Below the pieces are notes generated by a model. That model searched no databases. It was not told the origin of the DNA and was given only the letters and a program-made list of their open reading frames with translations. The position numbers and the translations under genes were made by a program. 47,273 nt of DNA, taken from positions 1-47,273 of IMG/VR virus record IMGVR_UViG_3300006737_000053. One strand, given 5' to 3'. Shown piece after piece: positions 1 to 47,273 of the stretch; the first letter of the stretch is position 1, and the number at the start of each line of letters is the position of its first letter. Source of the DNA: a virus.

Positions 1-407
1 ACAAGTTGTGGTTGAGGAAATCCTGAATCTGGAGTAGCGTATTCAAGTGCCGTAGCTCCACTATTAACAGTTAAAACTTGACCTGCTGTACCTATTGCAG
101 TGAGTCCAGTGCCACCATTAGCTGTTACAAGTGTTCCTGCTGTAGTAATCGTTCCAGAAGTAGTAATTGGACCACCACTGTAACTTAAACCTGTTGTTCC
201 TCCGTCTACTTGAACAGAAGTTACTGATCCTGAAGACCCTGAACTTGTAGCTAATGTTCCTAAATTTCCAGAGTTGTCTTTATAAAAAAGTTTTCCATCG
301 GCTGTATTTAGGGCTAATTCACCATCTTGTAAATCACTTGGATTTGGTGTAGCAGAGGCAGTTGAACTACGATAAAGTTGTATTGGTGTAAAACCTGATT
401 GTGGCAT
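1..407 (-). CDS. Tail-fibre-like protein, 3' end cut by the window edge
   Basis: This is the N-terminal 135 residues of a phage tail-fibre or baseplate-type protein that runs off the left edge. It starts MPQSGFTPIQLYRSSTAS, followed by 'LQDGELALNTADGKLFYKDNSG', a motif common near the start of phage fibre proteins. A Gly/Thr/Ser-rich stretch follows with 'GGTGLTAIGTAGQVLTVNSG', a repeat also seen in the 551-aa fibre at 967-2622. The start is supported by CAGGAGGT nine bases upstream. It is last in the tail-gene series, after two small virion-type genes. The exact role (receptor binding or fibre shaft) is inferred from composition and context. Confidence 0.8.
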   Translation of the reverse strand, partial: MPQSGFTPIQLYRSSTASATPNPSDLQDGELALNTADGKLFYKDNSGNLGTLATSSGSSGSVTSVQVDGGTTGLSYSGGPITTSGTITTAGTLVTANGGTGLTAIGTAGQVLTVNSGATALEYATPDSGFPQPQL

Positions 408-625
408 TAGAATGTACCTCCTGAAATTCCTGACGTTGCTGTTAAAGAAGTGAAAGTTCCAGCTGCTGGAGTTGATCCACCTATAACAGCGTTATTAATT
501 GTTCCTCCTGAGATTGTAGGAGCGATTGGAGAAGCTAGTTTAGCAGTGGTTACAATACCGTCTGCCAACTGATCTGAAGTTAATGGTATGTCTGTAGGTG
601 AATTACCAATATATGGATTTGACAT
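407..625 (-). CDS. Small Gly/Thr-rich tail-fibre-associated protein
   Basis: A 72-residue protein starting MSNPYIGNSPTDIPLTSDQLADG. It has the low-complexity Ser/Thr/Gly/Ala composition of phage fibre tips, and 'ISGGTINNAVIGGSTPAAGTFTSLTA' is a motif common in fibre proteins of marine phages. It starts at the stop codon of the preceding gene (TAATG overlap) with GGAGAT upstream, so translation is probably coupled. It sits between a 110-aa virion-type protein and the partial fibre at the edge. Virion location is inferred from composition and neighbours. Confidence 0.7.
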   Translation of the reverse strand: MSNPYIGNSPTDIPLTSDQLADGIVTTAKLASPIAPTISGGTINNAVIGGSTPAAGTFTSLTATSGISGGTF

Positions 626-957
626 TATGTTATCTCCAGAACTGATAGAACAGCATCGACTGAACTTGCTGCACTTGAATTAACTTTAATTGAATCTCCA
701 GTAACCATTACTATTTTTTGATTGCCTCCGATTGGAACTAACGCACCCCCAACAGGCACAGGCGCATCTTTAACAATGTAAGTATCATTTGCCCCATCAT
801 TTAATGTAACGTCAATGTTAACACTCGATGCACTCGTGTTAGCTACTGTCAAACCAATAACAGTGGTCTGAGTAGAAGCACCCACAGTATAAGAACCAAC
901 CGCCGTAAGTGCCGTTCCTATGGACCTCGATAGCTTCCTTGTAAATGTATTAGCCAT
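625..957 (-). CDS. Small beta-rich virion protein, probably tail
   Basis: A 110-residue protein, MANTFTRKLSRSIGTALTAVG onwards. After about 20 residues it is predicted to be mostly beta strand, with 'TTVIGLTVANTSASSVNIDVTLND' and a regular hydrophobic alternation to the end. I have seen similar short proteins next to fibre genes in marine phages, where no function is assigned. AAGGAG lies just before the ATG. It is transcribed after the 551-aa fibre and overlaps the next gene by one base (TAATG). A small tail sandwich or adaptor domain is plausible but unproven. Confidence 0.7.
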   Translation of the reverse strand: MANTFTRKLSRSIGTALTAVGSYTVGASTQTTVIGLTVANTSASSVNIDVTLNDGANDTYIVKDAPVPVGGALVPIGGNQKIVMVTGDSIKVNSSAASSVDAVLSVLEIT

Positions 958-966
958 GTTTTCTCC

Positions 967-2622
967 TTAACCTAATGCTATCGCTAAAGCAATTACATCG
1001 TCTGTTGTTACTCCTGCTGTTGGTGCCTGTGACACCCATGTTGTACCATTGCTCGTTAATACATTACCATTTGCACCTGAACTTGTCAGCCCTGTGCCAC
1101 CATTAGCAGGCGTTAAAGTTCCTGAAAGGGTGATATCGCCTGTTGACAAAGTATTTGGTGTAAGACCTGTTGTGCCTCCACTAAAACCTGTGACCGCCGC
1201 AGTGACAGCACTATTCCAAACAAATGCGCTACCGTTCCATTTTAAAAATGTATCAGTTACAGTCGGAGCTACTAGAAAATCAGTTGTTCCAGATGCTGTA
1301 TTATATACAATTCTATTTGCTCCACCGCCAGCTACATTAGTTGCACTTGCCGCAGTGCCTGAAATGTCGATGCCCCAAGTTCCAGTTGCCCCTGTACCGT
1401 TTGCTTGAGGAGCACCGACATCACTCGCAGTTAAGGTTACAGCCCCAACTTGACCATTGACAGAAGTTACTGTGTTACTTTGATCTAATTTTTGCCAAAC
1501 TGACGTGCTACTATAAACAGCCCAGTCACCAACTTGCCAATCTGTAACACCGTCAAGGTTAGTAGTTCCAGCAACACTAACGATGTAATAATGACCTTGC
1601 GTACCAACTCCAGAAGCTAATGAAGGAGTATTAGTAGATGCATTCCATGTTCCTTGATAATCTAAACCTGTTTGAAAACTAGCTGTAGTAACGCCTGTTA
1701 TTACACCTTTAGCATCAACCGTTATTACTGGTATTAAATTTGACGATCCATATGTTCCTGCACTAGCTCCAGAATTTGGTAAATCCGCATTTACTAACGC
1801 CCTAAATGCCGTAGGTGCATTAGGGCCAGAAGCAGGTCCACCATAAAACACATTAGCAGGTTGATCAGTTTGTATTAATGCCGATCCCCATGTATACGCA
1901 CCCGTTCCACCAGAAATCAAAACTTGACCGGCTAAACCTGCTGGACCTAACGCAATATCAGACCCACCACCATAAGCAATAGAGCCAGGACTTGAAGTGT
2001 TGCTTCGGCCTGTTCCACCTTGGTCTATAGGAAGTGTTCCATCTATTTCGTCTTGATTTGATAAATTTACTGGAGGATGTTGATGATCTCCTCTTGCTAA
2101 TTCGTTAGACGTTCCTGCTGAACCACCTGATGTTCCAACTAATGGAACATTATCTTCAAAATCTGCACTTAAAGTAACATTGGAATTTAAACCACCACCA
2201 CCTTCTAATCCGTCACCTGCAATGATCTGTCTAGTAATGGGTACATAATTAGAGAAAGACGCAGTTACTGTAGTAATAGCAGTCACACGACCTTTTGCAT
2301 CTATGGTGACAACAGGTATGTCGGTTGTGTTTCCATATGTTCCTGCTGTTGCACCTGAATTAGCTAATTGAGTGCTTCCTATACCTCCAACAGCAACGCT
2401 AAGTGTTACATCAGAACTTAATGGACCACCTCCTGTTAAGGCAGTTCCAGCAATTACTTGTCTTGTTGTAGGAACTCCTGCAACTTGAAGTAAATCACCT
2501 GCTCTAACTTGATAACTTACACCTTGATAATTAAACAACAACATACCATCGGCAGATGCCACAGGTGCTGTTGGTAACTGACTGACCCGTGTGGGTATTA
2601 AATTACTGGGAACCTCAACCAT
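967..2622 (-). CDS. Tail fibre protein (551 aa) with internal repeats
   Basis: A long Gly/Ser/Thr-rich protein typical of phage tail fibres. It carries a repeated unit of about 35 residues: 'SGATAGTYGNTTDIPVVTI' plus 'DAKGRVTAITT', again as 'SGASAGTYGSSNLIPVITV' plus 'DAKGVITGVTT'. Near the C-terminus is 'GGTGLTSSGANGNVLTSNG', a repeat shared with the partial gene at the left edge. The middle has 'YYIVSVAGTTNLDG...WQVGDWAVYSS', a carbohydrate-binding-like module often found in fibres. The start has GGAG upstream and follows the 101-aa gene. It probably helps recognise the host surface; this is family-level inference. Confidence 0.85.
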   Translation of the reverse strand: MVEVPSNLIPTRVSQLPTAPVASADGMLLFNYQGVSYQVRAGDLLQVAGVPTTRQVIAGTALTGGGPLSSDVTLSVAVGGIGSTQLANSGATAGTYGNTTDIPVVTIDAKGRVTAITTVTASFSNYVPITRQIIAGDGLEGGGGLNSNVTLSADFEDNVPLVGTSGGSAGTSNELARGDHQHPPVNLSNQDEIDGTLPIDQGGTGRSNTSSPGSIAYGGGSDIALGPAGLAGQVLISGGTGAYTWGSALIQTDQPANVFYGGPASGPNAPTAFRALVNADLPNSGASAGTYGSSNLIPVITVDAKGVITGVTTASFQTGLDYQGTWNASTNTPSLASGVGTQGHYYIVSVAGTTNLDGVTDWQVGDWAVYSSTSVWQKLDQSNTVTSVNGQVGAVTLTASDVGAPQANGTGATGTWGIDISGTAASATNVAGGGANRIVYNTASGTTDFLVAPTVTDTFLKWNGSAFVWNSAVTAAVTGFSGGTTGLTPNTLSTGDITLSGTLTPANGGTGLTSSGANGNVLTSNGTTWVSQAPTAGVTTDDVIALAIALG

Positions 2623-2927
2623 TAATCCATCTCCAAATATTTATTACCGTCTTCTGTAGTAATAAATTCATCACCAGCTTCTTGTATAACACCCGCAGGG
2701 TGCGTATTAATATTTGTATCTGGTCTAACAAAAGGTAAAACAATTTGATCAGGCTCCCTTGGAGCTAATCTATACGGATCAAATTCATCTCTATCTGCTT
2801 TACATACCATAAGTCCTGGATCATTTGGATCTGGAACTAAATCAGCTAAAAAGAATTTAAGAGAACATCTAGCACAAATACCAATGCCATATGTTGGTTG
2901 ACCTGTTGGATCTAAATAAATACTCAT
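2622..2927 (-). CDS. Small cysteine-containing phage protein of unknown function
   Basis: A 101-residue protein with a CxxC pair (IGICARCSLKF, about residues 18-21) and a third cysteine in 'DPGLMVCKADRDEFDPYRLAPR'. This layout occurs in small proteins encoded beside tail genes in several marine phages. The cysteines may form part of a metal site, although a fourth is not obvious (the later position holds Asp). It overlaps the connector gene by four bases (ATGA), so translation is probably coupled. Its place between connector and fibre suggests a tail or tail-assembly role, with no direct evidence. Confidence 0.7.
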   Translation of the reverse strand: MSIYLDPTGQPTYGIGICARCSLKFFLADLVPDPNDPGLMVCKADRDEFDPYRLAPREPDQIVLPFVRPDTNINTHPAGVIQEAGDEFITTEDGNKYLEMD

Positions 2928-3934
2928 CTCGTATAAGGTCCAATTCCAGGATTAATTTGGGTTGGTGATCCGTCACCGTCACCATCCCAAGCTCTTTGCA
3001 TACTAACAGCCGCACGTTGTTCTAACAAAGGAACAATATTAACATCTACACTTGGTGTTTCATTGGCAACTTTAGAAGCTAATCCATTTACAATTGCCTC
3101 TAACCATCTATTTGGAATTTCAATTTCTTGCTGTAAAGTATTTGTGTCCATTACAGATCTATGTCTCCACAATATTAATTGTGTAGTTTCAGATACTAAA
3201 TTAGGAGCAGGCCAAATGTTAACAACAGGTTGTGCAACATTTCTTTGAAAATAATAAGTGCTAGGTTGACCTGAAAAAACAGTGTTGCTTTGATTTACAT
3301 ACTGATCTCTATTAAGCCTACCTAATGGTATTTCCATGGGCATATTACCCAACGTAATAGTTGTATAATTAATAGTTGAAACACCATCAGTTGGAATAAT
3401 TTTGAAATATTGATAAGCCAAGGCTGGCACAATATCAGTCCAAACTATGTCACCAGTTTGAGCTAATGCTCCCGTAGATAAATTAAAACTGTTAGTGGTA
3501 GCTACTGTTGTAAAGTTAACACCGTCTGAACTCACTTGAAATGTCAATGGAATTGCAGTTGCTGACCACTTTACTCCTACGGTATTGACAATTGTTGCTG
3601 TAGTAAAATTAACTAAATAAGAAGTATTAGTAGTTGTTATTGTACCCGTAGGAAATTGAGGTTGTCTGAAGTTTAAATTTAAAACATCTACTGTACCTAA
3701 AGGTAAAGTTACAACAGGTTGATTTTCATAAAAGGGAAGTATTACTTTTTCGATACACCAACTAGGAACTCTAATATTAGAAAGATCATCAAGCATAAAT
3801 GCCAATGAGTCCATTGCATAATCTTGCATCTCAGAAGTAATAGCCTGTGCAGGCAATCTACAACGCCTGAAAGCGTGATCTACTACTTTCAAAGAATTAA
3901 AAGTTTTTACACCAATATTTCCAGAGTACGCCAT
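2924..3934 (-). CDS. Head-tail connector (P22 gp4-like) with an inserted beta domain
   Basis: A 336-residue protein that fits the podovirus head-to-tail connector/stabilisation family. The N-terminus is helical, with 'ITSEMQDYAMDSLAFMLDDLSNIRVPSWCIEKVILPF'. After the insertion comes 'PLGRLNRDQYVNQSN...GQPSTYYFQRNV', 'PVVNIWPAPN', 'LILWRHRSVMDTNTLQQEIEIP' and 'RWLEAIVNGLASKVANE', the usual order in this family. Residues about 95-195 are an extra beta-rich block ('LTFQVSSDGVNFTTVATTN...YQYFKIIP') resembling a discoidin/F5-8C-type fold, which may be surface-exposed. AAAGGATT precedes the ATG. It lies after the capsid gene in the structural series, as expected. Confidence 0.72.
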   Translation of the reverse strand: MAYSGNIGVKTFNSLKVVDHAFRRCRLPAQAITSEMQDYAMDSLAFMLDDLSNIRVPSWCIEKVILPFYENQPVVTLPLGTVDVLNLNFRQPQFPTGTITTTNTSYLVNFTTATIVNTVGVKWSATAIPLTFQVSSDGVNFTTVATTNSFNLSTGALAQTGDIVWTDIVPALAYQYFKIIPTDGVSTINYTTITLGNMPMEIPLGRLNRDQYVNQSNTVFSGQPSTYYFQRNVAQPVVNIWPAPNLVSETTQLILWRHRSVMDTNTLQQEIEIPNRWLEAIVNGLASKVANETPSVDVNIVPLLEQRAAVSMQRAWDGDGDGSPTQINPGIGPYTR

Positions 3935-3994
3935 AGCAATCCTTTAGTTACTTACTGGATGCTGTTACAGCAACTCCCCTTGTAATTGATTAAT

Positions 3995-4255
3995 TTACCA
4001 ACCTTTACGTTTAAACTGACTATCTCCTGGCATCATTTTAAAACCATCAACGGCACCGCCTTTGGCGTATCCTTTGGTTTTCATTTTGCCACCCTTTTTC
4101 ATGTCCATTGTTCCAACAGAAGAATACGCTCGATTGCCCATAGATTTCTCCATGCCTTTGCTTTCATTGCGTCTGTCTTTCATAGACTGCGATTTCTTAC
4201 CATTTCTGGCACCCATCGACTCATCTAACTTATCATTGTATCCTTGTTTTCGCAT
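3995..4255 (-). CDS. Lys/Gly-rich basic protein with KGYAKGG motif
   Basis: An 86-residue, strongly basic protein. The start is the ATG at 4255, with GGAG six bases upstream; an in-frame TTG at 4267 would place that ribosome site inside the gene. It contains 'DKLDESMGARNG', 'SMKDRRNESKGM' and 'MKKGGKMKTKGYAKGGA'. The first two are shared with the upstream 259-aa neighbour (4269-5048), and the last with the 60-aa protein at 9851-10033. Low complexity and charge suggest nucleic-acid binding or an unstructured virion component. No function is known to me. Confidence 0.7.
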   Translation of the reverse strand: MRKQGYNDKLDESMGARNGKKSQSMKDRRNESKGMEKSMGNRAYSSVGTMDMKKGGKMKTKGYAKGGAVDGFKMMPGDSQFKRKGW

Positions 4256-4268
4256 TGTTCTCTCCAAT

Positions 4269-5048
4269 TCAGGCTTTGCTTTTAATCATAGGTGAACTTT
4301 TGTGAGTTGGGTAGCCTTTAGAACGACCACCTATTTTTTTTCTTTGAATGTCGTATTCCGACTCATCACGCAATCTTTTCATTTCATCACGAGCATTTCT
4401 TTCTCTTGATGAAACACGTTTTAATTGTTGTGATTTATCTATACGCTCTTGAGCATCATTAGATTTACGCGACTTAACACGTTTCATTTCATCAGCCGCA
4501 TCATCTTGTACGCCAATAACACGAGCCTCTTCATCACGAATGTTACGATTAACTTTACCACCACGAGCTTTTTTCATGCCTTTAAAAGTCTTAGCAAGGT
4601 TAGCTCTTTTTTGAGTAGTCGCAGATGGTTTACCACCACCTTTTGTTGCTGGCTTACCTGATGCAAGTTTATTAAGAACCCCAGAAGGAATTTTACCGTC
4701 CTTCATTTTTACACCCTCACCTTTTACATAATTGGTAAGTGCTCCTGGTTTTTTGACTGCACCTTGTATCCAGTTTTTAGATCCACCTTTTTTAAATGTT
4801 TCAACTGTCTCTTCGACAACCACAACATCACCCATTGGAACTTTGCTCTTTCTGCGAGTCATACCACGACTCTCATCTCTACGATCTTTATAGGATTGTT
4901 TTTTGGTGCGCTCTGCCCCATCTCTCGCGCCTAAACTTTCGTCTAAACGATCATTAGATGTTTGACCACCTCGTTTCATATTTTTAGTTGACAAAGACCC
5001 TGTGTATCCAAAGTCTTTGTCAAAATGCCATCCTTGTCTGATCCCCAT
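4269..5048 (-). CDS. Basic Lys/Arg-rich protein of unknown function (259 aa)
   Basis: A very basic 259-residue protein. Residues about 33-61 read 'DRLDESLGARDGAERTKKQS' then 'YKDRRDESRGM', closely matching a segment in the next gene (3995-4255), so the two share a duplicated module. The middle ('GSKNWIQGAVKKPGALTNY', then 'GEGVKMKDGKIPSGVLNKL') resembles a short segment found in many phage proteins. The C-terminal third is charged and probably helical ('RDEEARVIGVQDDAADEMKRVKS'). It overlaps the previous stop (TAATG) and has GGAGATC upstream. A DNA-binding or packaged virion protein is possible. Confidence 0.7.
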   Translation of the reverse strand: MGIRQGWHFDKDFGYTGSLSTKNMKRGGQTSNDRLDESLGARDGAERTKKQSYKDRRDESRGMTRRKSKVPMGDVVVVEETVETFKKGGSKNWIQGAVKKPGALTNYVKGEGVKMKDGKIPSGVLNKLASGKPATKGGGKPSATTQKRANLAKTFKGMKKARGGKVNRNIRDEEARVIGVQDDAADEMKRVKSRKSNDAQERIDKSQQLKRVSSRERNARDEMKRLRDESEYDIQRKKIGGRSKGYPTHKSSPMIKSKA

Positions 5049-5491
5049 TATTGATCTCCAGCTATGGCAGGAGCGTAAATTTTTATACCATATAAAATAA
5101 TAGTATAAGTATCACCACTAGAAGCCTCTCTTGTACTAAAAGCAACATTGCCTGCCTCATTGGTTCCCAGAGCACCTGTCCCGTTATATGGAATAGAAGG
5201 ATCATACCCAATGTCATATAATTGACCTTTAGGTATTGTCATAGCTAAAGCGTCATTGGCTGGTGTTGGATCTCCAACCCAATATATGTCCACACCCATG
5301 TCTTCAGTTTGAGCATATATTTTAGAAATTTTTATACCAATACAAGCTAAACCCTGAGAACTAGGACTTAAACCTGATACATCAACTTTAGTTACTTTTG
5401 CTTCCCCAGTTCCATCAGAGATATTAGTAAATTTAGCAATATATAATCGCTCACCATCTTGAAGAACTTGAGTTGTGACTGCATCAGCCAT
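5048..5491 (-). CDS. Beta-rich structural protein (147 aa)
   Basis: A 147-residue protein beginning MADAVTTQVLQDGERLYIAKFTNISDGTGEAKVTKVD. It shows regular beta-strand alternation throughout, including 'DMGVDIYWVGD', 'YDIGYDPSIPYNG' and a C-terminal 'YTIILYGIKIYAP'. I recall similar proteins between capsid and tail genes in marine phages, without assigned function. GGGAGGTGA lies seven bases before the ATG, one of the stronger ribosome sites in the region. It follows a 151-aa beta-rich protein of similar style. A head-completion or decoration role is a guess from position. Confidence 0.7.
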   Translation of the reverse strand: MADAVTTQVLQDGERLYIAKFTNISDGTGEAKVTKVDVSGLSPSSQGLACIGIKISKIYAQTEDMGVDIYWVGDPTPANDALAMTIPKGQLYDIGYDPSIPYNGTGALGTNEAGNVAFSTREASSGDTYTIILYGIKIYAPAIAGDQ

Positions 5492-5504
5492 AATTCACCT
5501 CCCT

Positions 5505-5960
5505 TTAAGAGAGATTGTTGTTTTGAATATACATCACAGTCAATGTAGCAACGCCAGATGTACCATCGCCCGTGGCACCAGTAAAATCTGCTAAAACTTC
5601 TAGATCAGTTGTGCCTACATTAGTAGCCTCAGTATCTAGTGTTCCACGCGTTGTACCCGTAGCTTTAGTGTTAATTCCATTTAAAAATGCGTCTGGATCA
5701 GAAGCAGTTCCAACAGAAATTACAGCAGCTCCAGTGTCATCTCCTGCGGTAGTTACATTCAAAATAACATCCACTATTTGTGACTTTGCAGGTATTACGG
5801 CAACTCTCTGATTAAGTTGGCTTGCACCTGTGATATTAGGAATCATTGACTGAGCCATAACAACAGATCCAGTATTAGCGATATTAACTCCAATATCCGT
5901 ACCAGTTGTTGCAGCTATAAGTCCTGCTTTAATAGGACCAGAAAAAGTAGTTGTACCCAT
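5505..5960 (-). CDS. Beta-rich structural protein (151 aa) after the capsid gene
   Basis: A 151-residue Gly/Thr/Ala-rich protein, MGTTTFSGPIKAGLIAATTG onwards. 'NIANTGSVVMAQSM', then 'INQRVAVIPAKSQIVDVILNVT'-like strands and a C-terminal 'GVATLTVMYIQNNN' suggest a beta sandwich. It is the first gene after the hairpin that follows the capsid gene, so it may be transcribed separately (candidate promoter at 5994-6022). GAGG lies before the ATG. A minor head or tail protein is likely from position; the family is not identified. Confidence 0.68.
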   Translation of the reverse strand: MGTTTFSGPIKAGLIAATTGTDIGVNIANTGSVVMAQSMIPNITGASQLNQRVAVIPAKSQIVDVILNVTTAGDDTGAAVISVGTASDPDAFLNGINTKATGTTRGTLDTEATNVGTTDLEVLADFTGATGDGTSGVATLTVMYIQNNNLS

Positions 5961-5993
5961 TTTTATTCCTCACATACGAGTTGTGTGTATTTG

Positions 5994-6022
5994 TCTGTAT
6001 GTAGTCAGTGGGGAACTGTCAA
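5994..6022 (-). promoter_or_regulatory. Candidate sigma70-type promoter after the capsid terminator
   Basis: On the minus strand a perfect TTGACA (6017-6022) is followed after 17 nt by TACAGA (5994-5999), a weak -10. It lies just past the hairpin that ends the capsid transcript and 34 bases before the 5505-5960 gene. The position makes sense as a restart for the connector and tail genes. The poor -10 keeps confidence low, and the site lacks the palindrome found in the eight early promoters. Confidence 0.3.
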
Positions 6023-6030
6023 ATACACAA

Positions 6031-6081
6031 TATAAAAACCCCAAGAAAATCCCTGTCGGCACTTTAGGAATACCGACAGGG
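6031..6081 (-). terminator. Hairpin terminator after the major capsid gene
   Basis: On the minus strand, arms CCCTGTCGG (6073-6081) and CCGACAGGG (6051-6059) form a perfect 9-bp stem around a 13-nt loop, followed by ATTTTC and then GGGGTTTTT. It starts seven bases after the capsid stop codon. The stem is strong and the U tract is interrupted, so termination is probably partial. Partial termination here would make capsid mRNA more abundant than mRNA for the downstream tail genes. Confidence 0.8.
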
Positions 6082-6088
6082 TTTAGTG

Positions 6089-7003
6089 TTAAACTCCAGC
6101 TGTGCCGAACACTCCACGAGGATCGGTCCAACCAAAAACATAACGCTCTGTAGCTTTATAACGCATGGAGTCGGTTTCAAAATCACCTTCCATAGATTTC
6201 TCTAAACCTCTACGCATTAAAAGTTTCAAACCGTCAGGTGCATCTGTTTGAATCCACCAAGCAGTTTGAGAAGTAATACGAGACAGATTGCCCTGACCTT
6301 CCGACAATAGACCCATTGATTTAACAGGGTTGATGTCGTTATCAGCAGTTCCTGTTCGTAGAACTGATTTTAACAGAGTTTCAGCTTGGAACACATTAGC
6401 AGGTCCCGTGACAATCTTTTTAGGAGTCAATCGAATACGCTTACCGTTGTTGTCAACGGCATTGCGGATTTGAATTAACAACTGCTCAAGAGAAGTCTGA
6501 GACAATGCTGCAGCGTTATTTAACTGATTACTAAACGTACCATTAACAATTGGATGCGCCGCATTAACAAGAGATACACCATCACCGCCAGGAAAAGCCG
6601 CGTTAAATGCTCTATTGAGAATGTTTGCACCAAGTGTTTCTTTGGTTTCAATCAAAGATTGAGCTAGGTGTTTAGCATAAGTCTGTCCGATACGGATGTG
6701 ATCACCGTCTTCTACCAAAACTTTGGTTAGAGCAAATGCCAAACCATAGACTTTGTATAGATAACGCTGAATAAACAACACGCCACCAGATTGATACGTC
6801 ACCGCCATGCCATCAGGCAATTCAGGAGCCGCACCAAAACCATAAAGAACTGGTTCTTCATGGTACTGACGAGGAATACCTTGCTGTTCACTGAAGACTT
6901 CTTTCCATTCATCAGCACGTTGCTCGTATATTCCATCAAAGACTTCGTTCAAGATAGGTTCTACAATTGAACGAAAGTCGGTACTACGCATAGGAGTAGC
7001 CAT
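6089..7003 (-). CDS. Major capsid protein, HK97 fold
   Basis: A 304-residue protein, right size and position for the major head protein: after terminase, portal and scaffold, before the connector. The N-terminus is helical (MRSTDFRSIVEPILNEVFDG). A loop region with 'YQSGGVLFIQRYLYKVYGLAFALTKVLVEDGDH' is followed by the long helix 'HLAQSLIETKETLGANILNRAFN'. Then come 'GGDGVSLVNAAHPIVNG', 'LTPKKIVTGPANVFQAETLL' and 'ITSQTAWWIQTDAPDGLKLL', the pattern of Mu gpT-like capsid proteins. The start has GGGAGG before ATGGCT. A strong hairpin directly follows the stop. Confidence 0.85.
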   Translation of the reverse strand: MATPMRSTDFRSIVEPILNEVFDGIYEQRADEWKEVFSEQQGIPRQYHEEPVLYGFGAAPELPDGMAVTYQSGGVLFIQRYLYKVYGLAFALTKVLVEDGDHIRIGQTYAKHLAQSLIETKETLGANILNRAFNAAFPGGDGVSLVNAAHPIVNGTFSNQLNNAAALSQTSLEQLLIQIRNAVDNNGKRIRLTPKKIVTGPANVFQAETLLKSVLRTGTADNDINPVKSMGLLSEGQGNLSRITSQTAWWIQTDAPDGLKLLMRRGLEKSMEGDFETDSMRYKATERYVFGWTDPRGVFGTAGV

Positions 7004-7018
7004 AGTTCAATCCCTCCC

Positions 7019-7627
7019 TTAAACCGAATTAACTGGAGCTTTGTATTGGCTCTCGTTAATTCTAACGGTAGCAACAACAAAGGCATCAGTAAGTGTACTA
7101 TTCGGACCACCTGTGGTTCCTTCAAAACCAGTAATCTGGAATTGACCTTGAGTAGTTTGAATAGCTGTGAGTTTACAATTAGAAAGTCCAGTAGCAGTAG
7201 ATCCACCTGGAGATGCTACTGTCCAATCACACTGTTCACCAACAGCGGTTTGAACCGTATCAGTTCCTGGTGTTCCTGGATTGTCGTACTGAACAGCAAA
7301 GAGAATTTCTGGATCATCATAGACCCAAGCCACTATCTCTGTTGCAGTTATTCCCGTAGGCCAAAAAGGTGATACTGTGGGTCTACCCAAAGCATCATTA
7401 TATTGACAGCCTGCAAAAATACCTAAAAGGCTAATACCGCCAACTGAACCACTCCGTGTGCCATCATTAGTACCTAATTGAATAACACCGTCGTTGTGCA
7501 ACTTAACAGGATCGCCTTGGAATACGTTTTGAGCGTATCCACTTGCTATTGTATAGGCTTTCGCAATTATCTGCCCACTGTTGTGATAAGACGCACGAAA
7601 GCCAAAAGGTGCAGAAGTCGCTGACAT
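7019..7627 (-). CDS. Probable capsid decoration/stabilisation protein (202 aa)
   Basis: A 202-residue beta-rich protein placed immediately upstream of the capsid gene in the same transcript. It begins MSATSAPFGFRASYHNSG, then 'YTIASGYAQNVFQGDPVKLHNDGVIQLGTND', typical of a barrel-like fold, followed by 'VAWVYDDPEILFAVQYDNPG'. Similar proteins sit beside capsid genes in marine phages and are often listed only as structural. A role in decorating or stabilising the head is inferred from location and fold. GGAGAAATGCAAG precedes the ATG. Confidence 0.7.
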   Translation of the reverse strand: MSATSAPFGFRASYHNSGQIIAKAYTIASGYAQNVFQGDPVKLHNDGVIQLGTNDGTRSGSVGGISLLGIFAGCQYNDALGRPTVSPFWPTGITATEIVAWVYDDPEILFAVQYDNPGTPGTDTVQTAVGEQCDWTVASPGGSTATGLSNCKLTAIQTTQGQFQITGFEGTTGGPNSTLTDAFVVATVRINESQYKAPVNSV

Positions 7628-7664
7628 CTTGCATTTCTCCTATTGGTTGAAAGTTAAGGTTGTG

Positions 7665-8195
7665 TTAGGCAAGATCAAATCGACCCTCCCTATGTTCACC
7701 AATCTCCCGTGTACCATCACCCATGTCTATGCGACTTCCTGATGCTTTTGCTTGTTGCTCCATAAATTCTGCCGTATCAGAAAGTTTTTCTTCTTCCCTT
7801 GCAGGTGCATTATGGTGTGCTTCCATCATAAACTTTTCGTATAATGACATTGGAAGTTTAAAAGCCAGCATCTCATTAACCCCAATGAAACCATCCCAAT
7901 CTCCACCTTTCAGTGTAGCATATTCCCAACCAGGAACTTCCTCTGGTTTCACTGGCTCATAGCCTAATCGGATACGCTGTTGGATTGAGTCTCTAGGGTT
8001 AGTTGTCGTGAGCCAACACATATGCCAGCCCGGTATTTCTGGTAAGTCGGGTAAACTAGATTGGAAAAATTGTTGCCTGAACATTTCTACCCTCTCATCT
8101 TCAGATACTTCACGGTTACTTGTAACTGGACGATCTTGCATCGCCCTATTCACCCGATTACCCCCAGAGGATTTCTTAATTCGTTCGTCTGACAT
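7665..8195 (-). CDS. Conserved phage protein of the head-gene cluster (176 aa)
   Basis: A 176-residue charged protein. The N-terminus is basic and likely disordered. A compact middle has 'SLPDLPEIPGWHMCWLTTTNPRDSI' and 'LGYEPVKPEEVPGWEYATLKGGDWDGFIGVNEM', followed by a helical 'LPMSLYEKFMMEAHHNAPAREEEKL'. I recognise this arrangement between scaffold and capsid genes of marine podoviruses, where function is unknown. It has AAAGGAG upstream. A head-assembly role is inferred from its place only. Confidence 0.72.
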   Translation of the reverse strand: MSDERIKKSSGGNRVNRAMQDRPVTSNREVSEDERVEMFRQQFFQSSLPDLPEIPGWHMCWLTTTNPRDSIQQRIRLGYEPVKPEEVPGWEYATLKGGDWDGFIGVNEMLAFKLPMSLYEKFMMEAHHNAPAREEEKLSDTAEFMEQQAKASGSRIDMGDGTREIGEHREGRFDLA

Positions 8196-8261
8196 TTTTA
8201 TGTCGCTCCTTTTCAGCGATTGGAAAACTATAATTTGAATTTAAAAAAAACACAAGCCTGT

Positions 8262-9242
8262 TTAAGCTCTGTTTTCTTTATCGTACTCAGCATAACGCTT
8301 GACATACTTTTTTCGTAGCACTGGATCATCCCAAACACCCGCATCCATTAGTGCCTGTTTTCGTTCAGGACTAATATAAACTTCTTTACGAGTAGAAGCA
8401 GGTGCGTGCTCTTTTCCAGATCCAACAGCCGGTCCACCTCTAGCTACACGTTGTGTTTTAGTTTTTGGTGACGGAGCATTATCGCCAAATCTTTCAGGCA
8501 AACGCCTTGCGGCCCGTACCTTCAATTCATCCCAATACTCTTCTGTCTGTGGATTGTAACCGTCTTTAGATAAAGCCTGATCAATTGCCATTACAATAGC
8601 TGAGTCTTCATCACGCCCATTACTGTCATACCAAGGATTTTCATCCATAAATTGTTTAGCGTGATGTAATGTCATTTCATCAACCGTATTTTCTTGTGGT
8701 TGAGGTTGTGACGCTTGTCTTTTTTGATGACTTAGATTTTGCATTTTTGCTAATGCCTGATCACGATACTTCATAGCCTTGGCAACATCTTCGCCATTGC
8801 CTTCTTCTACAGCTTTCGCAATCACTCGATCCGCTAATTCTGCTTCTTTCTGAGCCTGTTGGATATTAAAATCAATACCATTGATTTCACCTTTAAGAGA
8901 CTTTTGCTCTTGTGCAGTTAAACGTCTTTCTAAATTATCATTGCGTTTTCTAAGAAAATCTAATTCTAATTTATCGCGTTTAATTGCATTATCGCGTCTT
9001 TCTTTTCGCTCTTGTTTTTCTTTTCGTCTACGCTCACGAATACTTTCTCGTTCATCATTAGACCCTTGTGCAGCAAGTTCTTCAGGTTCATCCTCTTCAT
9101 CTGTTTCTTCAACAGGTGGAGTTTCAACAATTTCAATATCATCCTCAGAGATAGGCTCCTCTGGTGGATCGTCTTCAATTACAACAATTTCATCATCGTT
9201 TTCATCAACAATGTCATCGTCTTCTTTTCCTAAATTACTCAT
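8262..9242 (-). CDS. Scaffold protein (326 aa)
   Basis: A 326-residue, highly charged protein with the profile of phage scaffolds. Residues 1-55 are very acidic (EDDDIVDENDDEIVVIEDDP). A long Arg/Lys/Glu coiled-coil stretch follows (about 65-180, 'RERRRKEKQERKERRDNAIK'), then a tail with 'VYISPERKQALMDAGVWDDPVLRKKYVKRY', the helix-loop-helix expected to bind capsid protein. It lies between the co-chaperonin and the capsid genes, as expected for assembly factors. AAGGAGATAAG precedes the ATG. Family recognition rests on composition and position. Confidence 0.78.
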   Translation of the reverse strand: MSNLGKEDDDIVDENDDEIVVIEDDPPEEPISEDDIEIVETPPVEETDEEDEPEELAAQGSNDERESIRERRRKEKQERKERRDNAIKRDKLELDFLRKRNDNLERRLTAQEQKSLKGEINGIDFNIQQAQKEAELADRVIAKAVEEGNGEDVAKAMKYRDQALAKMQNLSHQKRQASQPQPQENTVDEMTLHHAKQFMDENPWYDSNGRDEDSAIVMAIDQALSKDGYNPQTEEYWDELKVRAARRLPERFGDNAPSPKTKTQRVARGGPAVGSGKEHAPASTRKEVYISPERKQALMDAGVWDDPVLRKKYVKRYAEYDKENRA

Positions 9243-9256
9243 CTCTTATCTCCTTA

Positions 9257-9676
9257 TCAGATGAATGCTTTAATTTTTAAGGGATCGCCTGTGACTTTTC
9301 CAATAATGTCTAAGTCATTAAAAATAACAAACATGGCTTTTTCACCCAGAGGTTTTTCGTCTAACGGAACTTCCCACCGATCACCGCCATACTTTGGCAC
9401 GCGAACAAAGTCACCCTCGTTACACCATTGACCTTCAGGCCAACCATCCATTGTGTTTCTATTTTTAAATGCTAGTGGACCAATGTTAATAACTTTACCA
9501 ACTTGAGTGTTCCACTTTTCTGTATCTTTGGAATCATTTGTAAGAATAATTCCACCACTTGTTTTACTTTTTGCTGTTCTAATTTGAACCAGAATGCGAC
9601 TTCCGAAAGGCTGTATTCCCGAATCAGTTTCAGGAAAAGCCTCCGCTATTGCATCCTTATAAGCCTTTGTCACCAT
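9257..9676 (-). CDS. Phage GroES-like co-chaperonin (Cpn10 family)
   Basis: A 139-residue protein with a Cpn10-type core. 'IQPFGSRILVQIRTAKSKTSGGIILTNDSK' matches the GroES start and mobile loop, including the GGI(V/I)LT motif that contacts GroEL. 'TQVGKVINIGPLAFKN', 'EGDFVRVPKYGGDRWEVP' and 'AMFVIFNDLDIIGKV' follow the remaining GroES strands. GroES is about 97 residues; this protein has an extra 20 or so at the N-terminus and a short C-terminal tail. Start 9676 is preferred because GAGGAG sits six bases upstream. It lies just before the scaffold, so help with folding head proteins through the host GroEL is likely. Confidence 0.82.
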   Translation of the reverse strand: MVTKAYKDAIAEAFPETDSGIQPFGSRILVQIRTAKSKTSGGIILTNDSKDTEKWNTQVGKVINIGPLAFKNRNTMDGWPEGQWCNEGDFVRVPKYGGDRWEVPLDEKPLGEKAMFVIFNDLDIIGKVTGDPLKIKAFI

Positions 9677-9854
9677 GTTTCTCCTCATCCAGAAGTTTTA
9701 GAAGTACGTTAATAGAAGCCTCAATACCAGCTACTACACCAACACGATGCCCGTACTCAAATGCATCGCGCTCTTGTGGATGCTTCAAGGCCGCTTCAGT
9801 AAAAGTTGCCTGTTCGACCTTGAGAGCATTCAAAAGTTGGGTTTCAATATTCAT
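9657..9854 (-). CDS. Small helical protein of unknown function (65 aa)
   Basis: A 65-residue protein, MNIETQLLNALKVEQATFTEAALKHPQERDAFEYGHRVGVVAGIEASINVLLKLL. It is almost wholly helical and ends with an acidic-basic tail. It starts in a four-base ATGA overlap with the basic protein upstream and its 3' end overlaps the start of the co-chaperonin gene, so the three are translationally coupled. I do not recognise the family with certainty; similar short proteins are frequent in marine phage head clusters. Confidence 0.68.
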   Translation of the reverse strand: MNIETQLLNALKVEQATFTEAALKHPQERDAFEYGHRVGVVAGIEASINVLLKLLDEEKHGDKGL

Positions 9855-10033
9855 ACTTTTCCAGTTCTTTTATATTCTTGATGTTGACCCTGATATGGTC
9901 CAACGGCAGCAACTTTAGACTTCATTTTACCACCTTTAGCGGACCCTTTAGATTTCATTTTACCGCCTTTAGAGTAGCCTTTAGACTTCATGCCACCCAT
10001 AGCGTAGCCTTTACTTTTCATTCCTTTTTTCAT
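9851..10033 (-). CDS. Lys/Gly repeat protein (KSKGYAxGG repeats)
   Basis: A 60-residue basic protein built from repeats: 'MKSKGYAMGG', 'MKSKGYSKGG', 'KMKSKGSAKGG', 'KMKSK', then a short unrelated tail. I chose the ATG at 10033 because CGGAG lies upstream and the extra upstream residues overlap the previous gene. It overlaps that gene by 23 bases. The repeat is shared with the protein at 3995-4255 and resembles motifs I recall from uncultured marine phages. Composition suggests DNA or RNA contact, or a flexible virion part; function unknown. Confidence 0.68.
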   Translation of the reverse strand: MKKGMKSKGYAMGGMKSKGYSKGGKMKSKGSAKGGKMKSKVAAVGPYQGQHQEYKRTGKV

Positions 10034-10709
10034 TTTTTTTCTCCGTATATAAATTGTCAAAAACACGATTTACATCCAAAGTATAGTCCAAATCTGATTT
10101 ACTGTAATGAATATGTTGTGATGGACGAAACTCTGGTGCTCCTTCTCCCAACTCAAACCACGCAGGGTGCGTAACTCTCACACGATTATTAGGTAGAGCT
10201 ACTATATTACCTGTCCATTGGCCTGCATCCAAAAGTTCTAGAACATGGGACTGCTTATGTTGGGCAGGATCATCTCCTATTTCTGAATCAGTGTAGTCAA
10301 CAGTGAAGTAATATTTTGCTGGATACAGTTCTCCGTCAATCTTTGCCAACCAAGGACATGGAGTACATCGGTCCAATACATAAACACTATGAGTTCTTGA
10401 AGAACAATCCCACGGTTGTGCATCGTGAGTTGCCATTGGCACAGGCCACTCATCAAATGGCGTATCGCCAACTAATGCTGTTATCGGCATTCTTGCCCAC
10501 ATCGCACCGCCATGAACATTAGGTTCATCAGTGTCGTATGTCTCAGCACCCGTAAAAATCATCTGAAAACTTAAACTACGACACGGTAATGTAGTAACAG
10601 CAATTGCCATTGCATGAATAAATTCACCATGAAACTGTTGATGGTTAAACGTGTATTCTTTACGCACCCAACACTTGAAATGCGGAATATTACTCTGTAA
10701 AAAAGCCAT
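10011..10709 (-). CDS. Conserved phage protein of unknown function (232 aa)
   Basis: A 232-residue protein starting MAFLQSNIPHFKCWVRKEYTFNHQQFHGEF. I recognise this N-terminus as a conserved family beside portal or head genes in podoviruses, without a known role. The middle has 'DEWPVPMATHDAQPWDCSSRTHSVYVLDRC' and 'ELYPAKYYFTVDYTDSEIGDDPAQHKQSH', suggesting a mixed beta fold. The C-terminus is charged. It follows the portal gene by about 20 bases. A head-assembly or structural role is inferred from position. Confidence 0.75.
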   Translation of the reverse strand: MAFLQSNIPHFKCWVRKEYTFNHQQFHGEFIHAMAIAVTTLPCRSLSFQMIFTGAETYDTDEPNVHGGAMWARMPITALVGDTPFDEWPVPMATHDAQPWDCSSRTHSVYVLDRCTPCPWLAKIDGELYPAKYYFTVDYTDSEIGDDPAQHKQSHVLELLDAGQWTGNIVALPNNRVRVTHPAWFELGEGAPEFRPSQHIHYSKSDLDYTLDVNRVFDNLYTEKKNEKRNEK

Positions 10710-10732
10710 CGTTTACGTTTTACCACTATTCG

Positions 10733-13267
10733 TTATGGGTTAGGATTTATTCCCGTACCCGTACTCACCGAAACTTTCTCACCCGTAGCCATTTCAGCCG
10801 CAGCGAGTAGTTTAGCTGTCTCATTATCAGACGTATTCATTCTTTCTCTAGCCGCAAGTTCTGCTGCTTTTCTATCGTTCTCGTTAGCTTGTTTCATTTG
10901 TTCAAGAGCTATACGTTCTTGACGTTCAGCCTCATCATTAGCAATTTTGGCTGTTTCAAGTTGATCATCATTAGCCATTTCTTGAGTTTTAAGTTGTATT
11001 TTAGCTTGTTCAAGCTCCATTTTACCTTGAAGTTCCATTTGATCTTGTTGAATTTTGGCTTGTTCAGCTTGTGCTCTCTGTTGTAGCGTCATTTGAGCAA
11101 TTTCTAGCGATTTATCCTGTGGCATTGGAGGTTTAGGAGCAAATTGTTGCGCCGCTTCCGTAATTTGTGCCAATTCTTGACCAAAATTCCCTAATTGTTG
11201 CTCAATAAACTGTTGAACCTTGTTAATAACAGTAACTTGGTCCTGTGCTTCCTCTTGAATGAGGTTTTGAGCCTGTGCCTGTTGAACAGCCGTGTGTGCT
11301 TCAACCAAATAATAGTTTAAAAGATGATCTCTTAGGTGAATTGCCATAGGATACAGAAAATTAGGCACAATTGCAGGGTTTGCACCCAGTAATGGTGACT
11401 TTAAAAACGGCAAATGTGTCAACATATGAGCCAAATGGTCCTGTTCTGGTAAAACATAGATAGGTCTACCCAAAGCTGCAGCTACATTTTCGCTCACAGG
11501 GTCCATGTTTTCTGTTCCTGGTTGCTCTAACAACACCTCAGAGTCAGGAACTTTCATTACTCGTAAAAACATTTCTTCAACTTTACGAGGATCGTACATT
11601 TGAGGCATCATTTGAGCACGTTCCATAATTGCTTGGATCTGTGCAAACCTCTGTGTCTCACTAAATATTGCAGGGTCACTAACAGGAACAACATCTAACG
11701 GACCGTCAAAATCAGCTGGCTCTACTTCTAGTCCAACGTCATTTGCTTTTATGTCTTCTTCAATTAAATACGCACTGTTGATACGATGTAGAATTTTAAA
11801 ACATCTACTCATAGAAGAATGAAGACGAGAATGTATAGAACTGAACACAACCATGCCCTGTTCAATAAGAGCCATCGTTGTACCCACAGGCATATTCGGA
11901 TTAGTATCACTCAGTTTTTCAAATGATGTTTGAACAACACCTTTGCCTGCGTCTACTAAAAAACCCAACAATTGAAACAGTGTAGGACTTGGACCGTTGA
12001 ACGGTAACGGCATAGCAATTTTGCGTATGTCATCAACCATTGCACCGCCTTCAATCTCAGCAATCTCTGTTGGTTGCAAACTGATTGTCTGACCACTTGG
12101 GCCACCTTTTAATTTTAACATGGTGGGAATGTTTTGAATATGAGCACTGTCCATCAACGCTCTCAAGGCACCTGTTGCTGCACCACTTAGACCACCGATC
12201 ATTTGAGTTAATCCAATCGGATAGGCACCACGCCAAGGAACAAATGGAAACTCAACAATCCAATCCAATTCGTTTTTCATTGCATCGTCTGGTTCCCAGT
12301 TTCGATACAGTGACAACGCCTTGTTAGTGGTCTTGTCAATTGTAAGAATATAAGGCTCTAAACCATCACTCTCTTCAAATTCAATGTAAGTGTAAACTTC
12401 AAACAAAGTTCTAAGACCGTCTTCGTTGTAGCTTGTCTCACTCTTGCCCTCAATTTTATCATTTGCCATTGTAGCTTTACTGTACTCAGGGTCATTCGGA
12501 TAACCCAGATCCACATCAATATACATACCCGACTTTACACGTTGCCCGTATTCCATTTTGGTTATGTATTGAACGTGGGTCTTTCTTTCAGCCGAATAAA
12601 AATTAGTAGCTGCAAATGGCAGATACACATCGTCAATTGGAATGAACTCAGATATTGGTCTACGGTGCTCATTGTTCCACATGAATTTCATATACTGACC
12701 ACCGCCTAACGGTAGTTGTGTGCTCAGTTGTTCTAACTCAGAACGGAACTCAGGCATTTGCTCAGTAGTCTGCCAATTCATAAACTCAGTTTTACGCCTA
12801 GCTTTTTCTACTTTGTCTGGCGTTTGCATTCCGTTAATTTTACTTTTAACTGGGCCTGTGGATGGAAACGCTTCTTTCATAAATCGCGCTGAGAAATCTA
12901 CACACGCCTGAATTAACATTGGATGCACAACACGATTAGCCCCAGTAAACTGAGCACCTCCAGGTGCATCATCACCCAGACCCGTGCGCTGTAATCCTAC
13001 TTCGTATTGCTTGTCTCTTTTTTCTCGTGACTCTTTGTCTCTACTAATCTTTTCAACTAAATCACTGATAGCTGTTTTAAGTTTACTCTGATCTACTTCT
13101 TCAACAATGTTTGCAAAATGTGCAAGTTTATCTTCTTGGCTTGCTTCCATCTCATCCAATCGGACCATAGCACCGCCATCGTCTGTGTCTTCAACTTCAG
13201 CAATCTCATTAGGAATAGCTACAGTTTCACCTTGTAGCTCATCGTCCATCATTGTTTCATCAGACAT
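10733..13267 (-). CDS. Portal protein (844 aa)
   Basis: The portal ring through which DNA enters and leaves the head. It is 844 residues, large for the family. The first 70 are acidic. The core has 'GAQFTGANRVVHPMLIQACVDFSARFMKEAFPSTG', then 'IPIDDVYLPFAATNFYSAERKTHVQYITKMEYG' and 'GMVVFSSIHSRLHSSMSRCFKILHRINSAYL', the order seen in podovirus portal proteins. Residues about 660-810 form a Gln/Glu/Ala-rich coiled coil, possibly the barrel or a disordered tail. It overlaps the preceding gene by eight bases, with TTGGAG before the ATG. Assignment is by order and motif recall, not by search. Confidence 0.82.
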   Translation of the reverse strand: MSDETMMDDELQGETVAIPNEIAEVEDTDDGGAMVRLDEMEASQEDKLAHFANIVEEVDQSKLKTAISDLVEKISRDKESREKRDKQYEVGLQRTGLGDDAPGGAQFTGANRVVHPMLIQACVDFSARFMKEAFPSTGPVKSKINGMQTPDKVEKARRKTEFMNWQTTEQMPEFRSELEQLSTQLPLGGGQYMKFMWNNEHRRPISEFIPIDDVYLPFAATNFYSAERKTHVQYITKMEYGQRVKSGMYIDVDLGYPNDPEYSKATMANDKIEGKSETSYNEDGLRTLFEVYTYIEFEESDGLEPYILTIDKTTNKALSLYRNWEPDDAMKNELDWIVEFPFVPWRGAYPIGLTQMIGGLSGAATGALRALMDSAHIQNIPTMLKLKGGPSGQTISLQPTEIAEIEGGAMVDDIRKIAMPLPFNGPSPTLFQLLGFLVDAGKGVVQTSFEKLSDTNPNMPVGTTMALIEQGMVVFSSIHSRLHSSMSRCFKILHRINSAYLIEEDIKANDVGLEVEPADFDGPLDVVPVSDPAIFSETQRFAQIQAIMERAQMMPQMYDPRKVEEMFLRVMKVPDSEVLLEQPGTENMDPVSENVAAALGRPIYVLPEQDHLAHMLTHLPFLKSPLLGANPAIVPNFLYPMAIHLRDHLLNYYLVEAHTAVQQAQAQNLIQEEAQDQVTVINKVQQFIEQQLGNFGQELAQITEAAQQFAPKPPMPQDKSLEIAQMTLQQRAQAEQAKIQQDQMELQGKMELEQAKIQLKTQEMANDDQLETAKIANDEAERQERIALEQMKQANENDRKAAELAARERMNTSDNETAKLLAAAEMATGEKVSVSTGTGINPNP

Positions 13268-16181
13268 TATATGTCTCCAATATCTGGTCAGCCATCATAT
13301 TAATTTTATCGGCATCGTATGAACCGCCTCTGTTAAATCCTTTAGTAAAGTTAGCCATTACTTTTGTTTCGTTGTCACGGTATGGATCTACTGAACCCTC
13401 TACATTTATTCTGGAGCCAGTGTTAGGCACTCTATATTCATATCCCACTTTACCAGAAGTCTTTTCGTTTATTGGATCATAATCAATTTTACCATAACCG
13501 CTAGAGTTTTCACTTAACATACGCTGTAACTCGCCCACAATGTTTGTAATATTTCCACTAGCAGGGTCATAATTAATATTACCACTAAGTCTATTATCAC
13601 CCATATTATATGACCCAGACAGATTAGCGTTTATAAGTTCTCTCTCATTAGGATCTAATACACTCTCAAATCTTAGTCTATTATCTCCATCACCAATGTA
13701 AGTAATGCCACCTGTGATTGGCGTTCCTTCAACAGTAGTATCATTAAAATCTGAAAGTCCTTTAAGACCAAGCCCTGATATATCTACTACAACATTATCT
13801 CCAATTGTAGTGGTAAAACCACCCTCAATTCCAGCCCTTGCCATATCTTTTGTAGTTGGAATAAGTTTATTTCCATCCCACAACATAAATTTTTCTTCGG
13901 CTATTTTTGCATTTGCTTCACCACCAGTAAATTCTATGTTGTCTATAAAATCCCTAATGATCGATGGAGATTCTTTTGAAGTTTCTATTTCTTGAATCTC
14001 TATTTCTTCTGTGTTTGCACTCGTATTAGAAAAAATACGATCCATTTCTTCTTCTACTATTGAAGAACTTTCTTCATCTTCAAATTCATCAAACGTACCA
14101 CCTTTATTCATACCTTTCTTTTTTAACTCATCCACATATGCTTGAGTAATATTTTGTGAAGGTAAGCCTCTTCCTGATGTCTCAACGCCTCTATTAAATT
14201 CATCTTGAAGTCTTATTGCTTCTTTAAGTTTTTCTGGATCTTTTTTTAACTCTTCTAAAGCATCTCTGTCGCGTTTTTTTGTTAAATCTAATTTAAAATT
14301 TTCAATAGGTGCCTGTCCTCTTTTAGCCGCCATTCCATAAAAGCCTCTACTGAATGGCGTTTTTTTTGAAGGGTCAGCCACACTCCTAAGATCATATTTT
14401 ATTTTTTGCGTGTTCATAAGGTCAGGAAACGCATCTTCAACTTGAATGCTTTTAAAAGAGCCTGGCAGGCTTCGACCTTCTAAGATTTGAGGATACCCTT
14501 CGTGGATAGATTTATTGAAATAAGTATTATCGTTTACCTTAAAACCATAATTTCCTATTGTTCCACCTTGATCACCAATAATCGATGCTGTTAATCCTGG
14601 CTCAGTGTTTCTTGCAATAATCTCATCAACGTCTACAATAGCTGATTTTTTACCGCCCATAGGCACTGCAGGAGGTAATATACCTTGATCTATTAGTTCT
14701 TTTACTTTTGGTTCTAATTCAACAGTATTACCTGCTGCCATTTGTCCTATATTTTTACGTTGGACAAAAGTTCCCGTTTCTTCAATTAAATCCCAGAGTT
14801 GTGGATCTCTAACATCAGCCCCGTCAGGAAAACCTAATAACTTTAAATTATGATTCATTTTTGCTGCTTGCTCTTTAGGAAGTTTTCCATCAATTACAGC
14901 TTTTTTAAAGGCTACTAATATGTCATCAAACACCACAGGGTTACTTAAAAGTTGAATATCAGTACCCAATAATGTTGTCCAAATTACATTGGTTCCTAAT
15001 GATTCTTCTCTTAAATTTCTATTAATTATTGAATTTGCGACTCCTGGTGTAAACACGCCCCAAACAGGATGTTGAGTAGGATTTTCTAATATTTCCAATG
15101 CCTCTTTGGGTTTAATTGTTCCTAATTTTGTAATTTTTAAACCAACCTCATCTGCCATTTTAGAAAGCTCCGCACCGATCTTACTAAATCCAGGACCTCC
15201 TCCAATACTTGTAGCACTTCTATCAGATTCAGTGGCTATCAACTTAACTTTTTCTCCACCTTTTAAATCAACATTGTCTTCTAAAAATTTAGATAAAGGT
15301 ACTGATTCTGTGTCGTCTATTTTTTTAGCTGCTCTACGATTTGCTTCATCTCTTGCTTCTTTTGTAAACCCTCCATCTGCATCTATCCAACGATTTCGTA
15401 ATGCCTGAACTTCTTCACTTACCGTATCACTTACCGTATCACTTACCGTATCGCTTGCCGTTACCTTTACATCTTTACTTTTAGGAGTAGCAGGAACTTT
15501 AGGTGCAACATCCCCACTTCCTACACCTTTAATAATTTCTTCGGCCCGATTCTCTACAATATTTGGATCATATTTTTTTAACGCTTGTCGAATTGGTCTT
15601 GTTATACCTTTTAATAGTGGCCCACCCATTGGAACATATTCACTCCCACCCAAAAGTGCAGCTGTACCAAGAGCAGCAGCTGGTAAATATTGTTGTTGTA
15701 GCATTAACTTCAATGCATCAGATGCATTACTTCCTATTTCTCTTGGATCAGTGGGAACAATTAAATCATAACCAACTGCTAGTGCATCTAAACTATCTAT
15801 CCGACCATCGTTATTGTAATCGGCAAGGTTTGATGTCTCTTTGGTAACTGCTCGTTGAAAATCTCTTTCATCCATACCCAGATCAAGCTCAACTTCTCCA
15901 CCTTCAGCCCACTTGACTTTGTTTGCCCAATACGCGGCGGATGTCGGACCCTTGGCAATGTTCTTTCCATGCCTAGCCTTGAATGACTTCCGTCTGTTCT
16001 TCTGGGTTTGTGACTCACCATCTTTAGGTTTGCCAGCAGTCTTAACACCCTGTTGTCCAAAACGAATAAGTTTTTCAGTTCCACCGTCATTAACTTTGAC
16101 AACATGGGATTTGGTCTTGTGGTCAGGCGTGCGTCTTGGCGTATTAAGTTTGAGACTTTCTTTTAAAGATGGCGTGCTCAT
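13260..16181 (-). CDS. Large multidomain virion-type protein (973 aa)
   Basis: A 973-residue mosaic. Residues 22-92 ('HVVKVNDGGTEKLIRFGQQG', 'RRKSFKARHGKNIAKGPTS') match a small domain that elsewhere occurs as a separate phage protein. Residues 121-132 form an EF-hand/dockerin-like loop, D-x-N-x-D-G-x-I-x-x-x-D. A four-fold Ser-Asp-Thr-Val stretch is near residue 245. The middle is alpha/beta and unrecognised. Residues about 800-960 are short repeated strands ('ANLSGSYNMGDNRLSGNINY') like an outer-membrane barrel or fibre. It lies between the 395-aa protein and portal and overlaps both neighbours. Ejected virion protein is one option; not established. Confidence 0.72.
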   Translation of the reverse strand: MSTPSLKESLKLNTPRRTPDHKTKSHVVKVNDGGTEKLIRFGQQGVKTAGKPKDGESQTQKNRRKSFKARHGKNIAKGPTSAAYWANKVKWAEGGEVELDLGMDERDFQRAVTKETSNLADYNNDGRIDSLDALAVGYDLIVPTDPREIGSNASDALKLMLQQQYLPAAALGTAALLGGSEYVPMGGPLLKGITRPIRQALKKYDPNIVENRAEEIIKGVGSGDVAPKVPATPKSKDVKVTASDTVSDTVSDTVSEEVQALRNRWIDADGGFTKEARDEANRRAAKKIDDTESVPLSKFLEDNVDLKGGEKVKLIATESDRSATSIGGGPGFSKIGAELSKMADEVGLKITKLGTIKPKEALEILENPTQHPVWGVFTPGVANSIINRNLREESLGTNVIWTTLLGTDIQLLSNPVVFDDILVAFKKAVIDGKLPKEQAAKMNHNLKLLGFPDGADVRDPQLWDLIEETGTFVQRKNIGQMAAGNTVELEPKVKELIDQGILPPAVPMGGKKSAIVDVDEIIARNTEPGLTASIIGDQGGTIGNYGFKVNDNTYFNKSIHEGYPQILEGRSLPGSFKSIQVEDAFPDLMNTQKIKYDLRSVADPSKKTPFSRGFYGMAAKRGQAPIENFKLDLTKKRDRDALEELKKDPEKLKEAIRLQDEFNRGVETSGRGLPSQNITQAYVDELKKKGMNKGGTFDEFEDEESSSIVEEEMDRIFSNTSANTEEIEIQEIETSKESPSIIRDFIDNIEFTGGEANAKIAEEKFMLWDGNKLIPTTKDMARAGIEGGFTTTIGDNVVVDISGLGLKGLSDFNDTTVEGTPITGGITYIGDGDNRLRFESVLDPNERELINANLSGSYNMGDNRLSGNINYDPASGNITNIVGELQRMLSENSSGYGKIDYDPINEKTSGKVGYEYRVPNTGSRINVEGSVDPYRDNETKVMANFTKGFNRGGSYDADKINMMADQILETYNV
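15415..15462 (-). repeat. 12-bp tandem repeat inside the 973-aa gene
   Basis: Three exact copies of TCACTTACCGTA (plus strand) at 15415-15450, followed by one degenerate copy (TCGCTTGCCGTT). In the protein this reads as successive Ser-Asp-Thr-Val units in a linker. The unit is a multiple of three, so copy number can change without a frameshift. Recent slippage expansion is likely. Confidence 0.85.
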
Positions 16182-17368
16182 TAATCTACCAGACTTCTAT
16201 CAGTTTGCCCAAGATTTCCATAAGTTCCAGACAATGCAGTCGAACCATCATCTCCAGGACCACCAGGACCAAAACCTAAAGCCTCGTTAATTGCATATTT
16301 AAATTTTGTTACAGCATCCGTAGATTCTGGCATCTTGCTATAATTATTAAGAGCTTTTCCACCAAACATTGCTAGTCCTAGTAATCCTATTGGCGGTACT
16401 CCTGTGAAAGAATCCATCACATTACCTACAGTGAGAGCCTGATTAAATGTTCCAGTTTCTGGATTACCGCCCGTACCATCCATATTCAAAGACGATCCTC
16501 TGCTTTCCATAAAATCCAAAATGTCTCTCACCTGTTTGTCAGCGTAACTGTCACCTTCACCCGTAACACCTAGAATACCATACGCTCTTGCCAATTCACC
16601 CACACCACCAAGATCATCTAACATAGACGGCCCACCCATGTTGTTGCTTGGAGCAAATACATTACGCAAGAACCTAGACATATCTTGACCTGCCATGTCT
16701 TCGTTCATACCACCGCCTGCACCACTACCAAGCAAGTTGGTCTTGAAGTTTTGCCCTATGTCACCATACACATTACTCAATGCAATCGGCGTATCTATCT
16801 CCTCGTTAAAAATATAAGTGGGCCTAGACATATCTGCATTTTGACCCTCGTAATTTCTGTCTTCGACATTTGTCAGTATTTTGGCAATGTTCATCAAGTC
16901 AGAATTAACATTCGGTAACTCCATATTGAAACCGTATCTGTTATCTTGTATCCCAAAATCTGGAGTGAATGGCGTGCCATGATAATGCTGTCTCGCAAAG
17001 TTGTCCTCAAACTCTGACGTTGGCATATATGAATTTCCAAACCTGTTCTGATAGTCAGTAGTTGCCTGTGCAAGTACATCAGGATTAGCTATCAAGTATT
17101 GTCTCTCAGGACTTTGAACAGCAAAGTCTTCTACTCTCGCCTGAAAATCTGCTCCTGGTGCCACGCCCTGTGACCTTACAGCCGCTGCAGCTTGATTCAA
17201 CAGTTCTGGGTTAGCTTGTAAAGTTTGTAATGGTGCGCTGAGTTGAGTGTTAGCCCTCATGTTCGCTAACGATGTCGCTTGCTGATCGGCATACTGTTTG
17301 AACAAATCCATATTGACTTGACCCGTGTTGGGATCTAGTGCTATCGCTTCTTCATAGGTAATAGCCAT
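16181..17368 (-). CDS. Unknown protein after the large terminase (395 aa)
   Basis: A 395-residue Asn/Gln/Gly-rich protein beginning MAITYEEAIALDPNTGQVNMDLFKQYADQQATSLANMR. The first 200 residues look helical with short loops; around 215 there is a Gly-rich linker 'LLGSGAGGGMNEDMAGQ', and one hydrophobic segment lies near 325-345 ('GVPPIGLLGLAMFGGKAL'). It follows the large terminase by nine bases and shares a TAATG junction with the 973-aa gene. The arrangement suggests a virion component, perhaps internal. I do not recognise the family. Confidence 0.68.
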   Translation of the reverse strand: MAITYEEAIALDPNTGQVNMDLFKQYADQQATSLANMRANTQLSAPLQTLQANPELLNQAAAAVRSQGVAPGADFQARVEDFAVQSPERQYLIANPDVLAQATTDYQNRFGNSYMPTSEFEDNFARQHYHGTPFTPDFGIQDNRYGFNMELPNVNSDLMNIAKILTNVEDRNYEGQNADMSRPTYIFNEEIDTPIALSNVYGDIGQNFKTNLLGSGAGGGMNEDMAGQDMSRFLRNVFAPSNNMGGPSMLDDLGGVGELARAYGILGVTGEGDSYADKQVRDILDFMESRGSSLNMDGTGGNPETGTFNQALTVGNVMDSFTGVPPIGLLGLAMFGGKALNNYSKMPESTDAVTKFKYAINEALGFGPGGPGDDGSTALSGTYGNLGQTDRSLVD

Positions 17369-17376
17369 ACTAACTC

Positions 17377-18963
17377 CTACACGGCATATGGATTAATGCG
17401 AGGCTTGTCTAACTTGCGAGGCTCATCAATATCCATAGCTTGTGGCAACTCAAACCAATGATCATTTTTCAGATATATCATAGCTTGGGTGAACGTGTCT
17501 ACATAGTCATCATGTGGTGCCACAGGAAACTTCGTCAACTCAGTTACAAAATCCCTAGCCCAACTGACTTTATGACCTCTGTTTTTTTTGCTCTCAGGTA
17601 TCCACACCATACCCAATTCCAATATCGGAGCTGCTTGATGGGCCCGACTAATCTTGTCGGCATTGCCAGGATTGTATGCAACCGCTGGTACTTTGGCTAA
17701 TCGCAGATCTTGTAACAACGACTGACCACTTGCCTTGGCCTCAACCAATACACGGTCTGGTCTTCGCGCTCGACTGTACGGACTTTCGTTAGTCATCCCA
17801 CCGTACTCAGTATTCCAATCCTTAATACACTTCGATCTTAAATCTGGATAGCTAAGATGCTCTGCCCATGCGTCAATTAACATCGCTCCTCTTTGACCCT
17901 CGTGGGTAAAGATTGCCCAGACAGTACACGCTGTCGGGTCACCCGTTGTCTTTTCCGTAAAGGCACAGTCATAACTTTGTAAAATATATTCAAACGGTGG
18001 TAGCCCTTCATCAGCAGGCCATAACTCCAAGAACTTGGTCTTTAATATCCCACCCTCACTAGGTGTCGGGTCTTGTTGCAATTGACCTGCCGTGCCATAC
18101 GTTCCCAACAATTGTTTCAACTCTGTGATTTCTTTATCACCAAATCGCTCTGGGCAAATCAACTCACCCTTTTTCTTTCGTGGGTCATACACACCAAGTG
18201 TAGATTTCCTCTCCACACCATCCCATTCCGCTGGTATCATCAGATGTTCCCACCCACCAATGTCTTCTAGGATGTGACCTGATATGTCACGGTCATGTAG
18301 TCGTTGCATAATCGTGACCATTGCGTCATTGCGTGGATCGTTCAGTCGGGTGGACCACACCATGTCAAACCAATCCAATGCACTCTCTCGCATCGTATCG
18401 GATTGAGCTTCTTGTGCCGAATGTGGATCGTCAAGTATAAGCCTAGATCCACCCTCACCCGTTGCCGTTCCACCAACTGACGTTGCTAGGCGATAGCCCG
18501 TCTGGTCATTCTCAAATCTTTGCTTGGCGTTCTGATCACCAGACAGTTTGAAAATGTCACCCCATCGCTCTTGATACCACGGAGATTGGATCAGTCTTCT
18601 GGCTTTTAGGTTGTCTCGTATTGATAGGTTGCCTGAGTAAGACGCACATAGAAATTTTTGCTCTGGCTGACTGAGCCATTCCCACATGGGCCACATCACA
18701 GATACTATCGTACTCTTACTGTGCCGTGGTGGGATGTTGATCAGTAGCTTTCTAATGTCACCATCAGTCACGGCCTGTAGGTGCTCACAGATTTCTTCTA
18801 TGTGCCATGAGGGTATGAACTTTACTCCTGGCTCGACTACGGGCCATGACTGTTTGACAAACTCATATAACGATGCTGAAGCGGCTCGCCGATCACGCTC
18901 AGTCCTAATCAAATCACGCAACACAATTGGACTAGTGGTCTGAATGTTTTCGGCTAGGCTCAC
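17377..18963 (-). CDS. terL: Terminase large subunit
   Basis: The DNA-packaging motor and nuclease, 528 residues. The ATPase part shows 'PPRHSKST' (78-85) as a deviant Walker A, as in many phage terminases, and 'RLILDDPH' (174-181) as Walker B. The C-terminal RNase H-like nuclease shows 'SYDCAFTEKTTGD' (Asp332), 'VLVEAKASGQSL' (Glu409) and 'HDDYVDTFTQA' (Asp485/486/489). The start is GTG at 18963 with GGGAG upstream, two bases after the previous stop. It is separated from the small subunit by five small genes, which is unusual but not unknown. Confidence 0.93.
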   Translation of the reverse strand: MSLAENIQTTSPIVLRDLIRTERDRRAASASLYEFVKQSWPVVEPGVKFIPSWHIEEICEHLQAVTDGDIRKLLINIPPRHSKSTIVSVMWPMWEWLSQPEQKFLCASYSGNLSIRDNLKARRLIQSPWYQERWGDIFKLSGDQNAKQRFENDQTGYRLATSVGGTATGEGGSRLILDDPHSAQEAQSDTMRESALDWFDMVWSTRLNDPRNDAMVTIMQRLHDRDISGHILEDIGGWEHLMIPAEWDGVERKSTLGVYDPRKKKGELICPERFGDKEITELKQLLGTYGTAGQLQQDPTPSEGGILKTKFLELWPADEGLPPFEYILQSYDCAFTEKTTGDPTACTVWAIFTHEGQRGAMLIDAWAEHLSYPDLRSKCIKDWNTEYGGMTNESPYSRARRPDRVLVEAKASGQSLLQDLRLAKVPAVAYNPGNADKISRAHQAAPILELGMVWIPESKKNRGHKVSWARDFVTELTKFPVAPHDDYVDTFTQAMIYLKNDHWFELPQAMDIDEPRKLDKPRINPYAV

Positions 18964-18966
18964 CCA

Positions 18967-19185
18967 TTACTCCCTTGTTGATATCTCGACAAGACCTGTC
19001 TCGCCTGCTGTGAAGATGATACTCTTCGCTTCGCTCTGTCCTTTTTTTACTTGATCTGGAGTAAGACTACAAGCAATGTCTTTTGCTATGACTAAACACT
19101 TGTCGCACTTCTCTGTTGTCGGTGCCTGAACAGCCAAGACCAATGCTGTAACAAACGCTTGATAATTATTGGTGATCGGTTCCAT
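18967..19185 (-). CDS. Small protein upstream of terL (72 aa)
   Basis: A 72-residue protein, MEPITNNYQAFVTALVLAVQAPTTEKCDKCLVIAKDIACSLTPDQVKKGQ onwards. It contains a CxxC pair and a third cysteine about nine residues later. I recognise similar short proteins placed directly before terL in marine phages, with no assigned role. It starts at the stop of the previous gene (ATG at 19185) with GGAGCG upstream. The tight overlap suggests an operon that continues into terL. Confidence 0.72.
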   Translation of the reverse strand: MEPITNNYQAFVTALVLAVQAPTTEKCDKCLVIAKDIACSLTPDQVKKGQSEAKSIIFTAGETGLVEISTRE

Positions 19186-19412
19186 TATACGCTCCTACTC
19201 AATTGGTTAAACGCAACTGTAAGGATCTTGGTCTTGTTACCCATCGTGTCGCACACATAGGTCCACTTCCTACTGACCTTGGCCCAGACTGTTCGGTAAC
19301 CTGAACCTACACGGGGCATCTCGTCTTGAAGTCTCAGGGTCATCTTGGTAGCACCCTTCATCGACTTAGGCGGCTTCTTGCTGAAGGGATGCTTTGGCAT
19401 TTTGAATTTCAT
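19185..19412 (-). CDS. Small basic protein (75 aa)
   Basis: A 75-residue basic protein, MKFKMPKHPFSKKPPKSMKGATKMTLRLQDEMPRVGSGYRTVWAKVSRKWTYVCD. The N-terminal third is Lys/Pro-rich; the rest is probably a small beta fold ('RTVWAKVSRKWTYVCDTMG'). The ATG at 19412 has CGGAGAACG upstream, part of the common leader found before other early genes. It lies between the 95-aa gene and the 72-aa gene with minimal gaps. Function unknown. Confidence 0.68.
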   Translation of the reverse strand: MKFKMPKHPFSKKPPKSMKGATKMTLRLQDEMPRVGSGYRTVWAKVSRKWTYVCDTMGNKTKILTVAFNQLSRSV

Positions 19413-19424
19413 GTCCGTTCTCCG

Positions 19425-19712
19425 TTATCGTATAAAAGAAATTTTATCGAGCGTGCCATTGTCTCTAACTTTACGAATACTGGCAGAGCTATTGCCCATG
19501 CGCTCTACCCATGCGTTGGCTAGATTATGTGCGTGATCGTAGCTGTCAGCGTCTAGCTCTACAAAACGATCAGCTACTCCCATGTCTCCATGTATTTCCA
19601 CATGAACTACATATTTGAAGCCCTCGCCAGCTGCCTCATATTGAGACTTACGGGCAATTCTTCCGTTGATCGCCACCTCAGAAGAAACTAAAAAATCTAT
19701 TGAATAACTCAT
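19425..19712 (-). CDS. Small protein under an operator-bearing promoter (95 aa)
   Basis: A 95-residue protein, MSYSIDFLVSSEVAINGRIARKSQYEAAGEGFKYVVHVEIHG. The ATG at 19712 is chosen because AACGGAGG lies nine bases upstream and the common leader precedes it; the longer frame would begin inside the leader. The fold looks alpha/beta. The C-terminal half has 'HAHNLANAWVERMGNSSASIRKVRDNG'-like helical text (the first residues read DHAHNL). It is the first gene after the promoter at 19741-19769. Family not recognised. Confidence 0.72.
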   Translation of the reverse strand: MSYSIDFLVSSEVAINGRIARKSQYEAAGEGFKYVVHVEIHGDMGVADRFVELDADSYDHAHNLANAWVERMGNSSASIRKVRDNGTLDKISFIR

Positions 19713-19740
19713 ATCACCCTCCGTTATTAAGTTATACACT

Positions 19741-19769
19741 CTTATACCACCCTAATAATATTAGGTCAA
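19741..19769 (-). promoter_or_regulatory. Promoter with embedded palindromic operator (P1)
   Basis: On the minus strand TTGACC (19764-19769) and TATAAG (19741-19746) are separated by 17 nt. The spacer holds CCTAATAATATTAGG (19751-19765, plus strand), a perfect 15-bp palindrome and the best member of the set. It drives the 95-aa gene and probably the small genes that lead to terL. A protein bound there would block RNA polymerase, so repression is the simple prediction. Confidence 0.82.
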
Positions 19770-19779
19770 CTCTTTTTTC

Positions 19780-19995
19780 CTACAGTTGAAGACGACCATT
19801 ACCTCTATCGCCTATTGTAGCAGGCATAACCTTAGACCTATAGCCATCGGCCTCGATCTTAACGAGCGACCACCAGCCCTCAAAATGTGGCTCGTGCAAC
19901 CAAAATGGTTTCTTTACCCAAGTCACCTTCAGGCCCACCACTTTAGGGTGGGCCTTTTTGATAATCTTTTTGATAGTGGGTAAGCTAGGCTTCAT
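19780..19995 (-). CDS. Small basic protein (71 aa)
   Basis: A 71-residue protein, MKPSLPTIKKIIKKAHPKVVGLKVTWVKKPFWLHEPHFEGWWSLVKIEADG. The ATG at 19995 is preferred, since GAGTGAGGA lies upstream and it overlaps the previous stop as ATGA; a longer frame would lack a ribosome site. The sequence suggests a short helix then a small beta sheet with several tryptophans. It is the second gene of the two-gene unit driven by the promoter at 20269-20297. Function unknown. Confidence 0.68.
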   Translation of the reverse strand: MKPSLPTIKKIIKKAHPKVVGLKVTWVKKPFWLHEPHFEGWWSLVKIEADGYRSKVMPATIGDRGNGRLQL

Positions 19996-20240
19996 ATTAT
20001 CCTCACTCTCTTGTTTACTATAAACTGTGCATTCATTTCTGCCCAACGGATCGCTTGATCACGATCAGAGAACCTTCTCATTAATGGGCGGTCAGATGAT
20101 CCTATCTTAGAAATCTCTACTCCATAATCACCTGTCTCGATGTCGCGCACGATGGTCACTTCATCTTTAGGTGTGTTAATGGATTTGAATGTTAAAAAAT
20201 CTGAAGTTCCAAAAATCATTTCTGAGCCTATGTTTTCCAT
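19992..20240 (-). CDS. Small protein under an operator-bearing promoter (82 aa)
   Basis: An 82-residue protein, MENIGSEMIFGTSDFLTFKSINTPKDEVTIVRDIETGDYGVEISKIGSSDRPLMRRFSDRDQAIRWAEMNAQF. The pattern is beta strands followed by an amphipathic helix, as in many small phage early proteins. CGGAG sits eleven bases before the ATG inside the common leader. It is the first gene after the promoter at 20269-20297 and overlaps the next gene by four bases. Family not recognised. Confidence 0.72.
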   Translation of the reverse strand: MENIGSEMIFGTSDFLTFKSINTPKDEVTIVRDIETGDYGVEISKIGSSDRPLMRRFSDRDQAIRWAEMNAQFIVNKRVRII

Positions 20241-20268
20241 GTCGTTCTCCGTTATTTCGTTATAACTA

Positions 20269-20297
20269 TTTATACTACCCTACTCATATTAGGTCAA
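20269..20297 (-). promoter_or_regulatory. Promoter with embedded palindromic operator (P2)
   Basis: On the minus strand TTGACC (20292-20297) and TATAAA (20269-20274) are 17 nt apart. The spacer holds CCTACTCATATTAGG (20279-20293, plus strand), with one half-site matching TATTAGG exactly and the other closer to the CCTACT variant. It drives the 82-aa and 71-aa genes. It starts just after the terS stop codon, so it is separate from the terS transcript. Confidence 0.78.
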
Positions 20298-20300
20298 CTA

Positions 20301-20936
20301 TTATTTTGAATTATCTTCAATTTTTTTCATAAGCGTTTCCATCTCGATTAGCTCTTGATCACTCAGGTTACGCAGATCAACAGCGGCCAGCTGGATCGGA
20401 CCACCACCCTTGCCCGTGTGTTCGTTCGTAACTTTCGTGTGGTCTCCGTAAACTTTAGGAAGCATTTTTGCCAACATCCATTTTCTCGTATCCACACGGA
20501 GTCGGTTCCTAGCAATCGCCTCGTTGCTCAGACGTTCCCTCGTTCCGTCCTCTGCTGTTGTGTAGTTCTCGTCAGCTATCGCCACTAGCTCATCGGCTAG
20601 CAGGAGGTAGCCTGCCTCGCGCGCCTGCGCGTACTGAGTGGCTAACTCAGTAGCCTCTCCTATCCAATCAAGAAAAGTTCTAACAGAAGGTAGCTTATCA
20701 TCGTGATCTAAAATTGATCTGAGAGACTTTCCTTCAGCTATCTGAGCACACACAAGAGCAGTAATCTTCTCTCTATCATAGAGCCTAGCATTAGGTCTTG
20801 TGTGAGGCTTCAAAGTTCGTTTTGATTGTTTTTTTTCTGAATCACTAAAAAAAACATTAGGTTTTTTTGAGCCACTTTTAACCACTTTCAGGTTAGGTTT
20901 TTTACTCTTCTTTTTATCGTCTGTTTTGTCTGTCAT
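20301..20936 (-). CDS. terS: Terminase small subunit
   Basis: A 211-residue protein expected to recognise phage DNA for packaging. The N-terminal 50 residues are Lys-rich and probably disordered. 'KITALVCAQIAEGKSLRSIL' followed by 'PSVRTFLDWIGEATELATQYAQAREAGYLLLADELVAIADE' is the helix-turn-helix and following helices typical of small terminases. The C-terminal part includes 'KWMLAKMLPKVYGDHTKV', also common in the family. The start is ATG 20936 with GGAG upstream; the TTG at 20948 overlaps that site. The inverted repeats just upstream could be its binding or regulatory site. Confidence 0.85.
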   Translation of the reverse strand: MTDKTDDKKKSKKPNLKVVKSGSKKPNVFFSDSEKKQSKRTLKPHTRPNARLYDREKITALVCAQIAEGKSLRSILDHDDKLPSVRTFLDWIGEATELATQYAQAREAGYLLLADELVAIADENYTTAEDGTRERLSNEAIARNRLRVDTRKWMLAKMLPKVYGDHTKVTNEHTGKGGGPIQLAAVDLRNLSDQELIEMETLMKKIEDNSK

Positions 20937-20973
20937 TTTTAGCTCCAAATCACCCTTCCAAAATAGCGTTTTA

Positions 20974-21015
20974 ATTGTTTGTTTTCCCTATAGGGTTTTT
21001 AAGCAAACAAACAAT
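20974..21015. repeat. Inverted repeat upstream of terS with nested palindrome
   Basis: Arms ATTGTTTGTTT (20974-20984) and AAACAAACAAT (21005-21015) are perfectly complementary over 11 bp. The 20-nt spacer contains CCCTATAGGG (20986-20995), itself a perfect 10-bp palindrome. It lies about 40 bases before the terS start. It could be a regulator site, an RNA structure in the terS leader, or a packaging recognition site. Confidence 0.75.
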
Positions 21016-21034
21016 CACTTTTCAATCACTCTAA

Positions 21035-21080
21035 TCAACGACAGATAGGGCTATAAAATAGCCTCTATCTTCTGTCGATT
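21035..21080. repeat. Long hairpin in the SleB-terS gap
   Basis: CGACAGA (21039-21045) pairs with TCTGTCG (21071-21077), extended outward by TCAA/TTGA with one bulge. An inner stem GGCTA/TAGCC (21049-21053 and 21059-21063) closes a TAAAA loop, with a short TAG/CTA helix and a small internal loop between. It lies about 90 bases after the SleB stop codon on the minus strand and has no U tract, so it is not a standard terminator. Copies of ACAATT/AACAAT surround it. Confidence 0.72.
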
Positions 21081-21164
21081 GAGCACTTTAGTCTGTCCTC
21101 TTTTCAATTGTTTTTTTTTCACCCTTCAAAAACCGAACAATTAAAAAACAATCGAACAATAGAC

Positions 21165-21599
21165 TTATTTATAAAATATATGATTACCAATTTGAACCAC
21201 ATATTGATAGTTCCATTTAGGCTCCACATCGACTGAATGATAGAATGTAGAACCCTCTGTAATGTCCATAGAAAGCCCGTAGCTATGCCATGCCTCTTCT
21301 GCCACTTTCATTGCCCGATTAAATGCCACAGGGTCTGTAGGGCGGTCTGATTTACCGTCACAATAGTATGAGAACTGACACTTATGTTTAATAGGTTTTG
21401 TTTTATCCCATGCTAAAGTTGGACCCTCCTTGACAGTATCACAGATCGTGCTAGGCCATCGACTGTCATGGACCCTGTTAATAACTGTTGTTGCCACGGC
21501 GAGTTGGCCCACGAGAGGTTCTCCGCGGCTCTCATGGTACACTGTGACTGCCAGACAAGTCAGTTGTAATCCTATTGCGACTATTGCTGTCTCTAACAT
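21165..21599 (-). CDS. SleB/CwlJ-type cell-wall hydrolase
   Basis: A 144-residue peptidoglycan hydrolase of the Hydrolase_2 (SleB) family. The first 18 residues (LETAIVAIGLQLTCLAV) are hydrophobic and could be a signal anchor. 'VYHESRGEPLVGQLAVATTVINRV' carries the catalytic glutamate at about residue 23. 'WPSTICDTVKEG', 'CQFSYYCDG', 'AWHSYG' and 'STFYHSVDVEPKWNYQYVVQIGNHIFY' complete the family pattern. It is far from the lysis cassette and next to terS. It may be a virion enzyme or a second lysis enzyme. The leader AACTTATAACGGAG precedes the ATG. Confidence 0.85.
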   Translation of the reverse strand: MLETAIVAIGLQLTCLAVTVYHESRGEPLVGQLAVATTVINRVHDSRWPSTICDTVKEGPTLAWDKTKPIKHKCQFSYYCDGKSDRPTDPVAFNRAMKVAEEAWHSYGLSMDITEGSTFYHSVDVEPKWNYQYVVQIGNHIFYK

Positions 21600-21618
21600 T
21601 GTTATGCTCCGTTATAAG

Positions 21619-21816
21619 TTATACAAGAATATCTATTTTAATTCCCCGTGGTGGATTTGGTGGTGACAGATGATCAGCGTGATCGTGTGGTGGTAGGATT
21701 TGATCTGTCTGATGTTTGTGTCGCTCAACGTGTTTAGGTTCAAGACCTGTCTGTTGGCCTGTTGAATTAAATATTGGGTGCCACATGAGGCTTGAGTTGA
21801 TGCTATCAATACCCAC
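21619..21816 (-). CDS. Possible His/Pro-rich small protein (65 aa)
   Basis: An open frame of 65 codons from GTG 21816 (or ATG 21786, giving 55 residues). The C-terminal half is rich in His and Pro: 'HVERHKHQTDQILPPHDHADHLSPPNPP'. It abuts the preceding gene (stop TAG overlaps GTG) and fills the space before the SleB gene. No convincing ribosome site precedes either start, so coding status is uncertain. A metal-binding tail is conceivable from the His content. Confidence 0.42.
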   Translation of the reverse strand: MGIDSINSSLMWHPIFNSTGQQTGLEPKHVERHKHQTDQILPPHDHADHLSPPNPPRGIKIDILV

Positions 21817-22010
21817 TACATATCCACTTCATTAATTTTTGTTGTGTTTGCTAGCTCATCCAATTCTTTTTTGATGTCGGCTTTTCTGTTCTTAATTTCT
21901 TCTTGCCTAATTTTTTCTGCCTCACTGATTTTTGATTTGTGTGGGACGGAGTCAACAATCTTGTCGTACTGATCTTGGATTTTGCGCATAAACTCTTCAT
22001 CATTTGACAT
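21816..22010 (-). CDS. Small charged coiled-coil protein (64 aa)
   Basis: A 64-residue highly charged protein, MSNDEEFMRKIQDQYDKIVDSVPHKSKISEAEKIRQEEIKNRKADIKKELDEL onwards. It is almost entirely helical with heptad-like spacing. The ATG at 22010 is chosen; the longer frame reads backward into the glycosyltransferase gene. It overlaps that gene's 3' end by 11 bases, so it belongs to the same transcript. Function unknown. Confidence 0.65.
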   Translation of the reverse strand: MSNDEEFMRKIQDQYDKIVDSVPHKSKISEAEKIRQEEIKNRKADIKKELDELANTTKINEVDM

Positions 22011-23136
22011 ATATTTTTTCCAATCCGTAATTATTAACGACCTCGTCATATACAATGTCAGGGTCAACTCTGATTAATTTATTACGTTCAAATGGTTTGT
22101 AGTCAACCCAGTGATGCCAACGGTTGAACCGCCAAGTGACTTTTGCTACATCTGGGTGCATCTCTTCTAGCATCTTTGACTTGAGCATTGTGCCGTCTTG
22201 CTCATAGAACTCTTTAGTGTTTCCACCCTTCAATTTTTGAGTAGACATTTTGTCTTGAAGGACGGCATGGAACTGTATCGTACATAGGCCATCCTTGAGC
22301 ACCCTGAGACATATGTCAGTGTCCTCGTTGTATCTACCTCTCCATCTATACGGTATGGAGTTATCTATAAGTAGGCACGAGTAAATGCGTCTGTTTTTAA
22401 GGAATGGTGGAACGTATTCATTCTCGTGGCAAAACGTATTGTACTGAGGTCCAGCGATTACTACGTTAGTGTAACGGTCTACAAAGTTCTCCATAATCTT
22501 GAAACACGTTCCATCGTCAAATCGTATTCTTTCGTTACGGTTGAGACGTTTCATCCACTCGATGTTGTCATCCATGACCCAGTGTCGTTTATGTCCGTTC
22601 TCGATACTATGGTCCCAAGCAAAGTTTCTAGCTGGGCCAGGTCCAACTCTGGGATCGTCATCAACCCAGAACGTATCATAGTCATCTTTGTAATGTTGTG
22701 GGAGTATGAGCACTTTGTCTTCACCGACCAACTTACAATATTGTTCGTACTCTGACTGTTCGACTACCATGTGGTATGGCACCTTCAGTCTTTCTAATGT
22801 CTGTGATGTTGGATTGTTTGTGAACCGTCCCTTACTGACGATGTAGATAGGATACTTTGGCTGTTGAGGATCTGTGGACCTCATTACATAGTTACTTCTA
22901 ACTTCCTTGAGTGGATACCAAGTAAATTTCTTTTTCTTTTCCTGATAGCCATCAATAAACTTGGCACCGTCATAAACGTGGACCTTGAGCAATTCTTTGA
23001 AGTGTTGATAGTCAGCCTCGTTACGAAATTTAAACGTGGCGGTAATTTCTGGGTCTGGTTCGTTTTCCTGATTAAACTCAGGCATATCCAACCAATGCAA
23101 TCGGTAGTCGTAATCATCAAATAGATCTATAGTCAA
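22000..23136 (-). CDS. Glycosyltransferase of the TET-associated (TAGT) type
   Basis: A 378-residue protein. Residues about 14-75 ('LDMPEFNQENEPDPEITATF', 'FTWYPLKE') match a small domain I have seen in phage proteins of unknown role. From about 90, 'YPIYIVSKGRFTNNPTSQTL', 'VPYHMVVEQSEYEQYCKL', 'GPARNFAWDHSIENGHKRHW', 'VMDDNI' (Asp-Asp for the sugar nucleotide), 'YNEDTDICLRVLKDG' and 'LQDKMSTQKLKGGN' match the glycosyltransferases linked to modified phage DNA. It starts at TTG 23136, with AGGAG eight bases upstream, in a TTGA overlap with the primase. No base-hydroxylating enzyme is seen in the window. Confidence 0.72.
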   Translation of the reverse strand: MTIDLFDDYDYRLHWLDMPEFNQENEPDPEITATFKFRNEADYQHFKELLKVHVYDGAKFIDGYQEKKKKFTWYPLKEVRSNYVMRSTDPQQPKYPIYIVSKGRFTNNPTSQTLERLKVPYHMVVEQSEYEQYCKLVGEDKVLILPQHYKDDYDTFWVDDDPRVGPGPARNFAWDHSIENGHKRHWVMDDNIEWMKRLNRNERIRFDDGTCFKIMENFVDRYTNVVIAGPQYNTFCHENEYVPPFLKNRRIYSCLLIDNSIPYRWRGRYNEDTDICLRVLKDGLCTIQFHAVLQDKMSTQKLKGGNTKEFYEQDGTMLKSKMLEEMHPDVAKVTWRFNRWHHWVDYKPFERNKLIRVDPDIVYDEVVNNYGLEKIYVK

Positions 23137-25277
23137 AACGGTATCTCCTCTAAGTTATCCAATTCGTTATTTGTTATCTGTTGTTCGTTCACTCTTAACC
23201 CATGTTTGGCTCTTCCTTTAGCCTCTGGTAATTCAAACTCTTCAACAATTCCTTCCCCTATCAAATGCTGTATTGCCTTTTCCTTACGAGGCTGAGAGCC
23301 AGCGACACCGCCTCTGGCTGTAGACATTCTCGTATAGTAAGTTATTGCATGGTTAGGATCGGACCTAATTTGATTTTTTAAAGCATCGCATAATTCTAGA
23401 TGGGCTTCCCATTGCTTTTCATCTTTCTTTCTTTGCTTGGCACTGAGCCGTTCACCGTCAGCTAATGGACGAGCTATAGAATGCTGAAACCAAACCCTGT
23501 TATCATAGCCCAAAATATCCTTATGGTCCTGACAATTTGTGACTAGATTAAAAGTTAATTCGTTAAACTCTGTCGGAAATCTCGTCTTAGTCGCACGCAA
23601 TATTCTGGGACTGTCAGCCTCTTCCCCATCCTTGAACACCTGATAAATCCCCATTGCATCACCCGACCAAGCAGAAGCTCCTCTAGGTGACAAACTGTTG
23701 CTTTCCCCATCTCCTAATGCTTTTGCTGTATGGGCAATAATGATAACAGGGAAACCATCGAAAGACTGTTTTACTAAAGCCATCACTCGACCCACTTGAG
23801 AGTTATCGTTCTCATTTTCAATTTCAAAAACAGAGTTAGCTGTATCGAACACGACTAATGGCAAAGCATCGTAAGTTCCACCGTCAGCCATTTCGTTAGG
23901 CACTGTCCAAGTACGATACTCTTCAGCAACTTGGCAGACTATCTCAGCATCCAATCTCTGGGATGGGATAACTTTAATTCTCTCCTCAAAGTCTGAGGCT
24001 CTGGCTCCTGTGTTGCCCCATGTGAATAAACTATACAACACCCTTTGAACTTGAATTACTGACTCCGTAACAATGATTATATTTCTACGGATCAACGGTG
24101 CCAACGTGTAATCTACGGGGTACAAGTGAGCACAACTAACAGCCAATGGAATAGCCAGCGTAGTTTTGCCAATTCCTGGCGGTCCAGCTAAAACATTAAC
24201 CCCGACACTTATGAAGTCATCAAGCAGATACTCAAACGTGGATACTTGTTCTACACCTGAGTGGACGGCTCTATCAAAAGACAACGGATGGCTAGAGCTT
24301 TCACCCTCCAAAAGCACTTGGGAGGAAGCAGATTTTAGGTTTGGCCCCGTCCATCCATTGTCCATTGCCAAACGAAATATGGACCGATAAGTGATACTGT
24401 GCGGAGTATCTAAATCCCGATCCCATTTCTTCCGACAAACTGAAGCGTCAAACTTTTCTGGACTTGTCTTACTCCATTCTAGCCAAGTTGCAAAGCCATT
24501 TTCACCATACGGATGTAATGCTAATCCTACATTTACCCAAGTCTGATAGTCATCACTGTCTACACATTTTAGAGCCTCTTTAAGATCATCAAACGTCTGT
24601 GCCGTTGCCACAGGCACTCCACCGCGCTCAACCAGCTCATAACTCGTTGTATGTGGCCTAGACTTGTCACTGATAAACTTTGGTAGCTCTGATGGTAAAC
24701 TGGGATTGATTTTACTGATGGGTGATTTGCCATCAAACCATTGGTATGAACCTGACACACCGACAGATGGTGCCACACAAATATAGCCTTGATGCTTCAA
24801 GTCTAAGCCAGCGCCCAGTGACGATGGAAAAGAATAACCAGTGTCAGCCTTAAATAGACGGTGCTCACCACCACCTTGAGTCTTGGCGATACAATCACTG
24901 TAAAGCACGCCATGTTCTTTCTCTATGGCCTCTAATGTCTCCACACCACCATTCTGTGGGTCTATATCCAAAGCAATCAACCCAGACTGAGCGAGACTAA
25001 TTCCAAGTCCACAATCTGGGTCTGTAGACAGCCAGTCTTGTATCACCCGTGGATCATTAGATGCATCGAGGTGACCTCTGGGAGCGAGATTTGCCTGTGG
25101 GTGTTTTCCTGGCTTGTGGCCGCGTTCATTATTATCTCTACCACATCTACAAGTGCCGTCCTCGTGTACGTTCCAAGTCGGCACAATAAACCAACCCAGC
25201 TGGATATAACTCATGGCGTAATCTAAAGTAGACGGAGCCTTCTGAACTTCCCATAAATATTTCGGTGTTCTTGCCAT
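23133..25277 (-). CDS. Bifunctional primase-polymerase/helicase
   Basis: A 714-residue replication protein. The N-terminal prim-pol domain shows 'CRCGRDNNERGHKPGKHP' (43-60), the DxD motif 'ALDIDPQNGG' (Asp104, Asp106), 'GGGEHRLF' (His139) and 'GAGLDLKHQG' (Asp159). Residues about 225-310 match the primase C-terminal PriCT-2 region ('QTWVNVGLALHPYG...WDRDL'). The C-terminal RecA-type helicase has Walker A 'AGPPGIGKTT' (364-373) and 'LPLVVFDTANSVF' as Walker B. It starts right after the helicase stop (TAAATG). It would open and prime DNA for the family B polymerase. Confidence 0.9.
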   Translation of the reverse strand: MARTPKYLWEVQKAPSTLDYAMSYIQLGWFIVPTWNVHEDGTCRCGRDNNERGHKPGKHPQANLAPRGHLDASNDPRVIQDWLSTDPDCGLGISLAQSGLIALDIDPQNGGVETLEAIEKEHGVLYSDCIAKTQGGGEHRLFKADTGYSFPSSLGAGLDLKHQGYICVAPSVGVSGSYQWFDGKSPISKINPSLPSELPKFISDKSRPHTTSYELVERGGVPVATAQTFDDLKEALKCVDSDDYQTWVNVGLALHPYGENGFATWLEWSKTSPEKFDASVCRKKWDRDLDTPHSITYRSIFRLAMDNGWTGPNLKSASSQVLLEGESSSHPLSFDRAVHSGVEQVSTFEYLLDDFISVGVNVLAGPPGIGKTTLAIPLAVSCAHLYPVDYTLAPLIRRNIIIVTESVIQVQRVLYSLFTWGNTGARASDFEERIKVIPSQRLDAEIVCQVAEEYRTWTVPNEMADGGTYDALPLVVFDTANSVFEIENENDNSQVGRVMALVKQSFDGFPVIIIAHTAKALGDGESNSLSPRGASAWSGDAMGIYQVFKDGEEADSPRILRATKTRFPTEFNELTFNLVTNCQDHKDILGYDNRVWFQHSIARPLADGERLSAKQRKKDEKQWEAHLELCDALKNQIRSDPNHAITYYTRMSTARGGVAGSQPRKEKAIQHLIGEGIVEEFELPEAKGRAKHGLRVNEQQITNNELDNLEEIPF

Positions 25278-26855
25278 TTAGAAAGTCTCCTCCAAAACAT
25301 TCCAATATTGCCCACGTTTTTTCAGGACCACTGATGTTGGCTTGGGTGCCGACTTGATCATGTAGCTCAAACGATTGGGTGGACACGGTAACGTGACGGG
25401 TAAATTTCGTCTATCAAAAAATCGATAAACATCATCACTTTCTTTATTGGTGTTCAAAAATTTAGTTGCCGTGATCTTGGCATTGTTCTCTGTAAGGCAA
25501 ACATACTTTACGGAAATGTAATTTTTTCCACGAGGGACAAAGCCCTGACAGGCCGATACAGTAGCTGTAACACTGCCGTTGTCACCTATAGCTTTACCAG
25601 TGTTAGGATCAACAGGCTCTATCGTGGTAAGGCCAGGATGTAGGAACCGTTCCTTCTTAACAAACGGTAAGGGAATAAAATTACCTTCAACTATTTCATC
25701 GTTAATTGTTGGACGCTTTTCCATCGTCCATTGTGGCATCATAGAGCAACCACCAAGCCTGAGAAAATTACCAGCAAAGTCTAGAACCAGACAATCTTTT
25801 TTACCCTGAGACAATCGCGTGCCTCGACCTAACGTCTGAACCCACAGGCTACTTGAAAGTGTTGGACGCAAAGATATAATACAATCAAGACTAGGTAAAT
25901 CAAATCCAGTAGTCAGCATATCAACACTGGTTACTGCATTATATCGACCATCCTCTAAGCCCTGATAAACTTCTTGACGTTCATCTTGATCCATCTTGGA
26001 ATGTAAGACAGCTACCTTACGGTCAGTGTATTTTTCTAATTTTTTCTTAACGACCATAGCAACCAAAATTGTAGGCGTGTATACAGCCATAATTTTTCTG
26101 TCACGAGCTACGGTATCGAGCTTTTTACAAACAGATGTAAGCCAACCGTCAGTGATCAACCGTGATGCATCTGCCTGATTGAAATCATTACCGATCAATT
26201 CACAGTCGCTCAAATCCAATTGGATACGGTCTGAGGCTCCGACTAATGGGGATAGGTAACCTTCTTCTACACCTCGTTCTACATTATATTCGTAACTGCA
26301 TTTATTAAACCACCGACTGCCAGAGCTATCGTGTAGGTCACCATTATTGCTATCTCGAACATTGTCATTCTCCCTATAAATTAATCCGTTATCCAATCTC
26401 CAAGGCGTTGCCGTCAAAGCAACTTTTTGGGAACGTGGATAGGCTGTAAATAGTTTTTCGTATTGGCTCGTTCCGTTTTCACATGGCACCCTGTGAGCCT
26501 CGTCTATGATGATTATATCAGGTGCTAAAATGCTAAGATTAGATATGGTCTGAATTGTACCATAAATAATTTTTTCATTTATATCTTGTTCAGTTGGTTT
26601 ATGGATCGAGCTACAACAAATGCCGACAGGTAAAGCAGATAGTCTTTTAAACTGTGCCACATTTTGTTGAACCAACTTTGTGGTGTGCGTTAAAATCCAA
26701 ACCCGTTTATTCTGTCGGCTAAGTGTGTAGGCCAAATCAGCTATAATCAATGATTTGCCAGTTCCAGTAGCTAGATTGAGAACGGGGTTGTAGCCCTTCT
26801 CTAAATCAGCCAAGCAAGTTTTGATTGCTTCAAGTTGATAAGGTCTAGCCCTCAT
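25278..26855 (-). CDS. Superfamily 2 DEAH-box helicase
   Basis: A 525-residue DNA helicase/translocase of the UvsW/RAD25-like type. From ATG 26855: 'RPYQLEAIK' (Q-like motif), Walker A 'ATGTGKSLII' (29-38), 'IIIIDEAHRVP' (DEAH 118-121), 'ALTATPWRLDNGLIY' (motif III), 'TTGFDLPSLDCIISLRPT' (V) and 'VQTLGRGTRLSQGKKDCLVLDF' (VI). The start at 26855 has GAGG upstream; an in-frame ATG 12 bases earlier is possible. It overlaps the ribbon-helix-helix-like gene and precedes the primase. Likely roles are fork remodelling and recombination-dependent replication. Confidence 0.9.
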   Translation of the reverse strand: MRARPYQLEAIKTCLADLEKGYNPVLNLATGTGKSLIIADLAYTLSRQNKRVWILTHTTKLVQQNVAQFKRLSALPVGICCSSIHKPTEQDINEKIIYGTIQTISNLSILAPDIIIIDEAHRVPCENGTSQYEKLFTAYPRSQKVALTATPWRLDNGLIYRENDNVRDSNNGDLHDSSGSRWFNKCSYEYNVERGVEEGYLSPLVGASDRIQLDLSDCELIGNDFNQADASRLITDGWLTSVCKKLDTVARDRKIMAVYTPTILVAMVVKKKLEKYTDRKVAVLHSKMDQDERQEVYQGLEDGRYNAVTSVDMLTTGFDLPSLDCIISLRPTLSSSLWVQTLGRGTRLSQGKKDCLVLDFAGNFLRLGGCSMMPQWTMEKRPTINDEIVEGNFIPLPFVKKERFLHPGLTTIEPVDPNTGKAIGDNGSVTATVSACQGFVPRGKNYISVKYVCLTENNAKITATKFLNTNKESDDVYRFFDRRNLPVTLPCPPNRLSYMIKSAPKPTSVVLKKRGQYWNVLEETF

Positions 26856-27018
26856 TAGATGCCTCATCTCTGAGGTGTTGCGCTACTTTTAATAAACGCT
26901 CACGGTCAGCCTCTGGGACTAACACCGTGACCTTGACAAACCCCAACGCCAGATTTTTCTGACGTTGAGTTTCGTTCCACCGCATCTGGGTGTTTTTATC
27001 ATATTTGTTATCAGTCAT
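26845..27018 (-). CDS. Ribbon-helix-helix-like small protein (57 aa)
   Basis: A 57-residue protein, MTDNKYDKNTQMRWNETQRQKNLAL then GFVKVTVLVPEADRERLLKV and AQHLRDEASNEG. The strand 'VKVTVLVP' followed by two helices is the layout of short MetJ/Arc-type DNA-binding proteins. It begins at the last base of the previous gene's stop codon, with GGAGG about seven bases upstream, and overlaps the helicase start. It sits in the operon driven by P3 (27359-27387), whose spacer holds a palindromic operator, so self-regulation is a reasonable hypothesis. The fold is inferred from pattern only. Confidence 0.62.
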   Translation of the reverse strand: MTDNKYDKNTQMRWNETQRQKNLALGFVKVTVLVPEADRERLLKVAQHLRDEASNEG

Positions 27019-27329
27019 TATGCCACCTCCTTTAAAACATTGATTTTGGTTAGGGCTTTAGTTGCAACTGAAACTACTTCTTTCTGAGAAGTGTGAGCTA
27101 ATAAAAACTGTCGTGAAACTTTAGCTTTTAAGGCAGAAGTATCAACCACATTACGAGTAGCAGTGCGGATTTGCACAACGTGCTCAGTGCCTAAAACGTC
27201 ACAGGAATTACCATGATTTACTTTAAGGTGAGATTTTAGAACTTTTAATCGTGCAGTTTTTGTAGCAATGTCTGCCTCTAAAGAAGCAATTTCGTTAACT
27301 GTTGAAATTTCTGTAAAAATTGTTTTCAT
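27018..27329 (-). CDS. Early helical phage protein (103 aa)
   Basis: A 103-residue protein, MKTIFTEISTVNEIASLEADIATKTARLKVLKSHLKVNHG onwards. Residues 10-40 form a coiled coil, followed by 'VVQIRTATRNVVDTSALKAKV'. The pattern (coiled coil, strand, helix, then 'HTSQKEVVSVATK') occurs in a family of small phage proteins without assigned role. The ATG at 27329 is preferred because the common leader AACGGAGATAACG lies just upstream. It is the first gene after P3 and probably shares its mRNA with the next two genes. Confidence 0.72.
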   Translation of the reverse strand: MKTIFTEISTVNEIASLEADIATKTARLKVLKSHLKVNHGNSCDVLGTEHVVQIRTATRNVVDTSALKAKVSRQFLLAHTSQKEVVSVATKALTKINVLKEVA

Positions 27330-27358
27330 CGTTATCTCCGTTATCAAGTTATTCTTAT

Positions 27359-27387
27359 GTTATACATCCTAATTATATTAGGGTCAA
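27359..27387 (-). promoter_or_regulatory. Promoter with embedded palindromic operator (P3)
   Basis: On the minus strand TTGACC (27382-27387) and TATAAC (27359-27364) are 17 nt apart. The spacer holds CCTAATTATATTAGG (27368-27382, plus strand), matching the palindrome at six of seven half-site pairs. It drives the 103-aa gene, the ribbon-helix-helix-like gene, the helicase, the primase and probably the glycosyltransferase. If that protein binds here, its own operon would be autoregulated. Confidence 0.8.
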
Positions 27388-27393
27388 GTGTGT

Positions 27394-27798
27394 TTATTCA
27401 TTTTTTATTTGCATGGCGTGACGCATAAAAGCCTCTGCCCAGACAGCGTAATGAACAGCACACGATGTTTTACAAAAAAGTCCGTTGCCATATTTGTGGG
27501 GAAGGTAATCACCATTCCATACAATGCGTGTCTTTCTATTAAAGCTATCTCTTTTATGAGATAAAACTACACCGTTTGTCGGAGGCCATTCTGGAAAAGT
27601 GTTAGGTGTTTCAGCGTGCTTATCCCATTCGTCACCTTTAGGTAGTTTTCTCCTATAGTCTGATCCATTGTTTTTTAAATCATCCCATTCAAGCCATGAG
27701 TTCTCCGACCATTCACCGTCATCGTTAGAGTTGAGGTACTGTAGCTCTGTGTCTTTCTTGGGTGGTTTGTTGCACCACTTACAATTTTCAACTGTCAT
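27394..27798 (-). CDS. Possible zinc-binding small protein (134 aa)
   Basis: A 134-residue protein with CxxC at residues 6-9 (ENCKWCNKPP) and a second pair near the C-terminus ('GNGLFCKTSCAVHYAVWAEAFMRHAM'). The spacing resembles treble-clef or ribbon-type zinc fingers in which two distant knuckles meet. The middle is acidic and tryptophan-rich ('EWSENSWLEWDDLKNNG'). It starts in an ATGA overlap with the preceding gene; GAGG lies about seven bases upstream. It ends just before P3. Role unknown. Confidence 0.7.
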   Translation of the reverse strand: MTVENCKWCNKPPKKDTELQYLNSNDDGEWSENSWLEWDDLKNNGSDYRRKLPKGDEWDKHAETPNTFPEWPPTNGVVLSHKRDSFNRKTRIVWNGDYLPHKYGNGLFCKTSCAVHYAVWAEAFMRHAMQIKNE

Positions 27799-28088
27799 AA
27801 TGACCTCGATACTGTTACAGCCATTTTGTCTTTAGTCTGTCTTATAGTTATATCTGTTTCTGAAGGAGAATGTCTCCTTAAATAACTATAAATTGTGGAT
27901 CTCATATTATTTAAAACTGTTTGATTATCGGCATGGCGATACGATGCCATACCATATTCATTACGTTTATCCAAAAACTCTTTAATGGTTATCAGGCGTT
28001 GTTCACCAATTTCCCAAGTGTGGATAGGAACATCAAACATCTCATCACAAAAAGCAGTCGGTTTAAAAAGTTTATTTTTCTGAACCAT
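27795..28088 (-). CDS. Small early protein (97 aa)
   Basis: A 97-residue protein, MVQKNKLFKPTAFCDEMFDVPIHTWEIGEQRLITIKEFLDKRNEYGMASYRHADNQTVLNNMRSTIYSYLRRHSPSETDITIR onwards. The ATG at 28088 is chosen; the longer frame runs back through the upstream gene. It overlaps that gene's 3' end by 17 bases and the next start by four. The C-terminal part, a helix followed by a strand ('TDITIRQTKDKMAVTVSRSL'), could be a winged-helix-like or RNA-binding fold; this is weak. Part of a tightly packed early operon. Confidence 0.65.
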   Translation of the reverse strand: MVQKNKLFKPTAFCDEMFDVPIHTWEIGEQRLITIKEFLDKRNEYGMASYRHADNQTVLNNMRSTIYSYLRRHSPSETDITIRQTKDKMAVTVSRSL

Positions 28089-28365
28089 TATTTTTATCCA
28101 ATCTGATACGTTGAACTTGAGGATCATTAAACCATTTATCTCTACGGAGATTAGTGTCATCATCAATAAATTTTCGTAATTGAATATGAACGTCTAAATT
28201 AGTTGGCACAAATTCATCCATAGCCGTTGATAAAAAGTGCTCTAAAATAATGTATCTGGGAATGTTAAATGTTTCACAGAAAACTTGAACCTGTTCCAAT
28301 AAACTTTGTCTAAATAATGTTGATGGCACTGTCACAGGACTATTAACTTTAGGTTGCTTGCTCAT
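28072..28365 (-). CDS. Small early protein, possible DNA-binding (97 aa)
   Basis: A 97-residue protein, MSKQPKVNSPVTVPSTLFRQSLLEQVQVFCETFNIPRYIILEHFLSTAMDEF onwards. The ATG at 28365 has GGAG eleven bases upstream and overlaps the previous stop as ATGA; the longer frame would read through the preceding small gene. The strand 'PVTVPS' followed by two helices is loosely like a ribbon-helix-helix fold, but helix lengths do not fit well. It is part of the tight operon that ends near P3. Function unknown. Confidence 0.65.
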   Translation of the reverse strand: MSKQPKVNSPVTVPSTLFRQSLLEQVQVFCETFNIPRYIILEHFLSTAMDEFVPTNLDVHIQLRKFIDDDTNLRRDKWFNDPQVQRIRLDKNNGSEK

Positions 28366-28460
28366 TGTGTAACTCCAAATCCGATTGCATAAAAATAAAT
28401 TAAAACAGGGATGCCTACCAAACAGCAAACACCCCCAACAAATTCCATTAGATCTTTCAT
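28362..28460 (-). CDS. Tiny single-pass membrane protein (32 aa)
   Basis: A 32-residue frame: MKDLMEFVGGVCCLVGIPVL and then IYFYAIGFGVTQ. Residues 7-28 form one hydrophobic membrane segment. GGGAGG lies nine bases before the ATG, and it overlaps both neighbours by four bases (ATGA at each end), the same junction used along this operon. Those two facts support it as a real gene despite its size. Possible roles include membrane anchoring or host-membrane modulation; nothing specific is visible. Confidence 0.6.
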   Translation of the reverse strand: MKDLMEFVGGVCCLVGIPVLIYFYAIGFGVTQ

Positions 28461-28654
28461 ACGAAAGCCTCCCATTTATAGTCACCTTCCCACTCATTCA
28501 TAAAGTCTCTGAAAATAGGAGAAGTCACATTGATCGAGTGAAGGTATGGGTAGCGCATTTTTCTCAACAGCCACAGTTCGCCACGGGCTGAAACAGGTTT
28601 GACGCAAACCACGTTTTTCTCATTGGTATCAAAATTAACTGCAAAATCATTCAT
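28457..28654 (-). CDS. Small early protein (65 aa)
   Basis: A 65-residue protein, MNDFAVNFDTNEKNVVCVKPVSARGELWLLRKMRYPYLHSINVTSPIFRDFMNEWEGDYKWEAFV. The ATG at 28654 is preceded by the common leader (AACTTATAACGGAGATAACG). No operator-bearing promoter lies directly upstream; instead there is a hairpin at 28683-28698, so it is probably expressed by read-through from P4. It overlaps the tiny membrane-protein gene by four bases. Family not recognised. Confidence 0.68.
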   Translation of the reverse strand: MNDFAVNFDTNEKNVVCVKPVSARGELWLLRKMRYPYLHSINVTSPIFRDFMNEWEGDYKWEAFV

Positions 28655-28682
28655 ATCGTTATCTCCGTTATAAGTTATAGGA

Positions 28683-28698
28683 AGGGGCCGTAGCCCCT
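28683..28698 (-). terminator. Hairpin with UACG tetraloop after the P4 gene
   Basis: On the minus strand AGGGGC-TACG-GCCCCT forms a perfect 6-bp stem capped by a C(UACG)G tetraloop, an unusually stable RNA loop of the UNCG class. It lies five bases after the stop of the 28704-29027 gene. No proper U tract follows (TCCTATAACTT), so it may act as a partial terminator, a processing site or a 3'-end stabiliser. The loop matches the hairpin at 29962-29989. Confidence 0.65.
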
Positions 28699-28703
28699 GT
28701 TGG

Positions 28704-29027
28704 TTAAATACAAAAAAATCCACGCCGTGCAAAGTGAGTAATGTCTGTGCCGTTGTCTAAGCGTCTACAGTAATCACTCAACATAAACACAATTGCCCAT
28801 CGTCCTGTGGACACTTGAGTAACCATAAAAATTGGATCAAAATCTGTTTGATTGTAAGCACTAAAATCTTGAGCTTCTTTTTCAGCAATATCAAATGCTC
28901 TTTCATGGGAAGCATAGGTTTTAATGCTTGATTTGTTTTCTTTAAGTCGTTTTTCAATGCGATCAACGGCACTAGAAATAAAGTTGCCACTAACTTTGTG
29001 AATTCCAATTGGTGGTAAGTAAGTCAT
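28704..29027 (-). CDS. Early protein under an operator-bearing promoter (107 aa)
   Basis: A 107-residue protein, MTYLPPIGIHKVSGNFISSAVDRIEKRLKENKSSIKTYASHERAFDIAEKEAQDFSAYNQTDFDPIFMVTQV onwards. It looks alpha/beta, with 'RWAIVFMLSDYCRRLDNG' as a strand-helix unit. The common leader precedes the ATG at 29027. It is the first gene after P4 and is followed by a hairpin, so it may be expressed largely alone. Family not recognised. Confidence 0.72.
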   Translation of the reverse strand: MTYLPPIGIHKVSGNFISSAVDRIEKRLKENKSSIKTYASHERAFDIAEKEAQDFSAYNQTDFDPIFMVTQVSTGRWAIVFMLSDYCRRLDNGTDITHFARRGFFCI

Positions 29028-29058
29028 ATCAATTTCTCCGTTATCAAGTTATACAAAG

Positions 29059-29087
29059 AATATAACCCTACTATGTAGTAGGGTCAA
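29059..29087 (-). promoter_or_regulatory. Promoter with embedded palindromic operator (P4)
   Basis: On the minus strand TTGACC (29082-29087) and TATATT (29059-29064) are 17 nt apart. The spacer holds CCCTACTATGTAGTAGGG (29066-29083, plus strand), 18 bp with 8-bp arms that are perfectly complementary. Its centre has two bases rather than one, so this is a variant class shared with P6. It drives the 107-aa gene. Confidence 0.8.
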
Positions 29088-29092
29088 GTCTT

Positions 29093-29383
29093 TTATGCTA
29101 TTTCTTTTAAACTTTTTACAAATGGGTGAACTTTAAGTTTGGCAACTTGTTTGTCACTTCCCAAACTACGGATTACCCTTAACCTTCCAGAAATATGTCT
29201 TTCATGGTTCAAAAGATTTTTTATGGTTGTTAACATAGCATCGTGGCCTAGAATAGTAGCCTCAATGACTTTGGAGGTAATACAGTAATCAAGCTCAAAA
29301 GCATTTTTACGAGCTTCAGCTACAGTGCAAAACCAGTCGGTGCTGTTCGAGCCTGTTGGGTCTTCTACTTGAAATAATTTCAT
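29093..29383 (-). CDS. Small early protein (96 aa)
   Basis: A 96-residue protein, MKLFQVEDPTGSNSTDWFCTVAEARKNAFELDYCITSKVIEATILGHDAMLTTIKNLLNHERHISGRLRVIRSLG onwards. AAGGAG lies eleven bases before the ATG at 29383; the longer frame would start inside the previous gene. It is the last gene of the three-gene P5 unit and ends immediately before P4. The first half seems alpha/beta and the second helical and basic. Function unknown. Confidence 0.7.
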   Translation of the reverse strand: MKLFQVEDPTGSNSTDWFCTVAEARKNAFELDYCITSKVIEATILGHDAMLTTIKNLLNHERHISGRLRVIRSLGSDKQVAKLKVHPFVKSLKEIA

Positions 29384-29384
29384 T

Positions 29385-29621
29385 TTACCACTCCTTCTTA
29401 AAATCGTCTTTTTCGTTTTCTTCATAGCCCTCGTAATATTCACGAATGCTTTCCTCAGTCATATCGCACTCTTCAACCTTGCGAGAGCGATAAGTGCCTT
29501 CCTCGTAGAAATGAGGCTTACGAGGTCTGCCGTAGTAACTGTCAGCCATGCCTCTGTCATAAGGTGACCCGTGACGATGGGTGACAGGTGAAACTGAAAT
29601 CCAATGTAGTAATTTAGCCAT
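29385..29621 (-). CDS. Small charged early protein (78 aa)
   Basis: A 78-residue protein, MAKLLHWISVSPVTHRHGSPYDRGMADSYYGRPRKPHFYEEGTYRSRKVEECDMTEESIREYYEGYEENEKDDFKKEW. The first half is Arg/Tyr/His-rich, the second acidic. The common leader (TATAACTAATAACGGAG) precedes the ATG but no promoter is visible there, so it is probably transcribed with the gene at 29649-29894. I recall similar short proteins in marine phages and enterobacterial phages, function unassigned. Confidence 0.7.
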   Translation of the reverse strand: MAKLLHWISVSPVTHRHGSPYDRGMADSYYGRPRKPHFYEEGTYRSRKVEECDMTEESIREYYEGYEENEKDDFKKEW

Positions 29622-29648
29622 TTGTTATCTCCGTTATTAGTTATAATT

Positions 29649-29894
29649 TTAAAGTGGACTTAATTGAAATAAAATTCTTTCATAAAAAATTGCAACGGGT
29701 TCTGAATTATCTGTTTCTTGCATATAATGATATTGTTTATCAGTATCGATACTATCATTAGCAGAAACCAATAATGCTGTAGCTTGCTTGAGTGAAAGAT
29801 CAGCTTTTGACGTTGCTAATGTAATTTCATCAGTGACCTTATCGTCAAGATCGTACCAAATGTGTTTTTTAATTACTTTGTATTTATTAGCCAT
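29649..29894 (-). CDS. Small early protein (81 aa)
   Basis: An 81-residue protein, MANKYKVIKKHIWYDLDDKVTDEITLATSKADLSLKQATALLVSANDSIDTDKQYHYMQETDNSEPVAIFYERILFQLSPL. A strand, a helix ('LSLKQATALLVSAND'), then two strands suggest a small alpha/beta fold. The common leader (AACGGAGATAACAA) precedes the ATG. It is the first gene after P5. Function unknown. Confidence 0.7.
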   Translation of the reverse strand: MANKYKVIKKHIWYDLDDKVTDEITLATSKADLSLKQATALLVSANDSIDTDKQYHYMQETDNSEPVAIFYERILFQLSPL

Positions 29895-29922
29895 TTGTTA
29901 TCTCCGTTGTTAGTTATTACTC

Positions 29923-29951
29923 TTTATACACCCTAACCGTATTAGGGTCAA
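29923..29951 (-). promoter_or_regulatory. Promoter with embedded palindromic operator (P5)
   Basis: On the minus strand TTGACC (29946-29951) and TATAAA (29923-29928) are 17 nt apart. The spacer holds CCTAACCGTATTAGG (29932-29946, plus strand), with an exact TATTAGG half-site and a diverged partner. It lies just past the terminator of the upstream gene, so it starts a separate unit of three genes. Confidence 0.78.
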
Positions 29952-29961
29952 CCCCTAAAAT

Positions 29962-29989
29962 AAAAAAAAGGGAGAGCCGTAGCCCTCCC
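29962..29989 (-). terminator. Rho-independent terminator after the 115-aa gene
   Basis: On the minus strand GGGAGGGC-TACG-GCTCTCCC (29970-29989) forms an 8-bp stem with one G-U pair and a C(UACG)G tetraloop, followed directly by eight T. It starts seven bases after the stop of the 29997-30344 gene. This is the clearest intrinsic terminator in the window and separates the P6 unit from P5. Confidence 0.88.
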
Positions 29990-29996
29990 CTTATTA

Positions 29997-30344
29997 TTAG
30001 AAGTTATAGTCATAATGTTTATGTGGAGCTTCCGCTAAATTAAAACGGCTACCACCACTGTTTTTCCATTGCCCTGATTTATGTTTACGAATACGAATAA
30101 CAGGATTGTTCAAATTAGATTTAATGTCCCACTTTTGACCTTCGACATTTCTGGTAGCGTGACCAAAAAATCCACCGTAAACAAAACCAAGATCTTTAGT
30201 AGTGTGGAGTTGTTCTGCATCCATCTCTCTGATCTCTAAAGTCTTATCTGAAATCACTTTAACAATTTCGTAAGGACTAACATCGGACCACCCGTGAAAG
30301 TTTGCGTATCCGAAAGAACCATCTTTGTTTGTGAATTTAACCAT
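29997..30344 (-). CDS. Conserved phage protein of unknown function (115 aa)
   Basis: A 115-residue protein starting MVKFTNKDGSFGYANFHGWSDVSPYEIVKVISDKTLEIREMDAE. The C-terminal 'NNPVIRIRKHKSGQWKNSGGSRFNLAEAPHKHYDYNF' is a distinctive ending that I recall from a family of phage proteins without known function. The middle has 'GFVYGGFFGHATRNVEGQKWDIK'. The common leader precedes the ATG, P6 lies upstream and a strong terminator follows, so this is a single-gene unit. Confidence 0.75.
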   Translation of the reverse strand: MVKFTNKDGSFGYANFHGWSDVSPYEIVKVISDKTLEIREMDAEQLHTTKDLGFVYGGFFGHATRNVEGQKWDIKSNLNNPVIRIRKHKSGQWKNSGGSRFNLAEAPHKHYDYNF

Positions 30345-30375
30345 CTTTATTTCTCCGTTATCAAGTTATAAAAAG

Positions 30376-30404
30376 AACCTAACCCTACTGTAAGGTAGGG
30401 TCAA
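30376..30404 (-). promoter_or_regulatory. Promoter with embedded palindromic operator (P6, weak -10)
   Basis: On the minus strand TTGACC (30399-30404) and, 17 nt on, TAGGTT (30376-30381), a poor -10. The spacer holds CCCTACTGTAAGGTAGGG (30383-30400, plus strand), an imperfect 18-bp palindrome of the same two-base-centre class as P4. It drives the single 115-aa gene. The conserved -35, palindrome and spacing support it despite the weak -10. Confidence 0.65.
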
Positions 30405-30417
30405 GTCCTAATTTCAT

Positions 30418-30933
30418 TCAGGCTACTTTTTTTTCAGGGTCAACATCCCTCATTATATTTTTGTTGACTATCTCTCTACGGAGAATGCGATAGATCTTCT
30501 GCCAGTTCTTCCCGTGAGGTGTGTTGTCACCGTCACGCAACCACCGTGTGTAGATGAAGTAATTGAAGTGTATGAGATGTGCTACCTCATGGGCAACGAT
30601 AAGCATCAGAGCGTCCTCTGGGGTTGCAAACGTACCTTCCCCAATAATCGGATCGTTTTTAATTCGGGCGTACTCATGTTGAAAAGTTCTACCCTTGCGA
30701 TATTGACTTACATCAATACACATATAATTTTTACCGCCAGATGAACTTTGGCCTCGACACTTAACTTTAAGATATAGTTTATCCCAGACTTTAGCGACAG
30801 TCAGTTTCTCAGATCTTGGCCCCATGATTTCCCATTTGGATTTCACGATCTCTTTCAGGCATTGTTTGGTAAGACGCTTCACCAAGTCGCGCTCTGCGAT
30901 AGTGACGTTTTTAGATTTATAAATTAATCCCAT
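30418..30933 (-). CDS. SprT-like zinc metalloprotease
   Basis: A 171-residue protein with the SprT/WLM-type core. The zinc motif HEVAH is at residues 115-119 ('ALMLIVAHEVAHLIHFNYF'), and a third ligand is probable at His140 in 'DNTPHGKNWQKIYRILRRE', the usual HGxxW position. The N-terminal 100 residues include strands 'AKVWDKLYLKVKCRG' and 'NYMCIDVSQYRKG'. The size fits the family. Cellular relatives act on DNA-protein crosslinks; a phage role in clearing proteins from replicating DNA is plausible but untested. P7, the best promoter in the set, lies upstream. Confidence 0.82.
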   Translation of the reverse strand: MGLIYKSKNVTIAERDLVKRLTKQCLKEIVKSKWEIMGPRSEKLTVAKVWDKLYLKVKCRGQSSSGGKNYMCIDVSQYRKGRTFQHEYARIKNDPIIGEGTFATPEDALMLIVAHEVAHLIHFNYFIYTRWLRDGDNTPHGKNWQKIYRILRREIVNKNIMRDVDPEKKVA

Positions 30934-30964
30934 AGTTAAATCTCCGTTATTGAGTTATTTAAGA

Positions 30965-30993
30965 AGTATACGCCTAATCGTATTAGTTGTCAA
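30965..30993 (-). promoter_or_regulatory. Promoter with embedded palindromic operator (P7, strongest)
   Basis: On the minus strand a perfect TTGACA (30988-30993) and TATACT (30965-30970) are 17 nt apart, so this is close to the sigma70 consensus. The spacer holds CCTAATCGTATTAGT (30973-30987, plus strand), a near-palindrome with one end mismatch. It drives the SprT-like gene and forms the left side of the divergent control region. Confidence 0.83.
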
Positions 30994-31038
30994 TACACCT
31001 GGTAAGTCATTGTTTTTATTGACTTTTTTTGGGCCCTA

Positions 31039-31072
31039 AACCGAAATCGGTTAGCAGTTTACCGAATACGGT
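31039..31072. promoter_or_regulatory. Paired palindromic operators in the divergent region
   Basis: AACCGAAATCGGTT (31039-31052) and ACCGAATACGGT (31061-31072) are two related palindromes with centres 21 bp apart, two helical turns, so dimers bound at both would lie on the same DNA face. They sit between P7 and the plus-strand candidate promoter, upstream of the latter. They differ in sequence from the CCTAAT-type operators, so a second regulator is implied. Confidence 0.65.
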
Positions 31073-31081
31073 TAAATAGGG

Positions 31082-31110
31082 TTGTCATTTCTGAGGCGAT
31101 TCGTTATGGT
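31082..31110 (+). promoter_or_regulatory. Candidate promoter for the replication island
   Basis: TTGTCA (31082-31087), 17 nt, then TATGGT (31105-31110). It lies just downstream of the paired operators and 35 bases before the first plus-strand gene. Both hexamers deviate from consensus, but the spacing is ideal and no better candidate is visible for the plus-strand series. A weak promoter helped by an activator at the upstream sites would fit. Confidence 0.45.
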
Positions 31111-31144
31111 TGCAGAGTCATAACTTATAACGAAATAGCGACTA

Positions 31145-31318
31145 ATGATGCTTTCAAAATTTGTACTCATATTATTTTGTCTAGGCACCCTTGCACTTTA
31201 TGCCTATGTATCCTCTGCCGATTGGGACATGGAAGATCGGGAGTTTAAGGAATATTGTCAGATGGTAAAGTGGGGAGCTTGGCCCGACTATAAAAATCTG
31301 GAGCAACACTGTGACTGA
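31145..31318 (+). CDS. Small membrane-anchored protein before the DNA polymerase (57 aa)
   Basis: A short frame from ATG 31145 or, in frame, ATG 31148. The translation MLSKFVLILFCLGTLALYAY continues VSSADWDMEDREFKEYCQMV and ends KWGAWPDYKNLEQHCD. Residues 4-23 form one membrane segment or signal anchor, followed by an acidic-aromatic tail with two cysteines. It overlaps the polymerase GTG start by eight bases, which argues for translational coupling. No ribosome site is visible, but part of the common leader (ATAACTTATAACG) lies upstream. Function unknown. Confidence 0.55.
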   Translation: MMLSKFVLILFCLGTLALYAYVSSADWDMEDREFKEYCQMVKWGAWPDYKNLEQHCD

Positions 31319-33134
31319 AAAGCATTGGGTGTTTGACACAGAGGTCTATAGCAATTGCACATTATTTTTAGCTCAGTGTGTTGAGACAGAGGAATGGTTT
31401 GAACTGTTTAAATCTGACGATGGGTCTGACAGTCGTTTAGAAGCGTTTCTGAGGGAGCCTAATACATTTGTTGGGTTCAACTCCCAAAATTATGACACCC
31501 TCATTGTATCGGCTTGGTGTCAGGGTATGAGTAGCGAACAGATTAAGGCTATGAGTGATGACATCATTCAAAACGAAATCAGCCCGTTTGCAATCAAGAA
31601 AAAATATAAGTTAAAAGACAAAATTAAAAATCATATAGATTTGATTGAGGTTGCCCCGTCATTTGTGGGTCTTAAAGCATACGGTGCGAGAATGTTTATG
31701 GATCTCCTTCAGGACTTGCCATTTGAACCTGATAGCGTACTCACAGAGCACGATGAACATGAGTTGGCGTTGTACTGTCAAAATGATGTTAAGACCACTG
31801 TAGAGCTATTTAAAAGGCTTCAGAAAGAGATTGAACTGCGAATAGAGTTGTCGGTGCAATATTGGTTAGATCTCCGTAGCAAATCTGATAGTCAAATTGC
31901 AGAACAGGTATTTATAAAAAATTTGAAGTTAAAGGCACAGGAAATACCAATTCCAAAAACGGTACGGTATCAACCGCCTCATTATTTACAAATGTATTTC
32001 AGTGGAACTCAGGAGGTTTTAGACAGAGCCTCAAATTTAGAATTTCAGGTAGACCAACAGTCAGGTCACATTAAGATGCCGTCTGAGTTGGATATTGAAG
32101 TCTACAGTCGCACTGGGTCATATAAGATTGGTATCGGTGGTCTACATAGTACCCACGATAAAAAGGTTACTCACGTTGCAGGTAAAGACCACCAGATCAT
32201 GGAAATAGATGCAGCGAGCTTTTACCCCACGATAATGTTAAATGGCGGTCTGTGTCCTTCTCATATCGGTCAAAAGTTTATTGACGAATATCAACGGATT
32301 TATGATCAACGCATTAAGGCTAAAATGTCAGGGGATAAGACTGTAGCTGACACGCTCAAAATTAGTTTGAACGGTACGTTTGGAAAACTGGCAAGCAAAC
32401 ATTCAACACTCTATGCCCCAGACCTTATGTTAGCCACAACTCTGACGGGTCAGTTTACATTACTGATGTTGATTGAATGGCTTGAGAACGAGGGATCAGA
32501 AATTGAAATCCTGTCAGCTAATACAGACGGCATTGTCGTAAAGTTTCCAAATTTTAGAGAACAAAATGTTAGAGATTGTGTGGCTGAATTTGAGGAACTG
32601 TCTTGTTTCAGTTTTGAATACACGCCATACAAGTGTCTCGCCATAAAAGACGTTAACAATTATATTGCCGTGAAACCTGATCAGACGATCAAAGCTAAGG
32701 GGATATATGCTCCAATCAGTTTACGCAAAAATCCCACGGCTCCAATCTGCTCAGAGGCTGTAGGCAAGTGGTTAGCAACAGGCGTGGACTTTGAGACAAC
32801 GATTGATCAAGCACCCTTCCACGGCTTTATAACAGCCCGTAGCGTGACAGGTGGAGCACAACAAGGTGGATTGTATCTAGGAAAAGTTGTGAGGTGGTAT
32901 CAATCAACTGAGAGCGCAACACTTGCACCAATCCTTTATGAAAAGAACGGCAACAAGGTAGCTAAATCTGAAGGAGCGCGACAGTGCATGAATATACAGA
33001 AGTGGGATGAACAACCAAAAGATTTAGACAAGGCTTGGTATGTTCGGGAATGTATTGAGATTGCCCATCAATTAGGTGCCGAAACTTTTCTTGATCTTAA
33101 TCAAATATTTGTCAGTAATTTTGGAGTGAAATAA
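31311..33134 (+). CDS. Family B DNA polymerase with 3'-5' exonuclease
   Basis: The replicative polymerase, 607 residues, short for family B. Exonuclease motifs: 'FDTEVYSN' (8-15, Exo I), 'GFNSQNYDT' (Exo II) and 'LYCQNDVKTT' (Exo III). Polymerase motifs: A 'MEIDAASFYPTIM', B 'LKISLNGTFGKLASK', C 'SANTDGIVVKF', in which the usual first Asp of DTD is Asn and the second is kept, as in some phage enzymes. The start is GTG 31311 with GGAG upstream; Exo I is so close that a later start is unlikely. No protein-primed signature is obvious, so it probably works with the primase-helicase at 23133-25277. Confidence 0.88.
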   Translation: MTEKHWVFDTEVYSNCTLFLAQCVETEEWFELFKSDDGSDSRLEAFLREPNTFVGFNSQNYDTLIVSAWCQGMSSEQIKAMSDDIIQNEISPFAIKKKYKLKDKIKNHIDLIEVAPSFVGLKAYGARMFMDLLQDLPFEPDSVLTEHDEHELALYCQNDVKTTVELFKRLQKEIELRIELSVQYWLDLRSKSDSQIAEQVFIKNLKLKAQEIPIPKTVRYQPPHYLQMYFSGTQEVLDRASNLEFQVDQQSGHIKMPSELDIEVYSRTGSYKIGIGGLHSTHDKKVTHVAGKDHQIMEIDAASFYPTIMLNGGLCPSHIGQKFIDEYQRIYDQRIKAKMSGDKTVADTLKISLNGTFGKLASKHSTLYAPDLMLATTLTGQFTLLMLIEWLENEGSEIEILSANTDGIVVKFPNFREQNVRDCVAEFEELSCFSFEYTPYKCLAIKDVNNYIAVKPDQTIKAKGIYAPISLRKNPTAPICSEAVGKWLATGVDFETTIDQAPFHGFITARSVTGGAQQGGLYLGKVVRWYQSTESATLAPILYEKNGNKVAKSEGARQCMNIQKWDEQPKDLDKAWYVRECIEIAHQLGAETFLDLNQIFVSNFGVK

Positions 33135-33442
33135 TGCCAACAGTTTACGTTATACAAAACGACAATAAAGATTTATCAGATGCTAAACAGTATGGAGAGC
33201 TTGAGGCAGTTTTCTTTAATCCTAGAAAGCCATACGATACTAATTTTTTATTAGACATGGCTCACAAGGTTTTAAGCAAAATAACCAAATATGATTACAT
33301 TCTTATGGTAGGTGACCCTGCTTTGTGTAGCGTGGCAACGGCTGTTGCACGCGAATACTGTGATGAAATAAATATACTCAGTTGGGATAGACGGAGCTTC
33401 AGCTACGCCCCTCTGACGTTCGATTTTGCAGATGCGGAATGA
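33134..33442 (+). CDS. Small protein after the polymerase (102 aa)
   Basis: A 102-residue protein, MPTVYVIQNDNKDLSDAKQYGELEAVFFNPRKPYDTNFLLDMAHKVLSKITKYDYILMVGDPALCSVATAVAREYCD onwards. Alternating strands and helices ('TVYVIQN', 'YDYILMVGDPALCSVATAVA', 'INILSWDR') suggest a small Rossmann-like alpha/beta fold. It begins in a TAATG overlap with the polymerase stop. I recall similar short genes near phage replication genes, function unassigned. Confidence 0.75.
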   Translation: MPTVYVIQNDNKDLSDAKQYGELEAVFFNPRKPYDTNFLLDMAHKVLSKITKYDYILMVGDPALCSVATAVAREYCDEINILSWDRRSFSYAPLTFDFADAE

Positions 33443-33471
33443 CAACCGCTAATTTCATAAAGGAGAAAAAA

Positions 33472-34224
33472 ATGTCAAAACAAAAAGAACCTGAATGGCA
33501 AAGGAGTTTGCGTGTTGGTAAACAGAAAGTGCCACCCCGTATTTGTTTGTACGGAGGTCATGGGATCGGCAAGTCAACATTGGCTAGTCAGTTCCCAGAA
33601 CCAATCTTTATAAGTACAGAGGACGGCCTAGATAGTTTGGACGTTACGAGCTTTCCAAAGGCTACCGAAAATAGTCAGATTATCGATGCGATAGGCACGT
33701 TAATTAAAGAAGATCACAAATTTAAAACGTGTGTTATTGACTCAGTGGATTGGCTAATAGAGCCTTTAATTTCCACCCTCGTAGAAAATAGTCACGAGGC
33801 TAAAGATTTAGCTTACGGTAAATTTGCCGTGTTATGTGCTGAAGAATTTCGTGAGATATTACAAGGTTTGGATGTGCTCCGTCAAAAACGTGGCATGAAC
33901 ATTGTGTTGGTTGCTCACTCTCAGGTATCTAAATTTGAAGATCCAAGAACTGAGCCTTACGATAGGTATAGTCCAAAGCTACCAAACAGATGTAATGCTC
34001 TACTAATGGAGTGGGTAGATGTTTTAGCATTTTGTGCAATGGATGTGATGATACGAAAATCAGACACTGGCTTTAACACTTCAAAGACACGAGGTGTATC
34101 GTCAGGTGAACGTCTGTTGCACTATGTTGAAACGCCAGCTTTCGCATCTAAAAATCGTTACGGTTGCCCAGAGCAATCACCAATGACCTATGAAGAATTA
34201 TCTTCTGTAATCCCTGTTGTATAA
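33472..34224 (+). CDS. Sak4-like RecA-fold ATPase
   Basis: A 250-residue ATPase of the AAA_24/Sak4 type, a phage single-strand annealing/recombination protein. Walker A is 'LYGGHGIGKSTLA' (about 27-39); 'FKTCVIDSVDWLIEPLI' is Walker B, with 'IVLVAHSQVSKFEDP' as the later RecA-core strand. The start is ATG 33472 with AAAGGAG; the longer frame overlaps the previous gene. It is followed by a DUF669 protein and a nuclease, the usual companions of Sak4-type recombinases. It probably anneals or loads DNA at forks and ends. Confidence 0.85.
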   Translation: MSKQKEPEWQRSLRVGKQKVPPRICLYGGHGIGKSTLASQFPEPIFISTEDGLDSLDVTSFPKATENSQIIDAIGTLIKEDHKFKTCVIDSVDWLIEPLISTLVENSHEAKDLAYGKFAVLCAEEFREILQGLDVLRQKRGMNIVLVAHSQVSKFEDPRTEPYDRYSPKLPNRCNALLMEWVDVLAFCAMDVMIRKSDTGFNTSKTRGVSSGERLLHYVETPAFASKNRYGCPEQSPMTYEELSSVIPVV

Positions 34225-34239
34225 AGAAAGGAAACAACA

Positions 34240-34713
34240 ATGCCTAAATTTGGATTTGATATAACTGAAGTTGAAGCTAACGAGCCAATCAATTATGACC
34301 CATTACCAAAAGGTGAATACACCTTGCGTGGCATAGAGGCTGAGTTAAAAGACACCAAAAATAACGCTGGCAGTTACATTGCTGTTAAGTACGAGGTATC
34401 TAAAGGTGAATATGAAGGACGTTTTATCTGGTTTAATTTTAACGTCACGAATGCATCTCAACAGGCTGAGACTATCGGTAGACAACAATTAGTTGCATGG
34501 GCAACAGCTTGTGGAAAGCCTGACTGTGATGACACCGATATGTTAATGGAAAAACCATTTCAGGCAAATGTTGGGATACGGACAGGAACAAATGGTTATG
34601 CTGATAAAAACGAGATAACAGGTTTTCTTTTTAAACCTTCAGCAAAACCACGGCCTGCTCCTAAATCAGCACCTGTGGAAACCCCGTCAAGTTCAGGTAA
34701 GCCTTGGGATTAA
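34240..34713 (+). CDS. DUF669 protein, probable single-strand DNA-binding partner
   Basis: A 157-residue protein with the DUF669 pattern: 'YDPLPKGEYTLRGIEAELKDTKNNAGSYIAVKYEVSKGEYEGRFIWFNFNVTN', then 'IGRQQLVAWATACGK' and a C-terminal 'KNEITGFLFKPSAKP...SSSGKPWD'. The beta-rich body resembles an OB fold and the disordered tail ending in Pro-Trp-Asp resembles SSB tips that recruit partners. It lies 15 bases after the Sak4-like gene. Binding of single-stranded DNA is a family-level inference. Confidence 0.82.
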   Translation: MPKFGFDITEVEANEPINYDPLPKGEYTLRGIEAELKDTKNNAGSYIAVKYEVSKGEYEGRFIWFNFNVTNASQQAETIGRQQLVAWATACGKPDCDDTDMLMEKPFQANVGIRTGTNGYADKNEITGFLFKPSAKPRPAPKSAPVETPSSSGKPWD

Positions 34714-34721
34714 TAATAACA

Positions 34722-34741
34722 GGGGAGGGTTATCCCTCCCC
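34722..34741 (+). terminator. Strong hairpin between DUF669 and the nuclease gene
   Basis: GGGGAGGG-TTAT-CCCTCCCC is a perfect 8-bp GC-rich stem with a 4-nt loop, eight bases after the DUF669 stop. It lacks a U tract (ATAAGG follows) and is followed within 15 bases by the next start codon. It could attenuate the downstream genes, protect the 3' end of upstream mRNA, or mark an RNA processing site. A full terminator here is unlikely. Confidence 0.6.
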
Positions 34742-34754
34742 ATAAGGATTACTT

Positions 34755-35573
34755 ATGGTTGCGTTTCCTAAAAGCCCAGAACAAAAACTTATAGATGCTG
34801 TATATAAATCTTATGAAAAAACAGAAAACCTGTCGTTTAGTCGATTAGGTGCGTCTGGTATCGGTGAAGAATGTATTCGTAAAATCTGGTTTAACTGGCG
34901 TGGATTTTCAAAAAAACAATTTGAAGGACGGATGTTAAGACTGTTTGAAACAGGCCATTTACAAGAAGACCGTGTAATTCAGGATTTAATTCGATCTGGT
35001 AAAGAAGTTTATTTTGTTAATGAGTATGGCAGTCAATACGAATTTGAACATGACAGTGGTCATTTTATTTGTAAGGTTGATGGTGTTATAAAACACCAAG
35101 ATAAAAATCATTTATTAGAAATAAAAACGCATAATAAAAAATCATTCAGTGCATTACAGAGACACGGTGTAGAAAAGTCTAAACCCGTTCACTATAGCCA
35201 AATGCAAATCTCTATGTATTTAGGACACTTTACACGAGGCTTATATGTGTCGTTATGTAAAGACGATGAACATTATTACATTGAAAAAATAAAAGAAGAC
35301 AAAGCTCATCAAAAATCATTGATTAAAAAAATAAAAAGTCTGATTAATGCACGCATGAGGCCAACAGGCATTAGTGAGGATGCGAGTATTTTTGCTTGTA
35401 AATTTTGTGATCATAAAGATGTGTGCGTTAAAGAAACAAAACCTCTGTTTCATTGTCGATCTTGTGTGAATGCTATTCCTATAAATAATGGTGGATGGAA
35501 TTGTGACTTGCATGGTACGCTTTTAAACAAGCAACAACAACTCATAGGATGTGAGGACTATCAGGCATTATGA
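34755..35573 (+). CDS. Cas4/RecB-like nuclease
   Basis: A 272-residue PD-(D/E)XK nuclease. Residues about 35-48 ('IGEECIRKIWFNW') match the N-terminal Cas4/RecB motif with its cysteine. The active site is 'FICKVDGVIKHQDKNHLLEIKTHNKKSF' (Asp and Glu-x-Lys), and 'YSQMQISMYLG' is the conserved QxxxY helix. The C-terminal part holds several cysteines ('FACKFCDHKDVCVK', 'HCRSCVNAI', 'GWNCDLHG') that could bind an iron-sulphur cluster or zinc. It precedes the RuvC-like gene by a four-base overlap. It is probably the exonuclease partner of the annealing protein. Confidence 0.83.
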   Translation: MVAFPKSPEQKLIDAVYKSYEKTENLSFSRLGASGIGEECIRKIWFNWRGFSKKQFEGRMLRLFETGHLQEDRVIQDLIRSGKEVYFVNEYGSQYEFEHDSGHFICKVDGVIKHQDKNHLLEIKTHNKKSFSALQRHGVEKSKPVHYSQMQISMYLGHFTRGLYVSLCKDDEHYYIEKIKEDKAHQKSLIKKIKSLINARMRPTGISEDASIFACKFCDHKDVCVKETKPLFHCRSCVNAIPINNGGWNCDLHGTLLNKQQQLIGCEDYQAL

Positions 35574-36046
35574 TTACCATTGGAATAGATCCTGGCCTTA
35601 CTGGAGCCATTGGTGTTTTAAATGATGGTCAATTTGTTGCTGTAGAGGATATGCCAGTTATCGTGAAGGGAAACGGTAAAGTAAAAAATGAAGTAGATGT
35701 TTCTGGCACTATCCGACTGTTGAGGCAATACGGAGAACCTTCTGAATATATTTCGTGTGTTATTGAGCGTGTTAATGCAAGACCGCATCAGAATGTATCA
35801 ACCATATTTTCGTTGGGTGACTCTTTTGGGTGTGCTCGTTCTGCTGTATCGGCTTGCCGTTTTGAACTACGGTATGTAACGCCACAGGTATGGAAAAAAC
35901 ATTTTAAATTAAGTTCTGACAAAGAACAGTGTCGGGCATATGCTGTTAAACTATGGCCTGACGCACCATTGCATTTAAAGAAACACCAAGACAGGGCCGA
36001 AGCCCTGTTGATGTCTAAATGGCTGTACGATACTTTCTACGACTGA
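35570..36046 (+). CDS. RuvC-like Holliday junction resolvase
   Basis: A 158-residue RNase H-fold nuclease. 'MITIGIDPGLTGAIG' contains Asp7, 'CVIERVNARPHQNVSTIFSLGDSFG' contains Glu66, and 'KHQDRAEALLMSKW' contains Asp141 and Glu144, placing the four acidic residues as in RuvC-type enzymes. The size is right. It starts in an ATGA overlap with the nuclease stop. It would cut branched DNA during recombination or before packaging. It ends four bases from the convergent zinc-finger/OB gene. Confidence 0.88.
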   Translation: MITIGIDPGLTGAIGVLNDGQFVAVEDMPVIVKGNGKVKNEVDVSGTIRLLRQYGEPSEYISCVIERVNARPHQNVSTIFSLGDSFGCARSAVSACRFELRYVTPQVWKKHFKLSSDKEQCRAYAVKLWPDAPLHLKKHQDRAEALLMSKWLYDTFYD

Positions 36047-36050
36047 CCTA

Positions 36051-36737
36051 TTACCTCCTATCTTCCATTGGGTCCCAACCGTTCCAACCATCATTCTCCT
36101 GATATGGAGCTACATACTCTTCTGGTTCTGGATCTGGGTCTAAAATTCCAATTCTATTTTCTCTAGTGCTTTCTGTTAACACTGCTTTGGTAGGTCTTTT
36201 GAAAAACCCAAATTTCGGGTCTTTGTCAGATGGTGTAACTGTGGCAGAAAAAGTAATGGTATCGCCCTTGGCACAGTTAGCTACTCTACCATCAATGCTT
36301 GGGATAGATCCCCACACTACAAAACCATTATTATCTTTAACTGTCATTTTCCAAACTGAACCAAAAGGAGTGTTTTTTAGATCAACTTTAAGAATTGTAC
36401 CAGAAACAGTGATTTTACCTGTTGGTACATCTTCCGCTTTAGCTTTCTCTTCTGCCCACTGTGCCTCACGCTCTACTTGTTTTTCTGCGAAAGTAAGACC
36501 ACCTGTGATCTCACGCTGTTTAGCTAATCGCTTCTCTTGACGAGCAAGTAAAGCCTCATCTCTTTTTTTCTGAGCACGAGCACGAGCTAATGCGCGATCT
36601 TCAGGAGAAGTTTTGAAGGTTTTGTGACCTACGCCTTCACAATCCCAACAAGATTTTTTATGATCAGGACGGTCAATTACACCCCATCTAAGAAGTCCTG
36701 TGCCGTCACATTTTGTGCAAGTTTCTGTAAAAGCCAT
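36051..36737 (-). CDS. DnaJ-type zinc-finger plus OB-like protein (228 aa)
   Basis: A 228-residue protein. Residues 7-36 carry two CxxCxGxG motifs ('CTKCDGTG' and 'CWDCEGVG'; Cys7, 10, 30, 33), one zinc site of DnaJ type. A charged coiled coil follows (about 45-95). Residues about 105-180 ('ITVSGTILKVDLKNTPFGSV', 'GDTITFSATVTPS', 'FGFFKRPTKAVLTE') are strands compatible with an OB fold. The last 30 residues are acidic. No J domain is present. The common leader and P8 precede the ATG. Binding of single-stranded nucleic acid is a sensible guess. Confidence 0.72.
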   Translation of the reverse strand: MAFTETCTKCDGTGLLRWGVIDRPDHKKSCWDCEGVGHKTFKTSPEDRALARARAQKKRDEALLARQEKRLAKQREITGGLTFAEKQVEREAQWAEEKAKAEDVPTGKITVSGTILKVDLKNTPFGSVWKMTVKDNNGFVVWGSIPSIDGRVANCAKGDTITFSATVTPSDKDPKFGFFKRPTKAVLTESTRENRIGILDPDPEPEEYVAPYQENDGWNGWDPMEDRR

Positions 36738-36766
36738 TTGTCATCTCCGTTATAAGTTATTCTTTA

Positions 36767-36795
36767 TTTATATACCCTACTTTACTTAGGGTCAA
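36767..36795 (-). promoter_or_regulatory. Promoter with embedded palindromic operator (P8)
   Basis: On the minus strand TTGACC (36790-36795) and TATAAA (36767-36772) are 17 nt apart. The spacer holds CCTACTTTACTTAGG (36776-36790, plus strand), an imperfect 15-bp palindrome. It drives the zinc-finger/OB gene, more than 5 kb from the other sites, and its -35 overlaps the last codons of the endolysin gene. Confidence 0.75.
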
Positions 36796-37237
36796 CCCTT
36801 AAAAACAAATTTTTTTCATCTTTTCTTCTACGATTTAAACCCCTGATGTACTTGCCTGATGCGTAGCTCCACTTTGGGAACTCTTTGCTTGCACCTTCCA
36901 TATCGCCTTTCAAGAGTTTTTTTCTAAGTGTGGATGAACCTAGACTTCCACTACCTAGATTATAAGTAAAGCTAACTAGGGCATCGAATTGTGACTGTGT
37001 TAGTGACACTGGCACCAATCGCAACACTGCTCTTTCGTATTGCACCAATTGGTGTTGAAGTAAGGCCATCGCCTCATCTTTTGTAACAGGTGGCGTATTC
37101 TGAGTAACACGGCTGTTGTCAGCCAATCTGGTTGACCCATATCCGATTGTCCATACATTTCCAGAACAGCGATATGGATCACTTCTAAAACCTTCCCAAT
37201 GGCAGATTAAATCAATACCTGCCTGTGATGTTTTCAC
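36782..37237 (-). CDS. Endolysin, GH24 lysozyme
   Basis: A 151-residue phage lysozyme that cuts peptidoglycan at the end of infection. 'LICHWEGFRSDPYRCSGNVWTIGYGST' shows the catalytic pattern Glu15-8 residues-Cys24-5 residues-Thr30, the E-8-(D/C)-5-T triad with cysteine in place of aspartate, as in some known endolysins. 'QYERAVLRLVPVSLTQSQFDALVSFTYNLG' and 'NRRRKDEKNLFL' complete the family. No signal peptide is visible, so release depends on a holin. It overlaps the EF-hand membrane protein gene by four bases. Confidence 0.9.
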   Translation of the reverse strand: MKTSQAGIDLICHWEGFRSDPYRCSGNVWTIGYGSTRLADNSRVTQNTPPVTKDEAMALLQHQLVQYERAVLRLVPVSLTQSQFDALVSFTYNLGSGSLGSSTLRKKLLKGDMEGASKEFPKWSYASGKYIRGLNRRRKDEKNLFLRVDPK

Positions 37238-37518
37238 TTTCTAGACATCCACGCTTGCATACCGTAGTAAGCACCAATAATACCAGCCAGCGCAACAAAC
37301 AGGGTTGATATGAGGCCCGACAAGGCTTGGATTCTAGAGTCAGGAATTAATCCTGATAGCAGCACACAAGCCAATAAAACCATGACTACAAAACTAGCAA
37401 CGGTAATCCGGCTTTGGATGGTAGCCTTTTGATGTTGATCGGCAACCTGCACTTCTTCGGCACTAATGATCCCGTCACCATCACGGTCCATTTCTTTTTC
37501 AAATTTTATGGCATTCAT
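37234..37518 (-). CDS. Membrane protein with a canonical EF-hand, holin-like
   Basis: A 94-residue protein. Residues 11-22 form a textbook EF-hand calcium loop, D-x-D-x-D-G-x-I-x-x-x-E ('DRDGDGIISAEE'), followed by two membrane segments (about 39-60 and 66-87, the second 'ALSGLISTLFVALAGIIGAYYG'). It lies directly before the endolysin gene with a four-base overlap, the usual place for a holin or holin regulator. Calcium sensing is suggested by the motif only. It overlaps the basic protein gene by four bases too. Confidence 0.75.
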   Translation of the reverse strand: MNAIKFEKEMDRDGDGIISAEEVQVADQHQKATIQSRITVASFVVMVLLACVLLSGLIPDSRIQALSGLISTLFVALAGIIGAYYGMQAWMSRK

Positions 37519-37703
37519 GCTCTACTCTTTTTTATAGGTTTTTTAGCGGTTTTTGCCGATTGTATAAACGCCTTTTTTGTAGGAGCACCTGGACTTCCTA
37601 CTTTACGAGTTGGCTCTACTTTTCTTCCAGCAGCTTTTTGAGCAGCCTGTCTTTTTTGTTTTGCATTAATATTAGCATATAATCCTCTTTTAACTGGTGC
37701 CAT
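37515..37703 (-). CDS. Small basic 'RGLYANINAKQKR' protein (62 aa)
   Basis: A 62-residue basic protein, MAPVKRGLYANINAKQKRQAAQKAAGRKVEPTRKVGSPGAPTKKAFIQSAKTAKKPIKKSRA. The N-terminus 'RGLYANI(N/H)AK' and 'GSPGAPT' mark a small family I have seen repeatedly in marine and environmental phages, function unknown. The ATG at 37703 is chosen with AAAGGATAAG upstream. Its charge suggests nucleic-acid or membrane-surface binding. It sits inside the lysis cassette. Confidence 0.7.
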   Translation of the reverse strand: MAPVKRGLYANINAKQKRQAAQKAAGRKVEPTRKVGSPGAPTKKAFIQSAKTAKKPIKKSRA

Positions 37704-37704
37704 T

Positions 37705-37890
37705 TTACTTATCCTTTCCATTGTTAATACGATCTCTAAGTGAATTTACCAGCGTAAATAAAACCTCTATTTTCTTCTGAGCTTCCGCTAATAAAACGTG
37801 GTTCCTGACTAGGGCAAAAACGATTGATCCTAACACGGCGAAAACTCCAAGGAAAACATTGATCCATTCAGTGATGCTTACCTCGTCCAT
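37705..37890 (-). CDS. Small single-pass membrane protein in the lysis cassette (61 aa)
   Basis: A 61-residue protein, MDEVSITEWINVFLGVFAVLGSIVFALVRNHVLLAEAQKKIEVLFTLVNSLRDRINNGKDK. Residues 9-29 form one membrane segment, followed by a long amphipathic helix with coiled-coil spacing. This layout fits an Rz-like spanin or a holin accessory protein. AGGAAATGAA precedes the ATG, one base past the stop of the 3TM-type holin gene. The exact role is open. Confidence 0.68.
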   Translation of the reverse strand: MDEVSITEWINVFLGVFAVLGSIVFALVRNHVLLAEAQKKIEVLFTLVNSLRDRINNGKDK

Positions 37891-37891
37891 T

Positions 37892-38338
37892 TCATTTCCT
37901 GAACATCCTACTCCCAAAATAAAATGAAATAATGCTGGCTAGAATAGGACTATCCACTTCATCATTCCAAATGAGAGGCAAAGCATCTGCCACGACAAGA
38001 CCTTGAGACAGAGCATTCCACAAACAAACACCTTTAATCCCTAAATAAGTAAGTAAAAACAAGTAACTTATTGTGGGCCTTACTGATGCTCTGTACGCAC
38101 CAATCCACCCATCGTTTTTCTCAGTGCTTGCCTGTTGATAAAGGGCAACTGTCTCAGCCGATAGAGCTTGCACCTCTGCCTTGTCACGTTCAAACTCAGC
38201 CGTAATTCTGGTCAATTCGGCTTGCTTGTCCATCAACGCCAACTCGTGCCTATTACTTTCTTTCTCTTTAAAAAAGTCCAAAATAGACGGCAGGAAACTG
38301 GTTCCGAACCCAATTAGGCTTCCGATAATAGTTAACAC
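37892..38338 (-). CDS. Holin-like 3TM-superfamily membrane protein
   Basis: A 148-residue membrane protein resembling the 'holin of 3TMs' family. The N-terminus is a hydrophobic stretch ('LTIIGSLIGFGTSFLPSILDFF'), then a charged coiled coil (residues about 25-70, 'KESNRHELALMDKQAELTRITAEF'), then 'WIGAYRASVRPTISYLFLLTYLGIKG', the family's hallmark, and a last hydrophobic helix. It starts at GTG 38338 with GGAG upstream. Together with the endolysin and EF-hand protein it forms the lysis cassette, where it would permeabilise the inner membrane. Confidence 0.8.
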   Translation of the reverse strand: MLTIIGSLIGFGTSFLPSILDFFKEKESNRHELALMDKQAELTRITAEFERDKAEVQALSAETVALYQQASTEKNDGWIGAYRASVRPTISYLFLLTYLGIKGVCLWNALSQGLVVADALPLIWNDEVDSPILASIISFYFGSRMFRK

Positions 38339-38340
38339 CG

Positions 38341-38469
38341 TTAAGCTCCGTTAAAAGCAGAAATTAGTAAAGCAATTACAATAAACGTACTAACAAAAAG
38401 TATACCTAGTTGAACGATAATAGGTTGTTTTCCTACCCACGTTTGAATTTTATCTAATAATTTAGGCAT
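38341..38469 (-). CDS. Tiny single-pass membrane protein (42 aa)
   Basis: A 42-residue frame: MPKLLDKIQTWVGKQPIIVQ and then LGILFVSTFIVIALLISAFNGA. The last 25 residues form one membrane segment preceded by an amphipathic start. GAGGACT lies eight bases before the ATG, and it fills the space between the 710-aa gene and the holin-like gene with two-base spacing. It belongs to the lysis cassette by position; a small holin or antiholin is possible. Confidence 0.65.
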   Translation of the reverse strand: MPKLLDKIQTWVGKQPIIVQLGILFVSTFIVIALLISAFNGA

Positions 38470-38471
38470 AA

Positions 38472-40604
38472 TTAGTCCTCTGTATTAAACATTTTTTTGT
38501 TAAGTTCATTTAATGATAATGAAGCATCATTGTCATTTTCCTGATTATTAGAAGAAGGTGTTTGTATTGTTTCTTCTTGTATTCTTTCAAAATCTTCATT
38601 AACTGGATTTGACTTAGACGGTTCAATTACTTTTTGAGTAGTGCCATAAGCAGTAACTGCACCTGTTGAAATACCGCCTCCTAAATCTTCAAAACCTTTG
38701 CCTACTACTTTTTTGAGAGCTTTATTAACGAGCGTTGTTAACGTAGCTAAACTTTCAGGACTACCGTCTGATAACAATTCAGAAATTCGTAATGCAACTT
38801 GATCTTGAAAAGCATCAGTTTCTGAATCACTCGTAAAAAGTTTTGATACTTTTGATAATAAACTATCTGGGCCAGTAATAATTTTTTTTAATTGTTTAGA
38901 TTCTGTGGTTTTATCAAAATCTTTTATTTTTTGTTGTCGTGGTGCTGTAGGTGATCCCCCCATAGCTCTCATGCCTCTTTGATAAAGTTCTGATTCCAAC
39001 ATCATTACTTTTTCAAAAATATCTGCCTTTATCACATCGTCACCAAATAAAAGTCTTATTTTTTCTCTAGTTAAAACACCACCTTTACCACCTGTTCCAC
39101 CGCCTAGCATTTTAGCAATGTTTGTAGCTCCATCTGGTTTTAAAATTTTTTCTTGAAGTAAATCTACTACACCAAGAACTGCCATTTGTCTTTCAGCGTT
39201 GGAATTAAATCTATTTAATTGTTTTTCTAATTGTTTTGTTGATGATTTATTCCACATTCGTCTTAACGTATTTCCTGCATCAATTAAACTTATTCTATCA
39301 CTATATACGGCACGAGCCTCTGCATATTCTGGAACAATTTTATCTATTTCATCTAAAAATTCATTTTTAGCATTGTTAATTACTCTACCTTTGTTACTCA
39401 TTTTTCCATCTTTAATTTGAGCACTAACAACATCATCAATACCTCTTTTTACATTATTTGCAACTTCTACTGATATTGCAGTAATATCTCCAGAGTTAGA
39501 TTTTATAATTTTATCTTGCAAAGATATAAGTTCTGTTACATCTCCACCTTCATCTTCTACAAGTTGAATAGCATTTTTTAATGCTTTTTTAAAAGCAGGT
39601 CTTTTAAAAAAATCTAATACTTTTTTATCAGTAATTCTTCTTGGAGTTTTAGGATCTCCCTTTACATAAAAAGACCTTCTGTACAATGGTTTTGATTGTT
39701 CAATCATTTCTTTATTAAGTTTTTCGGTAATTTCAAAAAAACCTTCACTTAACATTTCTGGATTAATATCTGTTAATCTTTGAGTAATTCTTGTTTGACT
39801 GTCTAGTGTATCATCTATTGCATCTTTAAGCATAGGACTAGCATCATCAAAACCTTTAGTTATAATAGTATCGGATTGCTCTGTTAATGGATTAGTAGCA
39901 AGTCCAGGAATAACAGGAACACCCATTGCTTGTTTTTGTTTAATATCTGTTACAACTTCTTCTACGGTTTCATTAGGAAAATTCTTAGCAAGTTGTTCTC
40001 CTGCTACATCATCAACAACATTAGGTTTTTTAAATAATCTTTTACCTACATTTGCTATTTTTTGTATTACGGGAGGAGCTACAGCGCCAGCAACAGATCC
40101 TAAAGCACCTCCAAATCTTCTAGCTTGTTTTCTAATTTCTTCTCGTTCTTCATCCGTTACATTATCAGCGGCTTCTGAATAATAACCAGCAATATCACCG
40201 CCCACATAACCACCGCCAAATCCTGCACCAGCTCGTTTTGCTGCTCTCATGCCTTTACCCGTAAAACCGCCTGGACCTCTAAGTACCTTTGCAACTTTTC
40301 CTAAAGTTCCTCCTGCGCGTGCTACATTTGCTGCAGCTCCAGCTTGTCCTCCTGGCAAAAACATTAAAGGTATGGCTGATGCTAAAGCACCAGTAACGTC
40401 TGCGGCTAATGCTGTTTTTTCAAATTGTGATTCGTAATTTTGCATTTCTTTAGAAATATCGGCTAATTCTTCGGCTTTTGTTCTTCCAGAAATTAAAGAT
40501 CTCAAATATGCTTCGGCATGAACACTACTTCTAAAAGATGCACCTTTGCCTAATTGTCTAAGTATTCCATAATCAAATTGGCTTCTTTTTGGAGAATCTG
40601 CCAT
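38472..40604 (-). CDS. Large internal-virion-type protein (710 aa)
   Basis: A 710-residue protein, likely part of the DNA-ejection apparatus. Residues about 60-160 include Ala/Gly-rich hydrophobic segments ('VTGALASAIPLMFLPGGQAGAAANVARAGG', 'AGAGFGGGYVGGDIAGYY', 'FGGALGSVAGAVAPPVIQKIA') compatible with membrane insertion. The rest is mainly helical and charged. No enzyme motif is visible. It follows a 696-aa protein by three bases and is last of four large proteins, a layout like podovirus internal virion genes. Assignment rests on position and composition. Confidence 0.72.
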   Translation of the reverse strand: MADSPKRSQFDYGILRQLGKGASFRSSVHAEAYLRSLISGRTKAEELADISKEMQNYESQFEKTALAADVTGALASAIPLMFLPGGQAGAAANVARAGGTLGKVAKVLRGPGGFTGKGMRAAKRAGAGFGGGYVGGDIAGYYSEAADNVTDEEREEIRKQARRFGGALGSVAGAVAPPVIQKIANVGKRLFKKPNVVDDVAGEQLAKNFPNETVEEVVTDIKQKQAMGVPVIPGLATNPLTEQSDTIITKGFDDASPMLKDAIDDTLDSQTRITQRLTDINPEMLSEGFFEITEKLNKEMIEQSKPLYRRSFYVKGDPKTPRRITDKKVLDFFKRPAFKKALKNAIQLVEDEGGDVTELISLQDKIIKSNSGDITAISVEVANNVKRGIDDVVSAQIKDGKMSNKGRVINNAKNEFLDEIDKIVPEYAEARAVYSDRISLIDAGNTLRRMWNKSSTKQLEKQLNRFNSNAERQMAVLGVVDLLQEKILKPDGATNIAKMLGGGTGGKGGVLTREKIRLLFGDDVIKADIFEKVMMLESELYQRGMRAMGGSPTAPRQQKIKDFDKTTESKQLKKIITGPDSLLSKVSKLFTSDSETDAFQDQVALRISELLSDGSPESLATLTTLVNKALKKVVGKGFEDLGGGISTGAVTAYGTTQKVIEPSKSNPVNEDFERIQEETIQTPSSNNQENDNDASLSLNELNKKMFNTED

Positions 40605-40607
40605 TTT

Positions 40608-42698
40608 TTAATCCTTTGATTTAGGTGTTAGTGATTGATATTCACCTGAATTAATTTGCGCTAATCTTTTTATTCTTAAATTTTCTTTAGCTTTTACTTC
40701 TCGTATAACTCTATCAATTAATCGTGCTCTTTCTTCCGCGCTATCTATAGTACCCGCACCAAAAACTTCAAAAAATACTTCTCTTTCACTATCAGACAAT
40801 TGAGCACCAAATGTAGCTTTTAATTGAGATATGGAAAATTCTTTAAGAACTTGTCTTACTTCTCTAGTAGCTAATTGTTGTTCAGTAAGTGTTCCTCCTT
40901 CTAGTCCAATTCTTTCAAGTGCTGAATCAAGATCTGTATAACCTCCTGCTCTTTCATTAACTTTTTTTACATATGCTAATTTTTTTAATCCTTCTTCAAA
41001 TGCAAGCAAAGAATCTTCATCTTTAATTTTTTGAGCTAATGCACCACTAGATAATTGAGACTGTGCAAATTTTTCTTTTCCTGTTTTAAGAAAAAGTTCC
41101 ATTGCTTTTTGATTATTTTTACTTAAAGACTCAAAAACTTTTAACATATATTCTCTATAAGATTTAGCTTGAGAAGATTGTTTATCTTCAATTCTATTAT
41201 ATTTAGCTTGTGCTTGTGCCATTTTAGTTTTAGCTAAACTAAGTTCTAAGTCTTGTGCTTTAGTTTCAGCTTTTCTACTGTCTTTAGCAAAATCTGCTAA
41301 TACTGTAGGAACATTTTCTAAAAATCCAAATGATTTAGATTTAGTGGGTTGAGCAAATGCTGAAGCCAAACGAAAATATAATTCTGCTTTATCTGGACCT
41401 TTTTCTCTTTTAGCAACAATGTTTTTTATTAAATCGTTAAAATCACTTTGTTCTTGTGTAAAAGCAGTTTGAGCTGCAAGACGTTGATCAGTTAAACTTT
41501 TATCAAGAGTAGGAGCGGCATCTAACAATAAACCAACCATTTGTTTTGTATCTTGATAATTTGGAACTGTTTCAATTTTTTCTTCTACAATTGTCTCAGT
41601 ACCATCGCTTAAACCAACATCAGACGTTACTCCTATAGCATCTTTTTCACTTACTCCAAAAGGTGCGTATCCTCCACCAAGTTGATACCCTTTAACCTCA
41701 CCGCCTCTGTTGTACCAACTACGTCCTTCTTCTCTTCCGTAATCGACAAAGTGCTCTTTAGCTATGTTAGCTAAAAACGCTGGCCTGTCTGGTCCTGGCA
41801 ATACTCCCGCTGCATCAGCAACCCTATTAGCGTGAGCATATACATCTTGATTTCTACCCAAATAGTTTGCCCACGTTGGTTGTGCGTTACTGCCTAATGA
41901 CATTGGATCAATATTTCTTGCCTCAGCATCTGAGTAACCAGTAGTAGGCAATGGGTTATTTAAATTAGCGTTAATGATATCTTGTTGATTTGCAAAATCT
42001 AAAAATGTTTGCGATACTTCTCCATCTACTACTGGAGGGTTGTCAGGATCATAATATGCTTGATCTGTTGTCATAATTGTACCAGTGAATGGTGGATTTG
42101 GATTAACAACAGTTGGGTTTCTCTCAATAAACGGTGCTGATGGGTCAATAGGATTAGTAGGAGAAACCATACTACTGTCATTAAAATCAGGATTTCTTAA
42201 AATGTTGCCGTAGTAATTACCAATTTGATCTGACACCAATTGATTGCCAGTATTCCTAATTCCTAAATCAGCAAATTCATTTTCATACTGTCTTAAAAAT
42301 TGTTGTCTTTGGGCATCGCTAAGAGGATCACTACCAATCCTATTTATTGTAGCTAGTTCTCCATCTCCAACAGGATCTCGACCTAAATACATTTGAAACA
42401 TATCTTCGTATGTTTGAGGCTGTTGTTGTGTAGGTGTTGTGCGAAATTGAGCACTTTCATACATAGGTCTGTTGCTCAAACGAAATTGATATTGATCTTG
42501 ATAATCATCGAATGCAGCTTGCTTTGCAGGATCAAACGTAACGGTTCCTGGAGTCGTGCCGATCACTTCTCCAAATGTTTCAGAACTTTCGTCTTCATCA
42601 ATGATGTCAACGTCTGGCCCTGTTTCTCCTGCATATTGAGCCATAGTAGGAGTGGCTAAACCATACTGTCTCATCAACCTGTTTAGATTATAACCCAT
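40608..42698 (-). CDS. Large virion protein (696 aa)
   Basis: A 696-residue protein, MGYNLNRLMRQYGLATPTMAQYAG onwards. The first 330 residues are Asn/Pro/Tyr-rich with 'YLGRDPVGDGELATINRIG', a DUF4214-like short repeat also seen near 'YLGRNQDVYAHANRVADAAG'. Around 333 is 'WYNRGGEVKGYQLGGGYAPFG', a Gly motif shared with other proteins here. The C-terminal 320 residues are helical and charged. AAGGATTAAACT precedes the ATG. Part of the four-gene large virion set; ejection or tail role inferred. Confidence 0.7.
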   Translation of the reverse strand: MGYNLNRLMRQYGLATPTMAQYAGETGPDVDIIDEDESSETFGEVIGTTPGTVTFDPAKQAAFDDYQDQYQFRLSNRPMYESAQFRTTPTQQQPQTYEDMFQMYLGRDPVGDGELATINRIGSDPLSDAQRQQFLRQYENEFADLGIRNTGNQLVSDQIGNYYGNILRNPDFNDSSMVSPTNPIDPSAPFIERNPTVVNPNPPFTGTIMTTDQAYYDPDNPPVVDGEVSQTFLDFANQQDIINANLNNPLPTTGYSDAEARNIDPMSLGSNAQPTWANYLGRNQDVYAHANRVADAAGVLPGPDRPAFLANIAKEHFVDYGREEGRSWYNRGGEVKGYQLGGGYAPFGVSEKDAIGVTSDVGLSDGTETIVEEKIETVPNYQDTKQMVGLLLDAAPTLDKSLTDQRLAAQTAFTQEQSDFNDLIKNIVAKREKGPDKAELYFRLASAFAQPTKSKSFGFLENVPTVLADFAKDSRKAETKAQDLELSLAKTKMAQAQAKYNRIEDKQSSQAKSYREYMLKVFESLSKNNQKAMELFLKTGKEKFAQSQLSSGALAQKIKDEDSLLAFEEGLKKLAYVKKVNERAGGYTDLDSALERIGLEGGTLTEQQLATREVRQVLKEFSISQLKATFGAQLSDSEREVFFEVFGAGTIDSAEERARLIDRVIREVKAKENLRIKRLAQINSGEYQSLTPKSKD

Positions 42699-42708
42699 AG
42701 TTTAATCC

Positions 42709-43773
42709 TTACGCTGGTTTGTTAGCTAAATTTTGTAGACCTTTATAAGTAGCAAGACCTGCGGCTATTTGTGATAGTGGACTTGGGGAATATGTAGCAC
42801 CCTCTGACGTTCCGCTTTGAGTGGTTCTCGATGGCGTTATAGGAGCCAAGCCTCTTAATTGCGTGCTTAAAAAATCTGCCTGTTGCATGGGATACATTTG
42901 TTGATCTAAAAATTCTTTTTCTGCTGCACTTAATTGCTGTTGCATTTGAGCTTGTTGTGCTTGCCCTGCAGCTTCCAAAGCGGCTGTATCGGTATATCCA
43001 AGTGCTTGTCTCTGAGCACCAAGATTAGACAAGTTATTTAATGCGCCTAACTGTCTAGCTAAATCTGATTCTTGTATCTGAGCTATTGTTTGACCAAGAC
43101 CGGCTTGTCTTGCCATGTCTGCCTGTGCAGCCCCCATTGCCTGTTGATAACCCGTGTTTAACAAGTTAGCTTGAGCATTTTGTAGACTTTCTTGCTCATC
43201 ACGCAGTGCTCTAGAACCAAAATCACCCATGCGACTAGAGCCAAATTGACCAGCTTTAATAAAAGCATCTGAAACAGCAGGTAATAAATTTTCAGATAAA
43301 TTTCTAGCACTTCTTTCTGCCATTTTATTCATCACGTTAGTAGTGTATGGGTTCATATAACTAGTAATATTGTCATATGATGTGTCATCTGCTTTGTCAA
43401 AAAATGGTTTAGCTTTTGCTTGAGCCGTATTTGTAGTCATCATTGCTGGGTTTTGCATATTGGTTGGAAGCATACTAGTCGGTGTGTCAGGCAATGGTGC
43501 TAACCCTGCTACTGCTCTTAATCCTGCCTGTGAGGCGTTTAAATCGTTTAGATATGATCCTTGAGCACCTTGCACTGCCGTGTATGCCTGTTGTTGTAAA
43601 GGGGATAAATCTGCAACTGTTGGTAATTCATAGCTTTCAAATGGACGGTTTGCTAAATTTTGAGACAGTTGCACCTGATTAAAGATTGCATCTTGCATCC
43701 ATTTTGGAGTTTCACTTGTACTGGTGCTATAACTTGTAGCTGTTTGTGGCGAACCTTGAAATAAACTAGCCAT
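42709..43773 (-). CDS. Gln/Ala-rich virion protein (354 aa)
   Basis: A 354-residue protein, MASLFQGSPQTATSYSTSTSETPKWMQDAIFNQVQLSQNLANRPFESYELP onwards. I recognise this style ('LSPLQQQAYTAVQGAQGSYLNDL', 'SYMNPYTTNVMNKMAERSARNLSENLLPAVSDAFIKAGQFGSSRMG') from conserved proteins next to internal-virion genes of marine phages. The body is Gln/Ala-rich coiled coil. It starts in a TAATG overlap with the 657-aa gene with GAGGAG upstream. An internal virion or tail-assembly role is likely but not demonstrated. Confidence 0.74.
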   Translation of the reverse strand: MASLFQGSPQTATSYSTSTSETPKWMQDAIFNQVQLSQNLANRPFESYELPTVADLSPLQQQAYTAVQGAQGSYLNDLNASQAGLRAVAGLAPLPDTPTSMLPTNMQNPAMMTTNTAQAKAKPFFDKADDTSYDNITSYMNPYTTNVMNKMAERSARNLSENLLPAVSDAFIKAGQFGSSRMGDFGSRALRDEQESLQNAQANLLNTGYQQAMGAAQADMARQAGLGQTIAQIQESDLARQLGALNNLSNLGAQRQALGYTDTAALEAAGQAQQAQMQQQLSAAEKEFLDQQMYPMQQADFLSTQLRGLAPITPSRTTQSGTSEGATYSPSPLSQIAAGLATYKGLQNLANKPA

Positions 43774-45746
43774 TACGCACTCCTCTTCATATATTCAAGT
43801 GGTGACTTAGCATCTGGGCTAAATCGACCATCTGCCAGAGCTTTTCCTTTATGAGATCTTAAATTTTTTCTCATGTCGTTTAACATTTTAGCCCCTGCTT
43901 TATTTGACCCGTTCCCCAACATTGACACTGACTCAGCATCTATAACAAACTCGCCGTCTGACAGTCTAGCATTTATTAAATCAGCGCGACCATCTCCAGA
44001 CCCCGTAGCATATCCTGGAATTGCACTAAGACCGCCTCTTGCATATCGTTGTGATGCAAATGATTGTACATAACTTGGTTGTTGGTCAAACATACCACTA
44101 TTTGCTTCAGATCTAAACTTAGGATTAGTAATAAACTCAGTAACACTTGTTCCTTTAGAGTTAGCCATTGCTTGAATTTTATTCCAATCCCAAGTAGCTA
44201 AATTTCGATTAAAATATTCTTCTTGTTCTGGAGTAAATTGAGGCATTTCTACACCACTACCGCTACCGCCATCCATTGATGCCAACAGAGCAACAATCCC
44301 TCCTACTTTAGCAGTGTCAGAACCAATTACGTTAGACAGTCTAGATAAAATTCCTTGTGAATCACCTACATTTTCACCACCCATTAGCTCACTGTCACTG
44401 TAACTTGCCATTGATGGATTAGGTGAATTTACAGCATCCATATCATTTACTAGTGATGATGCATTATTGTTATTGTTAACTGATTGAGGATTAGTTCCTG
44501 CAAATTGATTTTCTTGACGTATGATTTCACCCACAGAAGGAGCACTTTGACTCATTGCATACGCCCCTTGAGGGTTATTACTAGGAAGTCCTCTCTGTCC
44601 ACCACTACCTATATCCATGTAATCATCTTGTGGGAAAAGCTCTAATGGATTAGGACCACCCATTAGCTCATTATCACTGTAACTTGCCATTGATGGATTA
44701 GGTGCCATAAAGTCATATGTGTTTGTATCTACAAACGTATCCGCAACAGGAAGACCTTGCTCACTAAACACGGCATCTGATATTCCTGAATAGGGAGTAG
44801 TATCTGTTGAAAAGCCTTGTGTTATAGGACTTGTAAAATTACTTACAGCGTTTGTCATTGGGCTAAATGTATTTTTTAATGAGTTTACTACTGACTTACT
44901 TGCATTTTCAATTTGAGGTTTGAACATAGAACCTGCCGCACCTAACATGGCACCTTGAGCTATATTACCGCCTCTAATCGCAGACGTTAACGCCCCAGTT
45001 CCTGCCCCAACAAGTAAATTAGCTGTTGGTTCACTTATGTTAGCAAACGCACCTAAAGATTCACTTAGACCTGAAGCAGCCCCACCAATACCACCTGTCA
45101 ACGCACCCAATAAAGGATCACCACCCGTAACAAATGAAGTTGCACCACCTAAAAGTGCTCCACCAGCCACAGCTGCAGCCGTACCTGTTCCAAGTCCAAT
45201 TGCTGTTCCAATAGCTGTTCCAAGTCCTGGAGCAACAATACTTAAAGCGATTGGCAATGCCACTCTTATTATATTTTTAAGACCTTTATATTCTTGCAAG
45301 CCTGTGTTTGGATTGACAGTGCCTTGACCACCCATCCTTCTGAGAACTTCAGCCTCTCTAGGATTAATGTGGGCAAGCATAGTGTCTCCACCTTGACCCA
45401 TGCGTCCTAGTTGTTTACCTGCAACTCTAAGACCACCTCGTGAGTAACCCTCTTGAACGAGACTGTCTTGCAAGCCATACAAAACAATCAACAAACTTAT
45501 AATGATAGTTTTATCAAACTCTGGGGGAAACATACCCTCATCAATTAGACCGTCTGCTATTGCTGCTTGACGAATTTCTGCATACTTACGAGGGTCTTCT
45601 ATGATCATTTCTAACATTCTTATTGCTTCAACTAAGTCTTCAGCAACAATATTAGTGTTAGCCATTTGCCTTTTTATTTGATCAATAGAAGTCTGATAGG
45701 ACGGATCAGAAACCGCAATTTTCATTATTTCTTCTTTAATGCTCAT
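43773..45746 (-). CDS. Large virion protein with glycine-zipper segment (657 aa)
   Basis: A 657-residue protein. Residues 103-152 ('SRGGLRVAGKQLGRMGQGG' then 'DTMLAHINPREAEVLRRMGG') are a motif common in marine phage virion proteins. Residues about 160-270 are Gly/Ala/Ile-rich with glycine-zipper character ('GLGTAIGTAIGLGTGTAAAV'), suggesting membrane insertion on infection. The middle is Asn/Ser-rich with a duplicated 'NPSMASYSD(N/S)ELMGG'. The end ('INARLSDGEFVIDAESVSML', 'KAGAKMLNDMRKNLRSHKG') is another widespread phage C-terminus. Start ATG 45746 has GAGGG upstream and overlaps the GNAT-like gene (ATGA). Confidence 0.74.
   Translation of the reverse strand: MSIKEEIMKIAVSDPSYQTSIDQIKRQMANTNIVAEDLVEAIRMLEMIIEDPRKYAEIRQAAIADGLIDEGMFPPEFDKTIIISLLIVLYGLQDSLVQEGYSRGGLRVAGKQLGRMGQGGDTMLAHINPREAEVLRRMGGQGTVNPNTGLQEYKGLKNIIRVALPIALSIVAPGLGTAIGTAIGLGTGTAAAVAGGALLGGATSFVTGGDPLLGALTGGIGGAASGLSESLGAFANISEPTANLLVGAGTGALTSAIRGGNIAQGAMLGAAGSMFKPQIENASKSVVNSLKNTFSPMTNAVSNFTSPITQGFSTDTTPYSGISDAVFSEQGLPVADTFVDTNTYDFMAPNPSMASYSDNELMGGPNPLELFPQDDYMDIGSGGQRGLPSNNPQGAYAMSQSAPSVGEIIRQENQFAGTNPQSVNNNNNASSLVNDMDAVNSPNPSMASYSDSELMGGENVGDSQGILSRLSNVIGSDTAKVGGIVALLASMDGGSGSGVEMPQFTPEQEEYFNRNLATWDWNKIQAMANSKGTSVTEFITNPKFRSEANSGMFDQQPSYVQSFASQRYARGGLSAIPGYATGSGDGRADLINARLSDGEFVIDAESVSMLGNGSNKAGAKMLNDMRKNLRSHKGKALADGRFSPDAKSPLEYMKRSA
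44376..44425 (-). repeat. 50-bp direct repeat, copy A (in the 657-aa gene)
   Basis: This 50-bp segment recurs at 44655-44704 with only two differences. Both copies are in frame and encode 'NPSMASYSD(N/S)ELMGG'. Such close identity within one gene points to a recent duplication or gene conversion, and makes the gene prone to in-frame deletion of the 279 bp between copies. Confidence 0.85.
44655..44704 (-). repeat. 50-bp direct repeat, copy B (in the 657-aa gene)
   Basis: Second copy of the segment at 44376-44425, 48 of 50 bases identical, 279 bp away centre to centre, a multiple of three. It encodes 'NPSMASYSDNELMGG', and the other copy differs by Asn to Ser. Confidence 0.85.
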
Positions 45747-46192
45747 TTCGCCCTCGCATTTGACCATGCATGGTTAATGTACTCATCGCGCAATAACCCA
45801 AAAATATTTAAATCTTCGTCATTTTCATAAGCACATCTCATCACACCCTCGTGCTTAAATCCTAACTTATTTACAAACTTTTTAGAAGATGAATTACTAT
45901 CCCCTACTAATGCTGTAGCTCTTACAGCCTCTAATATCTTAAAAACATAAGTAAAAATAGCATTATACATTTTTACTGTTTCTTTTGGTGCTGACCAATA
46001 ACCCTCTTTTGCTACAAAATTCATATCAATATTTCGTTTAGTAAAATTACTAAAAATAGCTACACAAACAAATTCACCTTTATCATCTACAGCCGACATA
46101 GCCCTAAAAAACTCAGGATTACCCTTTACGCCTAACCGATCTCTGGCCCATTTTTCAGCCTCTTCTTCTCTACTAAATCCAATAAACTTCAT
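45743..46192 (-). CDS. GNAT-fold acetyltransferase-like protein
   Basis: A 149-residue protein with a GNAT-like layout. 'FVCVAIFSNFTKRNIDMNFVAKEG' covers the central strands; 'AVRATALVGDSNSSSKKFVNKLGFKHEGVMR' matches the acetyl-CoA-binding C-terminal motif (Asn-Ser followed by LGFKxEG). T7-like phages carry related GNAT-fold proteins beside their internal-virion genes, so it may be structural or assembly-related rather than enzymatic. It overlaps neighbours by four bases on both sides (ATGA). The substrate is unknown. Confidence 0.78.
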   Translation of the reverse strand: MKFIGFSREEEAEKWARDRLGVKGNPEFFRAMSAVDDKGEFVCVAIFSNFTKRNIDMNFVAKEGYWSAPKETVKMYNAIFTYVFKILEAVRATALVGDSNSSSKKFVNKLGFKHEGVMRCAYENDEDLNIFGLLRDEYINHAWSNARAK

Positions 46193-46422
46193 AGCGTTGT
46201 CTGAACAAATCGTTCAGCCCATTCTCTCCAATCGTCATACATATAAGGGTCAGGAAAATCTTCTACGAGGTTTGTAGCATTAAGAAATTGACTGCCCCAA
46301 TCTTGCCATTTTTCTGGATCTTCTAAAGGATCAAAAGCTCCAAAATCTACAAAGTCTGTAATCAGGCAATTTGCCCAATCCGTCAATTCTATACCAACAG
46401 GCCATGTGACACTTAATCCCAT
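46189..46422 (-). CDS. Small acidic Trp-rich protein (77 aa)
   Basis: A 77-residue acidic protein, MGLSVTWPVGIELTDWANCLITDFVDFGAFDPLEDPEKWQDWGSQFLNATNLVEDFPDPYMYDDWREWAERFVQTTL. It is rich in Trp, Asp and Phe and probably forms two or three helices. It shares one base with the stop of the virion protein upstream and overlaps the GNAT-like gene by four bases. I recall similar short acidic genes near tail genes of marine phages. Function unknown; a tail-assembly role is possible from position. Confidence 0.7.
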   Translation of the reverse strand: MGLSVTWPVGIELTDWANCLITDFVDFGAFDPLEDPEKWQDWGSQFLNATNLVEDFPDPYMYDDWREWAERFVQTTL

Positions 46423-47273
46423 TACCCTAGATCCGTTCCATCACCGTTGTCTAAATGCCCTATAATTTGACCCATTTGATAGTCTCCGTATAAAGCATTA
46501 CTCGTAAATTTAACTCTTAATTCTCTACGTTGTTCTTTTAACATTACAATTTGTTCGTAAGGTTGATTGGCAGAAGCAGGAAATGCCACAGTCGAACTTG
46601 TAACTTCTGGTGCTCTTGCATTGGCTCTACCTGTGATTTCTACTGTCATGTCACCCACTTGAACAAAATCAGGTTCAATTTGTGTTATTCTCAAATAACG
46701 ATCTAACCCTTGTGGCAATGTAGATAAATCAGCCGTTTCAAAAAACGATTTAATTGGATTAATTGTTGGACCGTCTACTTCATCAACACCAAATTCATGT
46801 TGCCAGACTTTGTAACCAACACCTCTGATATTTGTGTTTATCTGACCACCCATTCCACTATGAATTTCACAATAATAATATAAAGTTGGTGCTCCACTTG
46901 GTACTATAATTTGTGTGTATGCGCCTGCTTGCCCTAACACCCCGACAACTGTTACGCCTGTCGTATATTCCACACCACCGCCATGCGTGCCGTCTGATGT
47001 TGAAGACAAACGCAAGGGATGACCTACGTTAGAAGAATCAGATTGATCAAATCGGTAAGTGTTGCCCTCTCTAAAAGTTAAAGTTGGTTGTGCGCTCCCA
47101 CTCATATTATATTTGTTACCAGAACCAGAATTAACCACTGTAACAGCAAGTGTTTCAGTAGGGTCTAATGGCAATGGAGAGGGTTCCACACCCGTCAATA
47201 TAGGTGCGGCAAATGAATTGTTAAACTGACCTGCTGATCGACCATTATTAGGAAGTTCTGTGTCGTACCATGT
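46422..47273 (-). CDS. Virion protein with a cupredoxin-like domain, 5' end cut by the window edge
   Basis: At least 283 residues; the frame is open to the right edge, so the N-terminus is missing. An internal TTG at 47198 is not a convincing start because the preceding codons read like protein. Counting from that TTG, residues about 15-122 form a cupredoxin-like domain: 'YNMSGSAQPTLTFREGNTYRF', His60 in 'NVGHPLRLSS', then 'TLYYYCEIHSGMGGQI' with Cys110, His113 and Met116. C-x2-H-x2-M plus an upstream His is the type 1 copper ligand set with amicyanin-like spacing. The rest is beta-rich. Copper binding is inferred. Confidence 0.78.
   Translation of the reverse strand, partial: TWYDTELPNNGRSAGQFNNSFAAPILTGVEPSPLPLDPTETLAVTVVNSGSGNKYNMSGSAQPTLTFREGNTYRFDQSDSSNVGHPLRLSSTSDGTHGGGVEYTTGVTVVGVLGQAGAYTQIIVPSGAPTLYYYCEIHSGMGGQINTNIRGVGYKVWQHEFGVDEVDGPTINPIKSFFETADLSTLPQGLDRYLRITQIEPDFVQVGDMTVEITGRANARAPEVTSSTVAFPASANQPYEQIVMLKEQRRELRVKFTSNALYGDYQMGQIIGHLDNGDGTDLG

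Follow-up and report, generated by a model that had tools for sequence, protein, structure and literature searches.

Eight predicted minus-strand promoters in the window, which is the whole 47,273-nt stretch of viral DNA analyzed here, carry palindromes of one family in the spacer between their -35 and -10 hexamers. This raises the question of whether the palindromes are operators and what reads them. It is fairly probable, in our assessment, that a clade-specific and probably phage-encoded dimeric repressor shuts off a dispersed regulon of early/accessory genes by occupying these spacers.

Promoter modules and their shared leader

The original prediction of eight minus-strand promoters with 17-nt spacers and one palindrome family was borne out. 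All eight followed the pattern TTGACC/A-17-TANNNN, every spacer was 17 nt long and each contained a CCTA-N7/N8-TAGG palindrome (hereafter operator), of which P7 is a variant starting with ACTA. The -35 hexamer was TTGACC in seven of the eight and TTGACA in P7. As part of the explanation given above and with the same confidence, the eight sites are predicted to act as strong sigma-70 promoters, each for an early/accessory transcription unit. The genes behind them are mostly without function.

The P1 module (19719..19769; TTGACC-17-TATAAG) has the operator CCTAATATTATTAGG at 19751-19765 and the leader ATAACTTAATAACGGAG, and is followed by the genes at 19425-19712 and then 19185-19412. The P2 module (20247..20297; TTGACC-17-TATAAA; operator CCTAATATGAGTAGG at 20279-20293) is found directly after the terminase small subunit gene, and its first gene is at 19992-20240. 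P1 and P2 are thus flanked by two terminase genes, those of the small (20301-20948) and large (17377-18963) subunits, so that the earlier statement that the structural region contains no site does not strictly hold. The P3 module (27336..27387; TTGACC-17-TATAAC; operator CCTAATATAATTAGG at 27368-27382) precedes the genes at 27018-27329 and 26845-27018, then helicase/primase, and an orthologous promoter is present in the sister clade described below. The P4 module (29036..29087; TTGACC-17-TATATT; operator CCTACTACATAGTAGG at 29067-29082) has its first gene at 28704-29027, and that of the P5 module (29902..29951; TTGACC-17-TATAAA; operator CCTAATACGGTTAGG at 29932-29946) is at 29649-29894. The P6 module (30353..30404; TTGACC-17-TAGGTT, a weak -10; operator CCTACCTTACAGTAGG at 30384-30399) precedes the gene at 29997-30344. 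Finally, the P7 module (30942..30993; TTGACA-17-TATACT; operator ACTAATACGATTAGG at 30973-30987) precedes a SprT-like gene at 30418-30933, and the P8 module (36745..36795; TTGACC-17-TATAAA; operator CCTAAGTAAAGTAGG at 36776-36790) precedes the gene at 36051-36737.

Every module copy also carries a common ribosome-site leader, ATAACTTnATAACGGAGA, which was absent from the original prediction. In addition to its eight copies with an operator, the leader stands by itself at four other genes, all on the minus strand. The copy at 29629..29644 (ATAACTAATAACGGAG) has neither promoter nor operator and precedes the gene at 29385-29621. Two operator-free copies reading ATAACTTATAACGGAG are found at 28663..28678, within the P4 operon, and at 21607..21622, before an endolysin-like gene at 21165-21599. 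A shortened leader, ATACGATAACGGAG, at 19420..19433 precedes the gene at 19185-19412 within the P1 operon.

Statistics and geometry of the spacer palindrome

The window contained six CCTA-N7-TAGG and two CCTA-N8-TAGG palindromes, of which 0.3 each (~0.6 in total) were expected. Seven of these eight were P1-P6 and P8, P7 reading ACTA, and the remaining match was at 1801, inside a tail gene (967-2622). The spacer operator copies thus recurred at several promoters of the window far above chance. The matrix proposed in the original prediction was also run on this genome: with a 29-nt matrix, the eight sites scored 19-33 bits and nothing else in the window scored above 10.6. When each site was held out in turn, six sites ranked among or right behind the training sites, while P6 ranked 9th and P7 85th of 94,490 positions, which makes P7 the weakest member. 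In permutations of single spacers, palindromicity was significant for P1, P4, P6, and P8 (p 0.0002-0.035) and marginal for P2, P3, P5, and P7 (p 0.06-0.14); the latter counts against the proposed repressor. The arm next to the -35 had been described as the best conserved. This was true for P1, P2, P3, and P5, which have CCTAATA there, and for P7 with ACTAATA, but not for P4, P6, and P8.

The center of the palindrome was at spacer position 6 in P1 and P2, 7 in P3, P5, and P8, 7.5 in P4 and P6, and 8 in P7. The palindrome thus shifts by 2 bp relative to the -35, which argues that it does not belong to the promoter itself, and its CTA..TAG span is 13 or 14 bp. Both features are as expected for a predicted independent binding site. 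A spacer-only matrix in fixed register did not discriminate, because the palindrome slides.

The position of the palindromes might suggest activation instead of repression, by a spacer-bound protein that is MerR-like or stabilizes RNA polymerase, as MerR-type operators also sit between -35 and -10. MerR-type promoters, however, have spacers of 19-20 bp, whereas all eight spacers here have the optimal 17 bp together with good hexamers, so that no twist is needed; the 2-bp sliding of the site also speaks against activation. The MerR reading was set aside on account of the 17-bp spacers, and activation in general is considered highly improbable.

Conservation in relatives and replacement in the sister clade

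Relatives whose polymerase is 94-100% identical have retained the modules, and changes were mostly limited to the center of the palindrome. Behind P4, P6, and P8, unrelated genes were found in relatives after the same module. At P6, the core between the arms CTAC and GTAG reads CTTACA in the window and TGTAAG in the relatives L024 and L031, which is an exact inversion between the arms, with 40 identical bases upstream. No match was obtained when positions 19000-37000 were compared with the phage collection by megablast, and a promoter scan of Roseobacter phages CRP-901 and CRP-902, the nearest cultured phages by terminase (46-48%), found no such modules.

The sister clade shares ~90% TerL and ~64% polymerase identity with the window. 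An exact-pattern search found no window-type operators in its genomes, and loss of the operator was the first reading; this was rejected when an operator-free promoter scan revealed a replaced operator. At the orthologous genes, the hexamers, 17-nt spacing, register, and leader are kept, and the operator is replaced by CTACTCCGGAGTAG or one good half of CTACTCCGGAGTAG, with a center as in P4. The orthologues of P7 and P8 carry CTACTCCGGA, relative to which the sister P3 sites are reversed. Three of the four sister sites are only half-symmetric, which counts against the proposed repressor. The 9-mer TACTCCGGA occurs five times per sister genome, counted over both strands, and every TACTCCGG listed falls in one of the four sister module promoters. 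The original prediction had regarded relatives that keep the hexamers and lack the palindrome as evidence against it. The hexamers were indeed kept, but the palindrome was not simply lost, as another operator stands in the same place. Given the P6 inversion and the reversed sister P3 sites, the orientation of the operator appears not to matter. Thus, the view that one promoter module was copied through the early/accessory region held, and its spacer element is operator-like: relatives conserve it, it slides, both orientations occur, and the sister clade has exchanged the whole set for another.

These comparisons also bear on an explanation without a trans-acting factor, in which the modules arose when accessory genes were duplicated together with one strong promoter. 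The palindrome would then be carried along as a passenger, or act as a weak hairpin that terminates transcripts coming from upstream. P4 and P6 score terminator-like and share flanking sequence, as duplicates would. However, the hairpins of the other sites are not followed by a T-run, for which the terminator reading was set aside, and P5 has its own intrinsic terminator (29967-29992) immediately upstream of the module. Moreover, the outer arms persist while the centers change and invert, and in the sister clade a different symmetric sequence has replaced the whole set, behavior not expected of passenger DNA. We therefore regard this explanation as very unlikely.

Alternatively, the palindrome could bind a host transcription factor, so that a host signal would govern the early genes of the phage and the hosts of the two clades would differ in factor specificity. 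The promoters resemble host sigma-70 promoters and no recognizable repressor was found in the phage, both as expected for such a host factor. However, the operator differs between phage clades that share ~90% TerL and recombine genes. In addition, a scan of 84,980 bacterial/archaeal genomes for promoter plus leader, which did not cover operators alone, gave only ten scattered chance-type matches, mostly in Firmicutes. Use of a host regulator is thus considered unlikely, and a repressor of the phage itself is preferred.

When viral contigs were searched operator-blind, by promoter and leader alone, most matches came from these two clades, and nearly all of their spacers were of window or sister type. 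The module can be used directly to locate early accessory genes, perhaps anti-defense genes, in a group of uncultured marine phages in which nearly all such genes are without function.

Genes were also found behind both types of operator. A 60-aa gene (MSINKILTES..) is 98% identical between the clades (179/183 nt, L022 vs. L140), with a window-type operator in L022 (polymerase 94%) and a sister-type operator in L140 (polymerase 64%), and the similarity starts within the leader. Similarly, the SprT-like genes of the window and G004 are identical at 449/491 nt and their upstream regions at 109/155, while their operators differ. Within the preferred explanation, genes would be swapped by recombination in the conserved leader while operators stay, which would place a newcomer under the resident operator. 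Two operator clades with one gene behind both amount to a natural promoter-swap experiment that separates operator from gene and allows a direct test of which early protein recognizes the operator.

Candidate regulators and known systems

In the proposed mechanism, each promoter would carry its symmetric operator between -35 and -10 and be followed by the common 5' leader/ribosome site. A clade-specific homodimeric DNA-binding protein, most likely phage-encoded, would bind the operator and exclude host RNA polymerase. Early genes would be on immediately after infection and be shut down jointly once the regulator accumulates, by a logic like that of Aca and Arc.

Searches for the regulator with Pfam, PHROGs, NCBIfam, PADLOC, PDB profiles and two AlphaFold models with Foldseek gave no family and no significant fold, and no recognized repressor family was found in the window. 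The early proteins scanned had no Aca-like or HTH family match, and the driven genes had none in PADLOC-DB, which is a defense and not an acr library. A weak lead is a 97-aa protein (28072-28365, minus strand), encoded in the P4 operon, with a strand-like N-terminus followed by predicted helices 22-33 and 37-52, an order like that of ribbon-helix-helix proteins. Its sister-clade homologs (25-36% identity) are encoded behind the sister P3 promoter, within its operon. Its AlphaFold model is of low confidence (pLDDT 64.5, pTM 0.36), its Foldseek match to the RHH regulator SvtR is non-significant (E 8.4), and it had no family match, no significant fold or profile match and no relatives in the 84,980 bacterial/archaeal genomes. 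A 57-aa protein of the P3 operon (26845-27018, minus strand), in which a strand and one helix were seen by eye, is 34-36% identical between clades and appears to be a weaker candidate. The basic 75-aa protein at 19185-19412 is under an operator in both clades and would be a remote candidate; its AlphaFold model, a beta-sheet with a C-terminal helix, had no informative match.

The proposed regulon resembles the stoperators of L5-type mycobacteriophages, the C1 operators of phage P1 and the conserved inverted repeats of phiC31, where one phage repressor has many dispersed sites, some of them in early promoters. These are temperate immunity systems, whereas every site here is a promoter spacer, and a PHROGs search of the larger window proteins detected neither an integrase nor a CI-like gene, although smaller proteins could be missed. 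Arc of phage P22, a ribbon-helix-helix repressor, binds between -35 and -10 of one promoter, as against eight here, and the 97-aa candidate is likened to it by fold order, not by homology. A tentative extension is that, in these apparently non-temperate marine phages, clade-specific regulator-operator pairs act like immunity types: accessory, possibly anti-defense, genes would cross clades via the universal leader and come under a resident repressor from a new, unnamed family of small regulators.

The original prediction knew of no description of this regulon, which held for the sequence in the literature searched but not for the design, which has precedents (PMC9410906, PMC11065993, PMC3203893). 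By analogy, the scheme resembles Aca, the early-gene motifs of SIRV2 and especially SAS/ESAS of Cluster K mycobacteriophages. Aca-controlled acr promoters are likewise strong early promoters with an inverted repeat within the core promoter, where the binder blocks RNA polymerase and the repeat mediates repression of the acr-aca operon (PMC9410906). There, one acr-aca operon with an HTH Aca is found per element, whereas the window has eight dispersed units, and no known acr or Aca was recognized in it. In SIRV2, many small accessory genes have in common a regulatory sequence, specific to the virus, that surrounds a strong promoter, and shut-off by one early viral regulator (Aca8, wHTH) was proposed, with sequences varying between viruses (PMC11065993). 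SIRV2 has archaeal TATA/BRE promoters and that proposed wHTH regulator, in contrast to the bacterial sigma-70 promoters here.

In Cluster K, the SAS ribosome-site leader occurs in 11-19 copies before accessory genes, and about half of these have an inverted repeat (ESAS) just upstream, with 17-bp arms and a 4-13 bp spacer (PMC3203893). As with the eight and four leader copies here, some copies of the conserved leader thus have an inverted repeat upstream and others do not. Different from ESAS, however, a 15-16 bp palindrome is located here inside a clear -35/-10 spacer. The sequences and hosts are also unrelated, the SAS sequence GGGATAGGAGCCC not being matched by the window leader ATAACTTnATAACGGAGA, and Cluster K phages are largely temperate. 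The ESAS consensus differs between subclusters, which was interpreted as different binding specificities, and a role as promoter or operator was left open (PMC3203893). The architecture found here bears on these similar repeats.

Promoter-operator modules in the window

The original prediction of eight minus-strand promoters was borne out. P1 (19719-19769), P2 (20247-20297), P3 (27336-27387), P4 (29036-29087), P5 (29902-29951), P6 (30353-30404), P7 (30942-30993) and P8 (36745-36795) all possessed TTGACC (TTGACA in P7), 17 nt and TANNNN, with the spacer filled by a palindrome of the CCTA-N7/N8-TAGG type. The exact CCTA..TAGG palindrome occurred 8 times in the window against 0.3 + 0.3 expected; 7 of the 8 were at these promoters and the remaining one fell inside a tail gene. 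The palindrome of P7 reads ACTA instead of CCTA. In a scan of the window, a 29-nt matrix scored the eight sites at 19-33 bits and everything else at 10.6 bits or less. When sites were held out of the matrix, the separation persisted except for P7, the divergent member of the eight. The centre of the palindrome varied from spacer position 6 to 8 and its CTA..TAG span was 13 or 14 bp. Therefore, the symmetric element is more than duplicated promoter sequence: it is a unit that is kept as such and able to slide. The prediction that none of the modules lies in the structural region needs amending, as P1 and P2 separate the two terminase genes, whereas in the sister clade these genes are neighbours.

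A leader that the original prediction had not mentioned, ATAACTTnATAACGGAGA with small variants, followed all eight sites and ended in a ribosome site. The leader also preceded four further window genes without promoter or operator, and its variant ATAACTTATAACG was found upstream of the plus-strand replication operon. Moreover, an intrinsic terminator preceded P5, and terminator-like hairpins preceded several sister-clade modules and one module of L022, a contig of the window clade. Thus, the building block consists of a terminator (in some cases), promoter, operator, leader and one or a few small genes.

Operators and gene exchange among related phages

The modules were kept in contigs whose polymerases were 94-100% identical to that of the window, and the palindromes of these close relatives differed mostly in their centres. 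At P6 the core was exactly reversed between the arms, being CTAC-CTTACA-GTAG in the window (30404-30376) vs CTAC-TGTAAG-GTAG in the related contigs L024 (877, minus strand) and L031, while the -10 and 40 upstream bases were identical. The simplest account would be one small inversion, a natural microinversion in a very short inverted repeat, which suggests that site orientation is irrelevant. The P4 core CA/TG differed in L022 in like manner. Across relatives, unrelated genes were found behind the same modules at P4, P6 and P8.

The sister clade (e.g., G001, G002 and G004) had terminases about 90% but polymerases only about 64% identical to those of the window; L140, L141, L143, L146 and L155 were assigned to it by polymerase. 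Its orthologues of P1, P3, P7 and P8 matched the window in hexamers, 17-nt spacing and leader. Their operator was CTACTCCGGAGTAG, of which one promoter had a full copy and the rest a half-complete one, and its centre shares its spacer position with that of P4 (CTACTACATAGTAG). Among the matches listed for TACTCCGG in sister genomes, all were inside module promoters. When the viral collection was searched with promoter and leader, ignoring the operator, most of what was recovered belonged to the two clades. A third, different phage group (L148, L151, L152, L154, L159, L160 and L167) had one promoter, TTGACATTACTACCCAAAGGTAGTATAAT, with leader ATAACTTAAACTGACACAACGGAG and a palindrome CTACC-N4-GGTAG on the -10 side of the spacer.

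A 60-aa gene starting MSINKILTESIYSDE was identical at 179 of 183 bases between L022 (polymerase 94%) and the sister contig L140 (polymerase 64%), whereas the upstream sequence was TTGACC-CTAAGTGAAGTAGGGTA in L022 and TTGCAA-TCTACTCCGGAAACAGT in L140. The near-identity starts within the leader, where crossover sites may therefore be placed. The SprT-like gene behind P7 showed this swap pattern in part: 449 of 491 bases were identical between the window and G004, in long identical blocks, vs 109 of 155 upstream, each with its own clade's operator. These alignments indicate that genes crossed between the two clades and operators stayed. Exchanged genes behind kept operators are the expected outcome if selection favours a trans-acting regulator resident in each clade.

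Putative repression and candidate regulators

The hexamers and 17-nt spacing are near optimal, so the promoters should fire unaided. A protein filling the spacer would shut the polymerase out. An early burst of expression might then be followed by shut-off via an early regulator, which is the common logic among phages. By analogy with known systems, an operator for a dimeric repressor is the most likely reading of the module. The repressor is most likely phage-encoded, because the operator differs between two recombining phage clades. The observation of the eight sites stood, and their interpretation as a phage-wide regulon is partly supported, with putative binding, repression and regulator.

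In Aca systems, the core promoter as a rule contains an inverted repeat, and reporters have demonstrated repression by Aca proteins (PMC9410906). In the archaeal virus SIRV2, early accessory genes are marked by a common regulatory sequence around strong promoters and are thought to be turned off by the regulator Aca8 (PMC11065993). The nearest description to the window modules is the SAS/ESAS of Cluster K mycobacteriophages. There, a leader recurs ahead of accessory genes, and roughly half of its copies have an upstream inverted repeat, whose consensus varies by subcluster and to which the authors did not assign a definite role (PMC3203893). To this, the window case adds an unrelated phage group, a palindrome clearly placed within -35/-10 and genes exchanged between two types of operator. 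L5 stoperators, P1 C1 and phiC31 repeats resemble the window case in having many sites per repressor but are temperate-phage systems.

No repressor-family match was found among the window proteins. The best lead for the regulator, a tentative one, is a 97-aa protein (28072-28365). Its structure model (pLDDT 64.5, poor) has a strand-like N-terminus, helices at 22-33 and 37-52 and an IPR turn, a predicted order of elements that would be that of a ribbon-helix-helix domain; Foldseek matched the model to the RHH regulator SvtR at a non-significant E of 8.4. Relatives of this protein were found in the two clades only, and in the sister clade its homologues (25-36%) are encoded in the operon that follows that clade's P3 promoter. 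The 57-aa neighbour of this protein is a weaker candidate, as is a basic 75-aa protein (19185-19412).

Gene content and additional elements

The window is a virus record of 47,273 bases, and IMG/VR contains contigs of near-identical relatives. Judged by terminase (46-48%), its closest cultured phages were the Roseobacter phages CRP-901/902; from these and the relative contigs we infer a marine source. Identified genes included those for DNA polymerase (phrog_1252), a Sak4-like protein, Cas4-type exonuclease, RuvC-like resolvase, helicase and primase, as well as terminase, head, portal, tail and GroES-like proteins. A scan of the larger window proteins detected no integrase, no CI-like repressor and no RNA polymerase. 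In the early region, the minus-strand gene at 22000-23136, which adjoins primase, matched phrog_842 (annotated beta-glucosyl-HMC-alpha-glucosyltransferase), and its product is possibly a DNA-modifying glycosyltransferase. In the structural region, 9257-9688 and 10011-10709 (minus strand) encode the GroES-like co-chaperonin and a match to a phage 'ferredoxin' family. Two different endolysin-like genes were found at 36782-37237 and 21165-21599 (minus strand). The A/T-rich intergenic region between an endolysin-like gene and the terminase small subunit (20950-21160) contains inverted repeats as well as recurring ATTGTTTG/CAATTGTT motifs, and could be a late promoter, origin or packaging region.

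The window's only two ACCG-N4-CGGT palindromes, 21 bp apart on the plus strand (31040-31072), directly precede TTGTCA-17-TATGGT (31082-31110), the likely promoter of the replication operon. They may form a separate operator, possibly an activating one. The pair was kept in the close clade with changed centres; none was seen in the sister clade.

Follow-up and report, generated by a model that had tools for sequence, protein, structure and literature searches.

A predicted copper-type cupredoxin domain inserted in a nozzle-type phage tail protein

The locus and its nozzle-type carrier

The window, i.e. the entire stretch of 47,273 bases that was analysed, corresponds to a complete virus record, whose final ORF on the minus strand (283 codons, encoding the 283-aa product P0001; Table 1) is open at the right end of the window and encodes the C-terminal piece of a longer protein, the 5' end of its gene being located outside the window. 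Two genes past this ORF, amid structural genes, we found a GNAT-type acetyltransferase (window 45743-46192, minus strand; phrog_4470, E-value 2.2e-21). The region 42709-45767 of the window, also on the minus strand, resembles the C-terminal part of a tape-measure protein (a weak match, 8.1e-5) and a "DNA ejection protein" (phrog_4287, 2.3e-12), and on the basis of these matches genes of the ejection type appear to come after the nozzle gene.

Table 1. Features of the final minus-strand ORF (positions in the window; residue numbers refer to P0001)
Feature	Position	Strand	Basis
Predicted nozzle-family tail protein, C-terminal 283 aa with cupredoxin insert	46422..47273	-	ORF; 728-aa relatives; PDB chains 9nwi_Y, 8zkm_E, 8zkk_O
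Optional insert, aa 29-149, ends approximate	46827..47189	-	not in most nozzle homologues at the same site
Cupredoxin domain as modelled, aa 40-152	46818..47156	-	mean pLDDT 96.2; Foldseek and VIA-align matches
Predicted copper ligand His85	codon 47019..47021	-	His in 139/144 cluster representatives
Predicted copper ligand Cys135	codon 46869..46871	-	Cys in 138/144 cluster representatives
Predicted copper ligand His138	codon 46860..46862	-	His in 137/144 cluster representatives
Predicted axial ligand Met141	codon 46851..46853	-	Met in 134/144 cluster representatives
Nozzle C-terminal part beyond the insert, beginning at about 'IRGVGYKVWQHEF'	46422..46826	-	continuous with insert-free homologues

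P0001 comprises only the portion of the protein beyond the region matched by solved nozzles, and its link to them runs via near-identical full-length relatives. Contigs that are 96-100% identical to it in the domain encode full-length proteins of 728 aa (L004-L007), one of which (L005) matched the PDB chains 9nwi_Y (E-value 1.8e-12), 8zkm_E (9.9e-7) and 8zkk_O (about 1e-6), the latter two both carrying the name "nozzle" in the PDB. The profile built from 39 nozzle homologues identified the same relationship (9nwi_Y, 2e-17; 8zkm_E, 8.2e-12), with the match stopping shortly before the insert site. These matches indicate that the carrier is a nozzle protein, which refines the original prediction of a "tail-region" protein: it is a nozzle-type protein with a putative copper-type domain inserted. 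The solved chains (9nwi chain Y, 8zkm/8zkk) are homologous to the carrier, comprise 513-521 aa and have no copper-type insert in the matched part. A full-length relative of the carrier also matched PHROG 3287 ("virion structural protein"). The phmmer search of P0001 against the PDB and the NCBIfam searches with P0001 and L005 returned no matches. A tail fibre identity of the window protein was considered and ruled out, because the carrier matches nozzle chains; the domain does occur in fibre-annotated proteins elsewhere. The closest named relatives of the carrier come from the Caulobacter phages GB2A, RW, RLK and KcrB (50.7% identity, in three pieces that together cover 77% of the query).

The nozzle is the part of short tails that forms the DNA exit tube, and in the cyanophage P-SCSP1u it is a hexamer with a central beta-propeller (PMC10575957; this and the other articles cited were consulted as excerpts). 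The gp23 nozzle of P-SCSP1u is likened to the carrier by its published description only. The AlphaFold2 model of full-length L005 (pLDDT 50) is too poor to judge the beta-propeller core or the placement of the insert. A second optional nozzle domain is apparent in L005 (ORF 3525-5708) at approximately aa 100-205; it is absent from L012, contains blocks with pLDDT of about 75-95 even in the poor full-length model, and the corresponding region of the profile weakly matched the tail sheath protein 8fop_T in the PDB (E-value 0.071). Another observation concerns the 58,525-base contig IMGVR_UViG_3300021197_001797, each end of which matches the nozzle gene (L105 and L109, 98% and 95% identical to the query), which represents either two copies or the join of two variants.

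The copper-type domain corresponds to an extra segment of ~114 residues between the nozzle motifs "FAAPxLTG" and "GYKVW". It is present in 12 of the 73 nozzle homologues that could be classed and absent from the remaining 61 (80 homologues were found, of which 7 extend past the end of their contigs and were excluded from the classing, one of them, L106, with the insert). Among near-identical nozzles, the alignment revealed L132 without the insert and L133 and L134 with it, the inserts of the latter two diverging more than their flanks, as judged by eye. On the tree of 62 unique insert-stripped sequences derived from the 73 classable homologues, the trait requires at least 6 gains or losses, of which at least 4 are forced by well-supported branches. 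Its presence and absence among similar nozzles, together with these changes on the tree, shows that the cupredoxin insert is an optional, modular unit of the nozzle.

The cupredoxin fold and its ligand set

Modelled alone from an alignment of 91 sequences, the domain was predicted with high confidence (Table 1; pTM 0.88). The Foldseek search of the PDB reported rusticyanin (1rcy, E-value 9.4e-4) as the best structure and the sole one below 0.001 among the matches listed; the best 50 are nearly all cupredoxins or multicopper-type proteins, with a semaphorin at rank 23. The best 50 matches of VIA-align are all nitrite reductases, laccases or rusticyanins, headed by residues 27-135 of 2dv6_A (Z 9.5, rmsd 2.6, 98 aligned). 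The family profile compared with 177,635 PDB sequences placed plastocyanins at the top, at a modest E-value of 0.0017, followed by nitrite reductase and pseudoazurin, with antibodies also turning up from about 0.16; its alignment sets the H, C, H and M of the domain onto the copper ligands of plastocyanin. No Pfam family matched the window protein at E-value ≤ 1 (the gathering cut-off of PF00127, Copper-bind, was not reached), while PF00127 was matched at E-value ≤ 0.1 by 10 of 91 relatives (the sequences of alignment A2, see below), at best with 8.9e-4.

In the predicted model the first His precedes the strand 48-51, the Cys closes the strand 92-96, and the second His and the Met are located in the loop ahead of the strand 104-109, so that both the strand order and the ligand placement are cupredoxin-like. 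The ligand loop C-x2-H-x2-M is two residues shorter than that of plastocyanin, a length also found in amicyanin. The same predicted fold and His...Cys-x2-His-x2-Met order are found in the type 1 copper cupredoxins (plastocyanin, amicyanin, rusticyanin and the N-terminal domain of Hyphomicrobium nitrite reductase), with which the phage domain shares the plastocyanin ligand register and Gln as the alternative axial residue; it differs from them in being inserted in or fused to virion proteins, with no signal peptide seen for the domain itself, and the window protein is too distant for a Pfam match. Thus, the plastocyanin-like domain originally proposed is borne out by the model, both structure searches and the family profile, and its four ligands are indeed found in the order His, Cys, His, Met with the C-x2-H-x2-M spacing. 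Their convergence in the predicted fold holds as a register with solved cupredoxins (profile alignment, model and VIA-align), and to that extent only. A chance motif is ruled out by the fold, the ligand register and the conservation. We conclude that, as judged from model and sequence, the domain is a cupredoxin with a complete predicted type 1 site.

The first reading of this sequence held that retention of the ligands would argue for metal binding and that variable residues at their positions would speak against it, and such residues were looked for in several samples. Close relatives retain the complete set (HCHM) in 86/86 matches from 80 loci, a weak count since the search seeds included ligand peptides. 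Named phages have HCHM at the best place in 20 of the 22 records fetched, the exceptions being PSS2 (D-A-T-M) and S-WAM1 (H-A, the remainder not aligned). The HMM search over all loci yielded 329 domains, 270 of them unique and 243 of full coverage; the 27 set aside for partial coverage include several without ligands and several that are one domain split in two. HCHM was found in 232 of the 243 (HCHQ in 3, HCHK in 1, others in 7) and, upon clustering at 80%, in 133 of 144 representatives. The fairest sample was obtained with a DNA pattern for G-x-T-Y-x-F-D-Q-x-D, which contains none of the ligands: 110 of its 120 domains are HCHM, 3 HCHQ, 1 HCHK and six others, although here, as for the 243, the HMM used was trained on ligand-retaining rows. 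An HMM-free check of this ligand-blind sample found a relative in 119 of the 120 stretches, and in 85 of the 99 usable pattern sites (123 in total, 24 cut short) a His and a C-x2-H-x1-3-[MQK] loop lie further along the protein; one of the 14 sites without them belongs to an unrelated protein, L226.

Two alignments were also prepared. A1 (20 rows) combines the window with 19 of the 22 loci from named phages, omitting the non-retaining PSS2 and S-WAM1 as well as L100, a near copy of the P-SSM2 domain; A2 (91 rows) comprises the window, 88 of 107 cluster representatives and two more, the 19 representatives omitted including all ten without HCHM. As this choice of rows favoured retaining members, their "invariant" columns are not evidence, whereas the HMM and ligand-blind counts are. 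Among the 144 representatives, the conservation of the ligand columns is 0.965 (H), 0.958 (C), 0.951 (H) and 0.931 (M), and only an F (1.0) and a G (0.972) column outrank the first His. The codons under the ligand residues vary synonymously. The ligands are under purifying selection, and retention combined with synonymous variation beneath it argues for a selected metal site, as the original prediction had reasoned. In 135 of 138 cases the domain contains no Cys apart from the ligand, which rules out a disulfide role within the domain.

Where the set is broken, Met alone is replaced in 4 of the 144 representatives (by Gln in 3 and Lys in 1), H, C and H being retained, and at least two ligands are gone together in 7, compared with a permutation mean of 1.87 (3 of 5,000 permutations reach 7; as the rows are related, this serves as a guide only). 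In stellacyanin-type sites, Gln in place of Met is the natural change at the axial position. This pattern of retention and loss is, at the level of sequence, as expected of a copper site under selection, and we regard it as highly probable, given also the model, that the predicted site binds copper. As some members lack the site and still have the fold, copper is not required for folding in all of them.

The axial replacements fall in a subgroup with a longer loop, where L270, L282 and L325 are HCHQ and L243 is HCHK; L273 has three site-less copies in one ORF. The site-less members of this subgroup keep Gln at the axial position (HGNQ, HGGQ, YSNQ), which suggests that here the axial change came ahead of the other ligand losses.

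Occurrence of the domain

Of the 50,697 phage records searched with tblastn, 63 contain the domain. Sorted by the first word of their names, they comprise 23 Synechococcus, 14 Prochlorococcus, 13 Cyanophage, 4 Pelagibacter, 4 Methylophilales and 3 Marine records, with Mediterranean plankton and seawater as the source of the remaining two. The phages in question are marine cyanophages, pelagiphages and phages of Methylophilales, and cultured representatives with the domain include the Pelagibacter phage HTVC028P and the cyanophages Syn1 and S-TIM5. By annotation, the carriers are tail fibres, baseplate wedges, connectors, or virion structural or hypothetical proteins; in 20 annotated cases their length ranges from 112 to 1826 aa, and the start of the domain falls between aa 6 and aa 620. 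The "virion structural" labels of cyanophages rest partly on virion proteomics of S-SM1 and orthology (PMC3037559). Taken with the ligand counts, this suggests that many phage particles with the domain would bind copper. None of 72,556 plasmid records matched at E-value ≤ 0.01, and plasmid-borne spread was on this ground ruled out.

Contigs of cellular genomes contain 13 loci, some of which resemble phage DNA. Three of the six cellular proteins scanned are subtilases with cadherin domains, all from SAR86 contigs (L334, L335 and L340); they are large, have HCHM in the domain, and in L335 and L340 the domain lies between the protease and the P-domain. It follows from these carriers that marine bacteria seem to put the module on secreted or surface proteins as well.

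Possible roles at the virion surface

We think it fairly probable that the window protein is a marine phage nozzle whose inserted cupredoxin is a copper-stabilised, exchangeable module of the tail surface for host contact. The domain would be inserted at a site of the nozzle that tolerates it. The bacterial cytoplasm contains hardly any free copper, and for this reason we place copper uptake after release: the virion would leave the copper-poor cytoplasm with an empty site, to be filled outside from seawater or the host envelope. Copper may then lock or stiffen the ligand loop into a rigid surface patch, and the domain, as an exchangeable tail decoration, could take part in host-surface contact like the Ig-like domains inserted in other nozzles and fibres. 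In the nozzle of SU10, Ig-like accessory beta-sandwich domains are likewise inserted; these differ in being four in number, between propeller blades 2 and 3, with no metal site mentioned in the excerpt of the article, and they are located at the tip of the tail and swing into alignment upon host binding (PMC9509320). It is because these domains are active at host binding that we prefer a copper-stabilised contact module, and we infer the contact role solely from the position and exchangeability of the domain, by analogy; the SAR86 subtilase/cadherin proteins were also counted toward a surface use. Among stability, redox sensing and host-surface binding, the roles originally envisaged, a stabilised host-contact module is thus ranked as the most likely.

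Type 1 sites in known proteins serve electron transfer, and the copper, or the bare Cys, might instead sense the redox state or pass electrons at the host envelope, so as to trigger or license the opening of the tail. The predicted type 1 site is complete, and axial Gln variants, which would tune the redox potential, do occur. The nozzle acts as the gate of the channel for the DNA (PMC10575957). However, a common trigger is hard to picture for a domain that occurs in fibres, baseplates and unnamed virion proteins at differing positions, and the insert is optional among closely similar nozzles, so we consider a redox use unlikely.

One Cys, two His and an axial Met or Gln in a cupredoxin fold are the classical copper set, and Met and Gln are poor ligands for zinc or iron, which makes it improbable that the four residues hold one of these metals. 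The model for such a site is the HxH iron of T4 gp37, the "Ferrojan horse" (PMC11705849): the iron sites described in phage fibres are, like the copper-type site, tail metal sites, and are proposed to act in host contact at sea, but their iron is held between intertwined fibre chains, whereas the phage cupredoxin site belongs to a single domain. No conserved HxH was found in the domain, whose conserved set is H...C-x2-H-x2-M, and the HxH pattern has no part in the ligand set.

Ig-like spacers are common on virions, and the domain could be a metal-free structural spacer of cupredoxin ancestry, with the residues kept for packing of the apo-protein or by recent descent; some members without the site do keep the fold. 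The Ig-like domains of SU10 provide an example (PMC9509320). Yet the set is retained in 133 of 144 representatives with synonymous change underneath, a free surface Cys in oxygenated water would have no obvious use in packing, and the losses follow the pattern expected of a metal site; we therefore give the spacer little credence. A captured petE-like auxiliary metabolic gene that aids host photosynthesis is scarcely credible and was rejected: cyanophages do carry petE, another type 1 copper protein encoded in phage genomes (PMC2984593), and many of the matches are cyanophages, but petE is a separate gene for a plastocyanin homologue, while the domain is fused inside virion proteins, with no gene of its own in the loci examined (which largely refutes this explanation), and occurs also in phages of non-phototrophs, namely of SAR11 and Methylophilales.

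Full-text searches of one open-licence library brought up, as judged from titles and abstracts, no description of a cupredoxin in a virion protein; the articles consulted there deal with nitrite reductase genes (PMC8115048), petE (PMC2984593) and the iron sites (PMC11705849). Thus the fold and the site are known, and for their location in a phage tail no report was found in that library.

Copper in the sea is scarce and tightly complexed. We would also entertain, as a rather doubtful generalisation of the copper-stabilised contact module, that many marine phages, though unrelated, have virions that are copper proteins, in which an exchangeable type 1 module, carried by nozzles, fibres and baseplates, acquires copper from seawater or the host envelope and puts it to use in host contact, either as a redox-sensitive trigger or to engage copper-handling surface proteins. 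If this is true, it would be the equivalent for copper of the iron-based "Ferrojan horse", phages would be among the copper ligands of the ocean, and a selected, widespread copper site would join the parts list of the phage particle in abundant marine viruses. It raises a directly testable question: do virions contain copper, and does adsorption depend on it?

The domain is also contained in the PHROG tail families 30742, 693, 677 and 708, whose names make no mention of cupredoxin, and it therefore offers a key to the interpretation of many unnamed tail proteins of marine viromes. For the window protein the PHROG match is confined to the domain, with aa 49-156 aligned to positions 351-457 of 1029 in phrog_30742 and no match of the whole protein.
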